A stretch of 39,941 nt of DNA from an uncultured bacterium (lineage in GTDB: Bacteria > Bacillota > Clostridia > Lachnospirales > Lachnospiraceae): the NCBI GenBank assembly GCA_947383005.1, contig CANDBT010000039.1, positions 1 through 39,941 on the forward strand. The letters run 5' to 3'. Shown piece by piece: positions 1-39,941 of the stretch (position 1 is its first letter; every line of letters starts with the position of its first letter). A program made the position numbers and the translations under genes. The notes under the pieces were generated by a model that ran no database searches, had not been told where the DNA came from, and saw nothing but the letters and a program-made list of their open reading frames with translations.

Positions 1-208
1 TTTATAAAGAATACAAAAAATTGAATTTTTATGAATGACCTTTTGCTAAAAATATTATAGAAACTGCCTAAGTCGGCCAATGAACAAAAATCCTGTATTT
101 TCAAGGGTTTTAGAAGTGGTTGGGAGTGGTAAAAAGCGGTAAAATGTACGTAACTCGTATATTATTCATGCACCACTCCTACATCCATATTCCTACACCA
201 ATTACATT
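1..208. other. Left-end non-coding region, candidate phage attachment/integrase arm-site region
   Basis: No gene is seen here. It lies just downstream of the integrase stop, where prophages of this layout carry attL/attP. Three hexamers, AGTGGT (115-120), AGTGGT (125-130) and AGCGGT (135-140), are spaced exactly 10 bp apart, i.e. helically phased. Two TCCTACA heptamers (177-183, 191-197) match two others beside the integrase promoter. These fit arm-type recombinase or excisionase sites. The crossover core cannot be fixed without the other attachment end. Confidence 0.45.
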
Positions 209-1447
209 CTATTTTAATTTTTCTATTTCTTCTTTGAGCCATTCAAACTCTCTTTTCGTGTACACCTTTTCGGTGATGTCCGAGATTTTATGACCCACCA
301 TATATTTGATTGCGTATTCGTCAACACCAGCTTTTTTGGCAGCGGTGACAAAGTGTGTACGTCCGTCATGTGGACGGTGTTCCGGATTAAGATTCAATTC
401 AGTCCGGATTCGGGTAAAACCTTTCTGGTATCGGTTATAGGTGAACATTATATTTTTGCGGTTACTGTCTGGATCGGTACAGTTGAACAGATACTTACTT
501 CCAAGAGCTTCAGCCTCTTTATACTTCCGAAGAACCAAAGGTCGGATTCTTGAATGGATAGGAACAACTCTGTCGGTACCTGCTTCTGTTTTCATACCGC
601 CTTTAAAAGTCCAGTTTTCAAGGTCAATGTTTTCCAGTTCCAACAATCCTAATTCCTGTGGTCTCCATCCAGAATAGCATTGAATGAGGATGGCATCAAC
701 ATACCGTTTATCATCCACATGTTCCCAAAGCAATGCTATCTCTTCATCCGTAAAAGCGATATGACCTTTCTTGACACTTGTAACTTCTTTGATGACTTCA
801 TCCGACAGGTTGAAAGTTCTGGAGTAATTCCGATCTACAAGTTCATATTCCAAAGCATAGTCCAGCATTTGGTTGAACAGGGACTTGATTTTGTTTTTCA
901 TGGCAGCGCTGGGATGTTGCTCTTTTCCTTTTACAATCGCTGTCCCCTCTTCCATACAGCCTTTCACATGTCTGGCACGGATATCCATCACTCTCATATC
1001 GTATACAGACGTACAATACGCCCAAGCGGCGTCTACTGCTCTTGCACTTGCATCTGACTTCAAGGTCTTAAAATAGCTCTCTGTCCATTTCTCGTATAGT
1101 TCCTTTGCCGTGATAGCGGGACCAAGGTCATAAGGATTCTTGTTATATTCCACCAAGGCTGCATAGGCATCGTTATAAGTTGGGAAATACGATTCTGGTT
1201 TCAAAGGTTTGCAAATGGGTCTGCCTGTTTTGGTCTTTCCGACTGTTACCATTGCTCTGAACGGATTACGAAGATTCCGTCCCTTAATCTCACTGATCTG
1301 CCCGAATCCGTTTGGTAGCCGTCTGCGCTTGTTTGACTTTCGGGGTACCCGCGGCTTTGCATCTGGCTGAATTGGATAGCCGCAATGCGGGCAAATCAAA
1401 GCCTTATCACTTATCTGCAGTTCACACTCAGGACATTTAATTAGCAT
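209..1447 (-). CDS. int: Tyrosine recombinase / phage integrase with N-terminal zinc ribbon
   Basis: Site-specific recombinase expected to integrate and excise the phage. The chosen start (1447) has AAAGGAG 7 nt upstream; a longer reading from 1486 lacks one. The 412 residues begin with a double CxxC zinc ribbon (CPEC, CPHC), followed by an Arg/Lys-rich arm-binding segment, a helical core-binding domain and a catalytic domain. Visible catalytic residues are the Arg in GWRPQEL, the HDGR box (HxxR), GHK, and the Tyr in KVYT near the C-terminus. The zinc ribbon is an extra compared with classical phage integrases but is common in Firmicutes ones. It is one of only two minus-strand genes here and faces the left end. 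The transcript would start from the promoter at 1482-1510. Confidence 0.95.
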   Translation of the reverse strand: MLIKCPECELQISDKALICPHCGYPIQPDAKPRVPRKSNKRRRLPNGFGQISEIKGRNLRNPFRAMVTVGKTKTGRPICKPLKPESYFPTYNDAYAALVEYNKNPYDLGPAITAKELYEKWTESYFKTLKSDASARAVDAAWAYCTSVYDMRVMDIRARHVKGCMEEGTAIVKGKEQHPSAAMKNKIKSLFNQMLDYALEYELVDRNYSRTFNLSDEVIKEVTSVKKGHIAFTDEEIALLWEHVDDKRYVDAILIQCYSGWRPQELGLLELENIDLENWTFKGGMKTEAGTDRVVPIHSRIRPLVLRKYKEAEALGSKYLFNCTDPDSNRKNIMFTYNRYQKGFTRIRTELNLNPEHRPHDGRTHFVTAAKKAGVDEYAIKYMVGHKISDITEKVYTKREFEWLKEEIEKLK

Positions 1448-1481
1448 CTTATCTCTCCTTTCTGTTGCAACATCCATAGCA

Positions 1482-1510
1482 ATCATATATCATAGTGTAG
1501 GAATTGTCAA
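1482..1510 (-). promoter_or_regulatory. Integrase promoter with operator-like inverted repeat
   Basis: Read on the minus strand, TTGACA (1505-1510) is separated by exactly 17 bp from TATGAT (1482-1487), a near-consensus sigma-70 promoter about 40 nt before the integrase start. The -35 box sits inside an inverted repeat: TGTAGGA (1496-1502) and TCCTACA (1512-1518). The same heptamer occurs twice at 177-197, beyond the other end of the gene, so one protein may bind both sides. Confidence 0.75.
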
Positions 1511-1584
1511 CTCCTACATTTAAACTTTCTTGCAGGTTATATTTTAACCTAGATTAAGAATCGAGGTGATGATATACGGTTAGC

Positions 1585-1890
1585 ATGAATGAAACAGTCT
1601 GTCCGAAGTGCGGAGGACGGCTGAAACTTTATGATAAGGTAAAACGGATTGTACGGACAAAAGGACGTGTTACGAATCGGACTATGATCCGAAGATTGCG
1701 ATGCCCGAAATGCGGTAAGCTACATAGAGAATTGCCAGAGGATATTTTTCCATACAAGCAGTATGAAGCAGAAATTATTCGTGGAGTCTTGGAGGGGTTC
1801 ATTACTCCGGAAACGATGGGGTACGAAGATTACCCGTGCGAGATGACCATGATTCGTTGGAAAGCGCAGAAATCGCAACTGCTCTTATGA
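1585..1890 (+). CDS. Zinc-ribbon protein, DUF6431-like
   Basis: A 101-residue protein with two CPKCG knuckles (residues about 7-11 and 40-44), a strongly basic middle, and a tail ending SQLLL. The paired CxxC motifs make a nucleic-acid-binding zinc ribbon likely. It is the first rightward gene after the integrase. The Shine-Dalgarno-like GAGGTGAT lies unusually far (about 15 nt) upstream of the ATG, so the start is uncertain. The 3' end overlaps element B at 1864-1890. Confidence 0.7.
   Translation: MNETVCPKCGGRLKLYDKVKRIVRTKGRVTNRTMIRRLRCPKCGKLHRELPEDIFPYKQYEAEIIRGVLEGFITPETMGYEDYPCEMTMIRWKAQKSQLLL
1864..1890 (+). promoter_or_regulatory. Element B copy 1
   Basis: Matches the pattern GCGCA-A/T-rich, (T)CGCAA or TTACAA, CT..TTATG. 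It is followed by AAGGAGC, which can pair with GCTCTT (1881-1886), hiding the ribosome binding site. Its ATG opens a four-codon ORF (MKGA stop). Confidence 0.7.
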
Positions 1891-1906
1891 AAGGAGCGTG
1901 ATATTT

Positions 1907-2197
1907 ATGATAGATGAAAGGAAAACGAAAGCATACCACGACAGAGTTATAGCTGAAATAAGTCAGAATCACAGAAAAGTTGATTATTTTACTCGACAAG
2001 CCGAACGATGTAAAAAGATATATGCATATACAAAAAATAGAGGCGGCATATATCGGCTTATACATGGATGGGCAAAGAAGAAAAATCAATATTTTTGTAA
2101 AGAAGGAACCAAATTGGCTTTAAATACTCTGAAAGTTTGCGTTGATGAATTTGACTATCTGGATAATTACTTAAAGAATTTTAAAGAGGAGTCCTAA
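1907..2197 (+). CDS. Small basic hypothetical protein
   Basis: 96 residues, helical and Lys/Tyr-rich, no recognised domain. ATG 1907 is 9 nt after AAGGAGC; the GTG at 1898 is too close to it. The last residues (KEES) and the TAA stop are written inside the downstream hairpin, exactly as in the gene at 4350-4682. Its leader is also near-identical to that gene's leader over about 35 nt, so the two genes sit in the same cassette frame. Confidence 0.65.
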   Translation: MIDERKTKAYHDRVIAEISQNHRKVDYFTRQAERCKKIYAYTKNRGGIYRLIHGWAKKKNQYFCKEGTKLALNTLKVCVDEFDYLDNYLKNFKEES

Positions 2198-2218
2198 CAA
2201 GGGCTCTTTCTTCTTGCT
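2189..2218 (+). terminator. Cassette hairpin 1 (terminator-like)
   Basis: GAGTCCT (2189-2195), loop AACA, AGGGCTC (2200-2206), then TTTCTTCTT. The 7-bp stem with a pyrimidine tail looks like an intrinsic terminator. The stop codon of the preceding gene is within the stem and loop. Confidence 0.65.
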
Positions 2219-2294
2219 CTATATTTCCACCGAGGTTGTTTTTACTAATAGCCGTCCTTAACCTAGAATAGCCGTAGAAAGGAGGTAGACGCAG

Positions 2295-2540
2295 ATGGAA
2301 GAATTTGCAAGCGGTTCTGTTCCTGTCTCCGTAGCGGCTAAAGTATATGGAAAAGATGCTTCCTGGGTTCGAGCCGGCATCATATCCGGGTGGTTGCCAA
2401 TCGGGAAAGCTACAAGGAACGGAAAGCTGATTACGGACATTGAGGAGATGAATAGCAAGTATGGACGTATCAACTTCTATATCTCTCCCAAATTGCTGTT
2501 CGAGGAAACGGGTTATGTGTGGAAAGGAGAACGAAAATGA
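2295..2540 (+). CDS. Excisionase-like / MerR-type HTH DNA-binding protein
   Basis: 81 residues. The stretch SVAAKVYGKDASWVRAGI has the look of a winged-helix/MerR-like helix-turn-helix, followed by YISPKLLFEETG. Small proteins of this kind in Firmicutes phages are usually DNA-binding and sometimes excisionases. The position near the integrase fits an Xis role, but this is inference. The start has GAAAGGAGG upstream. The stop overlaps the next start (ATGA). Confidence 0.65.
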   Translation: MEEFASGSVPVSVAAKVYGKDASWVRAGIISGWLPIGKATRNGKLITDIEEMNSKYGRINFYISPKLLFEETGYVWKGERK

Positions 2541-2905
2541 GTACAACAATACGGCCAGAGTTGTCGGAGAAAAATCCGTACTGGATTGAGAAGCATCGGT
2601 ACTATGAACTGAAACACTTCTGTCTTCAGTATCCAATCTGGAAGAAAGCAAGGGCGGCACTAAGCAGTTTGAGCCAGCGACCGATTGATGCGGTTAAGCT
2701 TACCGGAAGCATTAGCGATCCAACCGTCAAGTGTGTGGAGGCGAGAGAATTCTATTCCGAACGGATGGGGTTGATTGAGAAAGCAGCTGCAGAAACGGAT
2801 GCAGAGTTGGGGGATTATATTTTGAAAGCCGTTACCCAGGGCATCTCTTATGACCATCTGAGAGCGAGAGTAAACGTGCCTTGCTGTAAGGATGTCTACT
2901 ACTAA
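2537..2905 (+). CDS. Conserved phage protein, apparently cut by an in-frame TAA
   Basis: 122 residues, starting in ATGA overlap with the previous gene and preceded by AAAGGAG. From memory, homologous phage proteins have the pattern KNPYWIxKHRYYELKHFCLQYP early and PCCKDxYYxxYRRFFWLL at the end. Here the reading ends at CCKDVYY with TAA (2903-2905), but the same frame continues LYRRFFWILNRIRK to a TGA at 2948-2950. So the C-terminal helix seems cut off by one nonsense codon. The function is unknown; an RNA polymerase/transcription-factor-like helical role is only a guess. Confidence 0.7.
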   Translation: MSTTIRPELSEKNPYWIEKHRYYELKHFCLQYPIWKKARAALSSLSQRPIDAVKLTGSISDPTVKCVEAREFYSERMGLIEKAAAETDAELGDYILKAVTQGISYDHLRARVNVPCCKDVYY

Positions 2906-2960
2906 TTGTACAGGCGCTTCTTCTGGATATTGAATCGGATAAGAAAGTGAGGACTGAGCT

Positions 2961-3170
2961 ATGAAAATTGTAGAGAAAGCCATTAAGCAGACCTATCGCT
3001 TTAGTTGTCCGGTATGTGGCAGTCGGCTGGAGGGTGAAAGTCAGGAGTTCGTTGATATCGGCGGAAAGGTCAACAAGTTTTTTTGCCCGGTTTGCAGAGA
3101 GGATCGTTATATTCCCTGGTCCAACCTTAGGAAGAATATTACATACGAGAAATCAAAGGGTGCGCAATAA
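2961..3170 (+). CDS. Small zinc-ribbon protein
   Basis: 69 residues with CPVCG (residues about 16-20) and CPVCR (about 42-46), a four-Cys zinc ribbon separated by about 20 residues. A weak site, GAGGACTGAGCT, precedes the ATG. Likely nucleic-acid or protein binding; no more specific role can be read. Confidence 0.65.
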   Translation: MKIVEKAIKQTYRFSCPVCGSRLEGESQEFVDIGGKVNKFFCPVCREDRYIPWSNLRKNITYEKSKGAQ

Positions 3171-3187
3171 TTACAATCTCCTTTATG
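3162..3187 (+). promoter_or_regulatory. Element B copy 2
   Basis: GCGCA, then TTACAA, then CCTTTATGA. CTCCTTT (3178-3184) can pair perfectly with AAAGGAG (3188-3194) across a 3-nt ATG loop, masking the binding site of the gene at 3204. Its ATG opens MKGGHHYA, whose stop overlaps that gene's start. Confidence 0.7.
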
Positions 3188-3203
3188 AAAGGAGGGCATC
3201 ATT

Positions 3204-3407
3204 ATGCTTAATAAAAATGTTATTAAAAACACGGTTTTTGGAATCGGAGGATTAGCATTATCTATATACGCATTAAGAAGCTATGGCTACCAGAAAGAAT
3301 GCCAGGGTTATATCAGCGGATGTAAGGTTATGCTGGAGGCACAAACCGGAAACAAAACGGCTGAAGAAAAAGACAAGCTTATTAAAGAGAATGAACCTAC
3401 GAAATAA
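3204..3407 (+). CDS. Small single-pass membrane protein
   Basis: 67 residues. A hydrophobic N-terminal segment (about residues 8-27, VFGIGGLALSIYALRSYGY) is followed by a charged tail. AAAGGAGGG lies upstream. No family recognised. It is the first of a run of small membrane proteins extending to about 14.9 kb. Confidence 0.65.
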   Translation: MLNKNVIKNTVFGIGGLALSIYALRSYGYQKECQGYISGCKVMLEAQTGNKTAEEKDKLIKENEPTK

Positions 3408-3417
3408 AAAGTGGAGA

Positions 3418-3446
3418 GAGTCCTAACAAGGGCTCTTTTCTTTTAT
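3418..3446 (+). terminator. Cassette hairpin 2 (terminator-like)
   Basis: GAGTCCT, loop AACA, AGGGCTC (3418-3435), followed by TTTTCTTTT. Here the hairpin lies just after, not inside, the preceding stop codon. Confidence 0.65.
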
Positions 3447-3544
3447 ATTTTCAGAACGAAGGTAACGAAAAAACATGCTATTTTGGTATTTGGAAAATTC
3501 CCCGGGTAAGAAATTCGGGAGAACTTTTCGGAAAGGAGAAAGAA

Positions 3545-3763
3545 GTGCTGATAGTGGTTGGAGTAATTGTGGGGTTTTTGCTTGGTGTTGCTGCGACTCT
3601 GCATGTTTTGAGAAAGGACACCATCGGGAATTTGGTGATTGCGGATGATCCGGAGGACGGTTCCTATATGTTCCTTGAAATTTCAAGATTGGACATCGAA
3701 AGACTGAGGGCGCAACCGATGGTAAAACTCAATGTTGTTAATAAAGGCAGAACGCATAAATAA
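3545..3763 (+). CDS. Small membrane protein, GTG start
   Basis: 72 residues beginning at GTG 3545, which is 8 nt after AAAGGAG; no ATG is available. Residues 2-20 form a transmembrane helix (LIVVGVIVGFLLGVAATL). The soluble part carries GNLVIADDPEDGSYMFLEIS, a pattern I associate with small phage proteins of unknown function. The N-terminus probably anchors it in the host membrane. Confidence 0.7.
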   Translation: MLIVVGVIVGFLLGVAATLHVLRKDTIGNLVIADDPEDGSYMFLEISRLDIERLRAQPMVKLNVVNKGRTHK

Positions 3764-3779
3764 CACTCTCTGTTATGGA
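3752..3779 (+). promoter_or_regulatory. Element B copy 3
   Basis: ACGCATAAATAACA then CTCTGTTATGGA. The embedded ATG (3775) opens a 15-codon ORF whose TGA overlaps the start of the gene at 3815. Confidence 0.6.
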
Positions 3780-3814
3780 ACATAAAAATTCATCATTGAA
3801 AGGAGAAGAAAACG

Positions 3815-4249
3815 ATGGATGAACAAATTAGACAGGCGTTGGCAAATGAGATTTTAAGTCAACTTAATGGTTTGAGTAATCTTGAACCGGGAAGCAAAGA
3901 GCAGCAGACGGCAGTGGAAAATGTCACCAAACTCTATAGATTGGGATTGGAGGATGTAAAAGCCGACACTGATTACGATGAAAAGTTATATCGTAGGGAT
4001 GTAGATGCACAGCACGAACAGGATGAGCTGGATCGGCAGGCCCGCGAGGAACAGTTCAAGAAAGATCAGTTGGCGGAACAGACTAAAGACCGATATTTCA
4101 AACTTGGAGTAGAGGTGGCAGGAATCGTATTACCGCTGATTTTCTATGCGACCTGGATGAAGAGAGGATTCAAATTCGAGGAGACGGGAACTTATACTTC
4201 AACGACATTCAGAGGATTGTTCAATCGATTCAGACCGACAAAGAAGTGA
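3815..4249 (+). CDS. Coiled-coil protein with C-terminal membrane segment
   Basis: 144 residues. Residues about 40-95 are very charged and helical (repeated DExLDRQAREEQFKKDQ-like pattern). A hydrophobic helix follows (LGVEVAGIVLPLIFYATWM, about 97-116), then a basic tail (RFRPTKK). A tail-anchored topology is likely. GAAAGGAG lies before the ATG. Unknown function; a neighbour of other membrane proteins. Confidence 0.7.
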   Translation: MDEQIRQALANEILSQLNGLSNLEPGSKEQQTAVENVTKLYRLGLEDVKADTDYDEKLYRRDVDAQHEQDELDRQAREEQFKKDQLAEQTKDRYFKLGVEVAGIVLPLIFYATWMKRGFKFEETGTYTSTTFRGLFNRFRPTKK

Positions 4250-4269
4250 ATTTGGAAACAAATAAGCGG

Positions 4270-4306
4270 AGAGTTCGTGCGAAACGCATGGACTCTTCGT
4301 TTTTCT
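4270..4306 (+). terminator. Cassette hairpin 3 (terminator-like)
   Basis: A 12-bp stem, AGAGTTCGTGCG (4270-4281) with CGCATGGACTCT (4285-4296), loop AAA, followed by a TTTTTC tract. Same layout as the GAGTCCT hairpins but different sequence. Confidence 0.75.
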
Positions 4307-4307
4307 T

Positions 4308-4333
4308 CGCATAGATAACAACTGCTCTTATGA
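4308..4333 (+). promoter_or_regulatory. Element B copy 4
   Basis: CGCATAGATAACAA then CTGCTCTTATGA. From 4316 onward the leader repeats the leader at 1873-1909 almost exactly, including the SD-masking stem and the MKGA mini-ORF. Confidence 0.7.
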
Positions 4334-4349
4334 AAGGAGCGTGATATTT

Positions 4350-4682
4350 ATGAAAAGCATGTATTCGCAAGTGTTTGATTCTAAATGTCCATTATGGGAT
4401 AAAAATCAGAAGTTTAATTTATTACTTCTACAATCAAAACAGACCTATTTTAACGATTTATTAAAGATGCGGGGCTATGTATTCCTCAGAGATATTTATG
4501 AGGATCTCGGTTTCCCTATAACATTAAAGACGTTATTTGTAGGATGGGTTTATGATTTGGAGAACCCTATTGGAGACAACTTTATTGATTTTGGGATAAC
4601 TACAAAGGGCGAAGAACCGAACATTGAGCTGGATTTTAATGTTGATGGAATTATTACAAACCGATTTAAAGAGGAGTCCTAA
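4350..4682 (+). CDS. Stand-alone copy of the DUF6353-type C-terminal module
   Basis: 110 residues. RGYVFLRDIYEDLGF, VGWVYDLENPIGDN and ELDFNVDGIITN align well with the last 90 residues of the protein at 11589-12509 (HLTLNDVYDMLGF, VGWIYDLDHPNGDN, AIDFNVDGNIYN). It therefore looks like that family without its membrane-spanning N-terminal part. ATG 4350 sits 9 nt after AAGGAGC. It ends KEES with the stop inside the downstream hairpin. Confidence 0.75.
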   Translation: MKSMYSQVFDSKCPLWDKNQKFNLLLLQSKQTYFNDLLKMRGYVFLRDIYEDLGFPITLKTLFVGWVYDLENPIGDNFIDFGITTKGEEPNIELDFNVDGIITNRFKEES

Positions 4683-4702
4683 CAAGGGCTCTTTCTTCTT
4701 GC
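4674..4702 (+). terminator. Cassette hairpin 4 (terminator-like)
   Basis: GAGTCCT (4674-4680), AACA, AGGGCTC (4685-4691), TTTCTTCTT. Identical to hairpin 1 over more than 30 nt including the preceding TTTAAAGAG. Confidence 0.65.
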
Positions 4703-4717
4703 AGTAGGGAGCGAGAT

Positions 4718-5077
4718 ATGCGATACCACTATGAAAAACCGACGATTTATCTCTCCATGTATGGAGAACGTTATATTTGTGAGCATCCGGTCTATAATAG
4801 CTGCACTTTGTTCAAGATTGGCGAAAAAGGACTGGCTGTTATTCAGCAGCGTTTTGACGCCGAGACTAAGAGTACCTGGTGGAGCGAGGTGGATTCGTGG
4901 ATTACAGATGACTTATATTTGCATCCGAAGTTCAAGGAATACTTTGAAAACAGAGCAGGCGATTGTGTGGATGAACTTTATCCAACGGTTACAGTAAGAC
5001 AAATCATGTGGGCTTTGAAGATGAAGCCGATACCAAGAGAACGTTGGGAAACGGTATTCGACCGGCGTGATATTTAG
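4718..5077 (+). CDS. Conserved phage hypothetical protein
   Basis: 119 residues, aromatic-rich and acidic, no transmembrane segment. It contains STWWSEVDSWI and YPTVTVRQIMWALKMKPIPRERW. I have seen this pattern in phage genomes but know no function. GGGAGCGAG precedes the ATG. Its 3' end runs into element B copy 5. Confidence 0.65.
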   Translation: MRYHYEKPTIYLSMYGERYICEHPVYNSCTLFKIGEKGLAVIQQRFDAETKSTWWSEVDSWITDDLYLHPKFKEYFENRAGDCVDELYPTVTVRQIMWALKMKPIPRERWETVFDRRDI

Positions 5078-5102
5078 CGGAAATTACAACTCCTTTTATG
5101 GA
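5077..5102 (+). promoter_or_regulatory. Element B copy 5
   Basis: GCGGAAATTACAA then CTCCTTTTATGGA. CTCCTTT (5090-5096) is perfectly complementary to AAAGGAG (5119-5125) of the next gene. Confidence 0.7.
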
Positions 5103-5131
5103 AAGCTACGTATTTACGAAAGGAGAAAAGA

Positions 5132-5287
5132 ATGAGCAAAACGGAGAGGCATTTAAGCAACAAAATACGCATATTTGAAGATATGTTATTACGGAGTAAA
5201 AATGGGTACGAAATTGAAACGCTCAGAAATGAACTGACAAAAATGCGTATATCATTACAGAAATTACAGTATGCGAGAGAGTCCTAA
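5132..5287 (+). CDS. Small coiled-coil protein
   Basis: 51 residues (MSKTERHLSNKIRIF at the start), with heptad-like Leu/Ile spacing in the second half. AAAGGAG lies 6 nt before the ATG. It ends RES with the TAA stop inside the hairpin at 5279-5296, the same cassette design as its neighbours. No family recognised. Confidence 0.6.
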   Translation: MSKTERHLSNKIRIFEDMLLRSKNGYEIETLRNELTKMRISLQKLQYARES

Positions 5288-5305
5288 CAAGGGCTCTTTC
5301 TCTTT
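5279..5305 (+). terminator. Cassette hairpin 5 (terminator-like)
   Basis: GAGTCCT, AACA, AGGGCTC (5279-5296), then TTTCTCTTT. Confidence 0.65.
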
Positions 5306-5332
5306 ACGCTTGAAATACAACTGCCTTTATGA
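5306..5332 (+). promoter_or_regulatory. Element B copy 6
   Basis: ACGCTTGAAATACAA then CTGCCTTTATGA, directly after hairpin 5. Its ATG opens a 15-codon ORF ending within the gene at 5364. Confidence 0.65.
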
Positions 5333-5363
5333 AAACCAACGATTTGGAAAGGAGAAAAGGAGT

Positions 5364-5579
5364 ATGGACGAAATGAAAATCAACTCAAAATTCTTGAGGA
5401 ACTTGATTGCTAAGTTTGTAAAAAGAGAGGTAAAGAAAAAGGCAGGATACGAAGTGGATATTCAGCTGAATGAATTTACGGCAACGGTTACGGACGGAAC
5501 GGCTCATGTTCACTTGAATGTAGATGCGGAATTGGGTAAAGACGAACTTACAAAGCTTCTGGCAGCGATTGGTTTGTAA
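5364..5579 (+). CDS. Small basic/mixed-charge hypothetical protein
   Basis: 71 residues: a Lys-rich helix (KFVKREVKKKAGYEV) followed by short strands (DIQLNEFTATVTDG, HVHLNVDAEL) and a C-terminal helix. The start follows GGAAAGGAGAAAAGGAGT. A basic helix plus small sheet would suit a membrane- or nucleic-acid-associated role, but none is identified. Confidence 0.65.
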   Translation: MDEMKINSKFLRNLIAKFVKREVKKKAGYEVDIQLNEFTATVTDGTAHVHLNVDAELGKDELTKLLAAIGL

Positions 5580-5585
5580 AGAGTT

Positions 5586-5618
5586 GAGGGATCGTGGAGA
5601 CACGGTCTCTTCGCTTTT
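5586..5618 (+). terminator. Cassette hairpin 6 (terminator-like)
   Basis: GAGGGATCGTG (5586-5596), loop GAGA, CACGGTCTCTTC (5601-5612), followed by GCTTTT. The 11-bp stem includes several G-T pairs. Confidence 0.6.
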
Positions 5619-5622
5619 ACAT

Positions 5623-5650
5623 ACGCAAAAATCGCAAGGGCTTTTATGGA
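5623..5650 (+). promoter_or_regulatory. Element B copy 7
   Basis: ACGCAAAAATCGCAA then GGGCTTTTATGGA. The embedded ATG opens only MEK before TAA. Confidence 0.65.
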
Positions 5651-5680
5651 AAAATAAACTAATTTCAGGAGGGTACAATT

Positions 5681-5869
5681 ATGATGAAAGCATTAAAGGA
5701 ATACAACGAAATGGTTATGAGACCGTCATGGAAATGGCTGAAGAAGCACTGGAAAGGATATTCGGTGTTGCTGGTAATTTCGATGATTGTTCCGTACCTT
5801 TGGTTCTACTGGAGCGACATCACGGAGTACATCAAGAGCAAGTTTAAGAACCACGAAGAGGAGTCCTAA
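5681..5869 (+). CDS. Small single-pass membrane protein
   Basis: 62 residues. A Trp/Lys-rich amphipathic start (RPSWKWLKKHWKGY) leads into a transmembrane helix (SVLLVISMIVPYLWFYW, about residues 27-45) and a charged tail ending HEEES, whose stop lies in the hairpin at 5861-5878. GGAGGG precedes the ATG. Unknown role; small amphipathic membrane proteins in phages can be holin-like, but there is no partner evidence. Confidence 0.65.
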   Translation: MMKALKEYNEMVMRPSWKWLKKHWKGYSVLLVISMIVPYLWFYWSDITEYIKSKFKNHEEES

Positions 5870-5887
5870 CAAGGGCTCTTTCTTCTT
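5861..5887 (+). terminator. Cassette hairpin 7 (terminator-like)
   Basis: GAGTCCT, AACA, AGGGCTC (5861-5878), TTTCTTCTT, immediately followed by element B copy 8. Confidence 0.65.
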
Positions 5888-5915
5888 GCGCAAAATTTAC
5901 AAGGACTATTATGGA
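5888..5915 (+). promoter_or_regulatory. Element B copy 8
   Basis: GCGCAAAATTTACAA then GGACTATTATGGA. The tRNA-like sequence begins at its right edge, so here the element precedes an RNA rather than a protein gene. Confidence 0.7.
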
Positions 5916-5916
5916 G

Positions 5917-5985
5917 AAACAGTTAGCTCAGTGGTGGAGCGCCGCTGAAATGCGGAGGTCGAGGGTTCGAGTCCCTCACTGCTTC
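5917..5985 (+). tRNA. tRNA-like RNA with shortened anticodon arm
   Basis: The D arm (GCTC, loop AGTGGTG, GAGC) and T arm (GAGGG, loop TTCGAGT, CCCTC) are canonical, and AAACAGT pairs with ACTGCTT as a 7-bp acceptor with one A-C mismatch. The anticodon arm is odd: CCGC and GCGG close a 6-nt loop TGAAAT, about 3 nt shorter than normal, so no anticodon can be assigned safely (GAA would be the nearest reading). Pairing of the acceptor extends about 4 bp further outward (from 5913 to 5988). No CCA is encoded. It is either a decayed tRNA or a tRNA mimic. Confidence 0.55.
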
Positions 5986-5996
5986 TCTTAAGTTTT

Positions 5997-6026
5997 GGAG
6001 TCTTGACAGGGGCTCCTAGTTTTTTA
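5997..6026 (+). terminator. Terminator after the tRNA-like RNA
   Basis: GGAGTCTT (5997-6004), loop GACA, GGGGCTCC (6009-6016), then a run of six T ending at 6026. A variant of the GAGTCCT hairpin. Confidence 0.7.
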
Positions 6027-6043
6027 TCGAAAGGAGAAAAAGA

Positions 6044-6994
6044 ATGAAAGGAATCAGAGGCAGTACAGAATTTGAGAAGCAGTTTATTGACGTGTTCGAG
6101 CAGTTGTGCAGGAGGCACCATTCGTGGAAAGTGTGGCAGGACTTTGTGAATATGTCTGCATGTGCCATCGCTAATGCTGTGGATAAGAGACCGGCGGTCT
6201 GGAAGCTGAGGGAGGATTCATACATGGAGACGATTAAAAGCTATTCCAAGGATGAACTCAATCTTATCTCTGAGCTGCTCAGCATTACCACGTTAGCTTT
6301 AGACGAGAATCCGGCTCAGGACTTTCTTGGAAAGTTCTACATGCAGCTCGACTTTGGAAGCGGATGGCATGGCCAGTTCTTTACGCCGTGGCATGTTGCT
6401 GAGCTTATGGCAAAGCTACAGTTAGGAGATGAGGCAAAAGACCAGATTGCGTCCGAAGATTATATTTCGGTTTGTGACTCCTGCTGTGGAGCGGGATGTA
6501 TGCTTATGGCGTTTGCAAAGGTCTGTAAAGATGATATGGATATCAACTATCAGCGGTCGGTACTTTTTGTCGGGCAGGATATTGATGAAGTCGTTGCAAA
6601 GATGTGTTACATCCAAATCAGCCTTTTGGGATGCCCTGGATATGTAGTTGTAGGGAATTCCCTTTCGGAACCTGTATGTGGCACCACAATAGAACCAAAC
6701 TATAAGAAGCCTGAAAACATCTGGTTTACGCCATTATATTTTACCGATGTGTGGACCTTACGCAGGATAAAATCCTGGAACGCAGAAGTACGAAAGCTGG
6801 AAGAGACGGTGAAAGAAGAAAGAGAATCTCCTAAATCCGAGGAGCCCTCTAAAAGCATAACACCGGAGATTGTGCGGTCTGTTCCAACAGTACATAAACC
6901 GCCGCAAATGCCGATCATGAAGAAATCAGAGGGCAAGAAGAAGCCGTTTTCATGGAAAGAGTTTTTTACAGTGAAAGGAAAGGGTAAAAAATGA
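6044..6994 (+). CDS. HsdM-like N6-adenine methyltransferase homologue, probably lacking catalytic motif IV
   Basis: 316 residues. GQFFTPWHVAELM is the lead-in typical of type I M-subunit methyltransferases. DSCCGAGCMLMAFAK is the SAM-binding motif I, and GQDIDEVVAKMCYIQISLLG the following acidic motif. Where an NPPY/NPPF catalytic motif is expected I see VVVGNSLSEP and no NPP, so methylation of DNA is doubtful. The last 90 residues are a charged, Pro-containing tail (KSEEPSKSITPEIV, SEGKKKPFSWKEFF). Such phage proteins may act as accessory or anti-restriction factors, but that is inference. It overlaps the next gene by 4 nt (ATGA). Confidence 0.75.
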   Translation: MKGIRGSTEFEKQFIDVFEQLCRRHHSWKVWQDFVNMSACAIANAVDKRPAVWKLREDSYMETIKSYSKDELNLISELLSITTLALDENPAQDFLGKFYMQLDFGSGWHGQFFTPWHVAELMAKLQLGDEAKDQIASEDYISVCDSCCGAGCMLMAFAKVCKDDMDINYQRSVLFVGQDIDEVVAKMCYIQISLLGCPGYVVVGNSLSEPVCGTTIEPNYKKPENIWFTPLYFTDVWTLRRIKSWNAEVRKLEETVKEERESPKSEEPSKSITPEIVRSVPTVHKPPQMPIMKKSEGKKKPFSWKEFFTVKGKGKK

Positions 6995-7761
6995 ATTTGA
7001 AGCAAAAAATCTATAGAATGTGTGGTAAGTCGAGGTTATATTTAAAACGTTCCTCTCCCACCATTTTGTGCTGTGTGGCTGCCGTTGGCGTAGTCGGGAC
7101 AGCTGTAGCCGCCGTCAAGGTGACTCCTAAAGCTATGAAGTTGTTGGAAGACGCTACGGACGAAAAAGGAACAGATTTAAGCAGGACGGAGATTGTCCTC
7201 ACTGTTGCTCATTTGTATATTCCGGCGGCTGCTATTGGAGCTGGCACCATCTTCTGTATTTTCGGAGCAAACGCTCTTAACAAACAGCATCAGGCAAGAT
7301 TGATGAGCGCTTACGCTTTGCTTAGAAACTATCATAAGGAATATCGTGATAAGTTGATCGAACTGCATGGCGAAGAAGCAGATGCCGAAATCAGAAATGC
7401 CATGATACGGGAACATTGCAATTTCCATCCGCTTGATTCGGATGTTCCGGATGGTAAGGTTATATTTTACGATGAAATATCCGGGGAATCCATTATGCGG
7501 TATGAGCGGGAAGTGATAGATGCTGAGTATCATTTCAACCGCAATTTTACAATGAGAGGTTATGCATTCCTTAACGAGTTCTACGAATTTCTGGGATTGC
7601 CTATGACCGAATACGGAGGAACCGTTGGGTGGTCCATGTCTTCTGGAATCATGTGGGTAGATTTTGAACATCGGCTGATTGATAATGACGATGGGGGAAC
7701 TGCCTGTTATTCCATTGACATGGTATTTCCACCGGAAGTCCTGGAAGAATGGGAATGCTGA
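6991..7761 (+). CDS. DUF6353-like membrane protein, paralogue 1
   Basis: 256 residues. Two hydrophobic segments (about 24-45, TILCCVAAVGVVGTAVAAV, and about 68-90, LYIPAAAIGAGTIFCIFGA) flank a short soluble loop. The rest is soluble and ends with the shared module GYAFLNEFYEFLGL, GGTVGWSM. SRLYLKRSSPTILCCVAAVG matches KRSPEILVAVGVVG in the paralogues at 8943 and 11589. Function unknown; the family appears confined to phages and prophages as far as I know. Confidence 0.75.
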   Translation: MNLKQKIYRMCGKSRLYLKRSSPTILCCVAAVGVVGTAVAAVKVTPKAMKLLEDATDEKGTDLSRTEIVLTVAHLYIPAAAIGAGTIFCIFGANALNKQHQARLMSAYALLRNYHKEYRDKLIELHGEEADAEIRNAMIREHCNFHPLDSDVPDGKVIFYDEISGESIMRYEREVIDAEYHFNRNFTMRGYAFLNEFYEFLGLPMTEYGGTVGWSMSSGIMWVDFEHRLIDNDDGGTACYSIDMVFPPEVLEEWEC

Positions 7762-7766
7762 CAACT

Positions 7767-7793
7767 CCGCAAAATTTGCAACCACTATTATGA
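7767..7793 (+). promoter_or_regulatory. Element B copy 9
   Basis: CCGCAAAATTTGCAA then CCACTATTATGA. Its ATG (7790) opens a 7-codon ORF whose TGA overlaps the start of the next gene (ATGA at 7810). Confidence 0.7.
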
Positions 7794-7809
7794 AAGGAGG
7801 AGATGCTTT

Positions 7810-7974
7810 ATGACTGGAGCGGTAATTAAAGGAATCGGATTGGCGGCGACTGTAATTGGGATGGGGACATCACTCATCACCGATTGGGTCAACGAAAAGA
7901 AGATGGATGAAAAGATCGAAGAAAAAGTGAATGAGGCATTGGCCAGGAAAGAACACGAAGAAGAGGAGTCCTGA
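7810..7974 (+). CDS. Small membrane protein with charged tail
   Basis: 54 residues. A Gly-rich hydrophobic start (GAVIKGIGLAATVIGMGTSL) is followed by a Lys/Glu-rich coiled tail ending HEEEES, with the TGA inside the hairpin at 7966-7984. AAAGGAGGAG lies upstream. Too short for family assignment. Confidence 0.65.
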   Translation: MTGAVIKGIGLAATVIGMGTSLITDWVNEKKMDEKIEEKVNEALARKEHEEEES

Positions 7975-7995
7975 ACAAGGGCTCTTTCTTCTTGC
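7966..7995 (+). terminator. Cassette hairpin 8 (terminator-like)
   Basis: GAGTCCT (7966-7972), loop GAACA, AGGGCTC (7978-7984), TTTCTTCTT. The one-base loop insertion turns the usual TAA stop into TGA. Confidence 0.65.
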
Positions 7996-8021
7996 ACACA
8001 ATGCGCAGAGGAGGCAGCGCA

Positions 8022-8318
8022 ATGAGCAACGATTATATTTTGTCCGTGATTCGGGAATATGCGGATGAATACCTGAAAGAACCGGGATGGCGTATGTCAA
8101 AAGAATGGTTCAAGCAGGTTTCGTATAGCCGGTGGGCGGTGGGTGAAATATTGAAAAGCATTGAAGAATCCCGATTCACGCCGCCCATCATGGTTGTTGA
8201 GGATTTCATCCGTAAAATGGATGACTTCTCATGCCGGAACAAAAAGACCAGTTTTATATTTTCAGTCGCACATGACATGGCAGAGAATATTTTGGACGTT
8301 CTGATTGCCATGAAATGA
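8022..8318 (+). CDS. Conserved phage hypothetical protein
   Basis: 98 residues starting after GAGGAGGCAGCGC. Helical and soluble, with YSRWAVGEIL, PPIMVVEDFIRKMDDFSCR and a C-terminal helix (SVAHDMAENILDVLIAM). No domain is recognised. Read as a single soluble protein between two membrane-protein genes. Confidence 0.6.
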   Translation: MSNDYILSVIREYADEYLKEPGWRMSKEWFKQVSYSRWAVGEILKSIEESRFTPPIMVVEDFIRKMDDFSCRNKKTSFIFSVAHDMAENILDVLIAMK

Positions 8319-8339
8319 CATATCGAAAGGAGAAAAATG

Positions 8340-8894
8340 ATGAAAGTATTAAGAAAACAGGAAGTATCTATTCAGACAACAGGCGAGTTCAAGGTCGGAG
8401 ATCAGATTCAGATCGGAAAGTATACCGCTACCTGCCAGAAAGTCACCAGGAAAGGGGCACTCTTCCTTTTGGACCAGTATCTGGATGAGGCCTTTAAGAT
8501 GAATCGCGAGAATACGAACGAGGGCGGCTATGAGGCGAGCGACCTGCGTAAAGAGCTGCAGGAGAACAGTGTTCTGGAAATCTTCGATTCTGTCCGGGAA
8601 ATGATGGTTCCGTTCAAGAATGGCGATTTGCTCCGTATTCCGTATGCGGAGGAATTCTTCGGTGATGTCGATTCTTATGAACCGAGCGGAAAGAAACAGT
8701 GGCCGCTTATGGAAGACCGCAAGAATCGAATCGCCATCCGAGAAGGAGAAGCTTATGAGTGGGGCTGGCTGCAGAACAAGCTGAAGTCTTCTGGGACGGC
8801 TTTCGCTCGTGTGAACGGCCATGGCGGTCCGGCCTTCCACGGCGCGTCGCTCTCTTTTGGGGTTCGTCCGGTTCTCCGCTTGCGGTTAGGCTAA
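8340..8894 (+). CDS. DUF6273-type / C-type-lectin-like protein
   Basis: 184 residues; ATG 8340 is better spaced from AAAGGAG than ATG 8337. The end of the protein (EWGWLQNKL, FARVNGHGG, GASLSFGVRPVLRL) matches the lectin-like fold of DUF6273/formylglycine-enzyme-like domains, where ..GVRPV.. is the signature. Variable proteins of diversity-generating retroelements use this fold, with the variable patch at the same C-terminal place. The last 130 bp are clearly more GC-rich than the rest, and a perfect palindrome follows the stop. No reverse transcriptase or template repeat is seen in the window. Confidence 0.65.
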   Translation: MKVLRKQEVSIQTTGEFKVGDQIQIGKYTATCQKVTRKGALFLLDQYLDEAFKMNRENTNEGGYEASDLRKELQENSVLEIFDSVREMMVPFKNGDLLRIPYAEEFFGDVDSYEPSGKKQWPLMEDRKNRIAIREGEAYEWGWLQNKLKSSGTAFARVNGHGGPAFHGASLSFGVRPVLRLRLG

Positions 8895-8897
8895 TCT

Positions 8898-8924
8898 CCG
8901 CCCCTTGTGGGCGGTTTATATTTT
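8898..8924 (+). terminator. Perfect 6-bp GC stem-loop with T-rich tail
   Basis: CCGCCC (8898-8903), loop CTTGT, GGGCGG (8909-8914), then TTTATATTTT. It fits an intrinsic terminator. In retroelement target genes a hairpin in this place assists retrohoming, hence the note on the preceding gene. Confidence 0.7.
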
Positions 8925-8942
8925 GAAAGGAGAAGCGATGAA

Positions 8943-9767
8943 ATGAAGAAACCTGATTTCTCCCGGATTGCCAAAAGTGTAAAGGTAGGGTTGCATAAAC
9001 ATAGCCCTGAAATCCTTACCGGGGTTGGCATCGCCGGGATGATTACCACCACTGTATTGGCAGTGCGGGCAACGCCCAAAGCGCTGATTCTTATCGAGGA
9101 GGAGAAGCGCCGGCAGAATAAAGAACTGTATGAAGATGCCGAAAGGAAAAGATTAGACAGCCATCCGAAAGTTGACCAGCTAAAGCCGATAGAGCTTGTT
9201 CGGACTACTTGGACCTGTTATATTCCAGCTACTATCACTGGCGCACTTTCTATTGCCTGCCTGATTGGAGCCAGCTCCGTGAACATTCGGCGTAATGCAG
9301 CGCTGGCCGCGGCCTATTCTCTGTCGGAGTCCGCTTTAAAAGAGTACCAGGAGAAGGTAATTGAGACCATCGGGGAGAAGAAAGAGCAGGAAATCCGGGA
9401 TGCGGTAGCAAAGGACAAGATTCAGCGTGATCCGGTCGTGAATAAAGAGGTCATCATCACAGGACGCGGGGAGACTCTCTGCTACGATACGATTACATCC
9501 CGATATTTTAAGTGTGATATTGAAAAGCTCCGGAGGGTGGAAAACGAGCTGAATAAAAGGCTTATCAGCGAGATGTATATTTCGCTGAACGAGTTCTATT
9601 ACGAGATCGGATTGCGTTCTACTGATATTGGTGATGACCTCGGATGGAATCTGGCAGACGGTTTTATCAACCTGGAGTTCAGTTCACAGCTTGCAGAGGA
9701 CGAAACGCCTTGTCTTGTGATTGGATACCGGGTAGCGCCAAGGTATGATTTTCGCACCTTGATGTAA
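8943..9767 (+). CDS. DUF6353-like membrane protein, paralogue 2
   Basis: 274 residues. SPEILTGVGIAGMITTTVLAVRATPKAL (about 19-46) is the first membrane segment and TWTCYIPATITGALSIACLIGASSVN the second. The C-terminus has MYISLNEFYYEIGL and DDLGWNLADG, the shared module. The first ATG after AAAGGAG (8938) reads only MK then stops; ATG 8943 opens the gene. It lies between the lectin-like gene and another small membrane protein. Confidence 0.75.
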   Translation: MKKPDFSRIAKSVKVGLHKHSPEILTGVGIAGMITTTVLAVRATPKALILIEEEKRRQNKELYEDAERKRLDSHPKVDQLKPIELVRTTWTCYIPATITGALSIACLIGASSVNIRRNAALAAAYSLSESALKEYQEKVIETIGEKKEQEIRDAVAKDKIQRDPVVNKEVIITGRGETLCYDTITSRYFKCDIEKLRRVENELNKRLISEMYISLNEFYYEIGLRSTDIGDDLGWNLADGFINLEFSSQLAEDETPCLVIGYRVAPRYDFRTLM

Positions 9768-9769
9768 CT

Positions 9770-9797
9770 GCGCAAAAATTACAATGCCTTTAATGGA
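9770..9797 (+). promoter_or_regulatory. Element B copy 10
   Basis: GCGCAAAAATTACAA then TGCCTTTAATGGA, one of the copies closest to consensus. Its ATG (9793) opens a 17-codon ORF that ends inside the gene at 9836. Confidence 0.7.
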
Positions 9798-9835
9798 AGA
9801 ATCCACACTATTTCATAAACGAAAGGAGAACAATT

Positions 9836-10105
9836 ATGGAACCTAATGAAGTAATGGAAAACGAGGAAGTTATCGAGACGGCTACGGAGGAGATCGTGAA
9901 AGCGAGTTCTGGATGCGGGTTTAAGATGGCGGCGGGTTTCGGCTTGGGCATTCTTGCAGGTATGGCTATCTGTAAGCTGGCAAAGCCGGTAATCGCCAAG
10001 ATCAAAGCGCGGAAAGCAAAGCCCATGATCACTACGGCGGCGGACGATTTTGATGACGACCACTTTGACGACGAAGAGGAGTCCGAAGAAGAATCCGAGG
10101 AATGA
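9836..10105 (+). CDS. Small membrane protein with acidic ends
   Basis: 89 residues. Acidic N-terminus (EPNEVMENEEVIETATEE), Gly-rich transmembrane helix (MAAGFGLGILAGMAICKLA, about 31-50), basic stretch (KIKARKAK) and a very acidic tail (DDFDDDHFDDEEESEEES). The charge layout predicts a single-pass protein. AAAGGAG is 7 nt before the ATG. No family recognised. Confidence 0.7.
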   Translation: MEPNEVMENEEVIETATEEIVKASSGCGFKMAAGFGLGILAGMAICKLAKPVIAKIKARKAKPMITTAADDFDDDHFDDEEESEEESEE

Positions 10106-10125
10106 TATTCGGTGGATCAGACGAG

Positions 10126-10161
10126 GGGAGAGTACCTGTAACAGGGTGCTTTCCCTTTTTT
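10126..10161 (+). terminator. Intrinsic terminator
   Basis: GGGAGAGTACCTG pairs with CAGGGTGCTTTCCC (10142-10155) with one bulged G around loop TAA, then a run of six T. Strong stem at the end of the small-cassette region. Confidence 0.8.
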
Positions 10162-10184
10162 CGTTTCCTGGAAGGAGGATTGCA

Positions 10185-10376
10185 ATGAATAGGTATTTGT
10201 ATGATGGACCGGTCATGGAGTTTGACCGTTGCGTCCAGAGTAACTGGAAAGGAGAGACAATGGCCGCATCTGAGACAAAAGCCCGGAGTAATCTTTCCTA
10301 CCAGTGGAAGAAAAGGAACAACCGCATTGCCAGCGTGAAGATTACGTTGCCCGGCAAACTGCGGGAGATAAGCTGA
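10185..10376 (+). CDS. Small conserved phage protein
   Basis: 63 residues, beginning MNRYLYDGPVMEF after GAAGGAGG. The second half is basic (SNLSYQWKKRNNRIASVKITLPGKL). I recognise this combination from other Firmicutes phages but no function is known to me. The basic C-terminus could bind nucleic acid. An internal AAAGGAG before ATG 10261 offers a shorter in-frame product. Confidence 0.7.
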   Translation: MNRYLYDGPVMEFDRCVQSNWKGETMAASETKARSNLSYQWKKRNNRIASVKITLPGKLREIS

Positions 10377-10387
10377 AAGGAGAAACT

Positions 10388-10936
10388 ATGAGAAATGAAG
10401 AAAATTTGGTGGGTTCGGTACTGTTTATTCTAGGGGTGGCGGCACTTGGATACGCCATGCATGTAACCAGTAAAATGAATAAACTCTGCGCAAAACTGGA
10501 CTTATCCGTGGATGAATTATCAGAATCCATTGACATATCTATGCCAGATGCAATCGTTAAGGAAGCTGTTGATCGGGCGGCTGATAGAGCGGCATATAAG
10601 GCTGTACAGTCTGCCACCGTAACAGCTGTGAACCAGGTTCGTCATGACATACAGAAAGAAGTCAAGACGGCTGTGGATAGCGCTTATGCCGATTTGCGTG
10701 GAAAAGTTGAGAGAGAAATCTCGGACCAAATCGGTAATATTGACATAAGTTCAATAAAGCGGGATGTAATTAAAAAGGCTGGAGAAAAAGCCGCCGAAAA
10801 GTTTGAGAGTGATTTGGAAGATATTTTAGAGAAGTACAATAGTGATCTCAATAATGTCTCCAAAATCTACAATTCCATTGCTAAGTCAATCTCCAGTCGT
10901 GATGACAGCAAAGAAATGACGTTCAGGATTGCATAA
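10388..10936 (+). CDS. N-terminally membrane-anchored coiled-coil protein
   Basis: 182 residues. Residues about 7-25 (LVGSVLFILGVAALGYAMHV) form a membrane anchor. The remainder is Ala/Lys/Asp-rich helix (AADRAAYKAVQSATVTAVNQ, KKAGEKAAEKFESDLEDIL) typical of a long coiled coil. GAAAGGAG precedes the ATG. It would project into the cytoplasm from the membrane. Function unknown. Confidence 0.75.
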   Translation: MRNEENLVGSVLFILGVAALGYAMHVTSKMNKLCAKLDLSVDELSESIDISMPDAIVKEAVDRAADRAAYKAVQSATVTAVNQVRHDIQKEVKTAVDSAYADLRGKVEREISDQIGNIDISSIKRDVIKKAGEKAAEKFESDLEDILEKYNSDLNNVSKIYNSIAKSISSRDDSKEMTFRIA

Positions 10937-10955
10937 GAAAGGAGAATTATATTTT

Positions 10956-11564
10956 ATGGAAGAATACAAGCCAAACTCCCATAAATCTAAGGAAGAACAG
11001 CAGACGGCGCCCCCTGAAAAGAAAGTGGAAAAAGTGGTCAGCGGGTCTGTAAAATCCAGAAAGAAAAGTGAGATTCAGAAATTTGCGGATGTGTTTATCC
11101 AGGAGGATGCGCAGAAAGTAAAGTCTTATATTCTGATGGATGTATTGGTACCGGCGGTAAAGAAAGCCATATCGGATATTGTGACAAACGGGATTGACAT
11201 GATCCTGTACGGAGAGACTGGGCGAACAAAAAAGAACGGAACGGCTTCCAAGGTATCTTACAGGAGCTATTACGACAAGAGGGATAACCGCAGGGATTAT
11301 GGTTCTTCCAGAACGCGGACAGGGTACGACTATGATGATGTTATCCTAGACAATCGCGGGGAAGCAGAAGAAGTCCTGTCTCGAATGGATGAACTGATTG
11401 CTACATATGGCCTTGTCAGTGTGGCAGACTTCTACGATCTGGTAGGAATCACGGGCAGCTATACAGACAATAAGTACGGCTGGACAGATATTCGGAATGC
11501 ATCGGTGGTAAGGGTTCATGACGGATACACGATTAAACTGCCGAGAGCGTTGCCGTTAAACTAA
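10956..11564 (+). CDS. Soluble protein with Lys-rich N-terminus and the shared C-terminal module
   Basis: 202 residues. A disordered, charged first third (PPEKKVEKVVSGSVKSRKKS), then a helical segment DVLVPAVKKAISDIVTNGIDMILYG, an Arg/Tyr-rich linker, and a C-terminal part VSVADFYDLVGI and NKYGWTDIRNASVV. That last part resembles the LNEFYxxLGL, GW module of the DUF6353-like proteins nearby. The gene starts after GGAGAATTATATTTT, one of many TTATATT motif copies. Confidence 0.75.
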   Translation: MEEYKPNSHKSKEEQQTAPPEKKVEKVVSGSVKSRKKSEIQKFADVFIQEDAQKVKSYILMDVLVPAVKKAISDIVTNGIDMILYGETGRTKKNGTASKVSYRSYYDKRDNRRDYGSSRTRTGYDYDDVILDNRGEAEEVLSRMDELIATYGLVSVADFYDLVGITGSYTDNKYGWTDIRNASVVRVHDGYTIKLPRALPLN

Positions 11565-11588
11565 AAAATATGAAAAGGAGCAATAATC

Positions 11589-12509
11589 ATGAAAGCAAAT
11601 GAAATTATGAGTAAAGCCAGTGGGGCTTTGAATAAGATCGGGTTCGGCTTGAAGAAGCGCAGCCCTGAGATTCTGGTGGCGGTTGGTGTTGTGGGCACTG
11701 TTGTAAGTGCTGTAATGGCCTGCAAAGCGACCACGAAAATCAACACAATCCTGGACGAGACCAAGGAGCAGTTGGACAAGATCCATGAGTATGCGGGGAA
11801 TCCCGATGTGGCGGAGAAGTACAATGCGGAAGACGCTAAGAAGGATACAGCTATCGTTTATGCCCAGGCAGGTGTAAAGCTGGCCAAGCTATATGCTCCG
11901 GCGGTGGGGCTTGGGATTTTGTCCATCAGCAGCATTCTGGCATCCAACAATATCCTCAGGAAACGCAATATGGCAATCTCAGCAGCTTTGGCGGCAGCTA
12001 CCCAGGACTTTAAAGATTACCGCAACCGTGTTATAGAGAGGTTCGGAAAAGAAGTGGACCATCAGCTCCGTTATAACATTAAGGCCGAGGAAATCGAGGA
12101 GACTGTTACAGATGAGAAAGGCAAGGAGAAAAAGGTCAAGAAGAGCATCGAGGTTGCCGATCCGAATGCCAGCGGTTATGTGAAGTATTTCACAAGGAGC
12201 AATCCTTACTGGGAGGAAGACTCTTCCTATGTCGAGATGTTCCTGCGTTCCCAACAGAACTACGCCAATGACAAACTGAAAGCAACTGGGCATCTCACTC
12301 TGAACGATGTTTATGATATGCTCGGATTCCATGACAGTAAGGCTGGCATGGTAGTTGGCTGGATTTATGATTTGGATCACCCGAATGGAGACAACTACGT
12401 GGAATTCGATGTGAAGAAAGTGAATCTCCCGAACGAGCAAGGCGGGTACGAAGAGGCTTACGCCATCGACTTCAACGTGGACGGCAATATTTATAATGAG
12501 ATGATTTGA
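11589..12509 (+). CDS. DUF6353-like membrane protein, paralogue 3
   Basis: 306 residues. KRSPEILVAVGVVGTVVSAV (about 23-42) and YAPAVGLGILSISSILASNN (about 98-117) are the two membrane segments. A long cytoplasmic helix-rich part follows, and the C-terminus is the module also found alone at 4350-4682 (NDVYDMLGF, VGWIYDLDHPNGDN, DFNVDGNIYN). This is the fullest member of the set in this genome. GAAAAGGAG precedes the ATG. Confidence 0.8.
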   Translation: MKANEIMSKASGALNKIGFGLKKRSPEILVAVGVVGTVVSAVMACKATTKINTILDETKEQLDKIHEYAGNPDVAEKYNAEDAKKDTAIVYAQAGVKLAKLYAPAVGLGILSISSILASNNILRKRNMAISAALAAATQDFKDYRNRVIERFGKEVDHQLRYNIKAEEIEETVTDEKGKEKKVKKSIEVADPNASGYVKYFTRSNPYWEEDSSYVEMFLRSQQNYANDKLKATGHLTLNDVYDMLGFHDSKAGMVVGWIYDLDHPNGDNYVEFDVKKVNLPNEQGGYEEAYAIDFNVDGNIYNEMI

Positions 12510-12556
12510 AGGGAAGGGTATGCCTCTATGCTATCCGGGAACTTTGATCGCGATTT

Positions 12557-12605
12557 GGCTGACTATCCTTATCTGTTTTAGGGATGGCCAGCCTTTATAT
12601 TTTAG
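12557..12605 (+). terminator. Terminator-like hairpin
   Basis: GGCTGACTATCC (12557-12568) pairs with GGATGGCCAGCC (12582-12593) with one mismatch, followed by TTTATATTTT, which also serves as a TTATATT motif copy just before the next ribosome binding site. Confidence 0.6.
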
Positions 12606-12620
12606 AAAGGAGTGGCTGAC

Positions 12621-12806
12621 ATGTACAGAAGAATACGAATGCTTTTGCTTCTTTTGATATTTTGTGTTGTTGGGAATTGTGCATCTGTTTGCGGAGAAAT
12701 TGTCTCCGTTGCAGAGCCGGTCAGTACAGAATCCATACTGATTTCCGAACAAATCGAAGTGTCCAATAAACGAAGAGGAGCATTCTGGCATTCCTGCCGC
12801 GGTTGA
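12621..12806 (+). CDS. Signal-peptide part of a frame-disrupted secreted wall hydrolase
   Basis: 61 residues after AAAGGAG. MYRRIRMLLLLLIFCVVGNC is a clear signal peptide (Arg-rich start, long Leu core, Cys for a possible lipobox or cleavage region), followed by SVAEPVSTESILISEQIEVS. The reading then ends in an unrelated frame. The SleB-like catalytic domain continues directly in the +1 frame from about 12770 to 13191, so both parts probably belong to one gene. Confidence 0.6.
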   Translation: MYRRIRMLLLLLIFCVVGNCASVCGEIVSVAEPVSTESILISEQIEVSNKRRGAFWHSCRG

Positions 12807-12819
12807 AGTAAAAGAACTT

Positions 12820-13191
12820 TTGGATAACAGCGAAGAGGCAGGACTTTCAGAAGAAGATATCGATTTGATTGCTCTGGTGACAATGGCTGAGGCAGAGGGG
12901 GAATCGGAGTACGGAAAGCGGTTGGTGATCGATACGGTTTTGAACCGCGTAGATTCCGAGCATTATCCCGATACGGTCTTTGAAGTTGTTTATCAGCCCA
13001 GTCAGTTTTCATCCATGTGGAACGGACGTGTAGACCGATGCTGCGTCACGGATGAAATATGTCAGCTTGTCAGGGAAGAACTTCTGGAACGGCAAAACTA
13101 TGAAGTTATATTTTTTACGGCGGGCGGATACGGCAAATATGGAACTCCTATGTTCCAGGAAGGAAACCATTACTTTAGCAGTTATGAATGA
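12820..13191 (+). CDS. SleB/CwlJ-like cell wall hydrolase domain
   Basis: Catalytic part, 123 residues from the TTG at 12820, though the open frame extends upstream to about 12745 without a good start. LSEEDIDLIALVTMAEAEGE and YGKRLVIDTVLNRV, then QFSSMWNGR and GNHYF, match the Hydrolase_2 (SleB) family, which cleaves peptidoglycan; the Glu of AEAEGE is the expected catalytic one. There is no good ribosome binding site for TTG. The signal peptide lies in the other frame upstream. Either an indel or a separate, poorly initiated gene. Confidence 0.7.
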   Translation: MDNSEEAGLSEEDIDLIALVTMAEAEGESEYGKRLVIDTVLNRVDSEHYPDTVFEVVYQPSQFSSMWNGRVDRCCVTDEICQLVREELLERQNYEVIFFTAGGYGKYGTPMFQEGNHYFSSYE

Positions 13192-13203
13192 AAGGAGAAT
13201 CTT

Positions 13204-13320
13204 ATGAATAGCGGATTAGTTGTCATGTCTTATACTTTATCGGCGTTGTCCGGAATCTGTTTTATAACGGGGCTGGCAGTCCTGTTTGGGGGAAGGAGCG
13301 GAAAGTATGGAAAATTTTGA
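13204..13320 (+). CDS. Very small membrane protein
   Basis: 38 residues after AAAGGAG: MNSGLVVMSYTLSALSGICF, then ITGLAVLFGG and a short basic tail. Almost entirely one hydrophobic helix. It overlaps the next gene by 14 nt. Confidence 0.55.
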   Translation: MNSGLVVMSYTLSALSGICFITGLAVLFGGRSGKYGKF

Positions 13321-13468
13321 GGCCATTATCGCCATGTTGGACTTCACCCTGGATTCCAAACGTAAGCGGCACATTGTCGGTGGCATTCTGCTGAGCGTGT
13401 CGTTTCTGTTTGGAGGCTTGGCGCTTACCACCATGACATTAAAGACGGAGGAAAAACGGGATGAGTAG
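13307..13468 (+). CDS. Small membrane protein
   Basis: 53 residues. The soluble start MENFEAIIAMLDFTLDSKRK is followed by one hydrophobic segment (HIVGGILLSVSFLFGGLALT) and a charged tail (KTEEKRDE). GGAAGGAG lies upstream. It overlaps both neighbours, suggesting translational coupling. Confidence 0.65.
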   Translation: MENFEAIIAMLDFTLDSKRKRHIVGGILLSVSFLFGGLALTTMTLKTEEKRDE

Positions 13469-14069
13469 AGGATTATATTTAGCAGCGTTTGCCACTGGGG
13501 CGATAGCTGGCTCTGTGGTGACGTGGTGTTTTGTAAAAAAGAAGTACGAGAGGATTGCCCAGGAAGAGATCGACTCCGTGAAAGAGGTCTTTGCCAGGAA
13601 GGAATTTGATTCCGGGGTAAAAGAGATGACCAAAACCGGAGAAGAGGTCGTAAAAGGGCTGAATGACGGAATCAGACAGGCAGCCGAACAAGCAAAAGAA
13701 AAGCCCGATCTTGTACAGTATGCCGCTATGGTCCAAAAATACGGAGGAACTGTTGGCGAGGAAAAGGAGGCTCCCATGAAAGAAAAATTTCCTTATGTCA
13801 TATCGCCAGAAGAATTTGGCGAGTTTGAGGATTATGAGAAGATAAGCCTTACCTATTATTCGGACGGTGTCCTGGCAGATGAGAATAATGAAGTTGTAGA
13901 TGATGTGGAGGATATTGTCGGTGATGCTCTGGATCACTTCGGCGAGTATGAAGATGATTCTGTATTTGTCAGATGTGATGAGCGGAAATGTGACTATGAG
14001 ATTCTTATGGATCAGCGGACATTTTCAGAAGTGGCCGAGAATAATCCCCGTCAGGTGGAGGTACGATGA
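13461..14069 (+). CDS. N-terminally anchored acidic protein
   Basis: 202 residues. GLYLAAFATGAIAGSVVTWC (about 4-23) is a membrane anchor, then a basic/acidic helix with DSVKEVFARKEFDSG. The C-terminal 100 residues are very acidic (EFGEFEDYEKISL, EVVDDVEDIVGDALDHFGEY) with the pattern YYSDGVLADENNEVVDD, which I have seen in phage proteins of unknown function. It overlaps both neighbours by a few nucleotides. Confidence 0.7.
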   Translation: MSRGLYLAAFATGAIAGSVVTWCFVKKKYERIAQEEIDSVKEVFARKEFDSGVKEMTKTGEEVVKGLNDGIRQAAEQAKEKPDLVQYAAMVQKYGGTVGEEKEAPMKEKFPYVISPEEFGEFEDYEKISLTYYSDGVLADENNEVVDDVEDIVGDALDHFGEYEDDSVFVRCDERKCDYEILMDQRTFSEVAENNPRQVEVR

Positions 14070-14611
14070 GAAACGAGCTGATTAACGAATACTTTGAATG
14101 GATGTACCGGCTCGTGTGCAAAGATGCCAAAGGACTGTCCTACCGGAAGCTGCTCTGTAAACTTTTTGATACTCCGTTTAACTACACGATTGCTATGGAC
14201 GGCAACCGAGCGGAAGATGGGGTGGATTTGCGGTATCGGTTTGGCTATGAATGTGGTTTTGATAATTCGGCAGTAGCAGACTGTCTGGATGACAAAGACT
14301 GCAGTGTATTGGAGATGATGGTCGCCCTTGCCATTCGATGTGAAGAGCATATCATGGACAACCCGGATATCGGGGATAGAACCGGCAAATGGTTTCTGGA
14401 CATGATTGTAAATCTTGGTTTGGAGAAGATGACGGATGATCATTTTGACAAGCGGTATGTCGAGAGGATTCTGCATCGGTTCCTGAACCGGGAATATGGA
14501 CGAAATGGCGATGGCGGCCTCTTCACAGTACATCATAGCCGGATTGACATGCGGTCGGTGGAAATATGGTATCAGGCAATGTGGTACCTCGATGAGGTGC
14601 TTAAGAGCTGA
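14066..14611 (+). CDS. Conserved phage hypothetical protein
   Basis: 181 residues, soluble, starting in ATGA overlap with the previous gene after GGAGG. Recognisable patterns are YFEWMYRLVC, VALAIRCEEHIMDNPDIGDRT and WYQAMWYLDEVLKS. It recurs in Firmicutes phages as far as I remember. The Trp/Tyr-rich, helical character suggests a stable globular domain; no catalytic motif is seen. Confidence 0.75.
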   Translation: MRNELINEYFEWMYRLVCKDAKGLSYRKLLCKLFDTPFNYTIAMDGNRAEDGVDLRYRFGYECGFDNSAVADCLDDKDCSVLEMMVALAIRCEEHIMDNPDIGDRTGKWFLDMIVNLGLEKMTDDHFDKRYVERILHRFLNREYGRNGDGGLFTVHHSRIDMRSVEIWYQAMWYLDEVLKS

Positions 14612-14638
14612 ATTATATTTTGAGAGGAGAGATATACG

Positions 14639-14908
14639 ATGAAGATGGTAGATTGCTACAATCTGCATGAGGTGGCTGCTGTTGCCAACCGTAATACAGA
14701 AACTATTGTACGGATGATACAGCGGGCAAACGGGGAAATCGGGAGGCTGAAAAGAAAGAACCGTTCCAATGCTATGGTCGGATTTATATTTGGCGTTGCC
14801 GTGGAACTTTGCTTTCTGGCGCAGAACCAGAAAATCAATGAGCTGGAAGAAAAGCTCAGCAATATGAACGAGGAAATTAAGGAGCTTAGGGACAGGGAAG
14901 GAGATTAA
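14639..14908 (+). CDS. Membrane protein with coiled-coil tail
   Basis: 89 residues. The first 30 residues look like a small helical domain (VDCYNLHEVAAVANRNTETI), then a basic stretch (RLKRKNRS), a transmembrane helix (AMVGFIFGVAVELCFLA, about 44-60), and a Leu-heptad coiled coil (KINELEEKLSNMNEEIKEL). GAGAGGAG lies upstream. It is last in the membrane-protein run and immediately precedes the replication fusion gene. Confidence 0.7.
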   Translation: MKMVDCYNLHEVAAVANRNTETIVRMIQRANGEIGRLKRKNRSNAMVGFIFGVAVELCFLAQNQKINELEEKLSNMNEEIKELRDREGD

Positions 14909-14915
14909 AAATGCG

Positions 14916-17900
14916 ATGATTGACTTTCTTATGATTTCAACACGCAGCACAAAGCGTGGGATAATAGAAATCTATCCAAAGTTTATTGTCAGGACAAGCT
15001 CCGATTTGATGATCCGGGGCGGGGACTTCTATGCTATCTGGATTGAGGAACGTGGTTTATGGTCAACAGATGAGCAGGATGCATTACAACTGATTGACCG
15101 TGAACTGGATAGATATGCGGAGAAGAACCGCCAAAGTTTTGATTCCAATATTAAAGTCCTCCATATGTGGGACGCCGAATCAGGCATGATTGACCGGTGG
15201 CATAAATATTGCCAGAAGCAGATGAGGGACTCTTTCCATATGTTGGACGAGAAACTTATATTTTCCAACACGCCTACCGACAAGAAAGACTACGCCAGCA
15301 AAAAGCTGAATTATCCGCTTGAAGCTGGCGATTTGTCTGCTTATGACAAGCTGATGTCGGTATTATATTCCGAAGAAGAGAGGCACAAGATCGAATGGGC
15401 CATTGGGTCAGTCGTATCCGGGGAATCCAAAAAGCTTCAGAAGTTTATGGTTTTGTATGGGGCTGCTGGAACCGGAAAATCAACGGTTCTTAACATCATA
15501 CAGCAGCTCTTTGAGGGATACTATTCGGTCTTTGATGCTAAAAGTCTTGGCTCTTCAAACAACTCTTTTGCTTTGGAAGCGTTTAAGAGCAATCCGCTGG
15601 TCGCTATCCAGCACGATGGAGACCTGTCAAAGATTGAGGATAACACAAGGTTGAACAGTCTGGTCTCCCACGAACTTATGACAGTGAACGAAAAGTTCAA
15701 ATCGACCTATTCCAACCGTTTCAAATGTTTCCTTTTCATGGGCACAAATAAGCCGGTAAAGATTACGGACGCAAAATCAGGTCTGATACGAAGACTGATT
15801 GATGTGTCTCCAACCGGTGAAAAATTAGACCCGAAGGACTACAAAGCGATTGTGAAGCAGATTGATTTTGAGCTTGGCGCAATCGCATACCATTGTCAGG
15901 AAGTGTATTTGGCGAGTCCCGGAGAGTATGACGATTATATTCCGATTACGATGTTGGGCGCGTCAAATGACTTCTACAATTTCATCATCGATTCCTATCA
16001 TGTATTCAAGAAAGAAGACGGCACAACTTTGAAAGCCGCCTGGGAAATGTATAAGACTTACTGCGATGAGGCAAAAGTCGGTTTTCCATTTTCCCAGAGA
16101 GTTTTTAAGGAAGAACTTAAAAATTACTTCTATGAGTACAAGGAGCGCTTCAATTTTGATGATGGTACAAGGGTGCGCAGTTATTATGTTGGTTTCCGGA
16201 CTGAAAAATTTGATGAAAGGAAGGAAAATAAAAAAGAACAGGAAATGAAACCGTTACTGCAGTTTGATTGCACGGAATCTATATTTGACCGTGAGTGTTC
16301 CGGCTGCCCTGCGCAGTACGCTTCATCCCAGGAGACACCATCTAAAAAGTGGGATGCAGTAAAAACGAAGTTGGCGGCATTGGACACATCAAAGCTGCAT
16401 TATGTAAAGGTTCCAGAAAATCATATAGTCATTGACTTCGATATTACGGACGAGACTGGGAACAAGAGTTTTGAAAGGAATGTTGAAGAGGCAAGCAAGT
16501 GGCCGCCTACCTATGCCGAACTGAGCAAAAGCGGGGCTGGAATTCATCTCCATTATATTTATGCGGGAGATCCGGCGAAACTCAGCAGGATTTACGACGA
16601 CCATATCGAAGTGAAAGTGTTCACCGGCAACAGCTCTCTTCGGAGAAAGCTGTCGAAATGTAACAATCTGCCGATTGCCACGATTAGCTCCGGGCTGCCA
16701 CTGAAAGGAGAAAAAATGGTAAATTTTGACGCTATAAAGAGCGAGAAAGGACTTAGGACTCTGATTATGCGGAATCTCAATAAGGAGATTCATCCGGGAA
16801 CTAAGCCGAGCATCGATTTCATTTATAAAATTTTGGAAGACGCCTACGCAAGTGATTTAAAGTACGATATCACAGACATGCGCAATGGCGTTCTTGCTTT
16901 TGCTGCCAACAGTACAAACCAGGCGGATTACTGTATCAAGCTCGTGAACAAGATGCAGTTCAAGTCGGAGGAGGCTTCTTCTGGGATGAGAAATGAAGAT
17001 GCAAAACTGGTTTTCTACGATGTGGAGGTATTTCCGAATCTCTTCCTTGTAAACTGGAAGATCGAGGGTGAGGGAAAACCGGTAGTCCGCATGATTAACC
17101 CGGCTCCTGCAGAGATTGAAGAACTGATGAAATTCCGTCTGGTGGGATTTAACTGCCGGCGGTATGACAATCATATTCTCTACGCAAGGCTTATGGGATA
17201 TGACAATGAGCAGCTTTACAACCTTTCCCAAAGGATTATCAGCGGAAGTGCCAACTGCTTCTTTGGGGAGGCTTATAACGTCAGTTATACGGACGTTTAT
17301 GACTTTTCCAGTAAAAAGCAGTCCTTAAAGAAATTCGAGATTGAGTTGGGCATTCACCATCAGGAACTGGGATTGCCCTGGGATCAACCGGTACCGGAGG
17401 AACTCTGGACGAAAGTTGCCGAGTATTGCGACAATGATGTTCTGGCTACAGAAGCGGTGTTCAATGCAAGGAAGTCAGATTTCACGGCAAGGCAGGTTCT
17501 GGCCGATGTGGCAGGTATGACTGTTAATGACACGACCAACACGCTGACAACCAGGATTATATTTGGCAACAACCGGAAACCGCAGGATCAATTCAATTAT
17601 CGGGATATGGGGATTGACGAGTTACCGTTCGGTAAAGAGGAAGAGAACTTTTATAATTTGTTCAACGAAGACGGTAAACCTGAGTTTCCCGGTTACACCT
17701 TTGAGCATGGGAAGTCTATCTATCGCGGAGAAGAAGTCGGCGAGGGAGGTTATGTCTATGCCGAGCCTGGAATCTATGGAAACGTGGCATTGCTGGATAT
17801 TGCATCCATGCACCCAAGCAGTATTGTGGCAGAGAATCTTTTTGGTGATGTATATACTCAGCGGTTTAAGGAGATTCTGGATGCCCGTATCGCTATCAAG

Positions 17901-18929
17901 CATAAAGACTTTGATAAAGCCAGAAAAATGCTGGGTGGGGCTTTGGCGAAATACTTAACGGATGAGGATTCGGCAGCAGATCTGGCCCAGGCACTGAAGA
18001 TTGCGATCAACTCTGTGTATGGCCTGACTTCGGCTACATTCGAGAATCCTTTCCGAGATGTTCGCAACAAAGACAATATCGTGGCGAAACGTGGAGCTCT
18101 GTTCATGGTAAACCTTAAACACGAGGTACAGGAACGGGGCTTTACTGTTGCCCATATCAAGACGGACTCCATCAAGATTCCGGATGCAACGCCGGAAATT
18201 ATTCAGTTTGTCATGGAGTTCGGCAAGAAATACGGATACACCTTTGAGCATGAGGCTACCTACGACAAAATGTGCCTGGTCAACGATGCAGTTTATATTG
18301 CCCGTTATAAGGACGGAAAGCACGCTGGGGAATGGACGGCTACCGGCACTCAGTTTGCGGTTCCGTATGTTTTCAAGAAGCTGTTTAGCAAGGAAGATAT
18401 TGTGTTTGAGGATCTGTGTGAGGCGAAGTCCGTCAGTAGCGCATTATATTTGGACATGAACGAGGATATGCCGGATGTGACCGAGTATGAGAAAGAGTTG
18501 GCCAAGGCCGAGAGCAAGTATAAGAAAGGCGAATTGTCTGATACCACATTTGAGAGAATGGGGCAGGAGTTGGTCCCTCTTATTGAGAAAGGGCACAATT
18601 ATATTTTCATAGGCAAGGTTGGAAACTTTTGTCCAATTAAGGCGGGCTGCGGAGGCGGCGTGCTTTACCGCGAAAAGGACGGAAAATATTATGCCGCAAC
18701 AGGATCGAAAGGCTACCGGTGGCTGGAATCGGAGATGGTCAGGGAGCTCGGCAAGCAGGCCGACATTGATGAGCAGTATTATATTTCTATGGTAGATGAA
18801 GCGATTGCTACAATCTCTAAGTACGGAGACTTTGAACAGTTTGCTTCTGATGACCCCTATGTAAAAGCTGAAAATTGGGATTTTATGAATATTCCGGATG
18901 GAGTAGACGAAGAAATCCCGTTTAATTAA
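14916..18929 (+). CDS. Helicase-primase-DNA polymerase fusion (SF3-like ATPase, AEP-like primase, family B polymerase)
   Basis: One 1337-residue reading. N-terminal third: Walker A GAAGTGKS at about 182-189, the acidic QHDGD segment and a TNKP sensor motif, as in D5/SF3 phage helicases. Middle: IDFDI (Asp 507 and 509) and [11 protein letters not shown] (His 544), the DxD and sxH motifs of archaeo-eukaryotic-type primases. C-terminal half: exonuclease motifs FYDVEVF (Asp 702, Glu 704), [12 protein letters not shown] and YCDNDVLAT, then polymerase motif [10 protein letters not shown] (Asp 961), motif [10 protein letters not shown] (Lys 1028) and motif C KTDS (Asp 1084). All core residues look intact. 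The order, with the primase after the helicase, is the reverse of the usual primase-helicase. ATG 14911 reads only two codons; ATG 14916 opens the gene. Confidence 0.9.
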
Positions 18930-18948
18930 AAGAAAAGGAGAAAGAAAA

Positions 18949-19419
18949 ATGTCAAGAAGAATACCACCTATCAACATCGAGAACGCGAGGATTATTTTCA
19001 GGAATTTTTCCGGCAAGGAGACAAAGTACAACCGGAAAGGGGATCGGAACTTCTGTGTAATCATCGAAGATCCCGACATGGCTCAGCAGCTGGCAGCGGA
19101 TGGATGGAATGTGCGTATCCTGCCGCCCCGTGATGAGGACGAGGAAGCAAGAAATTATATTCAGGTTGCCGTGAGCTATAAGGTCATTCCGCCGAAAGTT
19201 ATCATGGTGACGAGGCGGGCGCAGACCCCGCTGGACGAGGAGTCCGTGGATTCCCTGGATTATGCAGAAATCCGGAATGTAGATCTGACCATCAATCCAT
19301 CCGAGTGGGAAGTCAATGGAAAAACCGGCATCAAAGCTTACCTGAAGACAATGTATGTCACTATTGAGGAAGACGAGTGGGCAGAGAAGTATGCAGCGCT
19401 TGAGGGGCCGCAGGAATAA
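18949..19419 (+). CDS. Putative single-stranded DNA-binding / replication accessory protein
   Basis: 156 residues after AAAAGGAG. It has [45 protein letters not shown] and [18 protein letters not shown]. Alternating strands and the position straight after the polymerase fit the SSB-like proteins of Firmicutes phages, which coat ssDNA at the fork. I assign it by context and pattern, without a decisive motif. Confidence 0.6.
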
Positions 19420-19427
19420 AGCGACGA

Positions 19428-19470
19428 GGGGCGGCGACTGATCATGGTTGCCGCTCTCTTCTGTTTCAGA
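19428..19470 (+). terminator. Terminator-like hairpin
   Basis: GGGGCGGCGAC (19428-19438) pairs with GTTGCCGCTCT (19447-19457), including G-T pairs, loop TGATCATG, then CTTCTGTTTC. It resembles the cassette hairpins upstream. Confidence 0.55.
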
Positions 19471-19482
19471 AAGGAGAATTTA

Positions 19483-19641
19483 ATGGTTGGAAACACCAAG
19501 TTCGTAGATTTTGAGAAGTATTGCAAAACCTGCGAGTATGAAAAGAAGAAAGATACTGACAGCCCATGCAACGAGTGCCTTGATACCTGTGCCAGGGAAG
19601 GAACCGATGAGCCGGAAATGTGGAGGGAAAAAGAGAGATGA
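19483..19641 (+). CDS. Small cysteine-rich protein
   Basis: 52 residues after AAAGGAG. The Cys pairs CKTCEYE, CNECLDTC are spaced to bind one or two metal ions. Such tiny Cys-rich proteins commonly sit beside phage replication genes. It overlaps the next gene by ATGA. Confidence 0.65.
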   Translation: MVGNTKFVDFEKYCKTCEYEKKKDTDSPCNECLDTCAREGTDEPEMWREKER

Positions 19642-20072
19642 AAAAATCCCCGGTTAAAATTCCGAAGAGATCTTATGCTTTCGTGGACGGTTCTTTCAAT
19701 CCTACAACAAAGATTTATGGTTGTGGCGGATTTCTGATTGACCAGTTTGGAAAGAGACATGTTATACAGGCAAGCAGCGACAATGAAGAATGGGCGGTTA
19801 TGAGAAATGTAGCCGGCGAAATCCTTGGGGCGAAAAAGGTAATGGAACTGGCAAGGAAGCTCCAGATGAAAAAGCTGATTATATTCTACGACTATGAAGG
19901 AGTTGCCAACTGGCCTTTGGGAATATGGAAAGCAAAGAAACCTGTTACCAAGGACTATGTTCAGTTTGCCTGTTCCATTATCGCTTGTGGCGTAAAGTTA
20001 TATTTTCGCCATGTAAAGGGGCATTCTGGTATTTCCGGTAACGAGGAGGCTGTCGGATTATTGAAGAAATGA
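19638..20072 (+). CDS. RNase H-like protein, last acidic residue missing
   Basis: 144 residues. AFVDGSFN (first catalytic Asp), NVAGEILGAKKVM (Glu), IFYDYEGVANW (second Asp) and RHVKGHSGISGNEEA follow the RNase HI order. In RNase HI the final NExAD Asp follows; here it reads NEEAVGLL, so the fourth metal ligand seems lost and the protein stops soon after. It would remove RNA primers or R-loops near the replication genes; activity may be weak or metal-shifted. GGAGGG precedes the ATG. Confidence 0.8.
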   Translation: MKKSPVKIPKRSYAFVDGSFNPTTKIYGCGGFLIDQFGKRHVIQASSDNEEWAVMRNVAGEILGAKKVMELARKLQMKKLIIFYDYEGVANWPLGIWKAKKPVTKDYVQFACSIIACGVKLYFRHVKGHSGISGNEEAVGLLKK

Positions 20073-20087
20073 TACAGGAGGAACTTT

Positions 20088-21323
20088 ATGGCTGGAATAC
20101 AGTTGCGTGACTACCAGTTAGATGCGGTACGTCGGATGAAAAACGGCTGCATCCTGTGTGGCGGAGTTGGTAGCGGTAAGTCTCGCACTGCTCTCGCCTA
20201 CTATTATTTATGCGAAGATGGGGAGATTGGTACGGACGAATATGTCCCGATGGGCGATCCGCCAAAAGACCTTTATATTATCACCACTGCCCGAAAAAGG
20301 GACACCTGCGAGTGGGAGGGAGAACTTTCACCGTTCTTGCTCTCGCCTAATCATGAAGTTAATCTCTACTCCAACAAAGTGGTTATTGACTCATGGAACA
20401 ACATCCAGAAGTATGCCGAAGTGCAGAATGCTTTCTTTATATTTGACGAGCAGCGGGTTGTCGGTACCGGAGCCTGGGTAAAAGCTTTCTTGCGAATAAC
20501 AAAAGCAAACCGATGGATTCTGCTGTCGGCCACTCCTGGGGATACATGGCAGGATTATATTCCGGTGTTCATTGCCAATGGTTTCTATAAGAATAAAAGC
20601 GAGTTCACAAGGGAGCATATTGTTTACAGTCATTTTACCAAGTTCCCTAAAGTTGACCGATACCTGAATACCGGACGGCTGATACGGCTTCGGAACTCTA
20701 TTCTGATTAGCATGGATTTCAAACGGGAAACAATCTCCCATCATGAGGATGTGTTCGTGCCTTATAGCATTGAGAGGTATAAGGATGTTTGTCGTACACG
20801 GTGGAATCCTTGGGAGAATAAGCCGATTGAGAACGCTGCGGAGTTCTGCTACGCATTGCGGAAAGTGGTCAATTCAGATGAATCAAGGCAGGTTGCATTG
20901 TTGCAGATTTTGGAGAAGCATCCGAGGGCAATTATATTTTACAACTTCGATTACGAGTTGGAGATCCTAAGAGAAATGTTTTTGGGCAGGTGTGATTCTA
21001 AACTGGGCGGTTTCGAGATGGCCGAGTGGAACGGACATGCGCATCAGCCAATTCCAGAGTCAGAAAGCTGGGTATACCTTGTTCAGTACAATGCGGGAGC
21101 TGAAGGGTGGAACTGCATCAAGACAGACACCATTATATTTTACTCGCAGAACTATTCTTACAAAATCATGGTACAGTCCAGCGGGCGGATTGATAGGATG
21201 AACACTCCCTACACGGATTTATATTATTACCACCTGAAAAGCCGATCAGGGATTGATTTGGCAATCAGTAAGGCACTGAAAGATAAGAAAAAGTTCAATG
21301 AAACCGGATGGGCAAAATGGTGA
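20088..21323 (+). CDS. SF2 DNA helicase/translocase (SNF2-like)
   Basis: 411 residues after CAGGAGGAAC. QLRDYQLDAVRRM (Q-motif region), GGVGSGKSRTALAYYY (Walker A), FIFDEQR (DExx box), LLSATPGDTW (motif III), and a second RecA domain ending QSSGRIDRMNTPY (motif VI). The end DLAISKALKDKKKFNE is also usual for phage SNF2-type helicases. It follows the polymerase, SSB-like and RNase H-like genes, so it probably works in replication or recombination. Confidence 0.85.
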   Translation: MAGIQLRDYQLDAVRRMKNGCILCGGVGSGKSRTALAYYYLCEDGEIGTDEYVPMGDPPKDLYIITTARKRDTCEWEGELSPFLLSPNHEVNLYSNKVVIDSWNNIQKYAEVQNAFFIFDEQRVVGTGAWVKAFLRITKANRWILLSATPGDTWQDYIPVFIANGFYKNKSEFTREHIVYSHFTKFPKVDRYLNTGRLIRLRNSILISMDFKRETISHHEDVFVPYSIERYKDVCRTRWNPWENKPIENAAEFCYALRKVVNSDESRQVALLQILEKHPRAIIFYNFDYELEILREMFLGRCDSKLGGFEMAEWNGHAHQPIPESESWVYLVQYNAGAEGWNCIKTDTIIFYSQNYSYKIMVQSSGRIDRMNTPYTDLYYYHLKSRSGIDLAISKALKDKKKFNETGWAKW

Positions 21324-21345
21324 TGGAGAATGAAAGGAGAAAGCT

Positions 21346-21516
21346 GTGAAAAAGAAATTAGAAAGCTTTTTGGTGTGTGCCGATTTTTCCAATGATATTC
21401 CGGTACTTGTTGTCGGGACAAAGGTTAAAAACGGTATAAACATCATCAATGCTTTTAAGGGTGAGGAAGCTGAAAAGCTGTATCAAAAACTCACTGTTAA
21501 AAAGGAGGATGTTTAA
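21346..21516 (+). CDS. Small hypothetical protein, GTG start
   Basis: 56 residues, opening with GTG 8 nt after AAAGGAG. It reads VKKKLESFLVCADFSNDIPV then VKNGINIINAFKGEEAEKLY and ends KKEDV. Single small domain, no family known to me. Its 3' end supplies the AGGAGG for the following gene. Confidence 0.6.
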   Translation: MKKKLESFLVCADFSNDIPVLVVGTKVKNGINIINAFKGEEAEKLYQKLTVKKEDV

Positions 21517-21517
21517 A

Positions 21518-21754
21518 TTGACTTTTATTGCTTTTTGTGAGGCTATTATTGAACGTCCTTTATTGGAACATGAGATAAAACTAATTAAGTATTTGGAAGA
21601 ACATCCGGATGCGAAAGTTATATATCCCAAGGCACGAGGATTGACAAAAATGCCTTATCAGGAATGGCTATCTATATTACATGTTTTATATAAAGGCTGT
21701 GAAAAGGAGAACGAAAATGAGCTATCAGTACGACCAGTATCTGGCCAAACATAA
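21518..21754 (+). CDS. Small hypothetical protein, TTG start likely
   Basis: 78 residues. The ATG at 21509 directly touches AGGAGG, so TTG 21518, 9 nt after AGGAGG, is preferred. LTFIAFCEAIIERPLLEHEI then KLIKYLEEHPDAKVIYPKAR, a helical protein. It overlaps the next gene by 38 nt in a different frame, so its last residues may be accidental. Confidence 0.5.
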   Translation: MTFIAFCEAIIERPLLEHEIKLIKYLEEHPDAKVIYPKARGLTKMPYQEWLSILHVLYKGCEKENENELSVRPVSGQT

Positions 21755-22661
21755 AGAAAATGTGAGAAACGGCTTTGACTGGCTCCAAACCAATCTTCCG
21801 GAGCTGGTAAAGGACGTACCCAATTTAGGGTGGCAAACTGGTTTTGCGCATGACCAGTCAAAGTCTGAGCCGGACGAATACGAGGCATATGACGCTTACT
21901 TCTATGGCGGCAATCGGTCTTTCAAAGTGGTTCAGGAATACCGAAAAGCCTGGTTGATGCATCTCCATCGAAATCCTCATCACTGGCAGCATTGGGTGCT
22001 GATTAACGACGATCCGAAAGAGGGAGAAATCCTTATAGAGATGCCTGTCAATTATATTTTGGAAATGATTTGCGACTGGTGGGCATTCAGTTGGTCGAAA
22101 GGCAACTTGCAGGAAATTTTCAACTGGTATGACGAGCATAAGAATTACATGAAGTTGCATCCAAATACAAGAAAGAAAGTGGAAGAGATTCTCGGTAAGA
22201 TAAAGGAAAAGCTGGATGGCAGTTCAGAGCTTGCCCATCATGGAATCGAGGGACAGAAATGGGGTGTACGGAATGGGCCGCCATATCCAATCAAGAAAAC
22301 AGTTGAAAAATCCGGAGAAGGTGCTACCATTGAAGATACATACATTCATAAAAGCGTTGGAGCAAAGGCTCGAAACTATGATATTTTAGACCCTGCAACT
22401 GGAGAATACTTTCATTTTTCGGAAGGAACCAGAATCAGGGAATCTACAGTGTTTGCCGGAAAAGGCGGCGTAAAGGAATTAGACCCCGAAGTTGCTTTGG
22501 GGCTTTCTGAACAGATTGGTGGCGATCCGGACGAATGGCAGCATTGCAAAGGAATTGGAACGATTGACTGTGATGGTGAAGACGTTGATGCGGAGGTGCA
22601 TTGGTTCCAGGAGCCATCAGTTGGAAAACACAAATTCAAAGTGAAGAAATGGCTGGAATGA
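21717..22661 (+). CDS. DUF5662-like protein carrying the HHGxxGQxWG motif
   Basis: 314 residues after AAAAGGAG. Residues 1-170 look like DUF5662, an all-helical family with conserved His/Asp (GFAHDQSKSEPDEYEAYDAY, HLHRNPHHWQHWV). A linker follows with LAHHGIEGQKWGVRNGPPYP, the same signature seen in the head proteins at 35831 and 36383. The C-terminal domain (YDILDPATGEYFHF, FAGKGGVKEL, IDCDGEDVDAEVHWFQ) is found in other gut-phage proteins but has no function known to me. A three-part protein combining early-region and virion-type elements. Confidence 0.75.
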   Translation: MSYQYDQYLAKHKENVRNGFDWLQTNLPELVKDVPNLGWQTGFAHDQSKSEPDEYEAYDAYFYGGNRSFKVVQEYRKAWLMHLHRNPHHWQHWVLINDDPKEGEILIEMPVNYILEMICDWWAFSWSKGNLQEIFNWYDEHKNYMKLHPNTRKKVEEILGKIKEKLDGSSELAHHGIEGQKWGVRNGPPYPIKKTVEKSGEGATIEDTYIHKSVGAKARNYDILDPATGEYFHFSEGTRIRESTVFAGKGGVKELDPEVALGLSEQIGGDPDEWQHCKGIGTIDCDGEDVDAEVHWFQEPSVGKHKFKVKKWLE

Positions 22662-22671
22662 GGTGAAGAAT

Positions 22672-22830
22672 ATGAAAGTTAGGTGGAAAGGAAAAACAGA
22701 TTTTCTGGTACTTACGCACGACAAAGTATACACTGTCCTTGCAGTTGAAAAGGGGTGGTATCGGATTGTGGACGACAGCGGGGACGACTATCTGTATCCC
22801 CCGGATCAGTTTGAGGTCGTAGAAGAATAA
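22672..22830 (+). CDS. Small SH3-like phage protein
   Basis: 52 residues after GAGGTGAAG. KVYTVLAVEKGWYRIVDDSG followed by DDYLYPPDQFEVV is the pattern of short beta-barrel proteins in many Firmicutes phages. Unknown role. Confidence 0.7.
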   Translation: MKVRWKGKTDFLVLTHDKVYTVLAVEKGWYRIVDDSGDDYLYPPDQFEVVEE

Positions 22831-22854
22831 ATCATTGATATTTTGGTATAAGAG

Positions 22855-22896
22855 TAGCTCGGTTTGTCTTAACGGATAAATTCGGGCTATTTTTAT
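22855..22896 (+). terminator. Intrinsic terminator
   Basis: TAGCTCG (22855-22861) pairs with CGGGCTA (22883-22889), and an inner stem GTTTGTC/GATAAAT can extend it, followed by TTTTTAT. It sits between two gene groups. Confidence 0.7.
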
Positions 22897-22920
22897 GCTT
22901 ATTTTTGAAAGGAGAAGAAC

Positions 22921-23250
22921 ATGAAAGTATTTATTAGTGGTCCCATGAAAGGGTATCCCAACTTCAACAAGGAAGCCTTTGATCAGGCAGAAAAAGAACT
23001 GATTCAGCAGGGCTATACAGTTTTTAATCCGGCATGGATGGATTTTTCTGGAGAATGGACCAAACAGGACAAACGGGCGATTGATGCGGCCATCATGAGC
23101 CGATGCGATGCTGTATATCAGTTACCCGGATGGGATGGATTAGGAAACAGTGGAAGCCGCATGGAATGTGCGTTTGCTCAGGGGGCAGGAATGATATTTT
23201 TGGAAAAGGATGCAAACGGTTTCTTCTTTGTCGCAAATAAGGAGAATTGA
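22921..23250 (+). CDS. DUF4406 / nucleoside 2-deoxyribosyltransferase-like protein
   Basis: 109 residues after AAAGGAG. VFISGPMKGYPNFNKEAFDQ, then MSRCDAVYQLPGWDGLGNSG and RMECAFAQGAGM, match the DUF4406 fold related to nucleoside deoxyribosyltransferases (Rossmann-like). These phage proteins may act on nucleotides, but substrates are not established. Start is well supported. Confidence 0.85.
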   Translation: MKVFISGPMKGYPNFNKEAFDQAEKELIQQGYTVFNPAWMDFSGEWTKQDKRAIDAAIMSRCDAVYQLPGWDGLGNSGSRMECAFAQGAGMIFLEKDANGFFFVANKEN

Positions 23251-23253
23251 AAA

Positions 23254-23478
23254 ATGTTAGGCGACTATATTAAAAGATTAACTGATAAAGGATACAAGAT
23301 TTCTTTTGAAAATCCTATTGAAGAAGCAGACTGGATGTGTATCAAAATTTCTAAAAATGGTTTTAGTACAGAAATTACCATTTCCCCGTGTGACATAAAT
23401 ATGTCTGTCTTGCCAATAGAAAACATGTTGCTAAAAACTATTGAAAATATTGTGGGAACACGCGTTTTGGAACTTTGA
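23254..23478 (+). CDS. Small hypothetical protein
   Basis: 74 residues. MLGDYIKRLTDKGYKISFEN, then SPCDINMSVLPIENMLLKTIENI. More AT-rich than its neighbours. AAGGAG lies before the ATG and 3 nt separate it from the previous stop. No family known. Confidence 0.65.
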   Translation: MLGDYIKRLTDKGYKISFENPIEEADWMCIKISKNGFSTEITISPCDINMSVLPIENMLLKTIENIVGTRVLEL

Positions 23479-23491
23479 AAGGAGAAAAAAG

Positions 23492-23944
23492 ATGGATTGG
23501 AGATGCACCTGTTTAAATGAGCGAGTAGATAACCGACCGACATTTACGATTGGAAATCGAGGGCAAGGGAAAACAACGTTGCTCATAAAACGAGCTGCAG
23601 AAACAAATGGCATTATTGTTTGTCCTACTAACGAGATGGCTATTTATATTTCTCGGATGGCAAAAGAACTCGGACACTCAATTCCAAAGCCAATTACTTA
23701 TGATATGTGGCAACAAACTTTTCGCCACATGAAAAATCAAAAGTATTATTTTGATGAATATGGAATGATGCTCTTATGGAATATACAAAAAGAAATAGGT
23801 TGTTTTGAGCAAGTCGGTGTTAAAGATATCATGATTGATGGGGAGTCAATAAATCATTTGAATGATATTTTGGACGGATTGAAAGTACGCAATATGGATG
23901 GTAAGAAATTAAGATTAAAAATAGAGGTTTGTGAGGAGGACTAA
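23492..23944 (+). CDS. P-loop ATPase-like protein
   Basis: 150 residues after AAAGGAG. FTIGNRGQGKTTLLIKRAAE is a Walker A motif near the N-terminus, and KYYFDEYGMMLLW could hold the Walker B Asp-Glu. Short for a complete NTPase, no helicase motifs beyond these. AT-rich composition suggests a separate origin from flanking genes. Possibly an accessory ATPase in replication or in host takeover; not determined. Confidence 0.7.
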   Translation: MDWRCTCLNERVDNRPTFTIGNRGQGKTTLLIKRAAETNGIIVCPTNEMAIYISRMAKELGHSIPKPITYDMWQQTFRHMKNQKYYFDEYGMMLLWNIQKEIGCFEQVGVKDIMIDGESINHLNDILDGLKVRNMDGKKLRLKIEVCEED

Positions 23945-23949
23945 ATAGT

Positions 23950-25191
23950 ATGGATTTTAAAATTATTGCAGTAGATTTCGATGGAACTCTGTGCGAGAAC
24001 AAGTGGCCGGAAATTGGAGAGCCGAATAAGGAACTGATTGCTTATCTGAAAGAGCGTCAGACAGCGGGTGATAAGTTGATTCTATGGACTTGCCGCGTTG
24101 GAGAGATACTTGACAATGCGGTTGCCTGGTCGGCTAAGTGGGGACTTATATTTGATGCTGTCAACGAAAACCTGCCAGAGGTTCTGGAATGGATGGGTGG
24201 CGATACCAGAAAGATATTTGCCAACGAGTATATCGATGATCGAAATACTTCTTTTCAGTTGGATTTTAAAAATGGCGCAGAGATGTCTCAGTCAGAACGG
24301 GCAGAATTATTTGGCTGTTTGGTCGATATTGTCGAGGATTGGCTGGGAGAAAAAGGGATCACGACAAATGATATTCCCAATGCAGAGCGTGAAGATTCGG
24401 AAGATGCTGCTATCATCTATGGCAATGACTATGATTATCTTGTGGATCAGTTTGCCGCTACACTGGGGATTTCTCGGTATTGTACGGGGAAAGAAAAACC
24501 TGAAATGCAATCATGGGCTGAAAGAGAAATAGAAATTGCCTGTAAACACGAAAGGGGCGATTCGGGAAGTAAAGATGGAGAATGGGACTACGGCTGTGCC
24601 TGCTATGAAAGTGCGTTAAAGGCTTATAAGAGCCTCATGGGAGACGGTCATACTGGTTTTAGCATCGGTATGACTAAGTACATTTTGAATCGTCTTATTG
24701 AACATAAACCACTTACGCCCATTGAGGACAAGGAAGACGTTTGGAATGATATTTCCGATATAAGTGGCGGATGTGTCAATTACCAATGCAAGAGGATGAG
24801 TTCTCTGTTCAAGTATGTGTATCCGGATGGAACTATAAAGTACCGGGATGTCAATCGATTCTACGGGGTAAACCTCGATAATCCGAACGGCTCCTATCAT
24901 AGTGGCCTTATCGACAGGGTTATGGAGGAATTATATCCTATTCGTATGCCGTACTTTCCTACCAAATCATTCAAAGTAGTTTGTGAAGAATTCTTGACAG
25001 ATCGGAAGAATGGGGACTTTGATACCGTTGGAATGTTATATTTTATTGATCCGGACGGAGTACGCGTGGAACTGAATCGATACTTTAAAGAAGGAGCGGA
25101 TGATTTTGTCGAGATTGATAAAGACGAGTATGAAGAACGGCGGGTTATGTATCAGAAACTTTTGGAGGAAATGAACGATGATAAAAATTGA
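23950..25191 (+). CDS. HAD-family hydrolase with a phage-specific C-terminal extension
   Basis: 413 residues after GAGGAGG. N-terminal about 110 residues: VDFDGTLCEN (nucleophile motif DxD), LWTCR and IDDR give a short HAD-like domain as in small phosphatases/nucleotidases. The rest contains a charged region and DGHTGFSIGMTKYILNRLIE plus YPDGTIKYRDVNRFYGVNLD, also seen in other phage proteins of unknown role. With DUF4406 nearby, nucleotide metabolism is a reasonable guess. Its end overlaps the next gene. Confidence 0.75.
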   Translation: MDFKIIAVDFDGTLCENKWPEIGEPNKELIAYLKERQTAGDKLILWTCRVGEILDNAVAWSAKWGLIFDAVNENLPEVLEWMGGDTRKIFANEYIDDRNTSFQLDFKNGAEMSQSERAELFGCLVDIVEDWLGEKGITTNDIPNAEREDSEDAAIIYGNDYDYLVDQFAATLGISRYCTGKEKPEMQSWAEREIEIACKHERGDSGSKDGEWDYGCACYESALKAYKSLMGDGHTGFSIGMTKYILNRLIEHKPLTPIEDKEDVWNDISDISGGCVNYQCKRMSSLFKYVYPDGTIKYRDVNRFYGVNLDNPNGSYHSGLIDRVMEELYPIRMPYFPTKSFKVVCEEFLTDRKNGDFDTVGMLYFIDPDGVRVELNRYFKEGADDFVEIDKDEYEERRVMYQKLLEEMNDDKN

Positions 25192-25915
25192 AAAAGTATC
25201 TGTTTATGGTTTGGAAGAAGCTATTCGTGGTATGAGGAACCCTATGAACAGCTGGAATTACTCTGATAGTTACCATAATAAAGAAGAATATGACAGCTTA
25301 AATCGGCAGAAATATGGCGGAGCCGATAACGTGGATTATTGTGTTGGTTATAACGACAGCAAACTTATGGCGAGCTTAGCAGCAGGCGGTCCAGTTCATG
25401 CAAAATACCGCCGAATGATCGTGGTCTACCTCGACATCACGGCTCCGCTTTACTGGTGGAAGGAGTTTGATACCTATAAGGTGGGAACTGTAGCTAATTC
25501 CTGCTCTACCATGCATAAGATTCACGCAAAAGAGTTTGCATTGGAGGATTTTTCCCATGAACATCTTCTTAATTTAGATGACTGTAAAATGGGAAGAGAG
25601 GGGTATATCTTATTTGCTGATGAGACAATAAGTATATCTCGAAACGCTTTAAATTTTACTATTGAAGCATTAAATATTTACAGAAAGAAATTTCTCGAAA
25701 CCAAAGATAAGAAATACTGGTGGCAGATGATCCAGCTTCTTCCATCTTCCTATAACCAGAAACGGACAGTTATGCTGAATTATGAAGTACTTACAGGCAT
25801 ATATCCTATGCGCAAGAACCATAAGCTGGATGAGTGGAGTGAGTTCTGTCAGTGGATCGAGCAGCTTCCGTATAGCGAGATTATTATCGGAGAAAAGGAG
25901 GTGCGTAATGAATAA
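25178..25915 (+). CDS. Conserved phage protein, possibly thymidylate-synthase-X-like fold
   Basis: 245 residues after GGAGGAAATG. AIRGMRNPMNSWNYSDS, YLDITAPLYWWKEFDTYKVG, VANSCSTMHKIHAKEF and WWQMIQLLPSSYNQKRTV are highly typical of a protein common in gut phages. The segment order and Arg/Ser positions recall FAD-dependent thymidylate synthase (ThyX), but I cannot confirm the RHRxxS signature. It overlaps both neighbours. Confidence 0.65.
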   Translation: MIKIEKVSVYGLEEAIRGMRNPMNSWNYSDSYHNKEEYDSLNRQKYGGADNVDYCVGYNDSKLMASLAAGGPVHAKYRRMIVVYLDITAPLYWWKEFDTYKVGTVANSCSTMHKIHAKEFALEDFSHEHLLNLDDCKMGREGYILFADETISISRNALNFTIEALNIYRKKFLETKDKKYWWQMIQLLPSSYNQKRTVMLNYEVLTGIYPMRKNHKLDEWSEFCQWIEQLPYSEIIIGEKEVRNE

Positions 25916-26213
25916 AGTTGGAAAAGAACTGCCTAAGGAATACAGCGACCGCTTTGACGAACTTCGGCAAAATCGAGTAAATATCAGTTTTTACAAATAT
26001 GGCTCTGCGGAGAACAATTTTGGAATGAAGCTGGTAAATGCTTTAGAAAGCCATGACTTGTGCATTAAGAAGTATCTGGAAACCGGAAATACGGAGTATC
26101 TGTGTGATGCTGCAAATTATCTGATGTTTGAGTTTATGTACCCGCAGAAGAAGGATGTGTCTTTCCGAGCAACAGATTCTTCGGAATCAGCGGTGTTTCC
26201 GTTAATGAGTTGA
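25908..26213 (+). CDS. Small helical protein, MazG-like size
   Basis: 101 residues after AAAAGGAGGTG, overlapping the previous gene by 8 nt. LPKEYSDRFDELRQNRVNIS, SFYKYGSAENNFG and YLCDAANYLMFEFMYPQ form an all-helical protein that recurs in phages of this type. A nucleotide pyrophosphohydrolase-like role is possible from size and context, not shown. Confidence 0.6.
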   Translation: MNKVGKELPKEYSDRFDELRQNRVNISFYKYGSAENNFGMKLVNALESHDLCIKKYLETGNTEYLCDAANYLMFEFMYPQKKDVSFRATDSSESAVFPLMS

Positions 26214-26259
26214 ACAGAGACAAGCATTTTGAAGTTGTTGTCGGATAAGGAGAATTACT

Positions 26260-26427
26260 ATGAATTGCGTAGAATTTATAGAAAAAATCACAGGCATCAA
26301 GCTTTTACATTATCAGAAAGAATTGTTAAAAACTATGGAGGCACATAAAGATGACGTAATTGTCATGAGCCCAATAACTGGAAGATTGTATTTTTTCCCT
26401 AAAAAGAAGGAGGAGAAATCAACATGA
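26260..26427 (+). CDS. Very small hypothetical protein
   Basis: 55 residues after AAGGAGAATTACT: MNCVEFIEKITGIKLLHYQK then TMEAHKDDVIVMSPITGRLY and a Lys-rich end. Overlaps the next start by ATGA. A small helical start with basic tail; no family recognised. Confidence 0.6.
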   Translation: MNCVEFIEKITGIKLLHYQKELLKTMEAHKDDVIVMSPITGRLYFFPKKKEEKST

Positions 26428-26645
26428 CATTTTGGCAGATGGTTATTGTTTTTATTGTTGTCTATCTTTGTGTTTATGCACTGATAGGCAGGATTTGTCA
26501 GTGTATTGAACATTGTGCTACTGCCAGAGCATATTCTAAGTTCCGAGAGAATGGAGTATTGGTAAAGATGGACGATGTCGAAGCAGGTATCAAGAAACTA
26601 AATAAGGAGAAGCATGATGTGGCGGAGAGAGTTACTGAAAAATAA
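26424..26645 (+). CDS. Small membrane protein
   Basis: 73 residues; MTFWQMVIVFIVVYLCVYAL (about 4-21) is a strong transmembrane helix, followed by GRICQCIEHC and a charged, helical tail (AGIKKLNKEKHDVAERV). GGAGGAG precedes it. It overlaps the membrane protein at 26617. Confidence 0.65.
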   Translation: MTFWQMVIVFIVVYLCVYALIGRICQCIEHCATARAYSKFRENGVLVKMDDVEAGIKKLNKEKHDVAERVTEK

Positions 26646-26775
26646 GCTCTATGCCATAGCAATTATATTTCTTGGAGCGTTGTCCGTCCCTATTGAATGG
26701 GACGCAACGTTCTTTTTATTTGCTCTGATGGTTGGGCTTACATTGTTCTTTTCTAAGGAAAATTGGATTATGTAG
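26617..26775 (+). CDS. Two-helix small membrane protein
   Basis: 52 residues. MWRRELLKNKLYAIAIIFLG and DATFFLFALMVGLTLFFSKE predict two membrane segments joined by a short VPIEW turn. ATG 26617 is 7 nt after AAGGAG; ATG 26614 is also possible. I recognise the pattern from other phage genomes. Confidence 0.65.
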   Translation: MWRRELLKNKLYAIAIIFLGALSVPIEWDATFFLFALMVGLTLFFSKENWIM

Positions 26776-26786
26776 GAGGCGGTTCT

Positions 26787-27161
26787 ATGGGACGTGCGGA
26801 AATTCGGCGGGCAATGAAAAACGAGAAGAAAACAAAGACCGCCACCTATAACCTGACCAAAGCTCAGCTGGATGCTATGGTGCGGGAACAGATTGAAAAT
26901 GAGTTGGTGAAAATTCGGCAGCAGGCTACAGATGATGCTGTCAATACCGCTATGATATTATTGCTGACACTGCCGTTAGAGGTTCTGATGGATCACTACT
27001 GGCCTAAGTCCTATGCGAAACGCATTCCGCAGTTCACGGCATATGTTCTGGAATATTACGAAAGATGGCAGAACGGTGAGCTGGATATGGAAAAGCTGAA
27101 AGAGGATTTATGGGATTACGGCGGTGTTCGGCTGGAAGAAGGAGGTCAAAACAGTGGTTAA
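26787..27161 (+). CDS. Conserved phage hypothetical protein
   Basis: 124 residues after TAGGAGG. Basic N-terminus (AEIRRAMKNEKKTKTATY), then YNLTKAQLDAMVREQIENEL and helices ending YYERWQNGELDMEKLKEDLW. I have seen this helical protein in Firmicutes phages. Soluble, unknown function. Confidence 0.7.
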   Translation: MGRAEIRRAMKNEKKTKTATYNLTKAQLDAMVREQIENELVKIRQQATDDAVNTAMILLLTLPLEVLMDHYWPKSYAKRIPQFTAYVLEYYERWQNGELDMEKLKEDLWDYGGVRLEEGGQNSG

Positions 27162-27288
27162 GGTTATATTTGGAGCCGTGTCTTTCCTTGTTGGTTTGTC
27201 GGCGATAATAGCGTCAAAGGCTATTTCATCCTGTGCCGTTTACATGGATGACTCGTTCCGGTGGGGAGGTAGAGATGGAAATGGCTAA
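27154..27288 (+). CDS. Very small membrane protein, GTG start
   Basis: 44 residues from GTG, 8 nt after AGGAGG: VVKVIFGAVSFLVGLSAIIA then SKAISSCAVYMDDSFRW. One N-terminal hydrophobic helix. Overlaps both neighbours. Confidence 0.55.
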   Translation: MVKVIFGAVSFLVGLSAIIASKAISSCAVYMDDSFRWGGRDGNG

Positions 27289-27481
27289 CAATGATTTACG
27301 GAGAAATGCAGAGGGTTATTCTGACCCGACTGCATACGAGGCTATCAAGAATCTGGACGCAGATGATGAGCGGTTTCACAAGTTGCTGAACACAATCTTC
27401 ACGATTTGTGAACTCTCTGGATTTCATCTGGAGGAACGGATTGTCTTGAAAGATTTGCAGACAGGAAAAGTTTGGAGGTGA
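27275..27481 (+). CDS. Small hypothetical protein
   Basis: 68 residues after GGGGAGGTAG. MEMANNDLRRNAEGYSDPTA then RFHKLLNTIFTICELSGFHL. A common small phage protein; the last part FHLEERIVLKDLQTGKVW looks like a short beta-hairpin. The frame continues past its TGA into the next reading. Confidence 0.7.
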   Translation: MEMANNDLRRNAEGYSDPTAYEAIKNLDADDERFHKLLNTIFTICELSGFHLEERIVLKDLQTGKVWR

Positions 27482-27502
27482 ACGGAGCAGCTGAAGGAGA
27501 AA

Positions 27503-27694
27503 GTGATTAAACTCGGTACGGCTATTCGGAAAGTATTTCATGACGTTTTTGGTCAGAAAGAAGTTTCTCTGGAGCTTCCCGAGAAGGGTGCAGTTAAGAA
27601 AAGACGGTATCATCGGAAAGAAAAACCGTCCGTATTCTATCATTACATACCGACAGCCAGAAGAAATTTACCATATATGAGGCGGTCTTATTGA
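27503..27694 (+). CDS. Small basic hypothetical protein, uncertain start
   Basis: 63 residues from GTG 27503, very close (3 nt) to AGGAG. The C-terminus is highly basic (KKRRYHRKEKPSVFYHYIPT). The same frame runs on directly from the previous gene across a single TGA (27479-27481) and seven sense codons, so either readthrough or a start at CTG 27491 would also be possible. Confidence 0.45.
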   Translation: MIKLGTAIRKVFHDVFGQKEVSLELPEKGAVKKRRYHRKEKPSVFYHYIPTARRNLPYMRRSY

Positions 27695-27701
27695 AATTTC
27701 C

Positions 27702-27983
27702 GTGCCCACTTTTATTTTTGGCTGCCCACTTTTTGGAGCGGTTTTGGAGAGTTGGGAGAATGGTACGGACGAAATTTGGTGGAATTTGGGTAAAAATGGT
27801 CAATTTTCTGCCCATTTGCCCACTTTCTGCCCACTTTTGAAACCCCGATTTGGTCACTAAAAACCCAGTATTTATGCGGGTTTGCGGGCTCAAAGCCCAT
27901 TTGCCCACCCTTTTTCTTAACTAATTGTGATAAAAAGTTTAAATATATATAAAGGTTGTGAAAAAAAGGTGGGAAAGTGGGCA
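27702..27983 (+). repeat. Iteron-like TGCCCACTTT repeats next to an AT-rich segment
   Basis: This stretch (27695-28004) holds no convincing gene. TGCCCACTTT or close variants occur at 27702, 27723, 27809 (TGCCCATTT), 27817, 27828 and 27902 (with CCC), plus an inverted copy AAAGTGGGCA at 27974-27983. An inverted pair CCCACCCTTTTT / AAAAAAGGTGGG brackets about 45 nt of nearly pure A/T (27916-27960). The arrangement resembles a replication origin or multi-site operator. It also creates long minus-strand shadow readings. Confidence 0.6.
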
Positions 27984-28004
27984 GAGCGAGAGAAAGGAGG
28001 TTTT

Positions 28005-28187
28005 ATGAAAAAGAAGAACACATGGTCCGAGATTTATGAAAGCTTTCAGTCAATCTATCCGAATTTGAAGAAAGAAGCCGTCGGATATTGTCCGCATGGT
28101 TACATGTCGATTCTGGTATATTTTCCGGATGGGCTGCGTATGGTATATAATGAGGTGGAAAGACGAGCCAGGTTTGTCACGGCATGA
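28005..28187 (+). CDS. Small hypothetical protein
   Basis: 60 residues after GAAAGGAGG. MKKKNTWSEIYESFQSIYPN then EAVGYCPHGYMSILVYFPDG and a basic end. The pattern suggests a small alpha/beta protein known from phages. It follows the iteron region and ends just before the structured RNA. Confidence 0.65.
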   Translation: MKKKNTWSEIYESFQSIYPNLKKEAVGYCPHGYMSILVYFPDGLRMVYNEVERRARFVTA

Positions 28188-28227
28188 GCAGAATTTTGAG
28201 AATGATATTTCTTTTTTGCCGTGTATG

Positions 28228-28236
28228 TGGTATACT
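28228..28236 (+). promoter_or_regulatory. Extended -10 promoter of the structured RNA
   Basis: TGG then TATACT gives the extended -10 form TGnTATACT. No good -35 is evident, as usual for this class. The first paired base of the RNA stem begins 6 nt downstream. Confidence 0.6.
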
Positions 28237-28237
28237 G

Positions 28238-28396
28238 GAACTGCGACACAACTTTAAAACATTTTGGTAATAGGGACAATGCTTTGTTAAAAAGCGTTAT
28301 CTCTCTTTACTTATACCCTATTACCAGAGTTAAGATTGTGTCGCAACAATGAGAGAGCCGCTTTTTAGTGCGTCTCTTCGGTGGGGCGCACTTTTT
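28238..28396 (+). ncRNA. Structured non-coding RNA with its own promoter and terminator
   Basis: TGCGACACAA (28242-28251) pairs perfectly with TTGTGTCGCA (28336-28345), CTT pairs with AAG next to it, and TGGTAATAGGG (28265-28275) pairs perfectly with CCCTATTACCA (28316-28326), forming an about 105-nt rod. The apical loop contains a small hairpin (GCTTT, AAAGC). A separate GC-rich hairpin follows (GTGCGTCTC with GGGGCGCAC, 28368-28391) ending in TTTTT, a strong intrinsic terminator. TCTCTC in the apical loop could pair with GAGAGA (28352-28357), allowing a competing fold. There is no start codon with a ribosome binding site inside. It matches no RNA family I know. Confidence 0.7.
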
Positions 28397-28397
28397 A
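28367..28397 (+). terminator. Terminator of the structured RNA
   Basis: A 9-bp stem closed by a TTCG-type loop and followed by a T run (28392-28396). Confidence 0.8.
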
Positions 28398-28425
28398 TAT
28401 TGTGCCTATATTGGACAACCTCGTG

Positions 28426-28448
28426 AAAAACACAAGCTCTGTTATGGA
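28426..28448 (+). promoter_or_regulatory. Element B copy 11 (weak)
   Basis: AAAAACACAAG then CTCTGTTATGGA, the right half fits well but the GCGC start is missing. Its ATG (28445) opens a 40-codon reading that overlaps the start of the next gene. Confidence 0.45.
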
Positions 28449-28544
28449 GAACGGTATTTCCTTTACTCATACCAGTAATTTGGGCGAGAGTTGTGTGGCA
28501 GCAATGCGGAAGTACTCGTTCTCTTTATTTTTGGAGGTAGCAAG

Positions 28545-29588
28545 ATGGACAATAATGTTGCCGTAAGTGGAAACTTTGAGATTATACCTTGTGATAAAAT
28601 GACAGATATTGAGAATAAGCCCGGTATCAAAAAACTGGAGCTTACTTCATCGCAAAAAATCCAGATGGGAGGACTAATGCAACAGCTTCCTGCAGTCGTG
28701 GCGGCTAATGCTTTAAGCGATATGTATATGGTTCGATTTCCTGCCGGAATACCAAATGCATTGACTCCCCTAAAGCAAGGCGGATTCAGTACTATGGTCA
28801 AGGGCGAGAATGGGCGGATTGCAGGAACTGCTTCTTTATATTCTGTTGAAGCACAGGCAGCCGTTATTGGAGCGTTCAATGCTATGTCGATAGTTTCCGG
28901 CCAGTACTTCCTTGCACAGATTAACAGCGAACTTAAAACGATGAACCAGAACATTGACAAAATTCTGGAGTTCCTTTACGGTGATAAGAAAGCGGAACTT
29001 ATATCCGAAGTTAGCTTTGTGAAATCAGCCTACCAAAATTATAGTTCGATTATGGAGCATGAGCACCAGCGGTTTGCCACTCTTGTCAGTTTACAGGAAG
29101 CAAAGAAAGTTGCAATGAAAGATATTGAATTTTATATGTCGGATCTGGATTCAACTGTCAATACTAAAAGCGGTTCCGATATTGTAACTTGGATTTACAA
29201 GATATTTCAGATTAAGGACTGCTTAGAGCTTTCTATACAGCTTTATTCCATGAGCAGCCTGTTGGAAATCTATTATTCACAGAATTATGATACCAATTAT
29301 ATTTCAAATGTTGAAGAAGAATCCGTTACTTACATCGGTAAATGTGAGAAACGCATGTTAAGCAGTTTCAGTAAATTGAGCACGCATATTCAGAACTTTA
29401 AAGAGGGTCCTCTAAAAAAGGTCGATAAGCCGGCTCTTGAAAAGAAAGTTAATCTGGTGGTGGATTCATTCAGCAGAGGTACAGAATCTGAGATGCTCAA
29501 ATCGATTCGTTCTGTTCTGCACGCTTCGGAAGCAAAAGCAGAGTACTATGTGAACAGCAATGGCGATTTATATTTGAGAACTGCATAA
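28545..29588 (+). CDS. Unrecognised 347-residue protein beside the structured RNA
   Basis: ATG follows TTGGAGG by 8 nt. N-terminal region: LTSSQKIQMGGLMQQLPAVV, MVRFPAGIPNALTPLKQGG and IAGTASLYSVEAQAAVIG, a Gly/Ala-rich part that may be membrane-associating or amyloid-like. The remainder is long helices (SELKTMNQNIDKILEFLYG, DCLELSIQLYSMSSLLEIYY). The gene is more AT-rich than neighbouring replication genes and stands as its own unit. Similar patterns occur in bacterial chromosomes as I recall, so a cargo/moron gene is possible. Function unknown. Confidence 0.7.
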   Translation: MDNNVAVSGNFEIIPCDKMTDIENKPGIKKLELTSSQKIQMGGLMQQLPAVVAANALSDMYMVRFPAGIPNALTPLKQGGFSTMVKGENGRIAGTASLYSVEAQAAVIGAFNAMSIVSGQYFLAQINSELKTMNQNIDKILEFLYGDKKAELISEVSFVKSAYQNYSSIMEHEHQRFATLVSLQEAKKVAMKDIEFYMSDLDSTVNTKSGSDIVTWIYKIFQIKDCLELSIQLYSMSSLLEIYYSQNYDTNYISNVEEESVTYIGKCEKRMLSSFSKLSTHIQNFKEGPLKKVDKPALEKKVNLVVDSFSRGTESEMLKSIRSVLHASEAKAEYYVNSNGDLYLRTA

Positions 29589-29606
29589 AGATGGTACATG
29601 CCCTAC

Positions 29607-29631
29607 GTGCATTTTACAAGGTGTTTTATGA
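29607..29631 (+). promoter_or_regulatory. Element B copy 12
   Basis: GTGCATTTTACAAG then GTGTTTTATGA, followed by AAGGAG. It opens the mini-ORF at 29628. Confidence 0.6.
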
Positions 29632-29705
29632 AAGGAGAGGATAAAAAGCTTTTTGTCTCTTCGGTTCAATTTGGAAGTGGGGCAGCCCTATTTCCTAATT
29701 ACTGA
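29628..29705 (+). CDS. Leader mini-ORF opened by element B
   Basis: 25 residues: MKGEDKKLFVSSVQFGSGAA then LFPNY. The stop lies inside the ribosome binding region of the next gene, so its translation could influence that gene. No ribosome binding site of its own is visible. Perhaps not a real product; listed because the same arrangement recurs at all element B copies. Confidence 0.3.
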   Translation: MKGEDKKLFVSSVQFGSGAALFPNY

Positions 29706-29718
29706 AAGGAGATAAAAA

Positions 29719-30027
29719 ATGACAAGAAAAAAAGGCGAGTATGAAGTTATTTATGGAGGCAGCAGTAAAAAATTCTCAGATCCAACAGAAAGATATGAAG
29801 ACATCTATGATGAGGATGGAGATGCCGTTATTTGCGATTTATGCGGCGGAGAAATGAAATGGAAAGATAATGAATGTGTGTGCCCTGAATGCGGGCAGCG
29901 GATGGATCGAGAAACATTTTTCAATTATATCGGAGCGGAGCCTCCTGGTCCGGAATGTACCGGATGCGAAAATATTTATCCGGGATGCGTAATCTGTCCT
30001 TATGGTTACGTCGAGGATGAAGAATAA
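29719..30027 (+). CDS. Multi-cysteine zinc-binding protein
   Basis: 102 residues after AAAGGAG. Cys pairs at CDLCGGEM and CPECGQRM form one zinc ribbon, and ECTGCENIYPGCVICPYG supplies a further Cys cluster. The first 40 residues are charged (RKKGEYEVIYGGSSKKFSDP). Possibly an RNA- or DNA-binding adaptor. It lies in a cassette bounded by element B copies 12 and 13. Confidence 0.65.
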   Translation: MTRKKGEYEVIYGGSSKKFSDPTERYEDIYDEDGDAVICDLCGGEMKWKDNECVCPECGQRMDRETFFNYIGAEPPGPECTGCENIYPGCVICPYGYVEDEE

Positions 30028-30041
30028 CATACTACGGATTT

Positions 30042-30069
30042 GAGTCGCATACAGCGGCTCTTTTCTTTT
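30042..30069 (+). terminator. Cassette hairpin 9 (terminator-like)
   Basis: GAGTCGC (30042-30048), loop ATACA, GCGGCTC (30054-30060), then TTTTCTTTT. A compensatory variant of the GAGTCCT/AGGGCTC stem at 2-8 kb: both arms changed, pairing kept. Confidence 0.75.
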
Positions 30070-30082
30070 GCTATTTTTTTGC

Positions 30083-30109
30083 CCGCGAAAAAAACATACC
30101 CTTTTATGA
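30083..30109 (+). promoter_or_regulatory. Element B copy 13
   Basis: CCGCGAAAAAAACATA then CCCTTTTATGA, again just after a cassette hairpin. Its ATG opens MKREE then TAA. Confidence 0.55.
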
Positions 30110-30187
30110 AGAGAGAAGAATAAAAGCGCCATTTTAGCTTTTACTTTCTCTTTTTTATTTTCAGAAAAAATGAGAGGAGGTTTCCCT

Positions 30188-30490
30188 ATGGCTGGGACAA
30201 AGTTGGAACGAGACTTCCAGGCAAATCTTATAAAGGAATTGAAAGAGCTGTTTGTAGGTTGCATTGTGACCAAACTGGATGCCAGCCATATTCAGGGAAT
30301 ACCAGACCTCTTGATTCTGTATAAAGATAAATGGGCCACCTTGGAATGTAAGAAATCTGCGAGGGCTAAAAAACAGCCGAACCAAGAGTATTACGTCGGA
30401 CTGATGAACAAGATGTCTTTTTCAAGATTCATCTGTCCAGAGAACAAGGAGGAAGTATTGTATGATCTTCAACAAGCATTTAAACCTTGA
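30188..30490 (+). CDS. VRR-NUC family PD-(D/E)XK nuclease
   Basis: 100 residues after GAGAGGAGG. LERDFQANLIKELKELF opens the fold; GIPDLLILYKDKWATLECKK holds the PD and ExK catalytic residues of the VRR-NUC nucleases, which resolve branched DNA. Size and spacing are standard for phage single-domain members. It overlaps the next gene by 29 nt. Confidence 0.85.
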   Translation: MAGTKLERDFQANLIKELKELFVGCIVTKLDASHIQGIPDLLILYKDKWATLECKKSARAKKQPNQEYYVGLMNKMSFSRFICPENKEEVLYDLQQAFKP

Positions 30491-31019
30491 AGGGCAGCAC
30501 GCCTTTCTCGGCGCAAGCAAGTACCACTGGATCAATTACAGTGAAGATAAAGTTGCGGAATCCTACAGCAGATTTTTAGCGACACAGAAAGGAACACAGC
30601 TTCACGAATTTGCGGCTCAATGCATCCGGCTTGGTCAGAAATTACCGAAGTCAAAGAAGACGCTGAACGCATACGTCAATGATGCTATAGGTTTCAAAAT
30701 GACGCCGGAACAAATTTTGTTTTATTCGGATAATTGCTTCGGCACAGCAGATGCAATCGTTTTTCGTGATGACCTTCTGAGAATACATGATTTAAAAACG
30801 GGGGCTATTCCCGCCCACATGGAGCAGCTAGAAGTATATGCTGCTCTTTTTTGTTTGGAATACAAAGTCAAACCAGCAGATATTCGTATGGAGCTTCGTC
30901 TGTATCAGTCGGATGATATTTTGGTCGGTAATCCAACCGTAGAGGATATTGCACCGATCATGGATAAAATCATCACGTTTGACAGAATTATCAACAAAAT
31001 TAAAGAACAGGAGGAGTAA
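30462..31019 (+). CDS. RecB/Cas4-like PD-(D/E)XK nuclease
   Basis: 185 residues after AAGGAGGAAG. FLGASKYHWINYSEDK, GTQLHEFAAQCIRLG, FGTADAIVFRDDLLRIHDLK and EQLEVYAALFCLEY trace the PDDEXK_1 fold: the GTAD Asp, the D-LK pair and the Q-Y motif downstream. No Cys for an iron-sulfur cluster is seen, so closer to phage exonucleases than to Cas4. Probably acts with the VRR-NUC gene in recombination or processing of DNA ends. Confidence 0.8.
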   Translation: MIFNKHLNLEGQHAFLGASKYHWINYSEDKVAESYSRFLATQKGTQLHEFAAQCIRLGQKLPKSKKTLNAYVNDAIGFKMTPEQILFYSDNCFGTADAIVFRDDLLRIHDLKTGAIPAHMEQLEVYAALFCLEYKVKPADIRMELRLYQSDDILVGNPTVEDIAPIMDKIITFDRIINKIKEQEE

Positions 31020-31021
31020 GT

Positions 31022-33703
31022 ATGAATCCCATTGCGGAAGAAATTTTAATGCATTATGGAATGCCAAGACGTTCCGGCCGCTATCCTTGGGGTTCCGGCG
31101 ACAATCCTTACCAGCACAGCGGCGATTTTCTCAGCCGTATTGATGAGTTGAAAAGTCAGGGACTTCGTGAGACAGAAATTGCGGAGCATCTTGGGCTGAC
31201 AACTACTCAGTTGCGTACTCAGATGAGCCTTGCAAAAGATGAACGGCGCTCTCTTCAGGTCGCGACTGCCAAAGGATTGAGGGAGAAAGGTTACAGTCTC
31301 AATGAAATTGCCGAAAAGATGGGATTTGCCAATGATTCTTCGGTACGCTCTCTTCTCAATGAAAATTCCGAAGCCCGCATGAACCAAGCTAAAACGACTG
31401 CCGATTTTCTGAAAAAGATGATCGATGAAAAAGGAATGATCGACGTCGGTACAGGAGTTGAGCGGGAACTTGGGATTTCCAGAGAGAAGTTGAATCAGGC
31501 GCTTTATATTTTGGAACTGGAGGGTTATCCGGTTTATGGCGGTGGTGTTCCTCAAGTAACAAATCCTGGTAAGCAGACAAACATCAAGGTTATATGCCCT
31601 CCCGGAACGGAACATAGAGAAATTTATGATTTCGATAATGTTCATTCAGTAAAGGATTATGACCAGATTCTCAGCGAAGATGGACAGAAAATAAGGCCTG
31701 CGTTTCAGTATCCTGAAAGCATGGATTCCAGTCGCCTGAAAATTAACTATGCGGAAGACGGCGGTATTCAGAAAGATGGTGTAATTGAAATTCGGAGAGG
31801 CGTAGACGATTTGTCGCTTGGCGATTCGCACTATGCACAGGTTCGGATTATGGTTGACGGGACTCATTATCTGAAAGGGATGGCAGTATATTCCGATGAC
31901 CTACCGGATGGCGTGGATGTGTTATTCAATACAAACAAGAAAGCCGGAACACCGATGACCGATGTCCTTAAGAAAATTAAGGATGACCCCGACAACCCGT
32001 TTGGTTCTTTGATTAAGGAACATGGCGGGCAGAGCTATTATATTGACAAAGACGGGAACGAGAAGCTTTCCCTTATCAACAAGCGTGCGGAAGAAGGAGA
32101 TTGGGGGGAATGGAGCGACCATCTTCCGTCTCAGTTCTTGTCGAAGCAAAGCATGACCCTTATCAATAAGCAGCTCGGGCTTGCCGCTGCAGATAAAGTT
32201 GCAGAGTATGATGAAATTTGTGCACTTACCAACCCCACTGTCAAGAAGGCATTGTTAAAGTCATTTGCTGATGATTGTGATTCGGCAGCAGTGCATCTTC
32301 AGGCAGCGGCATTACCCAGGCAGAAGTATCAGGTCATATTACCTTTAACCACAATCAAAGACACGGAAGTCTATGCTCCAAATTATAAGAATGGAGAACA
32401 GGTCGCTTTGATTCGGTTTCCGCATGGTGGTACTTTTGAAATTCCGGTTCTCACTGTAAATAATAAGCAGCCGGAAGGTAAGAAGGTACTCGGCAATACA
32501 CCAAAAGATGCAATCGGTATTAACAGTAAAGTTGCGGAACGTTTGTCCGGAGCCGATTTCGATGGCGACACGGTTATGGTGATTCCGACAGGCGGAAAAA
32601 TCAAGATTACATCCACCCATCCACTCAAAGGGTTGGAAGGATTCGATCCTAAGGAGAAGTATGGTCCTGACAGTACCACGAAACCTTATAAGAGGATGAA
32701 AAATACTCAGACAGAGATGGGAAAAGTGTCAAACCTGATTACGGATATGACATTAAAGGGCGCTACCGAAGATGAACTTGCTCGTGCCGTTCGACATAGC
32801 ATGGTTGTTATTGACGCTGAGAAGCACAATCTTGACTATAAGAGAAGTGAGCAGGATAACGGAATCGCATCTCTGAAAAAGAAGTACCAGGGGAGAGTCG
32901 AAGACGGAAAGTATAAAGAAGGTGCCGCCACTTTGATTTCGCGTGCCAAATCTGAAGTATCTGTGCCTAAGCGAAAAGGAAGCCCGACTATCAATGAGGA
33001 TGGTTCTTTGAGCTATAAGACGGCTGATGATCTTACCTATGTCGATAAAAAGACCGGAAAGACCAAGACTCGCACACAGGCCAGTACCCAGATGGCAGAG
33101 ACTAAGGATGCCCGTACCCTTTCGTCAGGCACCCCCCAGGAAGAAGCCTATGCCTCCTATGCTAATAAGATGAAGTCCTTAGCTAACCAGGCCCGTAAGG
33201 AGATGGTGAGTACTGGTAAGATCCCCTACTCTGCCTCCGCCAAGGCGGCCTACCAGAACGAAGTGGACTCCCTTAATGCCAAGCTCAATGTAGCTCTTAA
33301 GAATGCCCCTCGTGAAAGGCAGGCTCAAGTGATTGCCAATGCCACAGTGGCTGCAAAGAAACAAGCAAACCCTGACATGACTAATGCCGAGATTAAGAAA
33401 GCCAATCAACAGGCTCTTACATCAGCACGGTCGCAGGTGGGCGCAGAGCGTAAGCCAGTTGTCATAACAGATAGAGAATGGGAAGCTATACAAGCTGGTG
33501 CCATAAGTGAAAGCAAACTGACACAGATTCTCAATAATGCTGACATTGACAGTCTCAGACAGCGAGCAACACCCCGTGCCACAACAACATTGAGCGCCGC
33601 CAAGCAAAGCAAGATTGCCTCCATGAGTGCATCTGGGTACAGCACATCGGAGATTGCAGAAGCGCTTGGTGTTTCTACATCAACTGTATCTAAATACTTG
33701 TAA
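31022..33703 (+). CDS. Candidate phage RNA polymerase with DFDGD motif and helix-turn-helix domains
   Basis: 893 residues after GGAGGAG. N-terminal 120 residues: helix-turn-helix units (LRETEIAEHLGLTTTQLRTQ, YSLNEIAEKMGFANDSSVRS). The middle holds VALIRFPHGGTFEIPVL and then LSGADFDGDTVMVIP, with Asp 512, 514 and 516. This is the pattern of the double-psi beta-barrel catalytic site of multisubunit, YonO-like, crAss-like and QDE-1-type RNA polymerases (NADFDGD, SGGDLDGD). The C-terminal 250 residues are Ala/Lys/Gln-rich and end in another HTH (YSTSEIAEALGVSTSTVSKY). From 33080 on, codons are markedly more GC-rich, suggesting a mosaic C-terminus. Activity is unproven, and a second catalytic barrel was not identified. 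Confidence 0.7.
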   Translation: MNPIAEEILMHYGMPRRSGRYPWGSGDNPYQHSGDFLSRIDELKSQGLRETEIAEHLGLTTTQLRTQMSLAKDERRSLQVATAKGLREKGYSLNEIAEKMGFANDSSVRSLLNENSEARMNQAKTTADFLKKMIDEKGMIDVGTGVERELGISREKLNQALYILELEGYPVYGGGVPQVTNPGKQTNIKVICPPGTEHREIYDFDNVHSVKDYDQILSEDGQKIRPAFQYPESMDSSRLKINYAEDGGIQKDGVIEIRRGVDDLSLGDSHYAQVRIMVDGTHYLKGMAVYSDDLPDGVDVLFNTNKKAGTPMTDVLKKIKDDPDNPFGSLIKEHGGQSYYIDKDGNEKLSLINKRAEEGDWGEWSDHLPSQFLSKQSMTLINKQLGLAAADKVAEYDEICALTNPTVKKALLKSFADDCDSAAVHLQAAALPRQKYQVILPLTTIKDTEVYAPNYKNGEQVALIRFPHGGTFEIPVLTVNNKQPEGKKVLGNTPKDAIGINSKVAERLSGADFDGDTVMVIPTGGKIKITSTHPLKGLEGFDPKEKYGPDSTTKPYKRMKNTQTEMGKVSNLITDMTLKGATEDELARAVRHSMVVIDAEKHNLDYKRSEQDNGIASLKKKYQGRVEDGKYKEGAATLISRAKSEVSVPKRKGSPTINEDGSLSYKTADDLTYVDKKTGKTKTRTQASTQMAETKDARTLSSGTPQEEAYASYANKMKSLANQARKEMVSTGKIPYSASAKAAYQNEVDSLNAKLNVALKNAPRERQAQVIANATVAAKKQANPDMTNAEIKKANQQALTSARSQVGAERKPVVITDREWEAIQAGAISESKLTQILNNADIDSLRQRATPRATTTLSAAKQSKIASMSASGYSTSEIAEALGVSTSTVSKYL

Positions 33704-33722
33704 TGAAAGGAGTAAATTGTTC

Positions 33723-33983
33723 ATGCAACAGAAATGTATGTTGACAACGATTGACAATCCGTTTGATCCATTTGAACAGTTTCATTCCTGGTTTCTGTTC
33801 GATGTGGAAAAAGGTTACAATACTTGCGCTTATCTTGGAAGAATTGCAAGAACTTCTGAACAACTGTCGGATGATGAGAATGACAGAGAAGTAGAACGTG
33901 CAATCGATGAGATCATTAAATACGATTTCATGAACATCTATAAAAAGGTAAAAAAACAAGTAAATAAAGAAAAAGCAAGCTAA
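33723..33983 (+). CDS. Small conserved phage protein
   Basis: 86 residues. DNPFDPFEQFHSWFLFDVEK, YNTCAYLGRIARTSEQLSDD and an acidic helix are typical of a protein often found near the end of the phage middle operon. ATG 33723 is 12 nt from AAAGGAG; TTG 33717 (6 nt) is a fair alternative. Unknown function. Confidence 0.7.
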   Translation: MQQKCMLTTIDNPFDPFEQFHSWFLFDVEKGYNTCAYLGRIARTSEQLSDDENDREVERAIDEIIKYDFMNIYKKVKKQVNKEKAS

Positions 33984-33997
33984 CAATAATTTGCATA

Positions 33998-34072
33998 CTG
34001 TCAGAGCCTCCGCTGACAGGCCAGCGTAAGGTATAGGGGGGTGTCTCCAAAATAGCACCCCCTCCCTTATCG
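33998..34072 (+). promoter_or_regulatory. Two hairpins at the middle/late junction
   Basis: CTGTCAG (33998-34004) with CTGACAG (34013-34019), loop AGCCTCCG; and GGGGGTG (34037-34043) with CACCCCC (34056-34062). No long T run follows. Region 33984-34321 has no gene, and I recall similar G-rich sequence before terminase genes in related phages, so it may form part of a packaging site rather than a terminator. Confidence 0.45.
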
Positions 34073-34083
34073 CGGCGGTCTTT

Positions 34084-34111
34084 GAAAATTCTCCGGGGGT
34101 AAATTTTGTGG
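34084..34111 (+). other. cos-like sequence
   Basis: AAAATT (34085-34090) and AATTTT (34102-34107) bracket a CTCCGGGGG core, upstream of TerS and HNH genes. HNH-assisted cos phages of Firmicutes have their cohesive end in just this position. No cut site can be derived from the sequence alone. Confidence 0.4.
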
Positions 34112-34127
34112 AAACTTTTTATATTTT

Positions 34128-34241
34128 CATGATACTAAAAAGAGCTCGCAGGGTTCGTATGACACCACAGGAATCGCTTTCCTGTTTTCTCCTTTCAGAT
34201 TCAGGTGTGTAACAGCTTTGTGAGCTCTTTTTAGTACCATG
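34128..34241 (+). ncRNA. Nested inverted-repeat element, structured RNA or bidirectional terminator
   Basis: A 23-bp inverted repeat (34128-34150 with 34219-34241, two mismatches; core ACTAAAAAGAGCTC) encloses ACACC/GGTGT (34162-34166, 34204-34208) and CAGGAA/TTCCTG (34168-34173, 34179-34184). All three nest into one rod of about 114 nt. A and T runs in the outer stem could end transcription on either strand. An AAAGGAG on the minus strand (34190-34196) lies inside, but no open reading follows. Confidence 0.5.
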
Positions 34242-34321
34242 AAACAGGTCTATAAGTGTATTGATTCCCTACAGGAGTGAGAAAAAACTAGAAGACATTT
34301 GAATGAGAGGAGGTAATAACT

Positions 34322-34663
34322 GTGGGAAAAACCAAAGTCGTTAGTTCGTCTGGGCCTACCCGCAGGATGCGTCCGGCTCTGACACCTGAGGCAAGGGAAA
34401 ACCAGATGATTTCTTTGGCAATGGATGTTGCAGAGGAACGGTTAAGGAATGGGAAGGCATCGTCTCAGGAGATAGTTCACTTTTTAAAGCTTGGCTCATC
34501 CAGAGAGAAGTATGAGCAGGAAAAGATCGCTTTGGGGAACGAGCTTGTAAAGGCTAAAACGGAAGCAGTTGCTTCTGCCAAGGACATAAAGGAGATGTAC
34601 GATCAGGCGATGGCCTCTTTCCGTAGATATAGTGGGCAGGAGGATGATGAAGATGAGTATTAG
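34322..34663 (+). CDS. Probable small terminase subunit / packaging protein
   Basis: 113 residues from GTG 34322 after AGGAGG. LTPEARENQMISLAMDVAEERL, SSQEIVHFLKLGSSREKYEQ and the acidic end EDDEDEY match a small helical protein that sits first in the packaging cluster of many Clostridia phages. TerS is inferred from location and the helical DNA-binding look. Its 3' end contains the ribosome binding site of the HNH gene. Confidence 0.6.
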   Translation: MGKTKVVSSSGPTRRMRPALTPEARENQMISLAMDVAEERLRNGKASSQEIVHFLKLGSSREKYEQEKIALGNELVKAKTEAVASAKDIKEMYDQAMASFRRYSGQEDDEDEY

Positions 34664-35069
34664 AACATATTCCGAGCTTTCCCTGCTGAAGACATTCGAG
34701 GAGAGGTTTCGATATCTGCAGCTTAATGGTTCTGTAGGCAAGGAAACTTTTGGTTTTGACAGGTTTATTAACCAGGAGTTTTATAGATCCCAAGAATGGA
34801 AGTCTATCCGTGATTTCGTGATCTTGCGGGACGGCGGATGCGATTTGGGAGTTGATGGATATGACATATGTGGGAAGATATTTATTCATCATATGAATCC
34901 GATTCTGCCAAAGGACATTGAGACCAATAGCGATTTTCTGCTTAATCCAGAGTACCTGATTACGACTACTCTGAACACACACAATGCCATCCATTATGGA
35001 GATGAGGAACTGCTGGTCAGGCTTCCCCCTGAACGGAGGAAGAACGATACCTGTCCATGGAAGCATTGA
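34653..35069 (+). CDS. HNH endonuclease
   Basis: 138 residues; ATG 34653 is 9 nt after AGGAGG, other ATGs at 34644/34647 are too near. FRSQEW-like YRSQEWKSIRDFVILRDGGC, IFIHHMNPI (the HH of the metal site) and NTHNAIHYG (N and H) give the HNH/beta-beta-alpha-metal fold. HNH proteins next to terminase support specific cos cleavage in Gram-positive phages. Overlaps TerS by 11 nt. Confidence 0.8.
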   Translation: MSIRTYSELSLLKTFEERFRYLQLNGSVGKETFGFDRFINQEFYRSQEWKSIRDFVILRDGGCDLGVDGYDICGKIFIHHMNPILPKDIETNSDFLLNPEYLITTTLNTHNAIHYGDEELLVRLPPERRKNDTCPWKH

Positions 35070-35085
35070 GGAAAGGAAAAACTTT

Positions 35086-35418
35086 ATGGAAAGCATACTT
35101 ACATCAATCAAGAAGATGCTCGGGATTACTGAGGAGTACGAGCACTTCGATGCGGATTTGATTATGCATATAAATTCGGTGTTTATGATTCTGAACCAAC
35201 TCGGAGTTGGGCCGGCGAACGGATTCACAATTACAGGTGAGGATGAGACATGGAACGACTTCATTCCGGCGAACCAGCAGTTGGAACTTGTGAAATCGTA
35301 TATGCATATAAAAGTCAAACTGCTCTTTGACCCGCCATTGGGTTCAGCGGTCATTGAAGTTATGAACCGGCAGATAAACGAATTCGAGTGGCGGCTTAAT
35401 GCGGCGGTTGACCCTTAA
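35086..35418 (+). CDS. Head-tail connector-like protein
   Basis: 110 residues after GAAAGGAAAAAC. ILTSIKKMLGITEEYEHFDA, NSVFMILNQLGVGPANGF and SYMHIKVKLLFDPPLGSAVI are typical of gp6-like head-tail connector proteins (a helical ring under the portal). Order, before the large terminase, is unusual for a connector but known to me from related phages. Confidence 0.65.
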   Translation: MESILTSIKKMLGITEEYEHFDADLIMHINSVFMILNQLGVGPANGFTITGEDETWNDFIPANQQLELVKSYMHIKVKLLFDPPLGSAVIEVMNRQINEFEWRLNAAVDP

Positions 35419-35456
35419 AATATTGTGGAATAGGACAATATGTACGTCCACAAGTC

Positions 35457-35483
35457 TCAGATACCCTAAAATGTTCAAGAAGA
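35457..35483 (+). repeat. 27-bp perfect inverted repeat, left copy
   Basis: Begins TCAGATACCCTAAAATG. It is identical, in reverse orientation, to 35745-35771. The two copies frame the minus-strand gene. Confidence 0.9.
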
Positions 35484-35488
35484 GAAGC

Positions 35489-35537
35489 CGCCCCTGACTG
35501 AGTGTGAGCAGTCAAGGACGGTCTAGTTTTTAAAAAG
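35489..35537 (+). terminator. Terminator-like hairpin inside the inverted-repeat cassette
   Basis: CCTGACTG (about 35493-35500) with CAGTCAAGG (35509-35517), and CCG/CGG outside, then TCTAGTTTTT. Reads as a plus-strand terminator that may block late readthrough into the opposing gene. Confidence 0.45.
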
Positions 35538-35730
35538 CTTCAACTGTGTCGGGTTCAGCAAATAAGATTTCGGTTTTAAAACCGTGCTTTGCAGCTTTCT
35601 TGGTTTGCTTAATTGCGGACTTGCCGTGTGCTTTAGCAAAACGCCAAGCCTCAGCAGGATGTAAGTCGGTATACACATCAGCTTCAGCGAGTGACATGTT
35701 CCTTATTTCTTCGTTTGTCAGTCTTGCCAT
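35530..35730 (-). CDS. Moron-like small protein in an inverted-repeat cassette
   Basis: 66 residues, reading against the surrounding late genes. ATG 35730 follows AAAGGAGGGG. MARLTNEEIRNMSLAEADVY then LHPAEAWRFAKAHGKSAIKQ and a hydrophobic end TEILFAEPDTVEAF; helical, basic in the middle. It has a near-perfect promoter and lies within a 27-bp inverted repeat. Opposite orientation plus own promoter suggests expression in the lysogen. Family not recognised. Confidence 0.75.
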   Translation of the reverse strand: MARLTNEEIRNMSLAEADVYTDLHPAEAWRFAKAHGKSAIKQTKKAAKHGFKTEILFAEPDTVEAF

Positions 35731-35744
35731 AAAGACCCCTCCTT

Positions 35745-35771
35745 TCTTCTTGAACATTTTAGGGTATCTGA
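35745..35771 (+). repeat. 27-bp perfect inverted repeat, right copy
   Basis: Ends CATTTTAGGGTATCTGA. It lies in the 5' leader of the minus-strand gene, between its promoter and ribosome binding site. Confidence 0.9.
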
Positions 35772-35783
35772 CTCCATTTAAAC

Positions 35784-35812
35784 ACTATATACTACTGGTT
35801 ATCGAATGTCAA
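35784..35812 (-). promoter_or_regulatory. Strong sigma-70 promoter for the minus-strand gene
   Basis: On the minus strand TTGACA (35807-35812), a 17-bp spacer and TATAGT (35784-35789). Transcription would start near 35777, just before the right repeat copy. Confidence 0.85.
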
Positions 35813-35830
35813 GTTTTTTAGGGAGGTGAA

Positions 35831-36355
35831 ATGAAAATGAGCAATAGTTATTTACAACATCATGGTGTTTTGGGACAGCGCTGGGGAGTGCGGCGCTATC
35901 AGAACAGCGATGGGACATTAACGGCTGCAGGCAGAAGGCGACTCCAAGGGAGCGGGATATCTTCTGATGAGAATGGTCGGGTAAGCGGCGACAATAGCGG
36001 CCGTACAAGAGGAGCCGTCCATCAAACGGTTGCAAACGACTATAAGAATGCCGGAGCTGGGCTGCAGTCCGCAAGCAATGCTGCAAAGGCCGCTTCAAGC
36101 ATAAGCAGTCGCGGAGCCAACCGCAAACAGGCAAAAGCGATGGAACAGATGGATCTGTCCAAGATGACGGATAAAGAGCTTCAGGCCGCGATCAACCGTC
36201 TCAATCTGGAGCGTAATTACAAGGCCCTGTCTACGGAGCACATTAAATCGGGAAGGGACTATGTATCCAGCTTCTTATCTACGACTGGAGATGTTCTTGC
36301 GATTGGTGCTTCCGCCGCAAGTATCATGATGATGATTCATCAGCTGAAAAGCTAG
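35831..36355 (+). CDS. Virion-region protein with HHGxxGQxWG motif and C-terminal hydrophobic segment
   Basis: 174 residues after GGGAGGTGA (ATG 35837 also possible). The N-terminal motif LQHHGVLGQRWGVRRYQNSD runs into GTLTAAGRRRL. A Ser/Ala/Gly-rich middle follows, then a helical region (LSKMTDKELQAAINRLNLER) and a hydrophobic end (STTGDVLAIGASAASIMMM). Proteins with this start are common in head modules of gut phages, but the role is unknown. May be membrane- or capsid-associated. Confidence 0.7.
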   Translation: MKMSNSYLQHHGVLGQRWGVRRYQNSDGTLTAAGRRRLQGSGISSDENGRVSGDNSGRTRGAVHQTVANDYKNAGAGLQSASNAAKAASSISSRGANRKQAKAMEQMDLSKMTDKELQAAINRLNLERNYKALSTEHIKSGRDYVSSFLSTTGDVLAIGASAASIMMMIHQLKS

Positions 36356-36382
36356 AAGATACCATGGGGAGGAGAATTCAAA

Positions 36383-36853
36383 ATGGACTATAAGATTGGA
36401 TTACAGCACCATGGTATTCTCGGGCAGAGGTGGGGAAAACGGAACGGCCCCCCTTATCCGCTTGGCGGAGGCGATTATACTCAGGCGGAAAGGAGAGCTA
36501 TTTATAAGAAAAGGAAGCAGCCGAACAGCATATACAACAAGAAGCATTTCGATGAGGTATTGAGCGCAGACAAGACGACGCTCAGCACGTTATCGTATGA
36601 TAGGGATCGGACAAAGAATACCGACATGTTTTATGCGACGCATAATGTGCTGGATAAACATCAGTACAATGCCCTGTTTAATAGGAAAGTCCCCCAGACC
36701 TTGTATGACGAAAACGGAAACAGTCTTGGGACGGGGATGTTTCTGAAATATCGAATCGACAATTCGCTTAAGCAGAATGTAAAAGTTGCCAGCGAAGATT
36801 CCGGGGCAGAGGTATTCCGGAATTTGTACAAAAAAAGACAGGGATTTTTATAA
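36383..36853 (+). CDS. HHGxxGQxWG-motif protein, N-terminal part before a frameshift
   Basis: 156 residues after GGGAGGAG. LQHHGILGQRWGKRNGPPYP at the start, then THNVLDKHQYNALFNRKVPQ and FLKYRIDNSLKQNVKVASED. The real protein seems to continue in the +1 frame: after NLYKK a run of seven A (36830-36836) shifts the reading to RQGFL and a stop, while the other frame carries DRDFYNFVTDEERMQSYF as expected. See next entry. Confidence 0.7.
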   Translation: MDYKIGLQHHGILGQRWGKRNGPPYPLGGGDYTQAERRAIYKKRKQPNSIYNKKHFDEVLSADKTTLSTLSYDRDRTKNTDMFYATHNVLDKHQYNALFNRKVPQTLYDENGNSLGTGMFLKYRIDNSLKQNVKVASEDSGAEVFRNLYKKRQGFL

Positions 36854-37280
36854 CTTCGTTACGGATGAGGAGCGGATGCAGAGCTATTTCGTGAGCGATA
36901 AGTACAAGTTCAAGGGATACCGGGAAGCCAGAGATGTCTTGAAACGGATGAGGAACGAGGATTATGTTCCGACTGCCGAAGAACTTCAGAAAGTATATAG
37001 GATGTTCAACTATGTCATTCCTTATGATGGACAGGGCGATGCGCGCAAAGGGCGGGATGCTTATACACAGAGGACTAAGTTTTTTAATGCGTGCAAACAG
37101 GCGGGGTATGGAGCTGTTCTTGACACGAATGACGCTATATACGGAGGATTCAAAGCCAGGTCTCCGGTAATCGTATTTGACATGGAGCAGGTCATTCCCA
37201 AAGATATTTACCGGACAAAGACGAGCGAGCAGAGGTTTTCGCAGATGGTATTGGTTGGCAGAAAAGCACTTGGGATATAA
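36837..37280 (+). CDS. Continuation of the HHGxxGQxWG-motif protein in the +1 frame
   Basis: 148 residues with DRDFYNFVTDEERMQSYFVS, EELQKVYRMFNYVIPYDG, YTQRTKFFNACKQAGYGAVL and SPVIVFDMEQVIPKDIYR. The arrangement looks like the C-terminal domain of the previous reading, found directly upstream of terminase in related phages. There is no ribosome binding site at its own ATG (36876). Joined length would be about 298 residues. Fold possibly related to ADP-ribosyltransferase-like phage head proteins, not shown. Confidence 0.65.
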   Translation, partial: DRDFYNFVTDEERMQSYFVSDKYKFKGYREARDVLKRMRNEDYVPTAEELQKVYRMFNYVIPYDGQGDARKGRDAYTQRTKFFNACKQAGYGAVLDTNDAIYGGFKARSPVIVFDMEQVIPKDIYRTKTSEQRFSQMVLVGRKALGI

Positions 37281-37295
37281 AAGGAGGATATGGAC

Positions 37296-39041
37296 ATGGC
37301 ATTGTCGAACACGGCCACACCGAAGTATTACGGCCAGTTTCGAGATGCCGTAATGAAAGGCGAAATACCCGTCTGCGAGATGATCTCGCTGGAGATGAAC
37401 CGGATTGATGAGCTTATTGCAAATCCGGGTATCTGGTATGACGATAAGGCTATTGACGGTTTCATCGCCTATTGCGAAGAGGAACTGACGCTCACGGACG
37501 GAGCAGATTTGAGATTGCTCGATACTTTTAAACTTTGGGCGGAGCAGATCTTCGGTTGGTATTACTTTGTCGAACGGAGCGTATATGTACCGAATCCCGA
37601 TGGACATGGTGGACGCTATGTCAGGAAAAATGTAAAACGTCGGCTTATCAATAAGCAGTATCTGATCGTTGCTAGAGGCGCAGCCAAATCGATGTACGCT
37701 TCCTGTATCCAGAATTATTTTCTGAACATAGACACATCTACGACACACCAGATTACGACAGCCCCTACAATGAAACAGGCGGATGAAGTGATGTCCCCTA
37801 TCCGGACAGCGATCACAAGGTCGAGAGGACCGTTCTTTAAATTCCTTACAGACGGTTCTTTGCAGAATACCACAGGTTCCAAGGCGAACCGGGTAAAACT
37901 GGCATCGACCAAAAAGGGGATTGAGAATTTTCTGACGGGTTCTCTTTTGGAAGTCCGTCCGATGAGCATCAATAAGCTTCAGGGACTACGCCCTAAAATC
38001 TCAACGGTGGACGAATGGCTATCGGGAGATATAAGGGAGGATGTTGTCGGAGCAATAGAGCAGGGAGCATCTAAACTGGATGACTATCTGATTGTGGCTA
38101 TCAGCTCTGAGGGTACAGTGAGAAACGGGAGCGGCGACACAATCAAAATGGAGTTGCTGGACATCCTGAAAGGGGATTACATCAATCCTCATGTATCCAT
38201 TTGGTATTATAGACTGGATTCCATCGATGAGGTTGGTAATCCGGCTATGTGGGTGAAAGCAAATCCGAATCTTGGAAAAACAGTCAGCTATGAGACATAT
38301 CAGTTGGACGTAGAGAGAGCTGAGAAAGCGCCTGCAGTACGGAACGATATTCTTGCCAAGCGTTTCGGAATCCCGATGGAGGGGTATACGTATTACTTCA
38401 CTTATGAGGAGACACTTGCTCATAAGAAGCGTGATTACTGGAGGATGCCATGTTCTCTCGGAGGAGATTTGTCCCAGGGAGACGACTTCTGTTCGTTTAC
38501 ATTTCTATTTCCATTATCGAATGGAGCTTTTGGGGTTAAAACCCGTAACTATATTTCTTCGTTGACTCTATTGAAACTCCCAGCAGCAATGCGGCATAAA
38601 TACGACCAGTTTATGGCTGAGGGAAGCCTGATTGTCCTTGAAGGCACTGTGCTGGATATGATGCAGGTCTATGAGGACTTGGATAACCATATCGCTGAGT
38701 GCGATTATGATGTACGGTGCTTCGGCTACGATCCTTACAATGCGAAGGATTTTGTGGCGAGATGGGAATCCGAAAACGGGCCGTTCGGTATAGAGAAAGT
38801 CATCCAGGGCGCTAAGACAGAATCGGTTCCTTTGGGTGAGTTGAAGAAACTTTCCGAAGAAAGGATGCTGTTGTTTGACGAAGAACTGATGACATTTGCG
38901 ATGGGGAACTGCATCGTCATGGAGGACACGAACGGAAACAGGAAGCTCCTTAAGAAACGGTACGATGCCAAGATTGATGCCGTAGCAGCTATGATGGATG
39001 CGTTCGTTGCATACAAACTGAACAGGGAAGCGTTTGATTAG
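37296..39041 (+). CDS. terL: Terminase large subunit
   Basis: 581 residues; ATG 37296 is 8 nt after AAAGGAGG, whereas ATG 37290 is only 2 nt away. ATPase half: LIVARGAAKSMYASC, a degenerate Walker A with Lys 131, then TTAPTMKQADEVMSPI and a Walker-B-like STVDEWLSG. Nuclease half: GGDLSQGDDFCSFTF (Asp 391), FGYDPYNAKDF and a final KKRYDAKIDAVAAMMDAF with Asp. This is a Terminase_1/phage terminase of HK97-like phages, moving DNA into the procapsid and cutting it. Confidence 0.92.
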   Translation: MALSNTATPKYYGQFRDAVMKGEIPVCEMISLEMNRIDELIANPGIWYDDKAIDGFIAYCEEELTLTDGADLRLLDTFKLWAEQIFGWYYFVERSVYVPNPDGHGGRYVRKNVKRRLINKQYLIVARGAAKSMYASCIQNYFLNIDTSTTHQITTAPTMKQADEVMSPIRTAITRSRGPFFKFLTDGSLQNTTGSKANRVKLASTKKGIENFLTGSLLEVRPMSINKLQGLRPKISTVDEWLSGDIREDVVGAIEQGASKLDDYLIVAISSEGTVRNGSGDTIKMELLDILKGDYINPHVSIWYYRLDSIDEVGNPAMWVKANPNLGKTVSYETYQLDVERAEKAPAVRNDILAKRFGIPMEGYTYYFTYEETLAHKKRDYWRMPCSLGGDLSQGDDFCSFTFLFPLSNGAFGVKTRNYISSLTLLKLPAAMRHKYDQFMAEGSLIVLEGTVLDMMQVYEDLDNHIAECDYDVRCFGYDPYNAKDFVARWESENGPFGIEKVIQGAKTESVPLGELKKLSEERMLLFDEELMTFAMGNCIVMEDTNGNRKLLKKRYDAKIDAVAAMMDAFVAYKLNREAFD

Positions 39042-39088
39042 GAATTGCGCAAGCAGTTCTTTTTTTTATTTATGGAGGAAAATTCAAA

Positions 39089-39941
39089 ATGGAGATTTCA
39101 TTTGGTTCCAGGATGAAACATGCCTGGAATGCTTTCTTTAATAAAGACCCTACAAGAAGTTATCGGGACATTGGGATAGGGTATTCATTCCGACCGGATA
39201 GGATGCGTTTTTCAAGTGGGAATGAACGTTCTATTGTGACATCTGTTTATAACCGGATTGCGATTGATGTAGCTGCTGTGGATATGTTCCATGTACGGCT
39301 GGATGAAAACAACAGATTCCTTTCCACAATTGATTCCGGGCTTAACAACTGTCTCACAGTTGAGGCTAATACAGATCAGACTGGCAGGGCGTTTTTACAG
39401 GACGTGGTCATGTCAATGATGGACGAAGGGTGCGTCGCCATTGTCCCGACAGATACGGATGACGATCCGGGAGATGGGATTCCCGGCTCCTTTGACATCG
39501 ACGCCATGCGGACCGGGCAGATTCTGGAGTGGTATCCGCAGCATGTGAGGGTTCGGGTTTATAACGAACGGACTGGTCAGAAAGAAGACATTCTCATGGC
39601 GAAACAGTCTGTGGCTATTATTGAGAATCCGCTTTATGCGGTCATCAACGAACCAAACTCTACTATGCAGCGTCTGATCAGGAAGCTGAATCTGTTGGAC
39701 GTCATTGACGAACAGAACAGCTCCGGGAAATTGGATCTGATCATCCAGCTTCCCTATATTATCAAGACCGAGGCGAGGCGTCGGCAGGCTGAAAGCCGGC
39801 GCAAAGATATTGAGGATCAATTACGGGGGTCGAAATATGGGATTGCCTATACCGATGGTACAGAGCATATCACGCAGTTGAACCGTCCCGTCGAGAACAA
39901 TCTGATGTCCCAGATTGAATACCTGACGAGTATGCTGTACA
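39089..39941 (+). CDS. Portal protein (partial, runs off the window)
   Basis: 284 residues visible, no stop. ATG 39089 after ATGGAGG. MEISFGSRMKHAWNAFF, then SIVTSVYNRIAIDVAAVDMF, TDQTGRAFLQDVVMSMMDEG, ILEWYPQHVRVRVYNERTGQ and LDLIIQLPYIIKTEARRRQA fit an HK97-type portal with its wing and stem. Position directly after TerL is expected. The remaining third lies outside. Confidence 0.85.
   Translation, partial: MEISFGSRMKHAWNAFFNKDPTRSYRDIGIGYSFRPDRMRFSSGNERSIVTSVYNRIAIDVAAVDMFHVRLDENNRFLSTIDSGLNNCLTVEANTDQTGRAFLQDVVMSMMDEGCVAIVPTDTDDDPGDGIPGSFDIDAMRTGQILEWYPQHVRVRVYNERTGQKEDILMAKQSVAIIENPLYAVINEPNSTMQRLIRKLNLLDVIDEQNSSGKLDLIIQLPYIIKTEARRRQAESRRKDIEDQLRGSKYGIAYTDGTEHITQLNRPVENNLMSQIEYLTSMLY

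Follow-up and report, generated by a model that had tools for sequence, protein, structure and literature searches.

Thermus phage P23-45 encodes two single-chain two-barrel RNA polymerases, gp96 in the virion and the non-virion gp64. In the portion of the published account consulted, its transcription starts were mapped by ONT-cappable-seq, and several are preceded by the phage's own conserved motif (PMC10770324). The late promoters of the phiKZ non-virion RNA polymerase, a multi-subunit enzyme, share TATG alone, which is unlike a -10 box and whose G is the start, according to the sections consulted of PMC4666361. YonO of SPbeta is a single chain of about 100 kDa with a D-x-DGD motif; its late transcripts come from one start, and its authors state, in the parts consulted, that the promoter sequence it recognizes is still to be determined (PMC5467207).

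The window, the whole 39,941-nucleotide stretch of DNA analyzed here, invites comparison with all three. It encodes a predicted single-chain two-barrel RNA polymerase of the phrog_4291 family (31022 to 33703, plus strand), and upstream of genes it carries many copies of a phage-specific element, which we call element B. Like the phiKZ late promoters, element B contains TATG, and its G is the predicted start, but it has two more boxes upstream and would serve a one-chain enzyme. The prophage differs from P23-45 in its polymerase family and its motif; element B is known here from sequence, occurs in phages of two bacterial phyla, and stands before tRNA-like genes as well. The many copies are likewise unlike the single late start of YonO. 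YonO carries one D-x-DGD motif, and we detected no homology between it and the phrog_4291 polymerase (hhalign probability of 0.2 over 17 columns). Element B was absent from the 49 kb of SPbeta examined, yonO included. The single SPbeta site scoring above 20 resembles a terminator. In the open-access literature searched, including the parts consulted of PMC13313380 and PMC5513430, no promoter is described for the phrog_4291 family; subscription papers were outside this scope.

A PWM scan of the window recovered the thirteen plus-strand copies of the original prediction. Copies 1 to 6 lie at 1865 to 1891, 3163 to 3189, 3753 to 3779, 4308 to 4334, 5076 to 5102, and 5307 to 5333; copies 7 to 10 at 5624 to 5650, 5889 to 5915, 7768 to 7794, and 9771 to 9797 (the last with the variant TAATG); and copies 11 to 13 at 28422 to 28448, 29606 to 29632, and 30084 to 30110. 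They share the 27-bp gapless consensus CGCR-N-AAWWN-RCAW-N3-CTN-TTATGRA. Because the copies align without gaps, the two to four variable bases described earlier are a fixed 3-base stretch. The copy near 28426, thought to be weak, scored 26.5, and the lowest scorer is copy 12 (18.6). Placement between genes is not strict for every copy: at 1865, 3163, 3753, and 5076, the element shares bases with the 3' end of the preceding called open reading frame (ORF). The gene behind copy 8 is a tRNA-like gene and not a protein gene. An AAAGGAG Shine-Dalgarno (SD)-like site lies directly after the TTATG of copy 1, a hairpin is visible just 5' of copy 6, and a terminator-like hairpin (5594 to 5614) ends 9 nt 5' of copy 7. 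A 365-aa ORF (28491 to 29588) lies downstream of copy 11.

The leave-one-out PWM scores of the 13 copies ranged from 18.6 to 34.1. We simulated the whole window 100 times with a second-order Markov model and scanned both strands with the PWM from all 13 copies; the best chance score had a median of 11.9, a 95th percentile of 18.2, and a maximum of 22.9. Twelve copies exceeded this maximum, and copy 12 exceeded the 95th percentile only. No other site in the window scored above 12.7. Of 35 pattern matches with at most one mismatch in the 5-Mb genome, 13 fell on this contig, a related prophage on C9 contained 14, and 8 were scattered; a reversed control pattern gave 13. Outside the two prophages, matches in this genome are about as frequent as expected by chance. 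Element B is a property of one phage type, not of the host.

Copy 13 lies upstream of an operon of plus-strand genes, the first of which encodes an endonuclease (phrog_93; 30170 to 30490), followed by genes for an exonuclease (phrog_3953; 30462 to 31019) and the polymerase. By motif and predicted fold, the polymerase is of the two-barrel type and has the catalytic aspartate triad. Its GADFDGD motif (residues 510 to 516) is identical in 42 of 42 aligned proteins of the family, and its C terminus carries a helix-turn-helix (HTH) like sigma region 4. In a Foldseek search with the predicted fold, the closest structures were QDE-1 (E = 5e-8) and P74-26 gp62 (E = 9e-7), a relative of gp64, at a TM score of about 0.3. 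Public records label family members as RNA-dependent RNA polymerase, HTH protein, or hypothetical protein, and a rough count places the family in 251 of 50,697 sequenced phages. An N-terminal stretch resembling HYG..R.SGRYPWGSG is present in the polymerase from 15 of 15 sources. It is absent from every other ORF there, and it is therefore no proof that the polymerase is packaged in the virion. The sole hint of packaging is a note in the ReqiPepy6 record that names the 1706 relative a structural protein.

The element and the polymerase co-occur in both directions. With the window as the only training set for the matrix, we scanned viral loci offering 1.4 kb or more of upstream DNA and found element B upstream of the polymerase gene in 64 of 65 (median distance, 918 bp). 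The element had a single orientation relative to the genes, and no minus-strand site reached a score of 18 in these loci. We tested 200 genomes of the host family for both features; the five with a full-length polymerase were exactly the five with at least three copies. Across all genome scans, every genome with at least three pattern matches (13/13) encoded the polymerase. Going the other way, we selected 37 viral contigs of at least 40 kb by the element alone; 32 of them encoded the polymerase, in some cases truncated by a contig end (25 of 30 among those not previously known). It was not found in the other five. The dispersed motif accompanies the polymerase, the exceptions being solitary host copies, two genomes (G600 and G208), and these 5 of 37 contigs. 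In G208, whose assembly is 89% complete, three consecutive matrix sites occur without a polymerase match. Two phages also depart in detail: ahead of the operon, Curtobacterium phage Eevee has nothing better than a site scoring 12.3, and in DizzyRudy no element directly precedes it.

Among polymerase-bearing relatives, where absence of the element would have spoken against the prediction, 9 of 11 named phages share the element register, across seven host genera. Lactococcus phages 1706 and P078 have a diverged form only, and in G600 the polymerase is accompanied by a single copy, located behind the gene. Phages of two bacterial phyla, Firmicutes and Actinobacteria, carry the element and the polymerase in an identical layout. 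The two Lactococcus phages also have the most diverged polymerase. The general matrix gave a score of 0 for phage 1706; a look at lower scores showed that its eight best sites are all on the plus strand and of one common diverged form, each scoring 8 to 13, below the chance maximum of 17.1. Shared inheritance of the polymerase and the element in one phage lineage could by linkage produce the co-occurrence. The parallel divergence in Lactococcus phages and the two-phylum spread argue against mere linkage, short of excluding it.

The sequence just 3' of the element constrains where RNA could begin. The tRNA-like gene after copy 8 (5916 to 5987, plus strand), which has an abnormal anticodon arm, begins 3 nt (ARAGORN) or 4 nt (Rfam) past the G of TTATG, and tRNA-like genes start 1 to 4 nt past this G in six Firmicutes phages. 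An SD-like site lies at or just past the G at 44 of 190 sites. The copies adjoining tRNA-like genes would place the start no more than one base past the G, which also suits the SD-like sites; TTATG or TAATG is retained.

We suggest, with a probability of roughly 80%, that the phage's own single-chain RNA polymerase, of the phrog_4291 family, uses element B as its promoter. This was the first of two readings in the original prediction, and the two-way co-occurrence, the two-phylum spread, the Lactococcus co-divergence, and the tRNA and SD geometry all favor it. The element, its conservation, its geometry, and its association with the polymerase are observed; recognition by the enzyme, the start base, what the HTHs do, and the timing of use are inferred. 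The polymerase would read a contiguous stretch of about 25 bp as three boxes in fixed register, with CGC at -24 to -22, RCA at -14 to -12, and CT-N-TTATG surrounding the start, the G being most simply the first RNA base. The C-terminal HTH would replace a sigma factor, possibly together with weaker HTHs near the N terminus. Should the enzyme need a further factor, a candidate is the small ORF annotated immediately downstream of the polymerase gene in the named phages. The multiple copies would provide separate starts for small gene clusters and one tRNA-like gene. Copy 13 would start the polymerase's own operon, and read-through could reach the packaging and head genes. Since this operon would then depend on the element, an initial supply would be needed, either virion polymerase or leaky host transcription.

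Could the host RNA polymerase use the element instead, with a phage-encoded or alternative host sigma factor? The two-box appearance and the sigma-region-4-like HTH of the phage protein would fit. The right box of the actinophage form is CTATAATG, which includes a perfect TATAAT. Therefore, a host sigma factor could use those copies, and a sigma-70 reading of the actinophage form is left open. In the Firmicutes copies, the would-be -11 base, before the first T of TTATG, is variable (A in 30%), and the conserved RCA box sits at the position of a sigma-70 spacer. The abutting tRNA genes would be truncated if transcription began about 7 nt past a -10 box, and the chance-level matches outside the prophages also speak against this explanation, which we consider improbable. 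Hits of a simple promoter scan (1500 to 10500 and 28000 to 30500) overlapped none of the elements, in line with the earlier remark that the spacing does not fit sigma-70. With the variable base before TTATG, this led us to reject a standard host sigma-70 promoter (TTGACA/TATAAT, 16 to 18 nt apart) for the Firmicutes copies.

The SPBRE/MrpR operators of SPbeta are dispersed sites described as shutting prophage promoters. Element B resembles them as a phage-specific site in many dispersed copies upstream of prophage genes, and it might be the operator of a master repressor or activator that silences prophage promoters. Element B differs in lacking a dyad and in adjoining tRNA-like genes; inspection of 190 and 66 aligned sites showed no dyad symmetry. 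Some copies have a terminator-like hairpin on one side and a tRNA-like gene or SD site on the other, where a further promoter would hardly fit, and none of the sigma-70-like hits coincides with a copy. The single orientation in the scanned loci and the retention of a diverged form in phage 1706, termed virulent in a reference title, also argue against an operator, which we judge less likely still. An RNA leader or processing signal that is no promoter, akin to the regulator-bound leader of the second earlier reading, is very unlikely: CTCCTTT-like bases can pair with AAAGGAG across TTATG in some copies (1880, 4323, and, on the minus strand, 3194), but tRNA-like genes so close to the G leave no room for a leader, and base conservation spans 25 bp.

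Strong solitary copies precede host genes in 12 genomes without a polymerase match. In three genomes, representing at least two genera, a copy precedes a 391-aa gene that directly follows an McrC-like gene, with 99 to 100% identity between two named element-bearing loci; the element is missing at four of six homologues (60 to 76% identity). Another precedes a Zn-ribbon gene immediately downstream of an operon of type III restriction and AbiU-like genes, one lies 5 to 7 kb from a CBASS cyclase and effector, and three precede small MerR-like regulators. PADLOC models (E 1e-10) were searched in the surroundings of 10 solitary copies and, as controls, of 10 pattern hits regarded as chance occurrences; two of these controls (G290 and G411) score 22 to 23 with the matrix. 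The families listed were 25 of 107 and 25 of 74, and the models also match ordinary helicases and transporters. The count was restricted to canonical systems, leaving out a DRT-helicase family match in one unassigned solitary-set member. Among the matches listed, canonical defence systems occurred at 3 of 10 solitary copies versus 1 of 10 controls, which is not significant. The link between solitary copies and defence genes is suggestive. Hosts may, quite tentatively, have captured the promoter as an infection sensor, with solitary copies silent until the phage polymerase switches on defence or alarm genes.

If the promoter reading is true, element B and the polymerase would form a new promoter-polymerase pair, and a one-chain two-barrel enzyme carrying its own sigma-like HTH would serve phages of both Firmicutes and Actinobacteria. 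The promoter proposed here, with its predicted start base, makes the activity of the polymerase directly testable with one template and one protein, and the solitary copies make infection-triggered host genes a testable question.

The window spans all of contig C39, from a genome of 4.99 Mb, and carries a portion of a prophage. This prophage encodes a tyrosine integrase (209-1486, minus strand), a primase-polymerase (14916-18929), a helicase-like protein, many small genes and an endonuclease-exonuclease-polymerase operon (30170-33703). The original prediction had listed 13 plus-strand copies of element B, and all 13 were present. They aligned without gaps once anchored on TTATG, with leave-one-out matrix scores of 18.6 to 34.1. 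The maximum in 100 simulations of the window was 22.9. Twelve of the 13 copies exceeded this maximum, and copy 29606, named by its start, exceeded the 95th percentile; the best non-element site in the window scored 12.7. With one mismatch permitted, the consensus pattern had 35 matches in the genome (13 on C39, 14 on C9, another of its contigs, and 8 scattered), and the reversed control pattern had 13. A second prophage, on C9, encodes a related polymerase that is 66% identical in DNA. Element B is a phage feature.

The window also carries other recurrent features. TTATATTT occurs 39 times on the plus strand and never on the minus strand between 448 and 34119 (about 2.6 expected); its copies lie both within genes and between them, including plus-strand copies within the integrase gene, which is itself on the minus strand. 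TTATATT occurs 54 times on the plus strand versus none on the minus strand. Related prophages (L102 to L106) have the same strand bias of TTATATTT, with 33 to 0 in L104 and 23 to 0 in L105. In actinophages, the motif is rare but one-sided in some (TTATATT 11 to 0 in phage stretch L086). TTATATTT is a polar phage motif. A hairpin like AGGAGTCCTAACAAGGGCTCTTTC recurs at the end of several small gene units (2186-2209, 3413-3440, about 4672, 5280, 5862 and 7964), and two of these hairpins are terminator-like according to a scanner. The right half of some elements can pair with the Shine-Dalgarno sequence behind it (1880-1898, 4323-4341 and 3178-3194); read-through RNA from upstream could mask the Shine-Dalgarno sequence by this pairing, and RNA begun at the element would not. 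The protein at 23950-25191 has a Tad3 domain (type I Thoeris inhibitor) and is likely an anti-defence gene product.

The putative reader of element B, the 893-aa polymerase at 31022-33703, matched phrog_4291 across residues 4 to 893 (E 0). GADFDGD was invariant among 42 aligned proteins, and HTH models, sigma-70 region 4 among them, matched the C terminus. AlphaFold2, given the 42-row alignment, produced a model with a mean pLDDT of 77.2 and a pTM of 0.64. A Foldseek search of the PDB placed QDE-1 chains at the top (7y7r_B, E 5e-8, probability 1.00), followed by gp62 of phage P74-26 (8f5m, E 9e-7) and plant RDR2. The fold likeness is only partial, because the TM-scores were about 0.3 and the rmsd was large. 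No polymerase came up when the PDB was searched by sequence with this protein, and a comparison with YonO by hhalign detected no homology. A near-invariant N-terminal stretch, HYG..R.SGRYPWGSG (31052-31100), was present in 15 of 15 sources, slightly altered in some of them; the model has low confidence over this stretch.

Element and polymerase occurred together in viral contigs. We scanned contigs with the polymerase and kept 80 of 212 loci; 71 of the 80 had at least one element at a score of at least 18, and there were no minus-strand sites at that score. Eight of the nine element-less loci had less than 1 kb of DNA upstream of the polymerase. Using a matrix from the 13 window copies alone and counting sites of score at least 14 within 2.5 kb, we found a site upstream of the polymerase in 64 of 65 loci with at least 1.4 kb upstream (median distance, 918 bp). 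In the reverse test, viral contigs were picked by the element pattern alone. Among the loci listed, 37 contigs were 40 kb or longer; each was tested, and 32 encode the polymerase, in some cases cut at the contig end. Seven of the 37 were already in the polymerase-led scan, so the independent count among the loci listed is 25 of 30. The five contigs that lacked a match may be fragments. For a rough base rate, the polymerase is encoded in 251 of 50,697 records of sequenced phages.

The same association was seen in bacterial genomes. phrog_4291 matched at E 0.001 in 12 of 200 genomes of the host's family, 5 at full length and 7 weakly (about 20 bits). The element pattern occurred at least three times in exactly the five full-length-polymerase genomes; 13 of the remaining genomes had one match and 182 had none. 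In an overlapping sample of 392 genomes of the host's order, where the polymerase test was restricted to genomes with pattern matches, seven had at least five matches and all seven had the polymerase, which is in two pieces in one (G458). A larger family sample (397 genomes) added two genomes, G594 and G640, both with the polymerase. However, two genomes were contrary cases. G600 has the polymerase and a single pattern match, located behind the polymerase gene, and G208, an assembly 89% complete, has one pattern match and three matrix sites in a row but no polymerase match.

We then scanned stretches of 11 named polymerase-encoding phages, leaving a phage's own sites out of the matrix where they had been used in training. 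At a score of 13, there were 7 sites in HotFries, 13 in FP_oengus, 11 in Secretariat, 8 in Cheesy, 16 in ReqiPepy6, 9 in DizzyRudy, 8 in Eevee, 12 in DrGrey, 5 in Qui (50 kb of 114 kb), 2 in Lactococcus P078 and 0 in Lactococcus 1706. No minus-strand sites were found at this score in the 11 stretches. Chance expectation was 0 to 0.2 per stretch in 20 simulations, with a single best chance score of 20.0; FP_oengus site 36364, which ends in TTTTC inside a gene, is probably a chance match. Outside Lactococcus, seven of the nine phages have a called site in front of the polymerase operon's endonuclease gene. The best such site in Eevee scored 12.3, and the matrix scan found none directly before the endonuclease in DizzyRudy. 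The actinophage form of the element is TCGCANNAATTACACGCCCTATAATGAG. The Lactococcus phages have the most diverged polymerases, 42 to 44% identical to that of the window in an alignment where the others are 49 to 54% identical. At lower scores, both had a diverged form that keeps the register. In P078 it reads TTTTACA-N4-CTATAATGA (eight sites by matrix rank and two more by regular expression), and in 1706 it reads CACA..TTTTACA-N4-CTATAGTA (eight sites, every one on the plus strand and each singly under the chance maximum). The left box is altered along with the enzyme, and the core is retained. Judged from these two phages, such co-change fits the expectation for a promoter and its polymerase.

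Conservation was counted in 190 non-redundant Firmicutes sites of score at least 20, a set partly selected for conservation that includes a few solitary host copies. With the first T of TTATG as position 0, CGC (-20 to -18), CA (-9/-8), T (0) and A-T-G (2 to 4) were each kept in 96 to 100% of sites. A Shine-Dalgarno-like sequence begins at the G, or one base after it, in 44 of the 190; in 70 sites, none was found within 40 nt. In nine phages, a tRNA-like gene lies directly behind one element copy: the window, FP_oengus, ReqiPepy6, P078, the C9 prophage and prophages of four genomes (G046, G149, G130 and G532). ARAGORN called seven of these genes, and those of C9 and P078 were judged by eye. 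The called tRNAs start after the G by 1 nt (FP_oengus), 2 nt (G046), 3 nt (window and G149), 4 nt (G130 and G532) or 8 nt (ReqiPepy6). By these distances, the transcript would start at most one base past the G, if it holds the whole tRNA. If a -10 box stood at this place, host sigma-70 would start about 7 nt past it, inside the six Firmicutes tRNAs. The simplest reading is that the G of TTATG is the predicted start, and an earlier start also fits the tRNA spacing. In phiKZ, the G of TATG is the reported start site of the non-virion polymerase (PMC4666361). The anticodon arm of the tRNA-like gene (5916-5987 in the window; likewise in phage stretches L085, L088, L090, L102, L103, L104, L105 and L117) is highly variable; by eye, we saw 6-nt loops, a UUCG tetraloop, an insertion and a TTA anticodon. 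Instead of decoding, its product may serve as a tRNA mimic or decoy.

In the fetched stretches, element copies are found among the small non-structural genes and upstream of the polymerase operon. Comparison with the gene tables found none inside head or tail genes, apart from the doubtful FP_oengus site. This differs from the case of YonO, which produces late transcripts (PMC5467207). An initial supply of polymerase would be needed, because its operon has its own element copy; the enzyme may be carried in the virion, the one hint being a record note. For P23-45, ChIP-seq together with 5'-end sequencing tied each of two single-chain enzymes to a promoter motif (PMC10770324). By analogy, the window's pair would be of the same kind but from a different polymerase family.

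Solitary copies, located outside known phage DNA and with matrix scores of at least about 26, were found in 12 genomes without a polymerase match: G148, G038, G519, G102, G026, G156, G487, G500, G579, G630, G645 and G649. G165, G091 and G208, regarded as phage pieces, were dropped, and so were G433 and G447, where the match lies inside a gene by eye; lower-scoring pattern matches were treated as chance. In G148, the copy is preceded by genes for a type III methyltransferase, a restriction enzyme and an AbiU-like protein (E 1e-39), and a Zn-ribbon ORF of 377 aa follows it; a ThsB match in this set probably belongs to the ORF further on. In G038, which has an McrC-like gene before the copy, in Mediterraneibacter agrestimuris and in G519, the copy precedes a 391-aa ORF. 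A 341-aa part of the window protein at 28491-29588, which likewise has an element upstream, is a distant relative of this ORF (26% over 141 aa, E 8e-10). The G026 copy is 5 to 7 kb away from a CBASS cyclase and a 4TM effector, and in G500, G630 and G649 the gene after the copy resembles a small MerR-type regulator by eye. Among the matches listed, canonical defence systems were near 3 of 10 solitary copies versus 1 of 10 chance matches, a difference that is not significant. The boldest reading, which we consider unlikely, is that hosts have captured these solitary copies as a sensor of phage infection.
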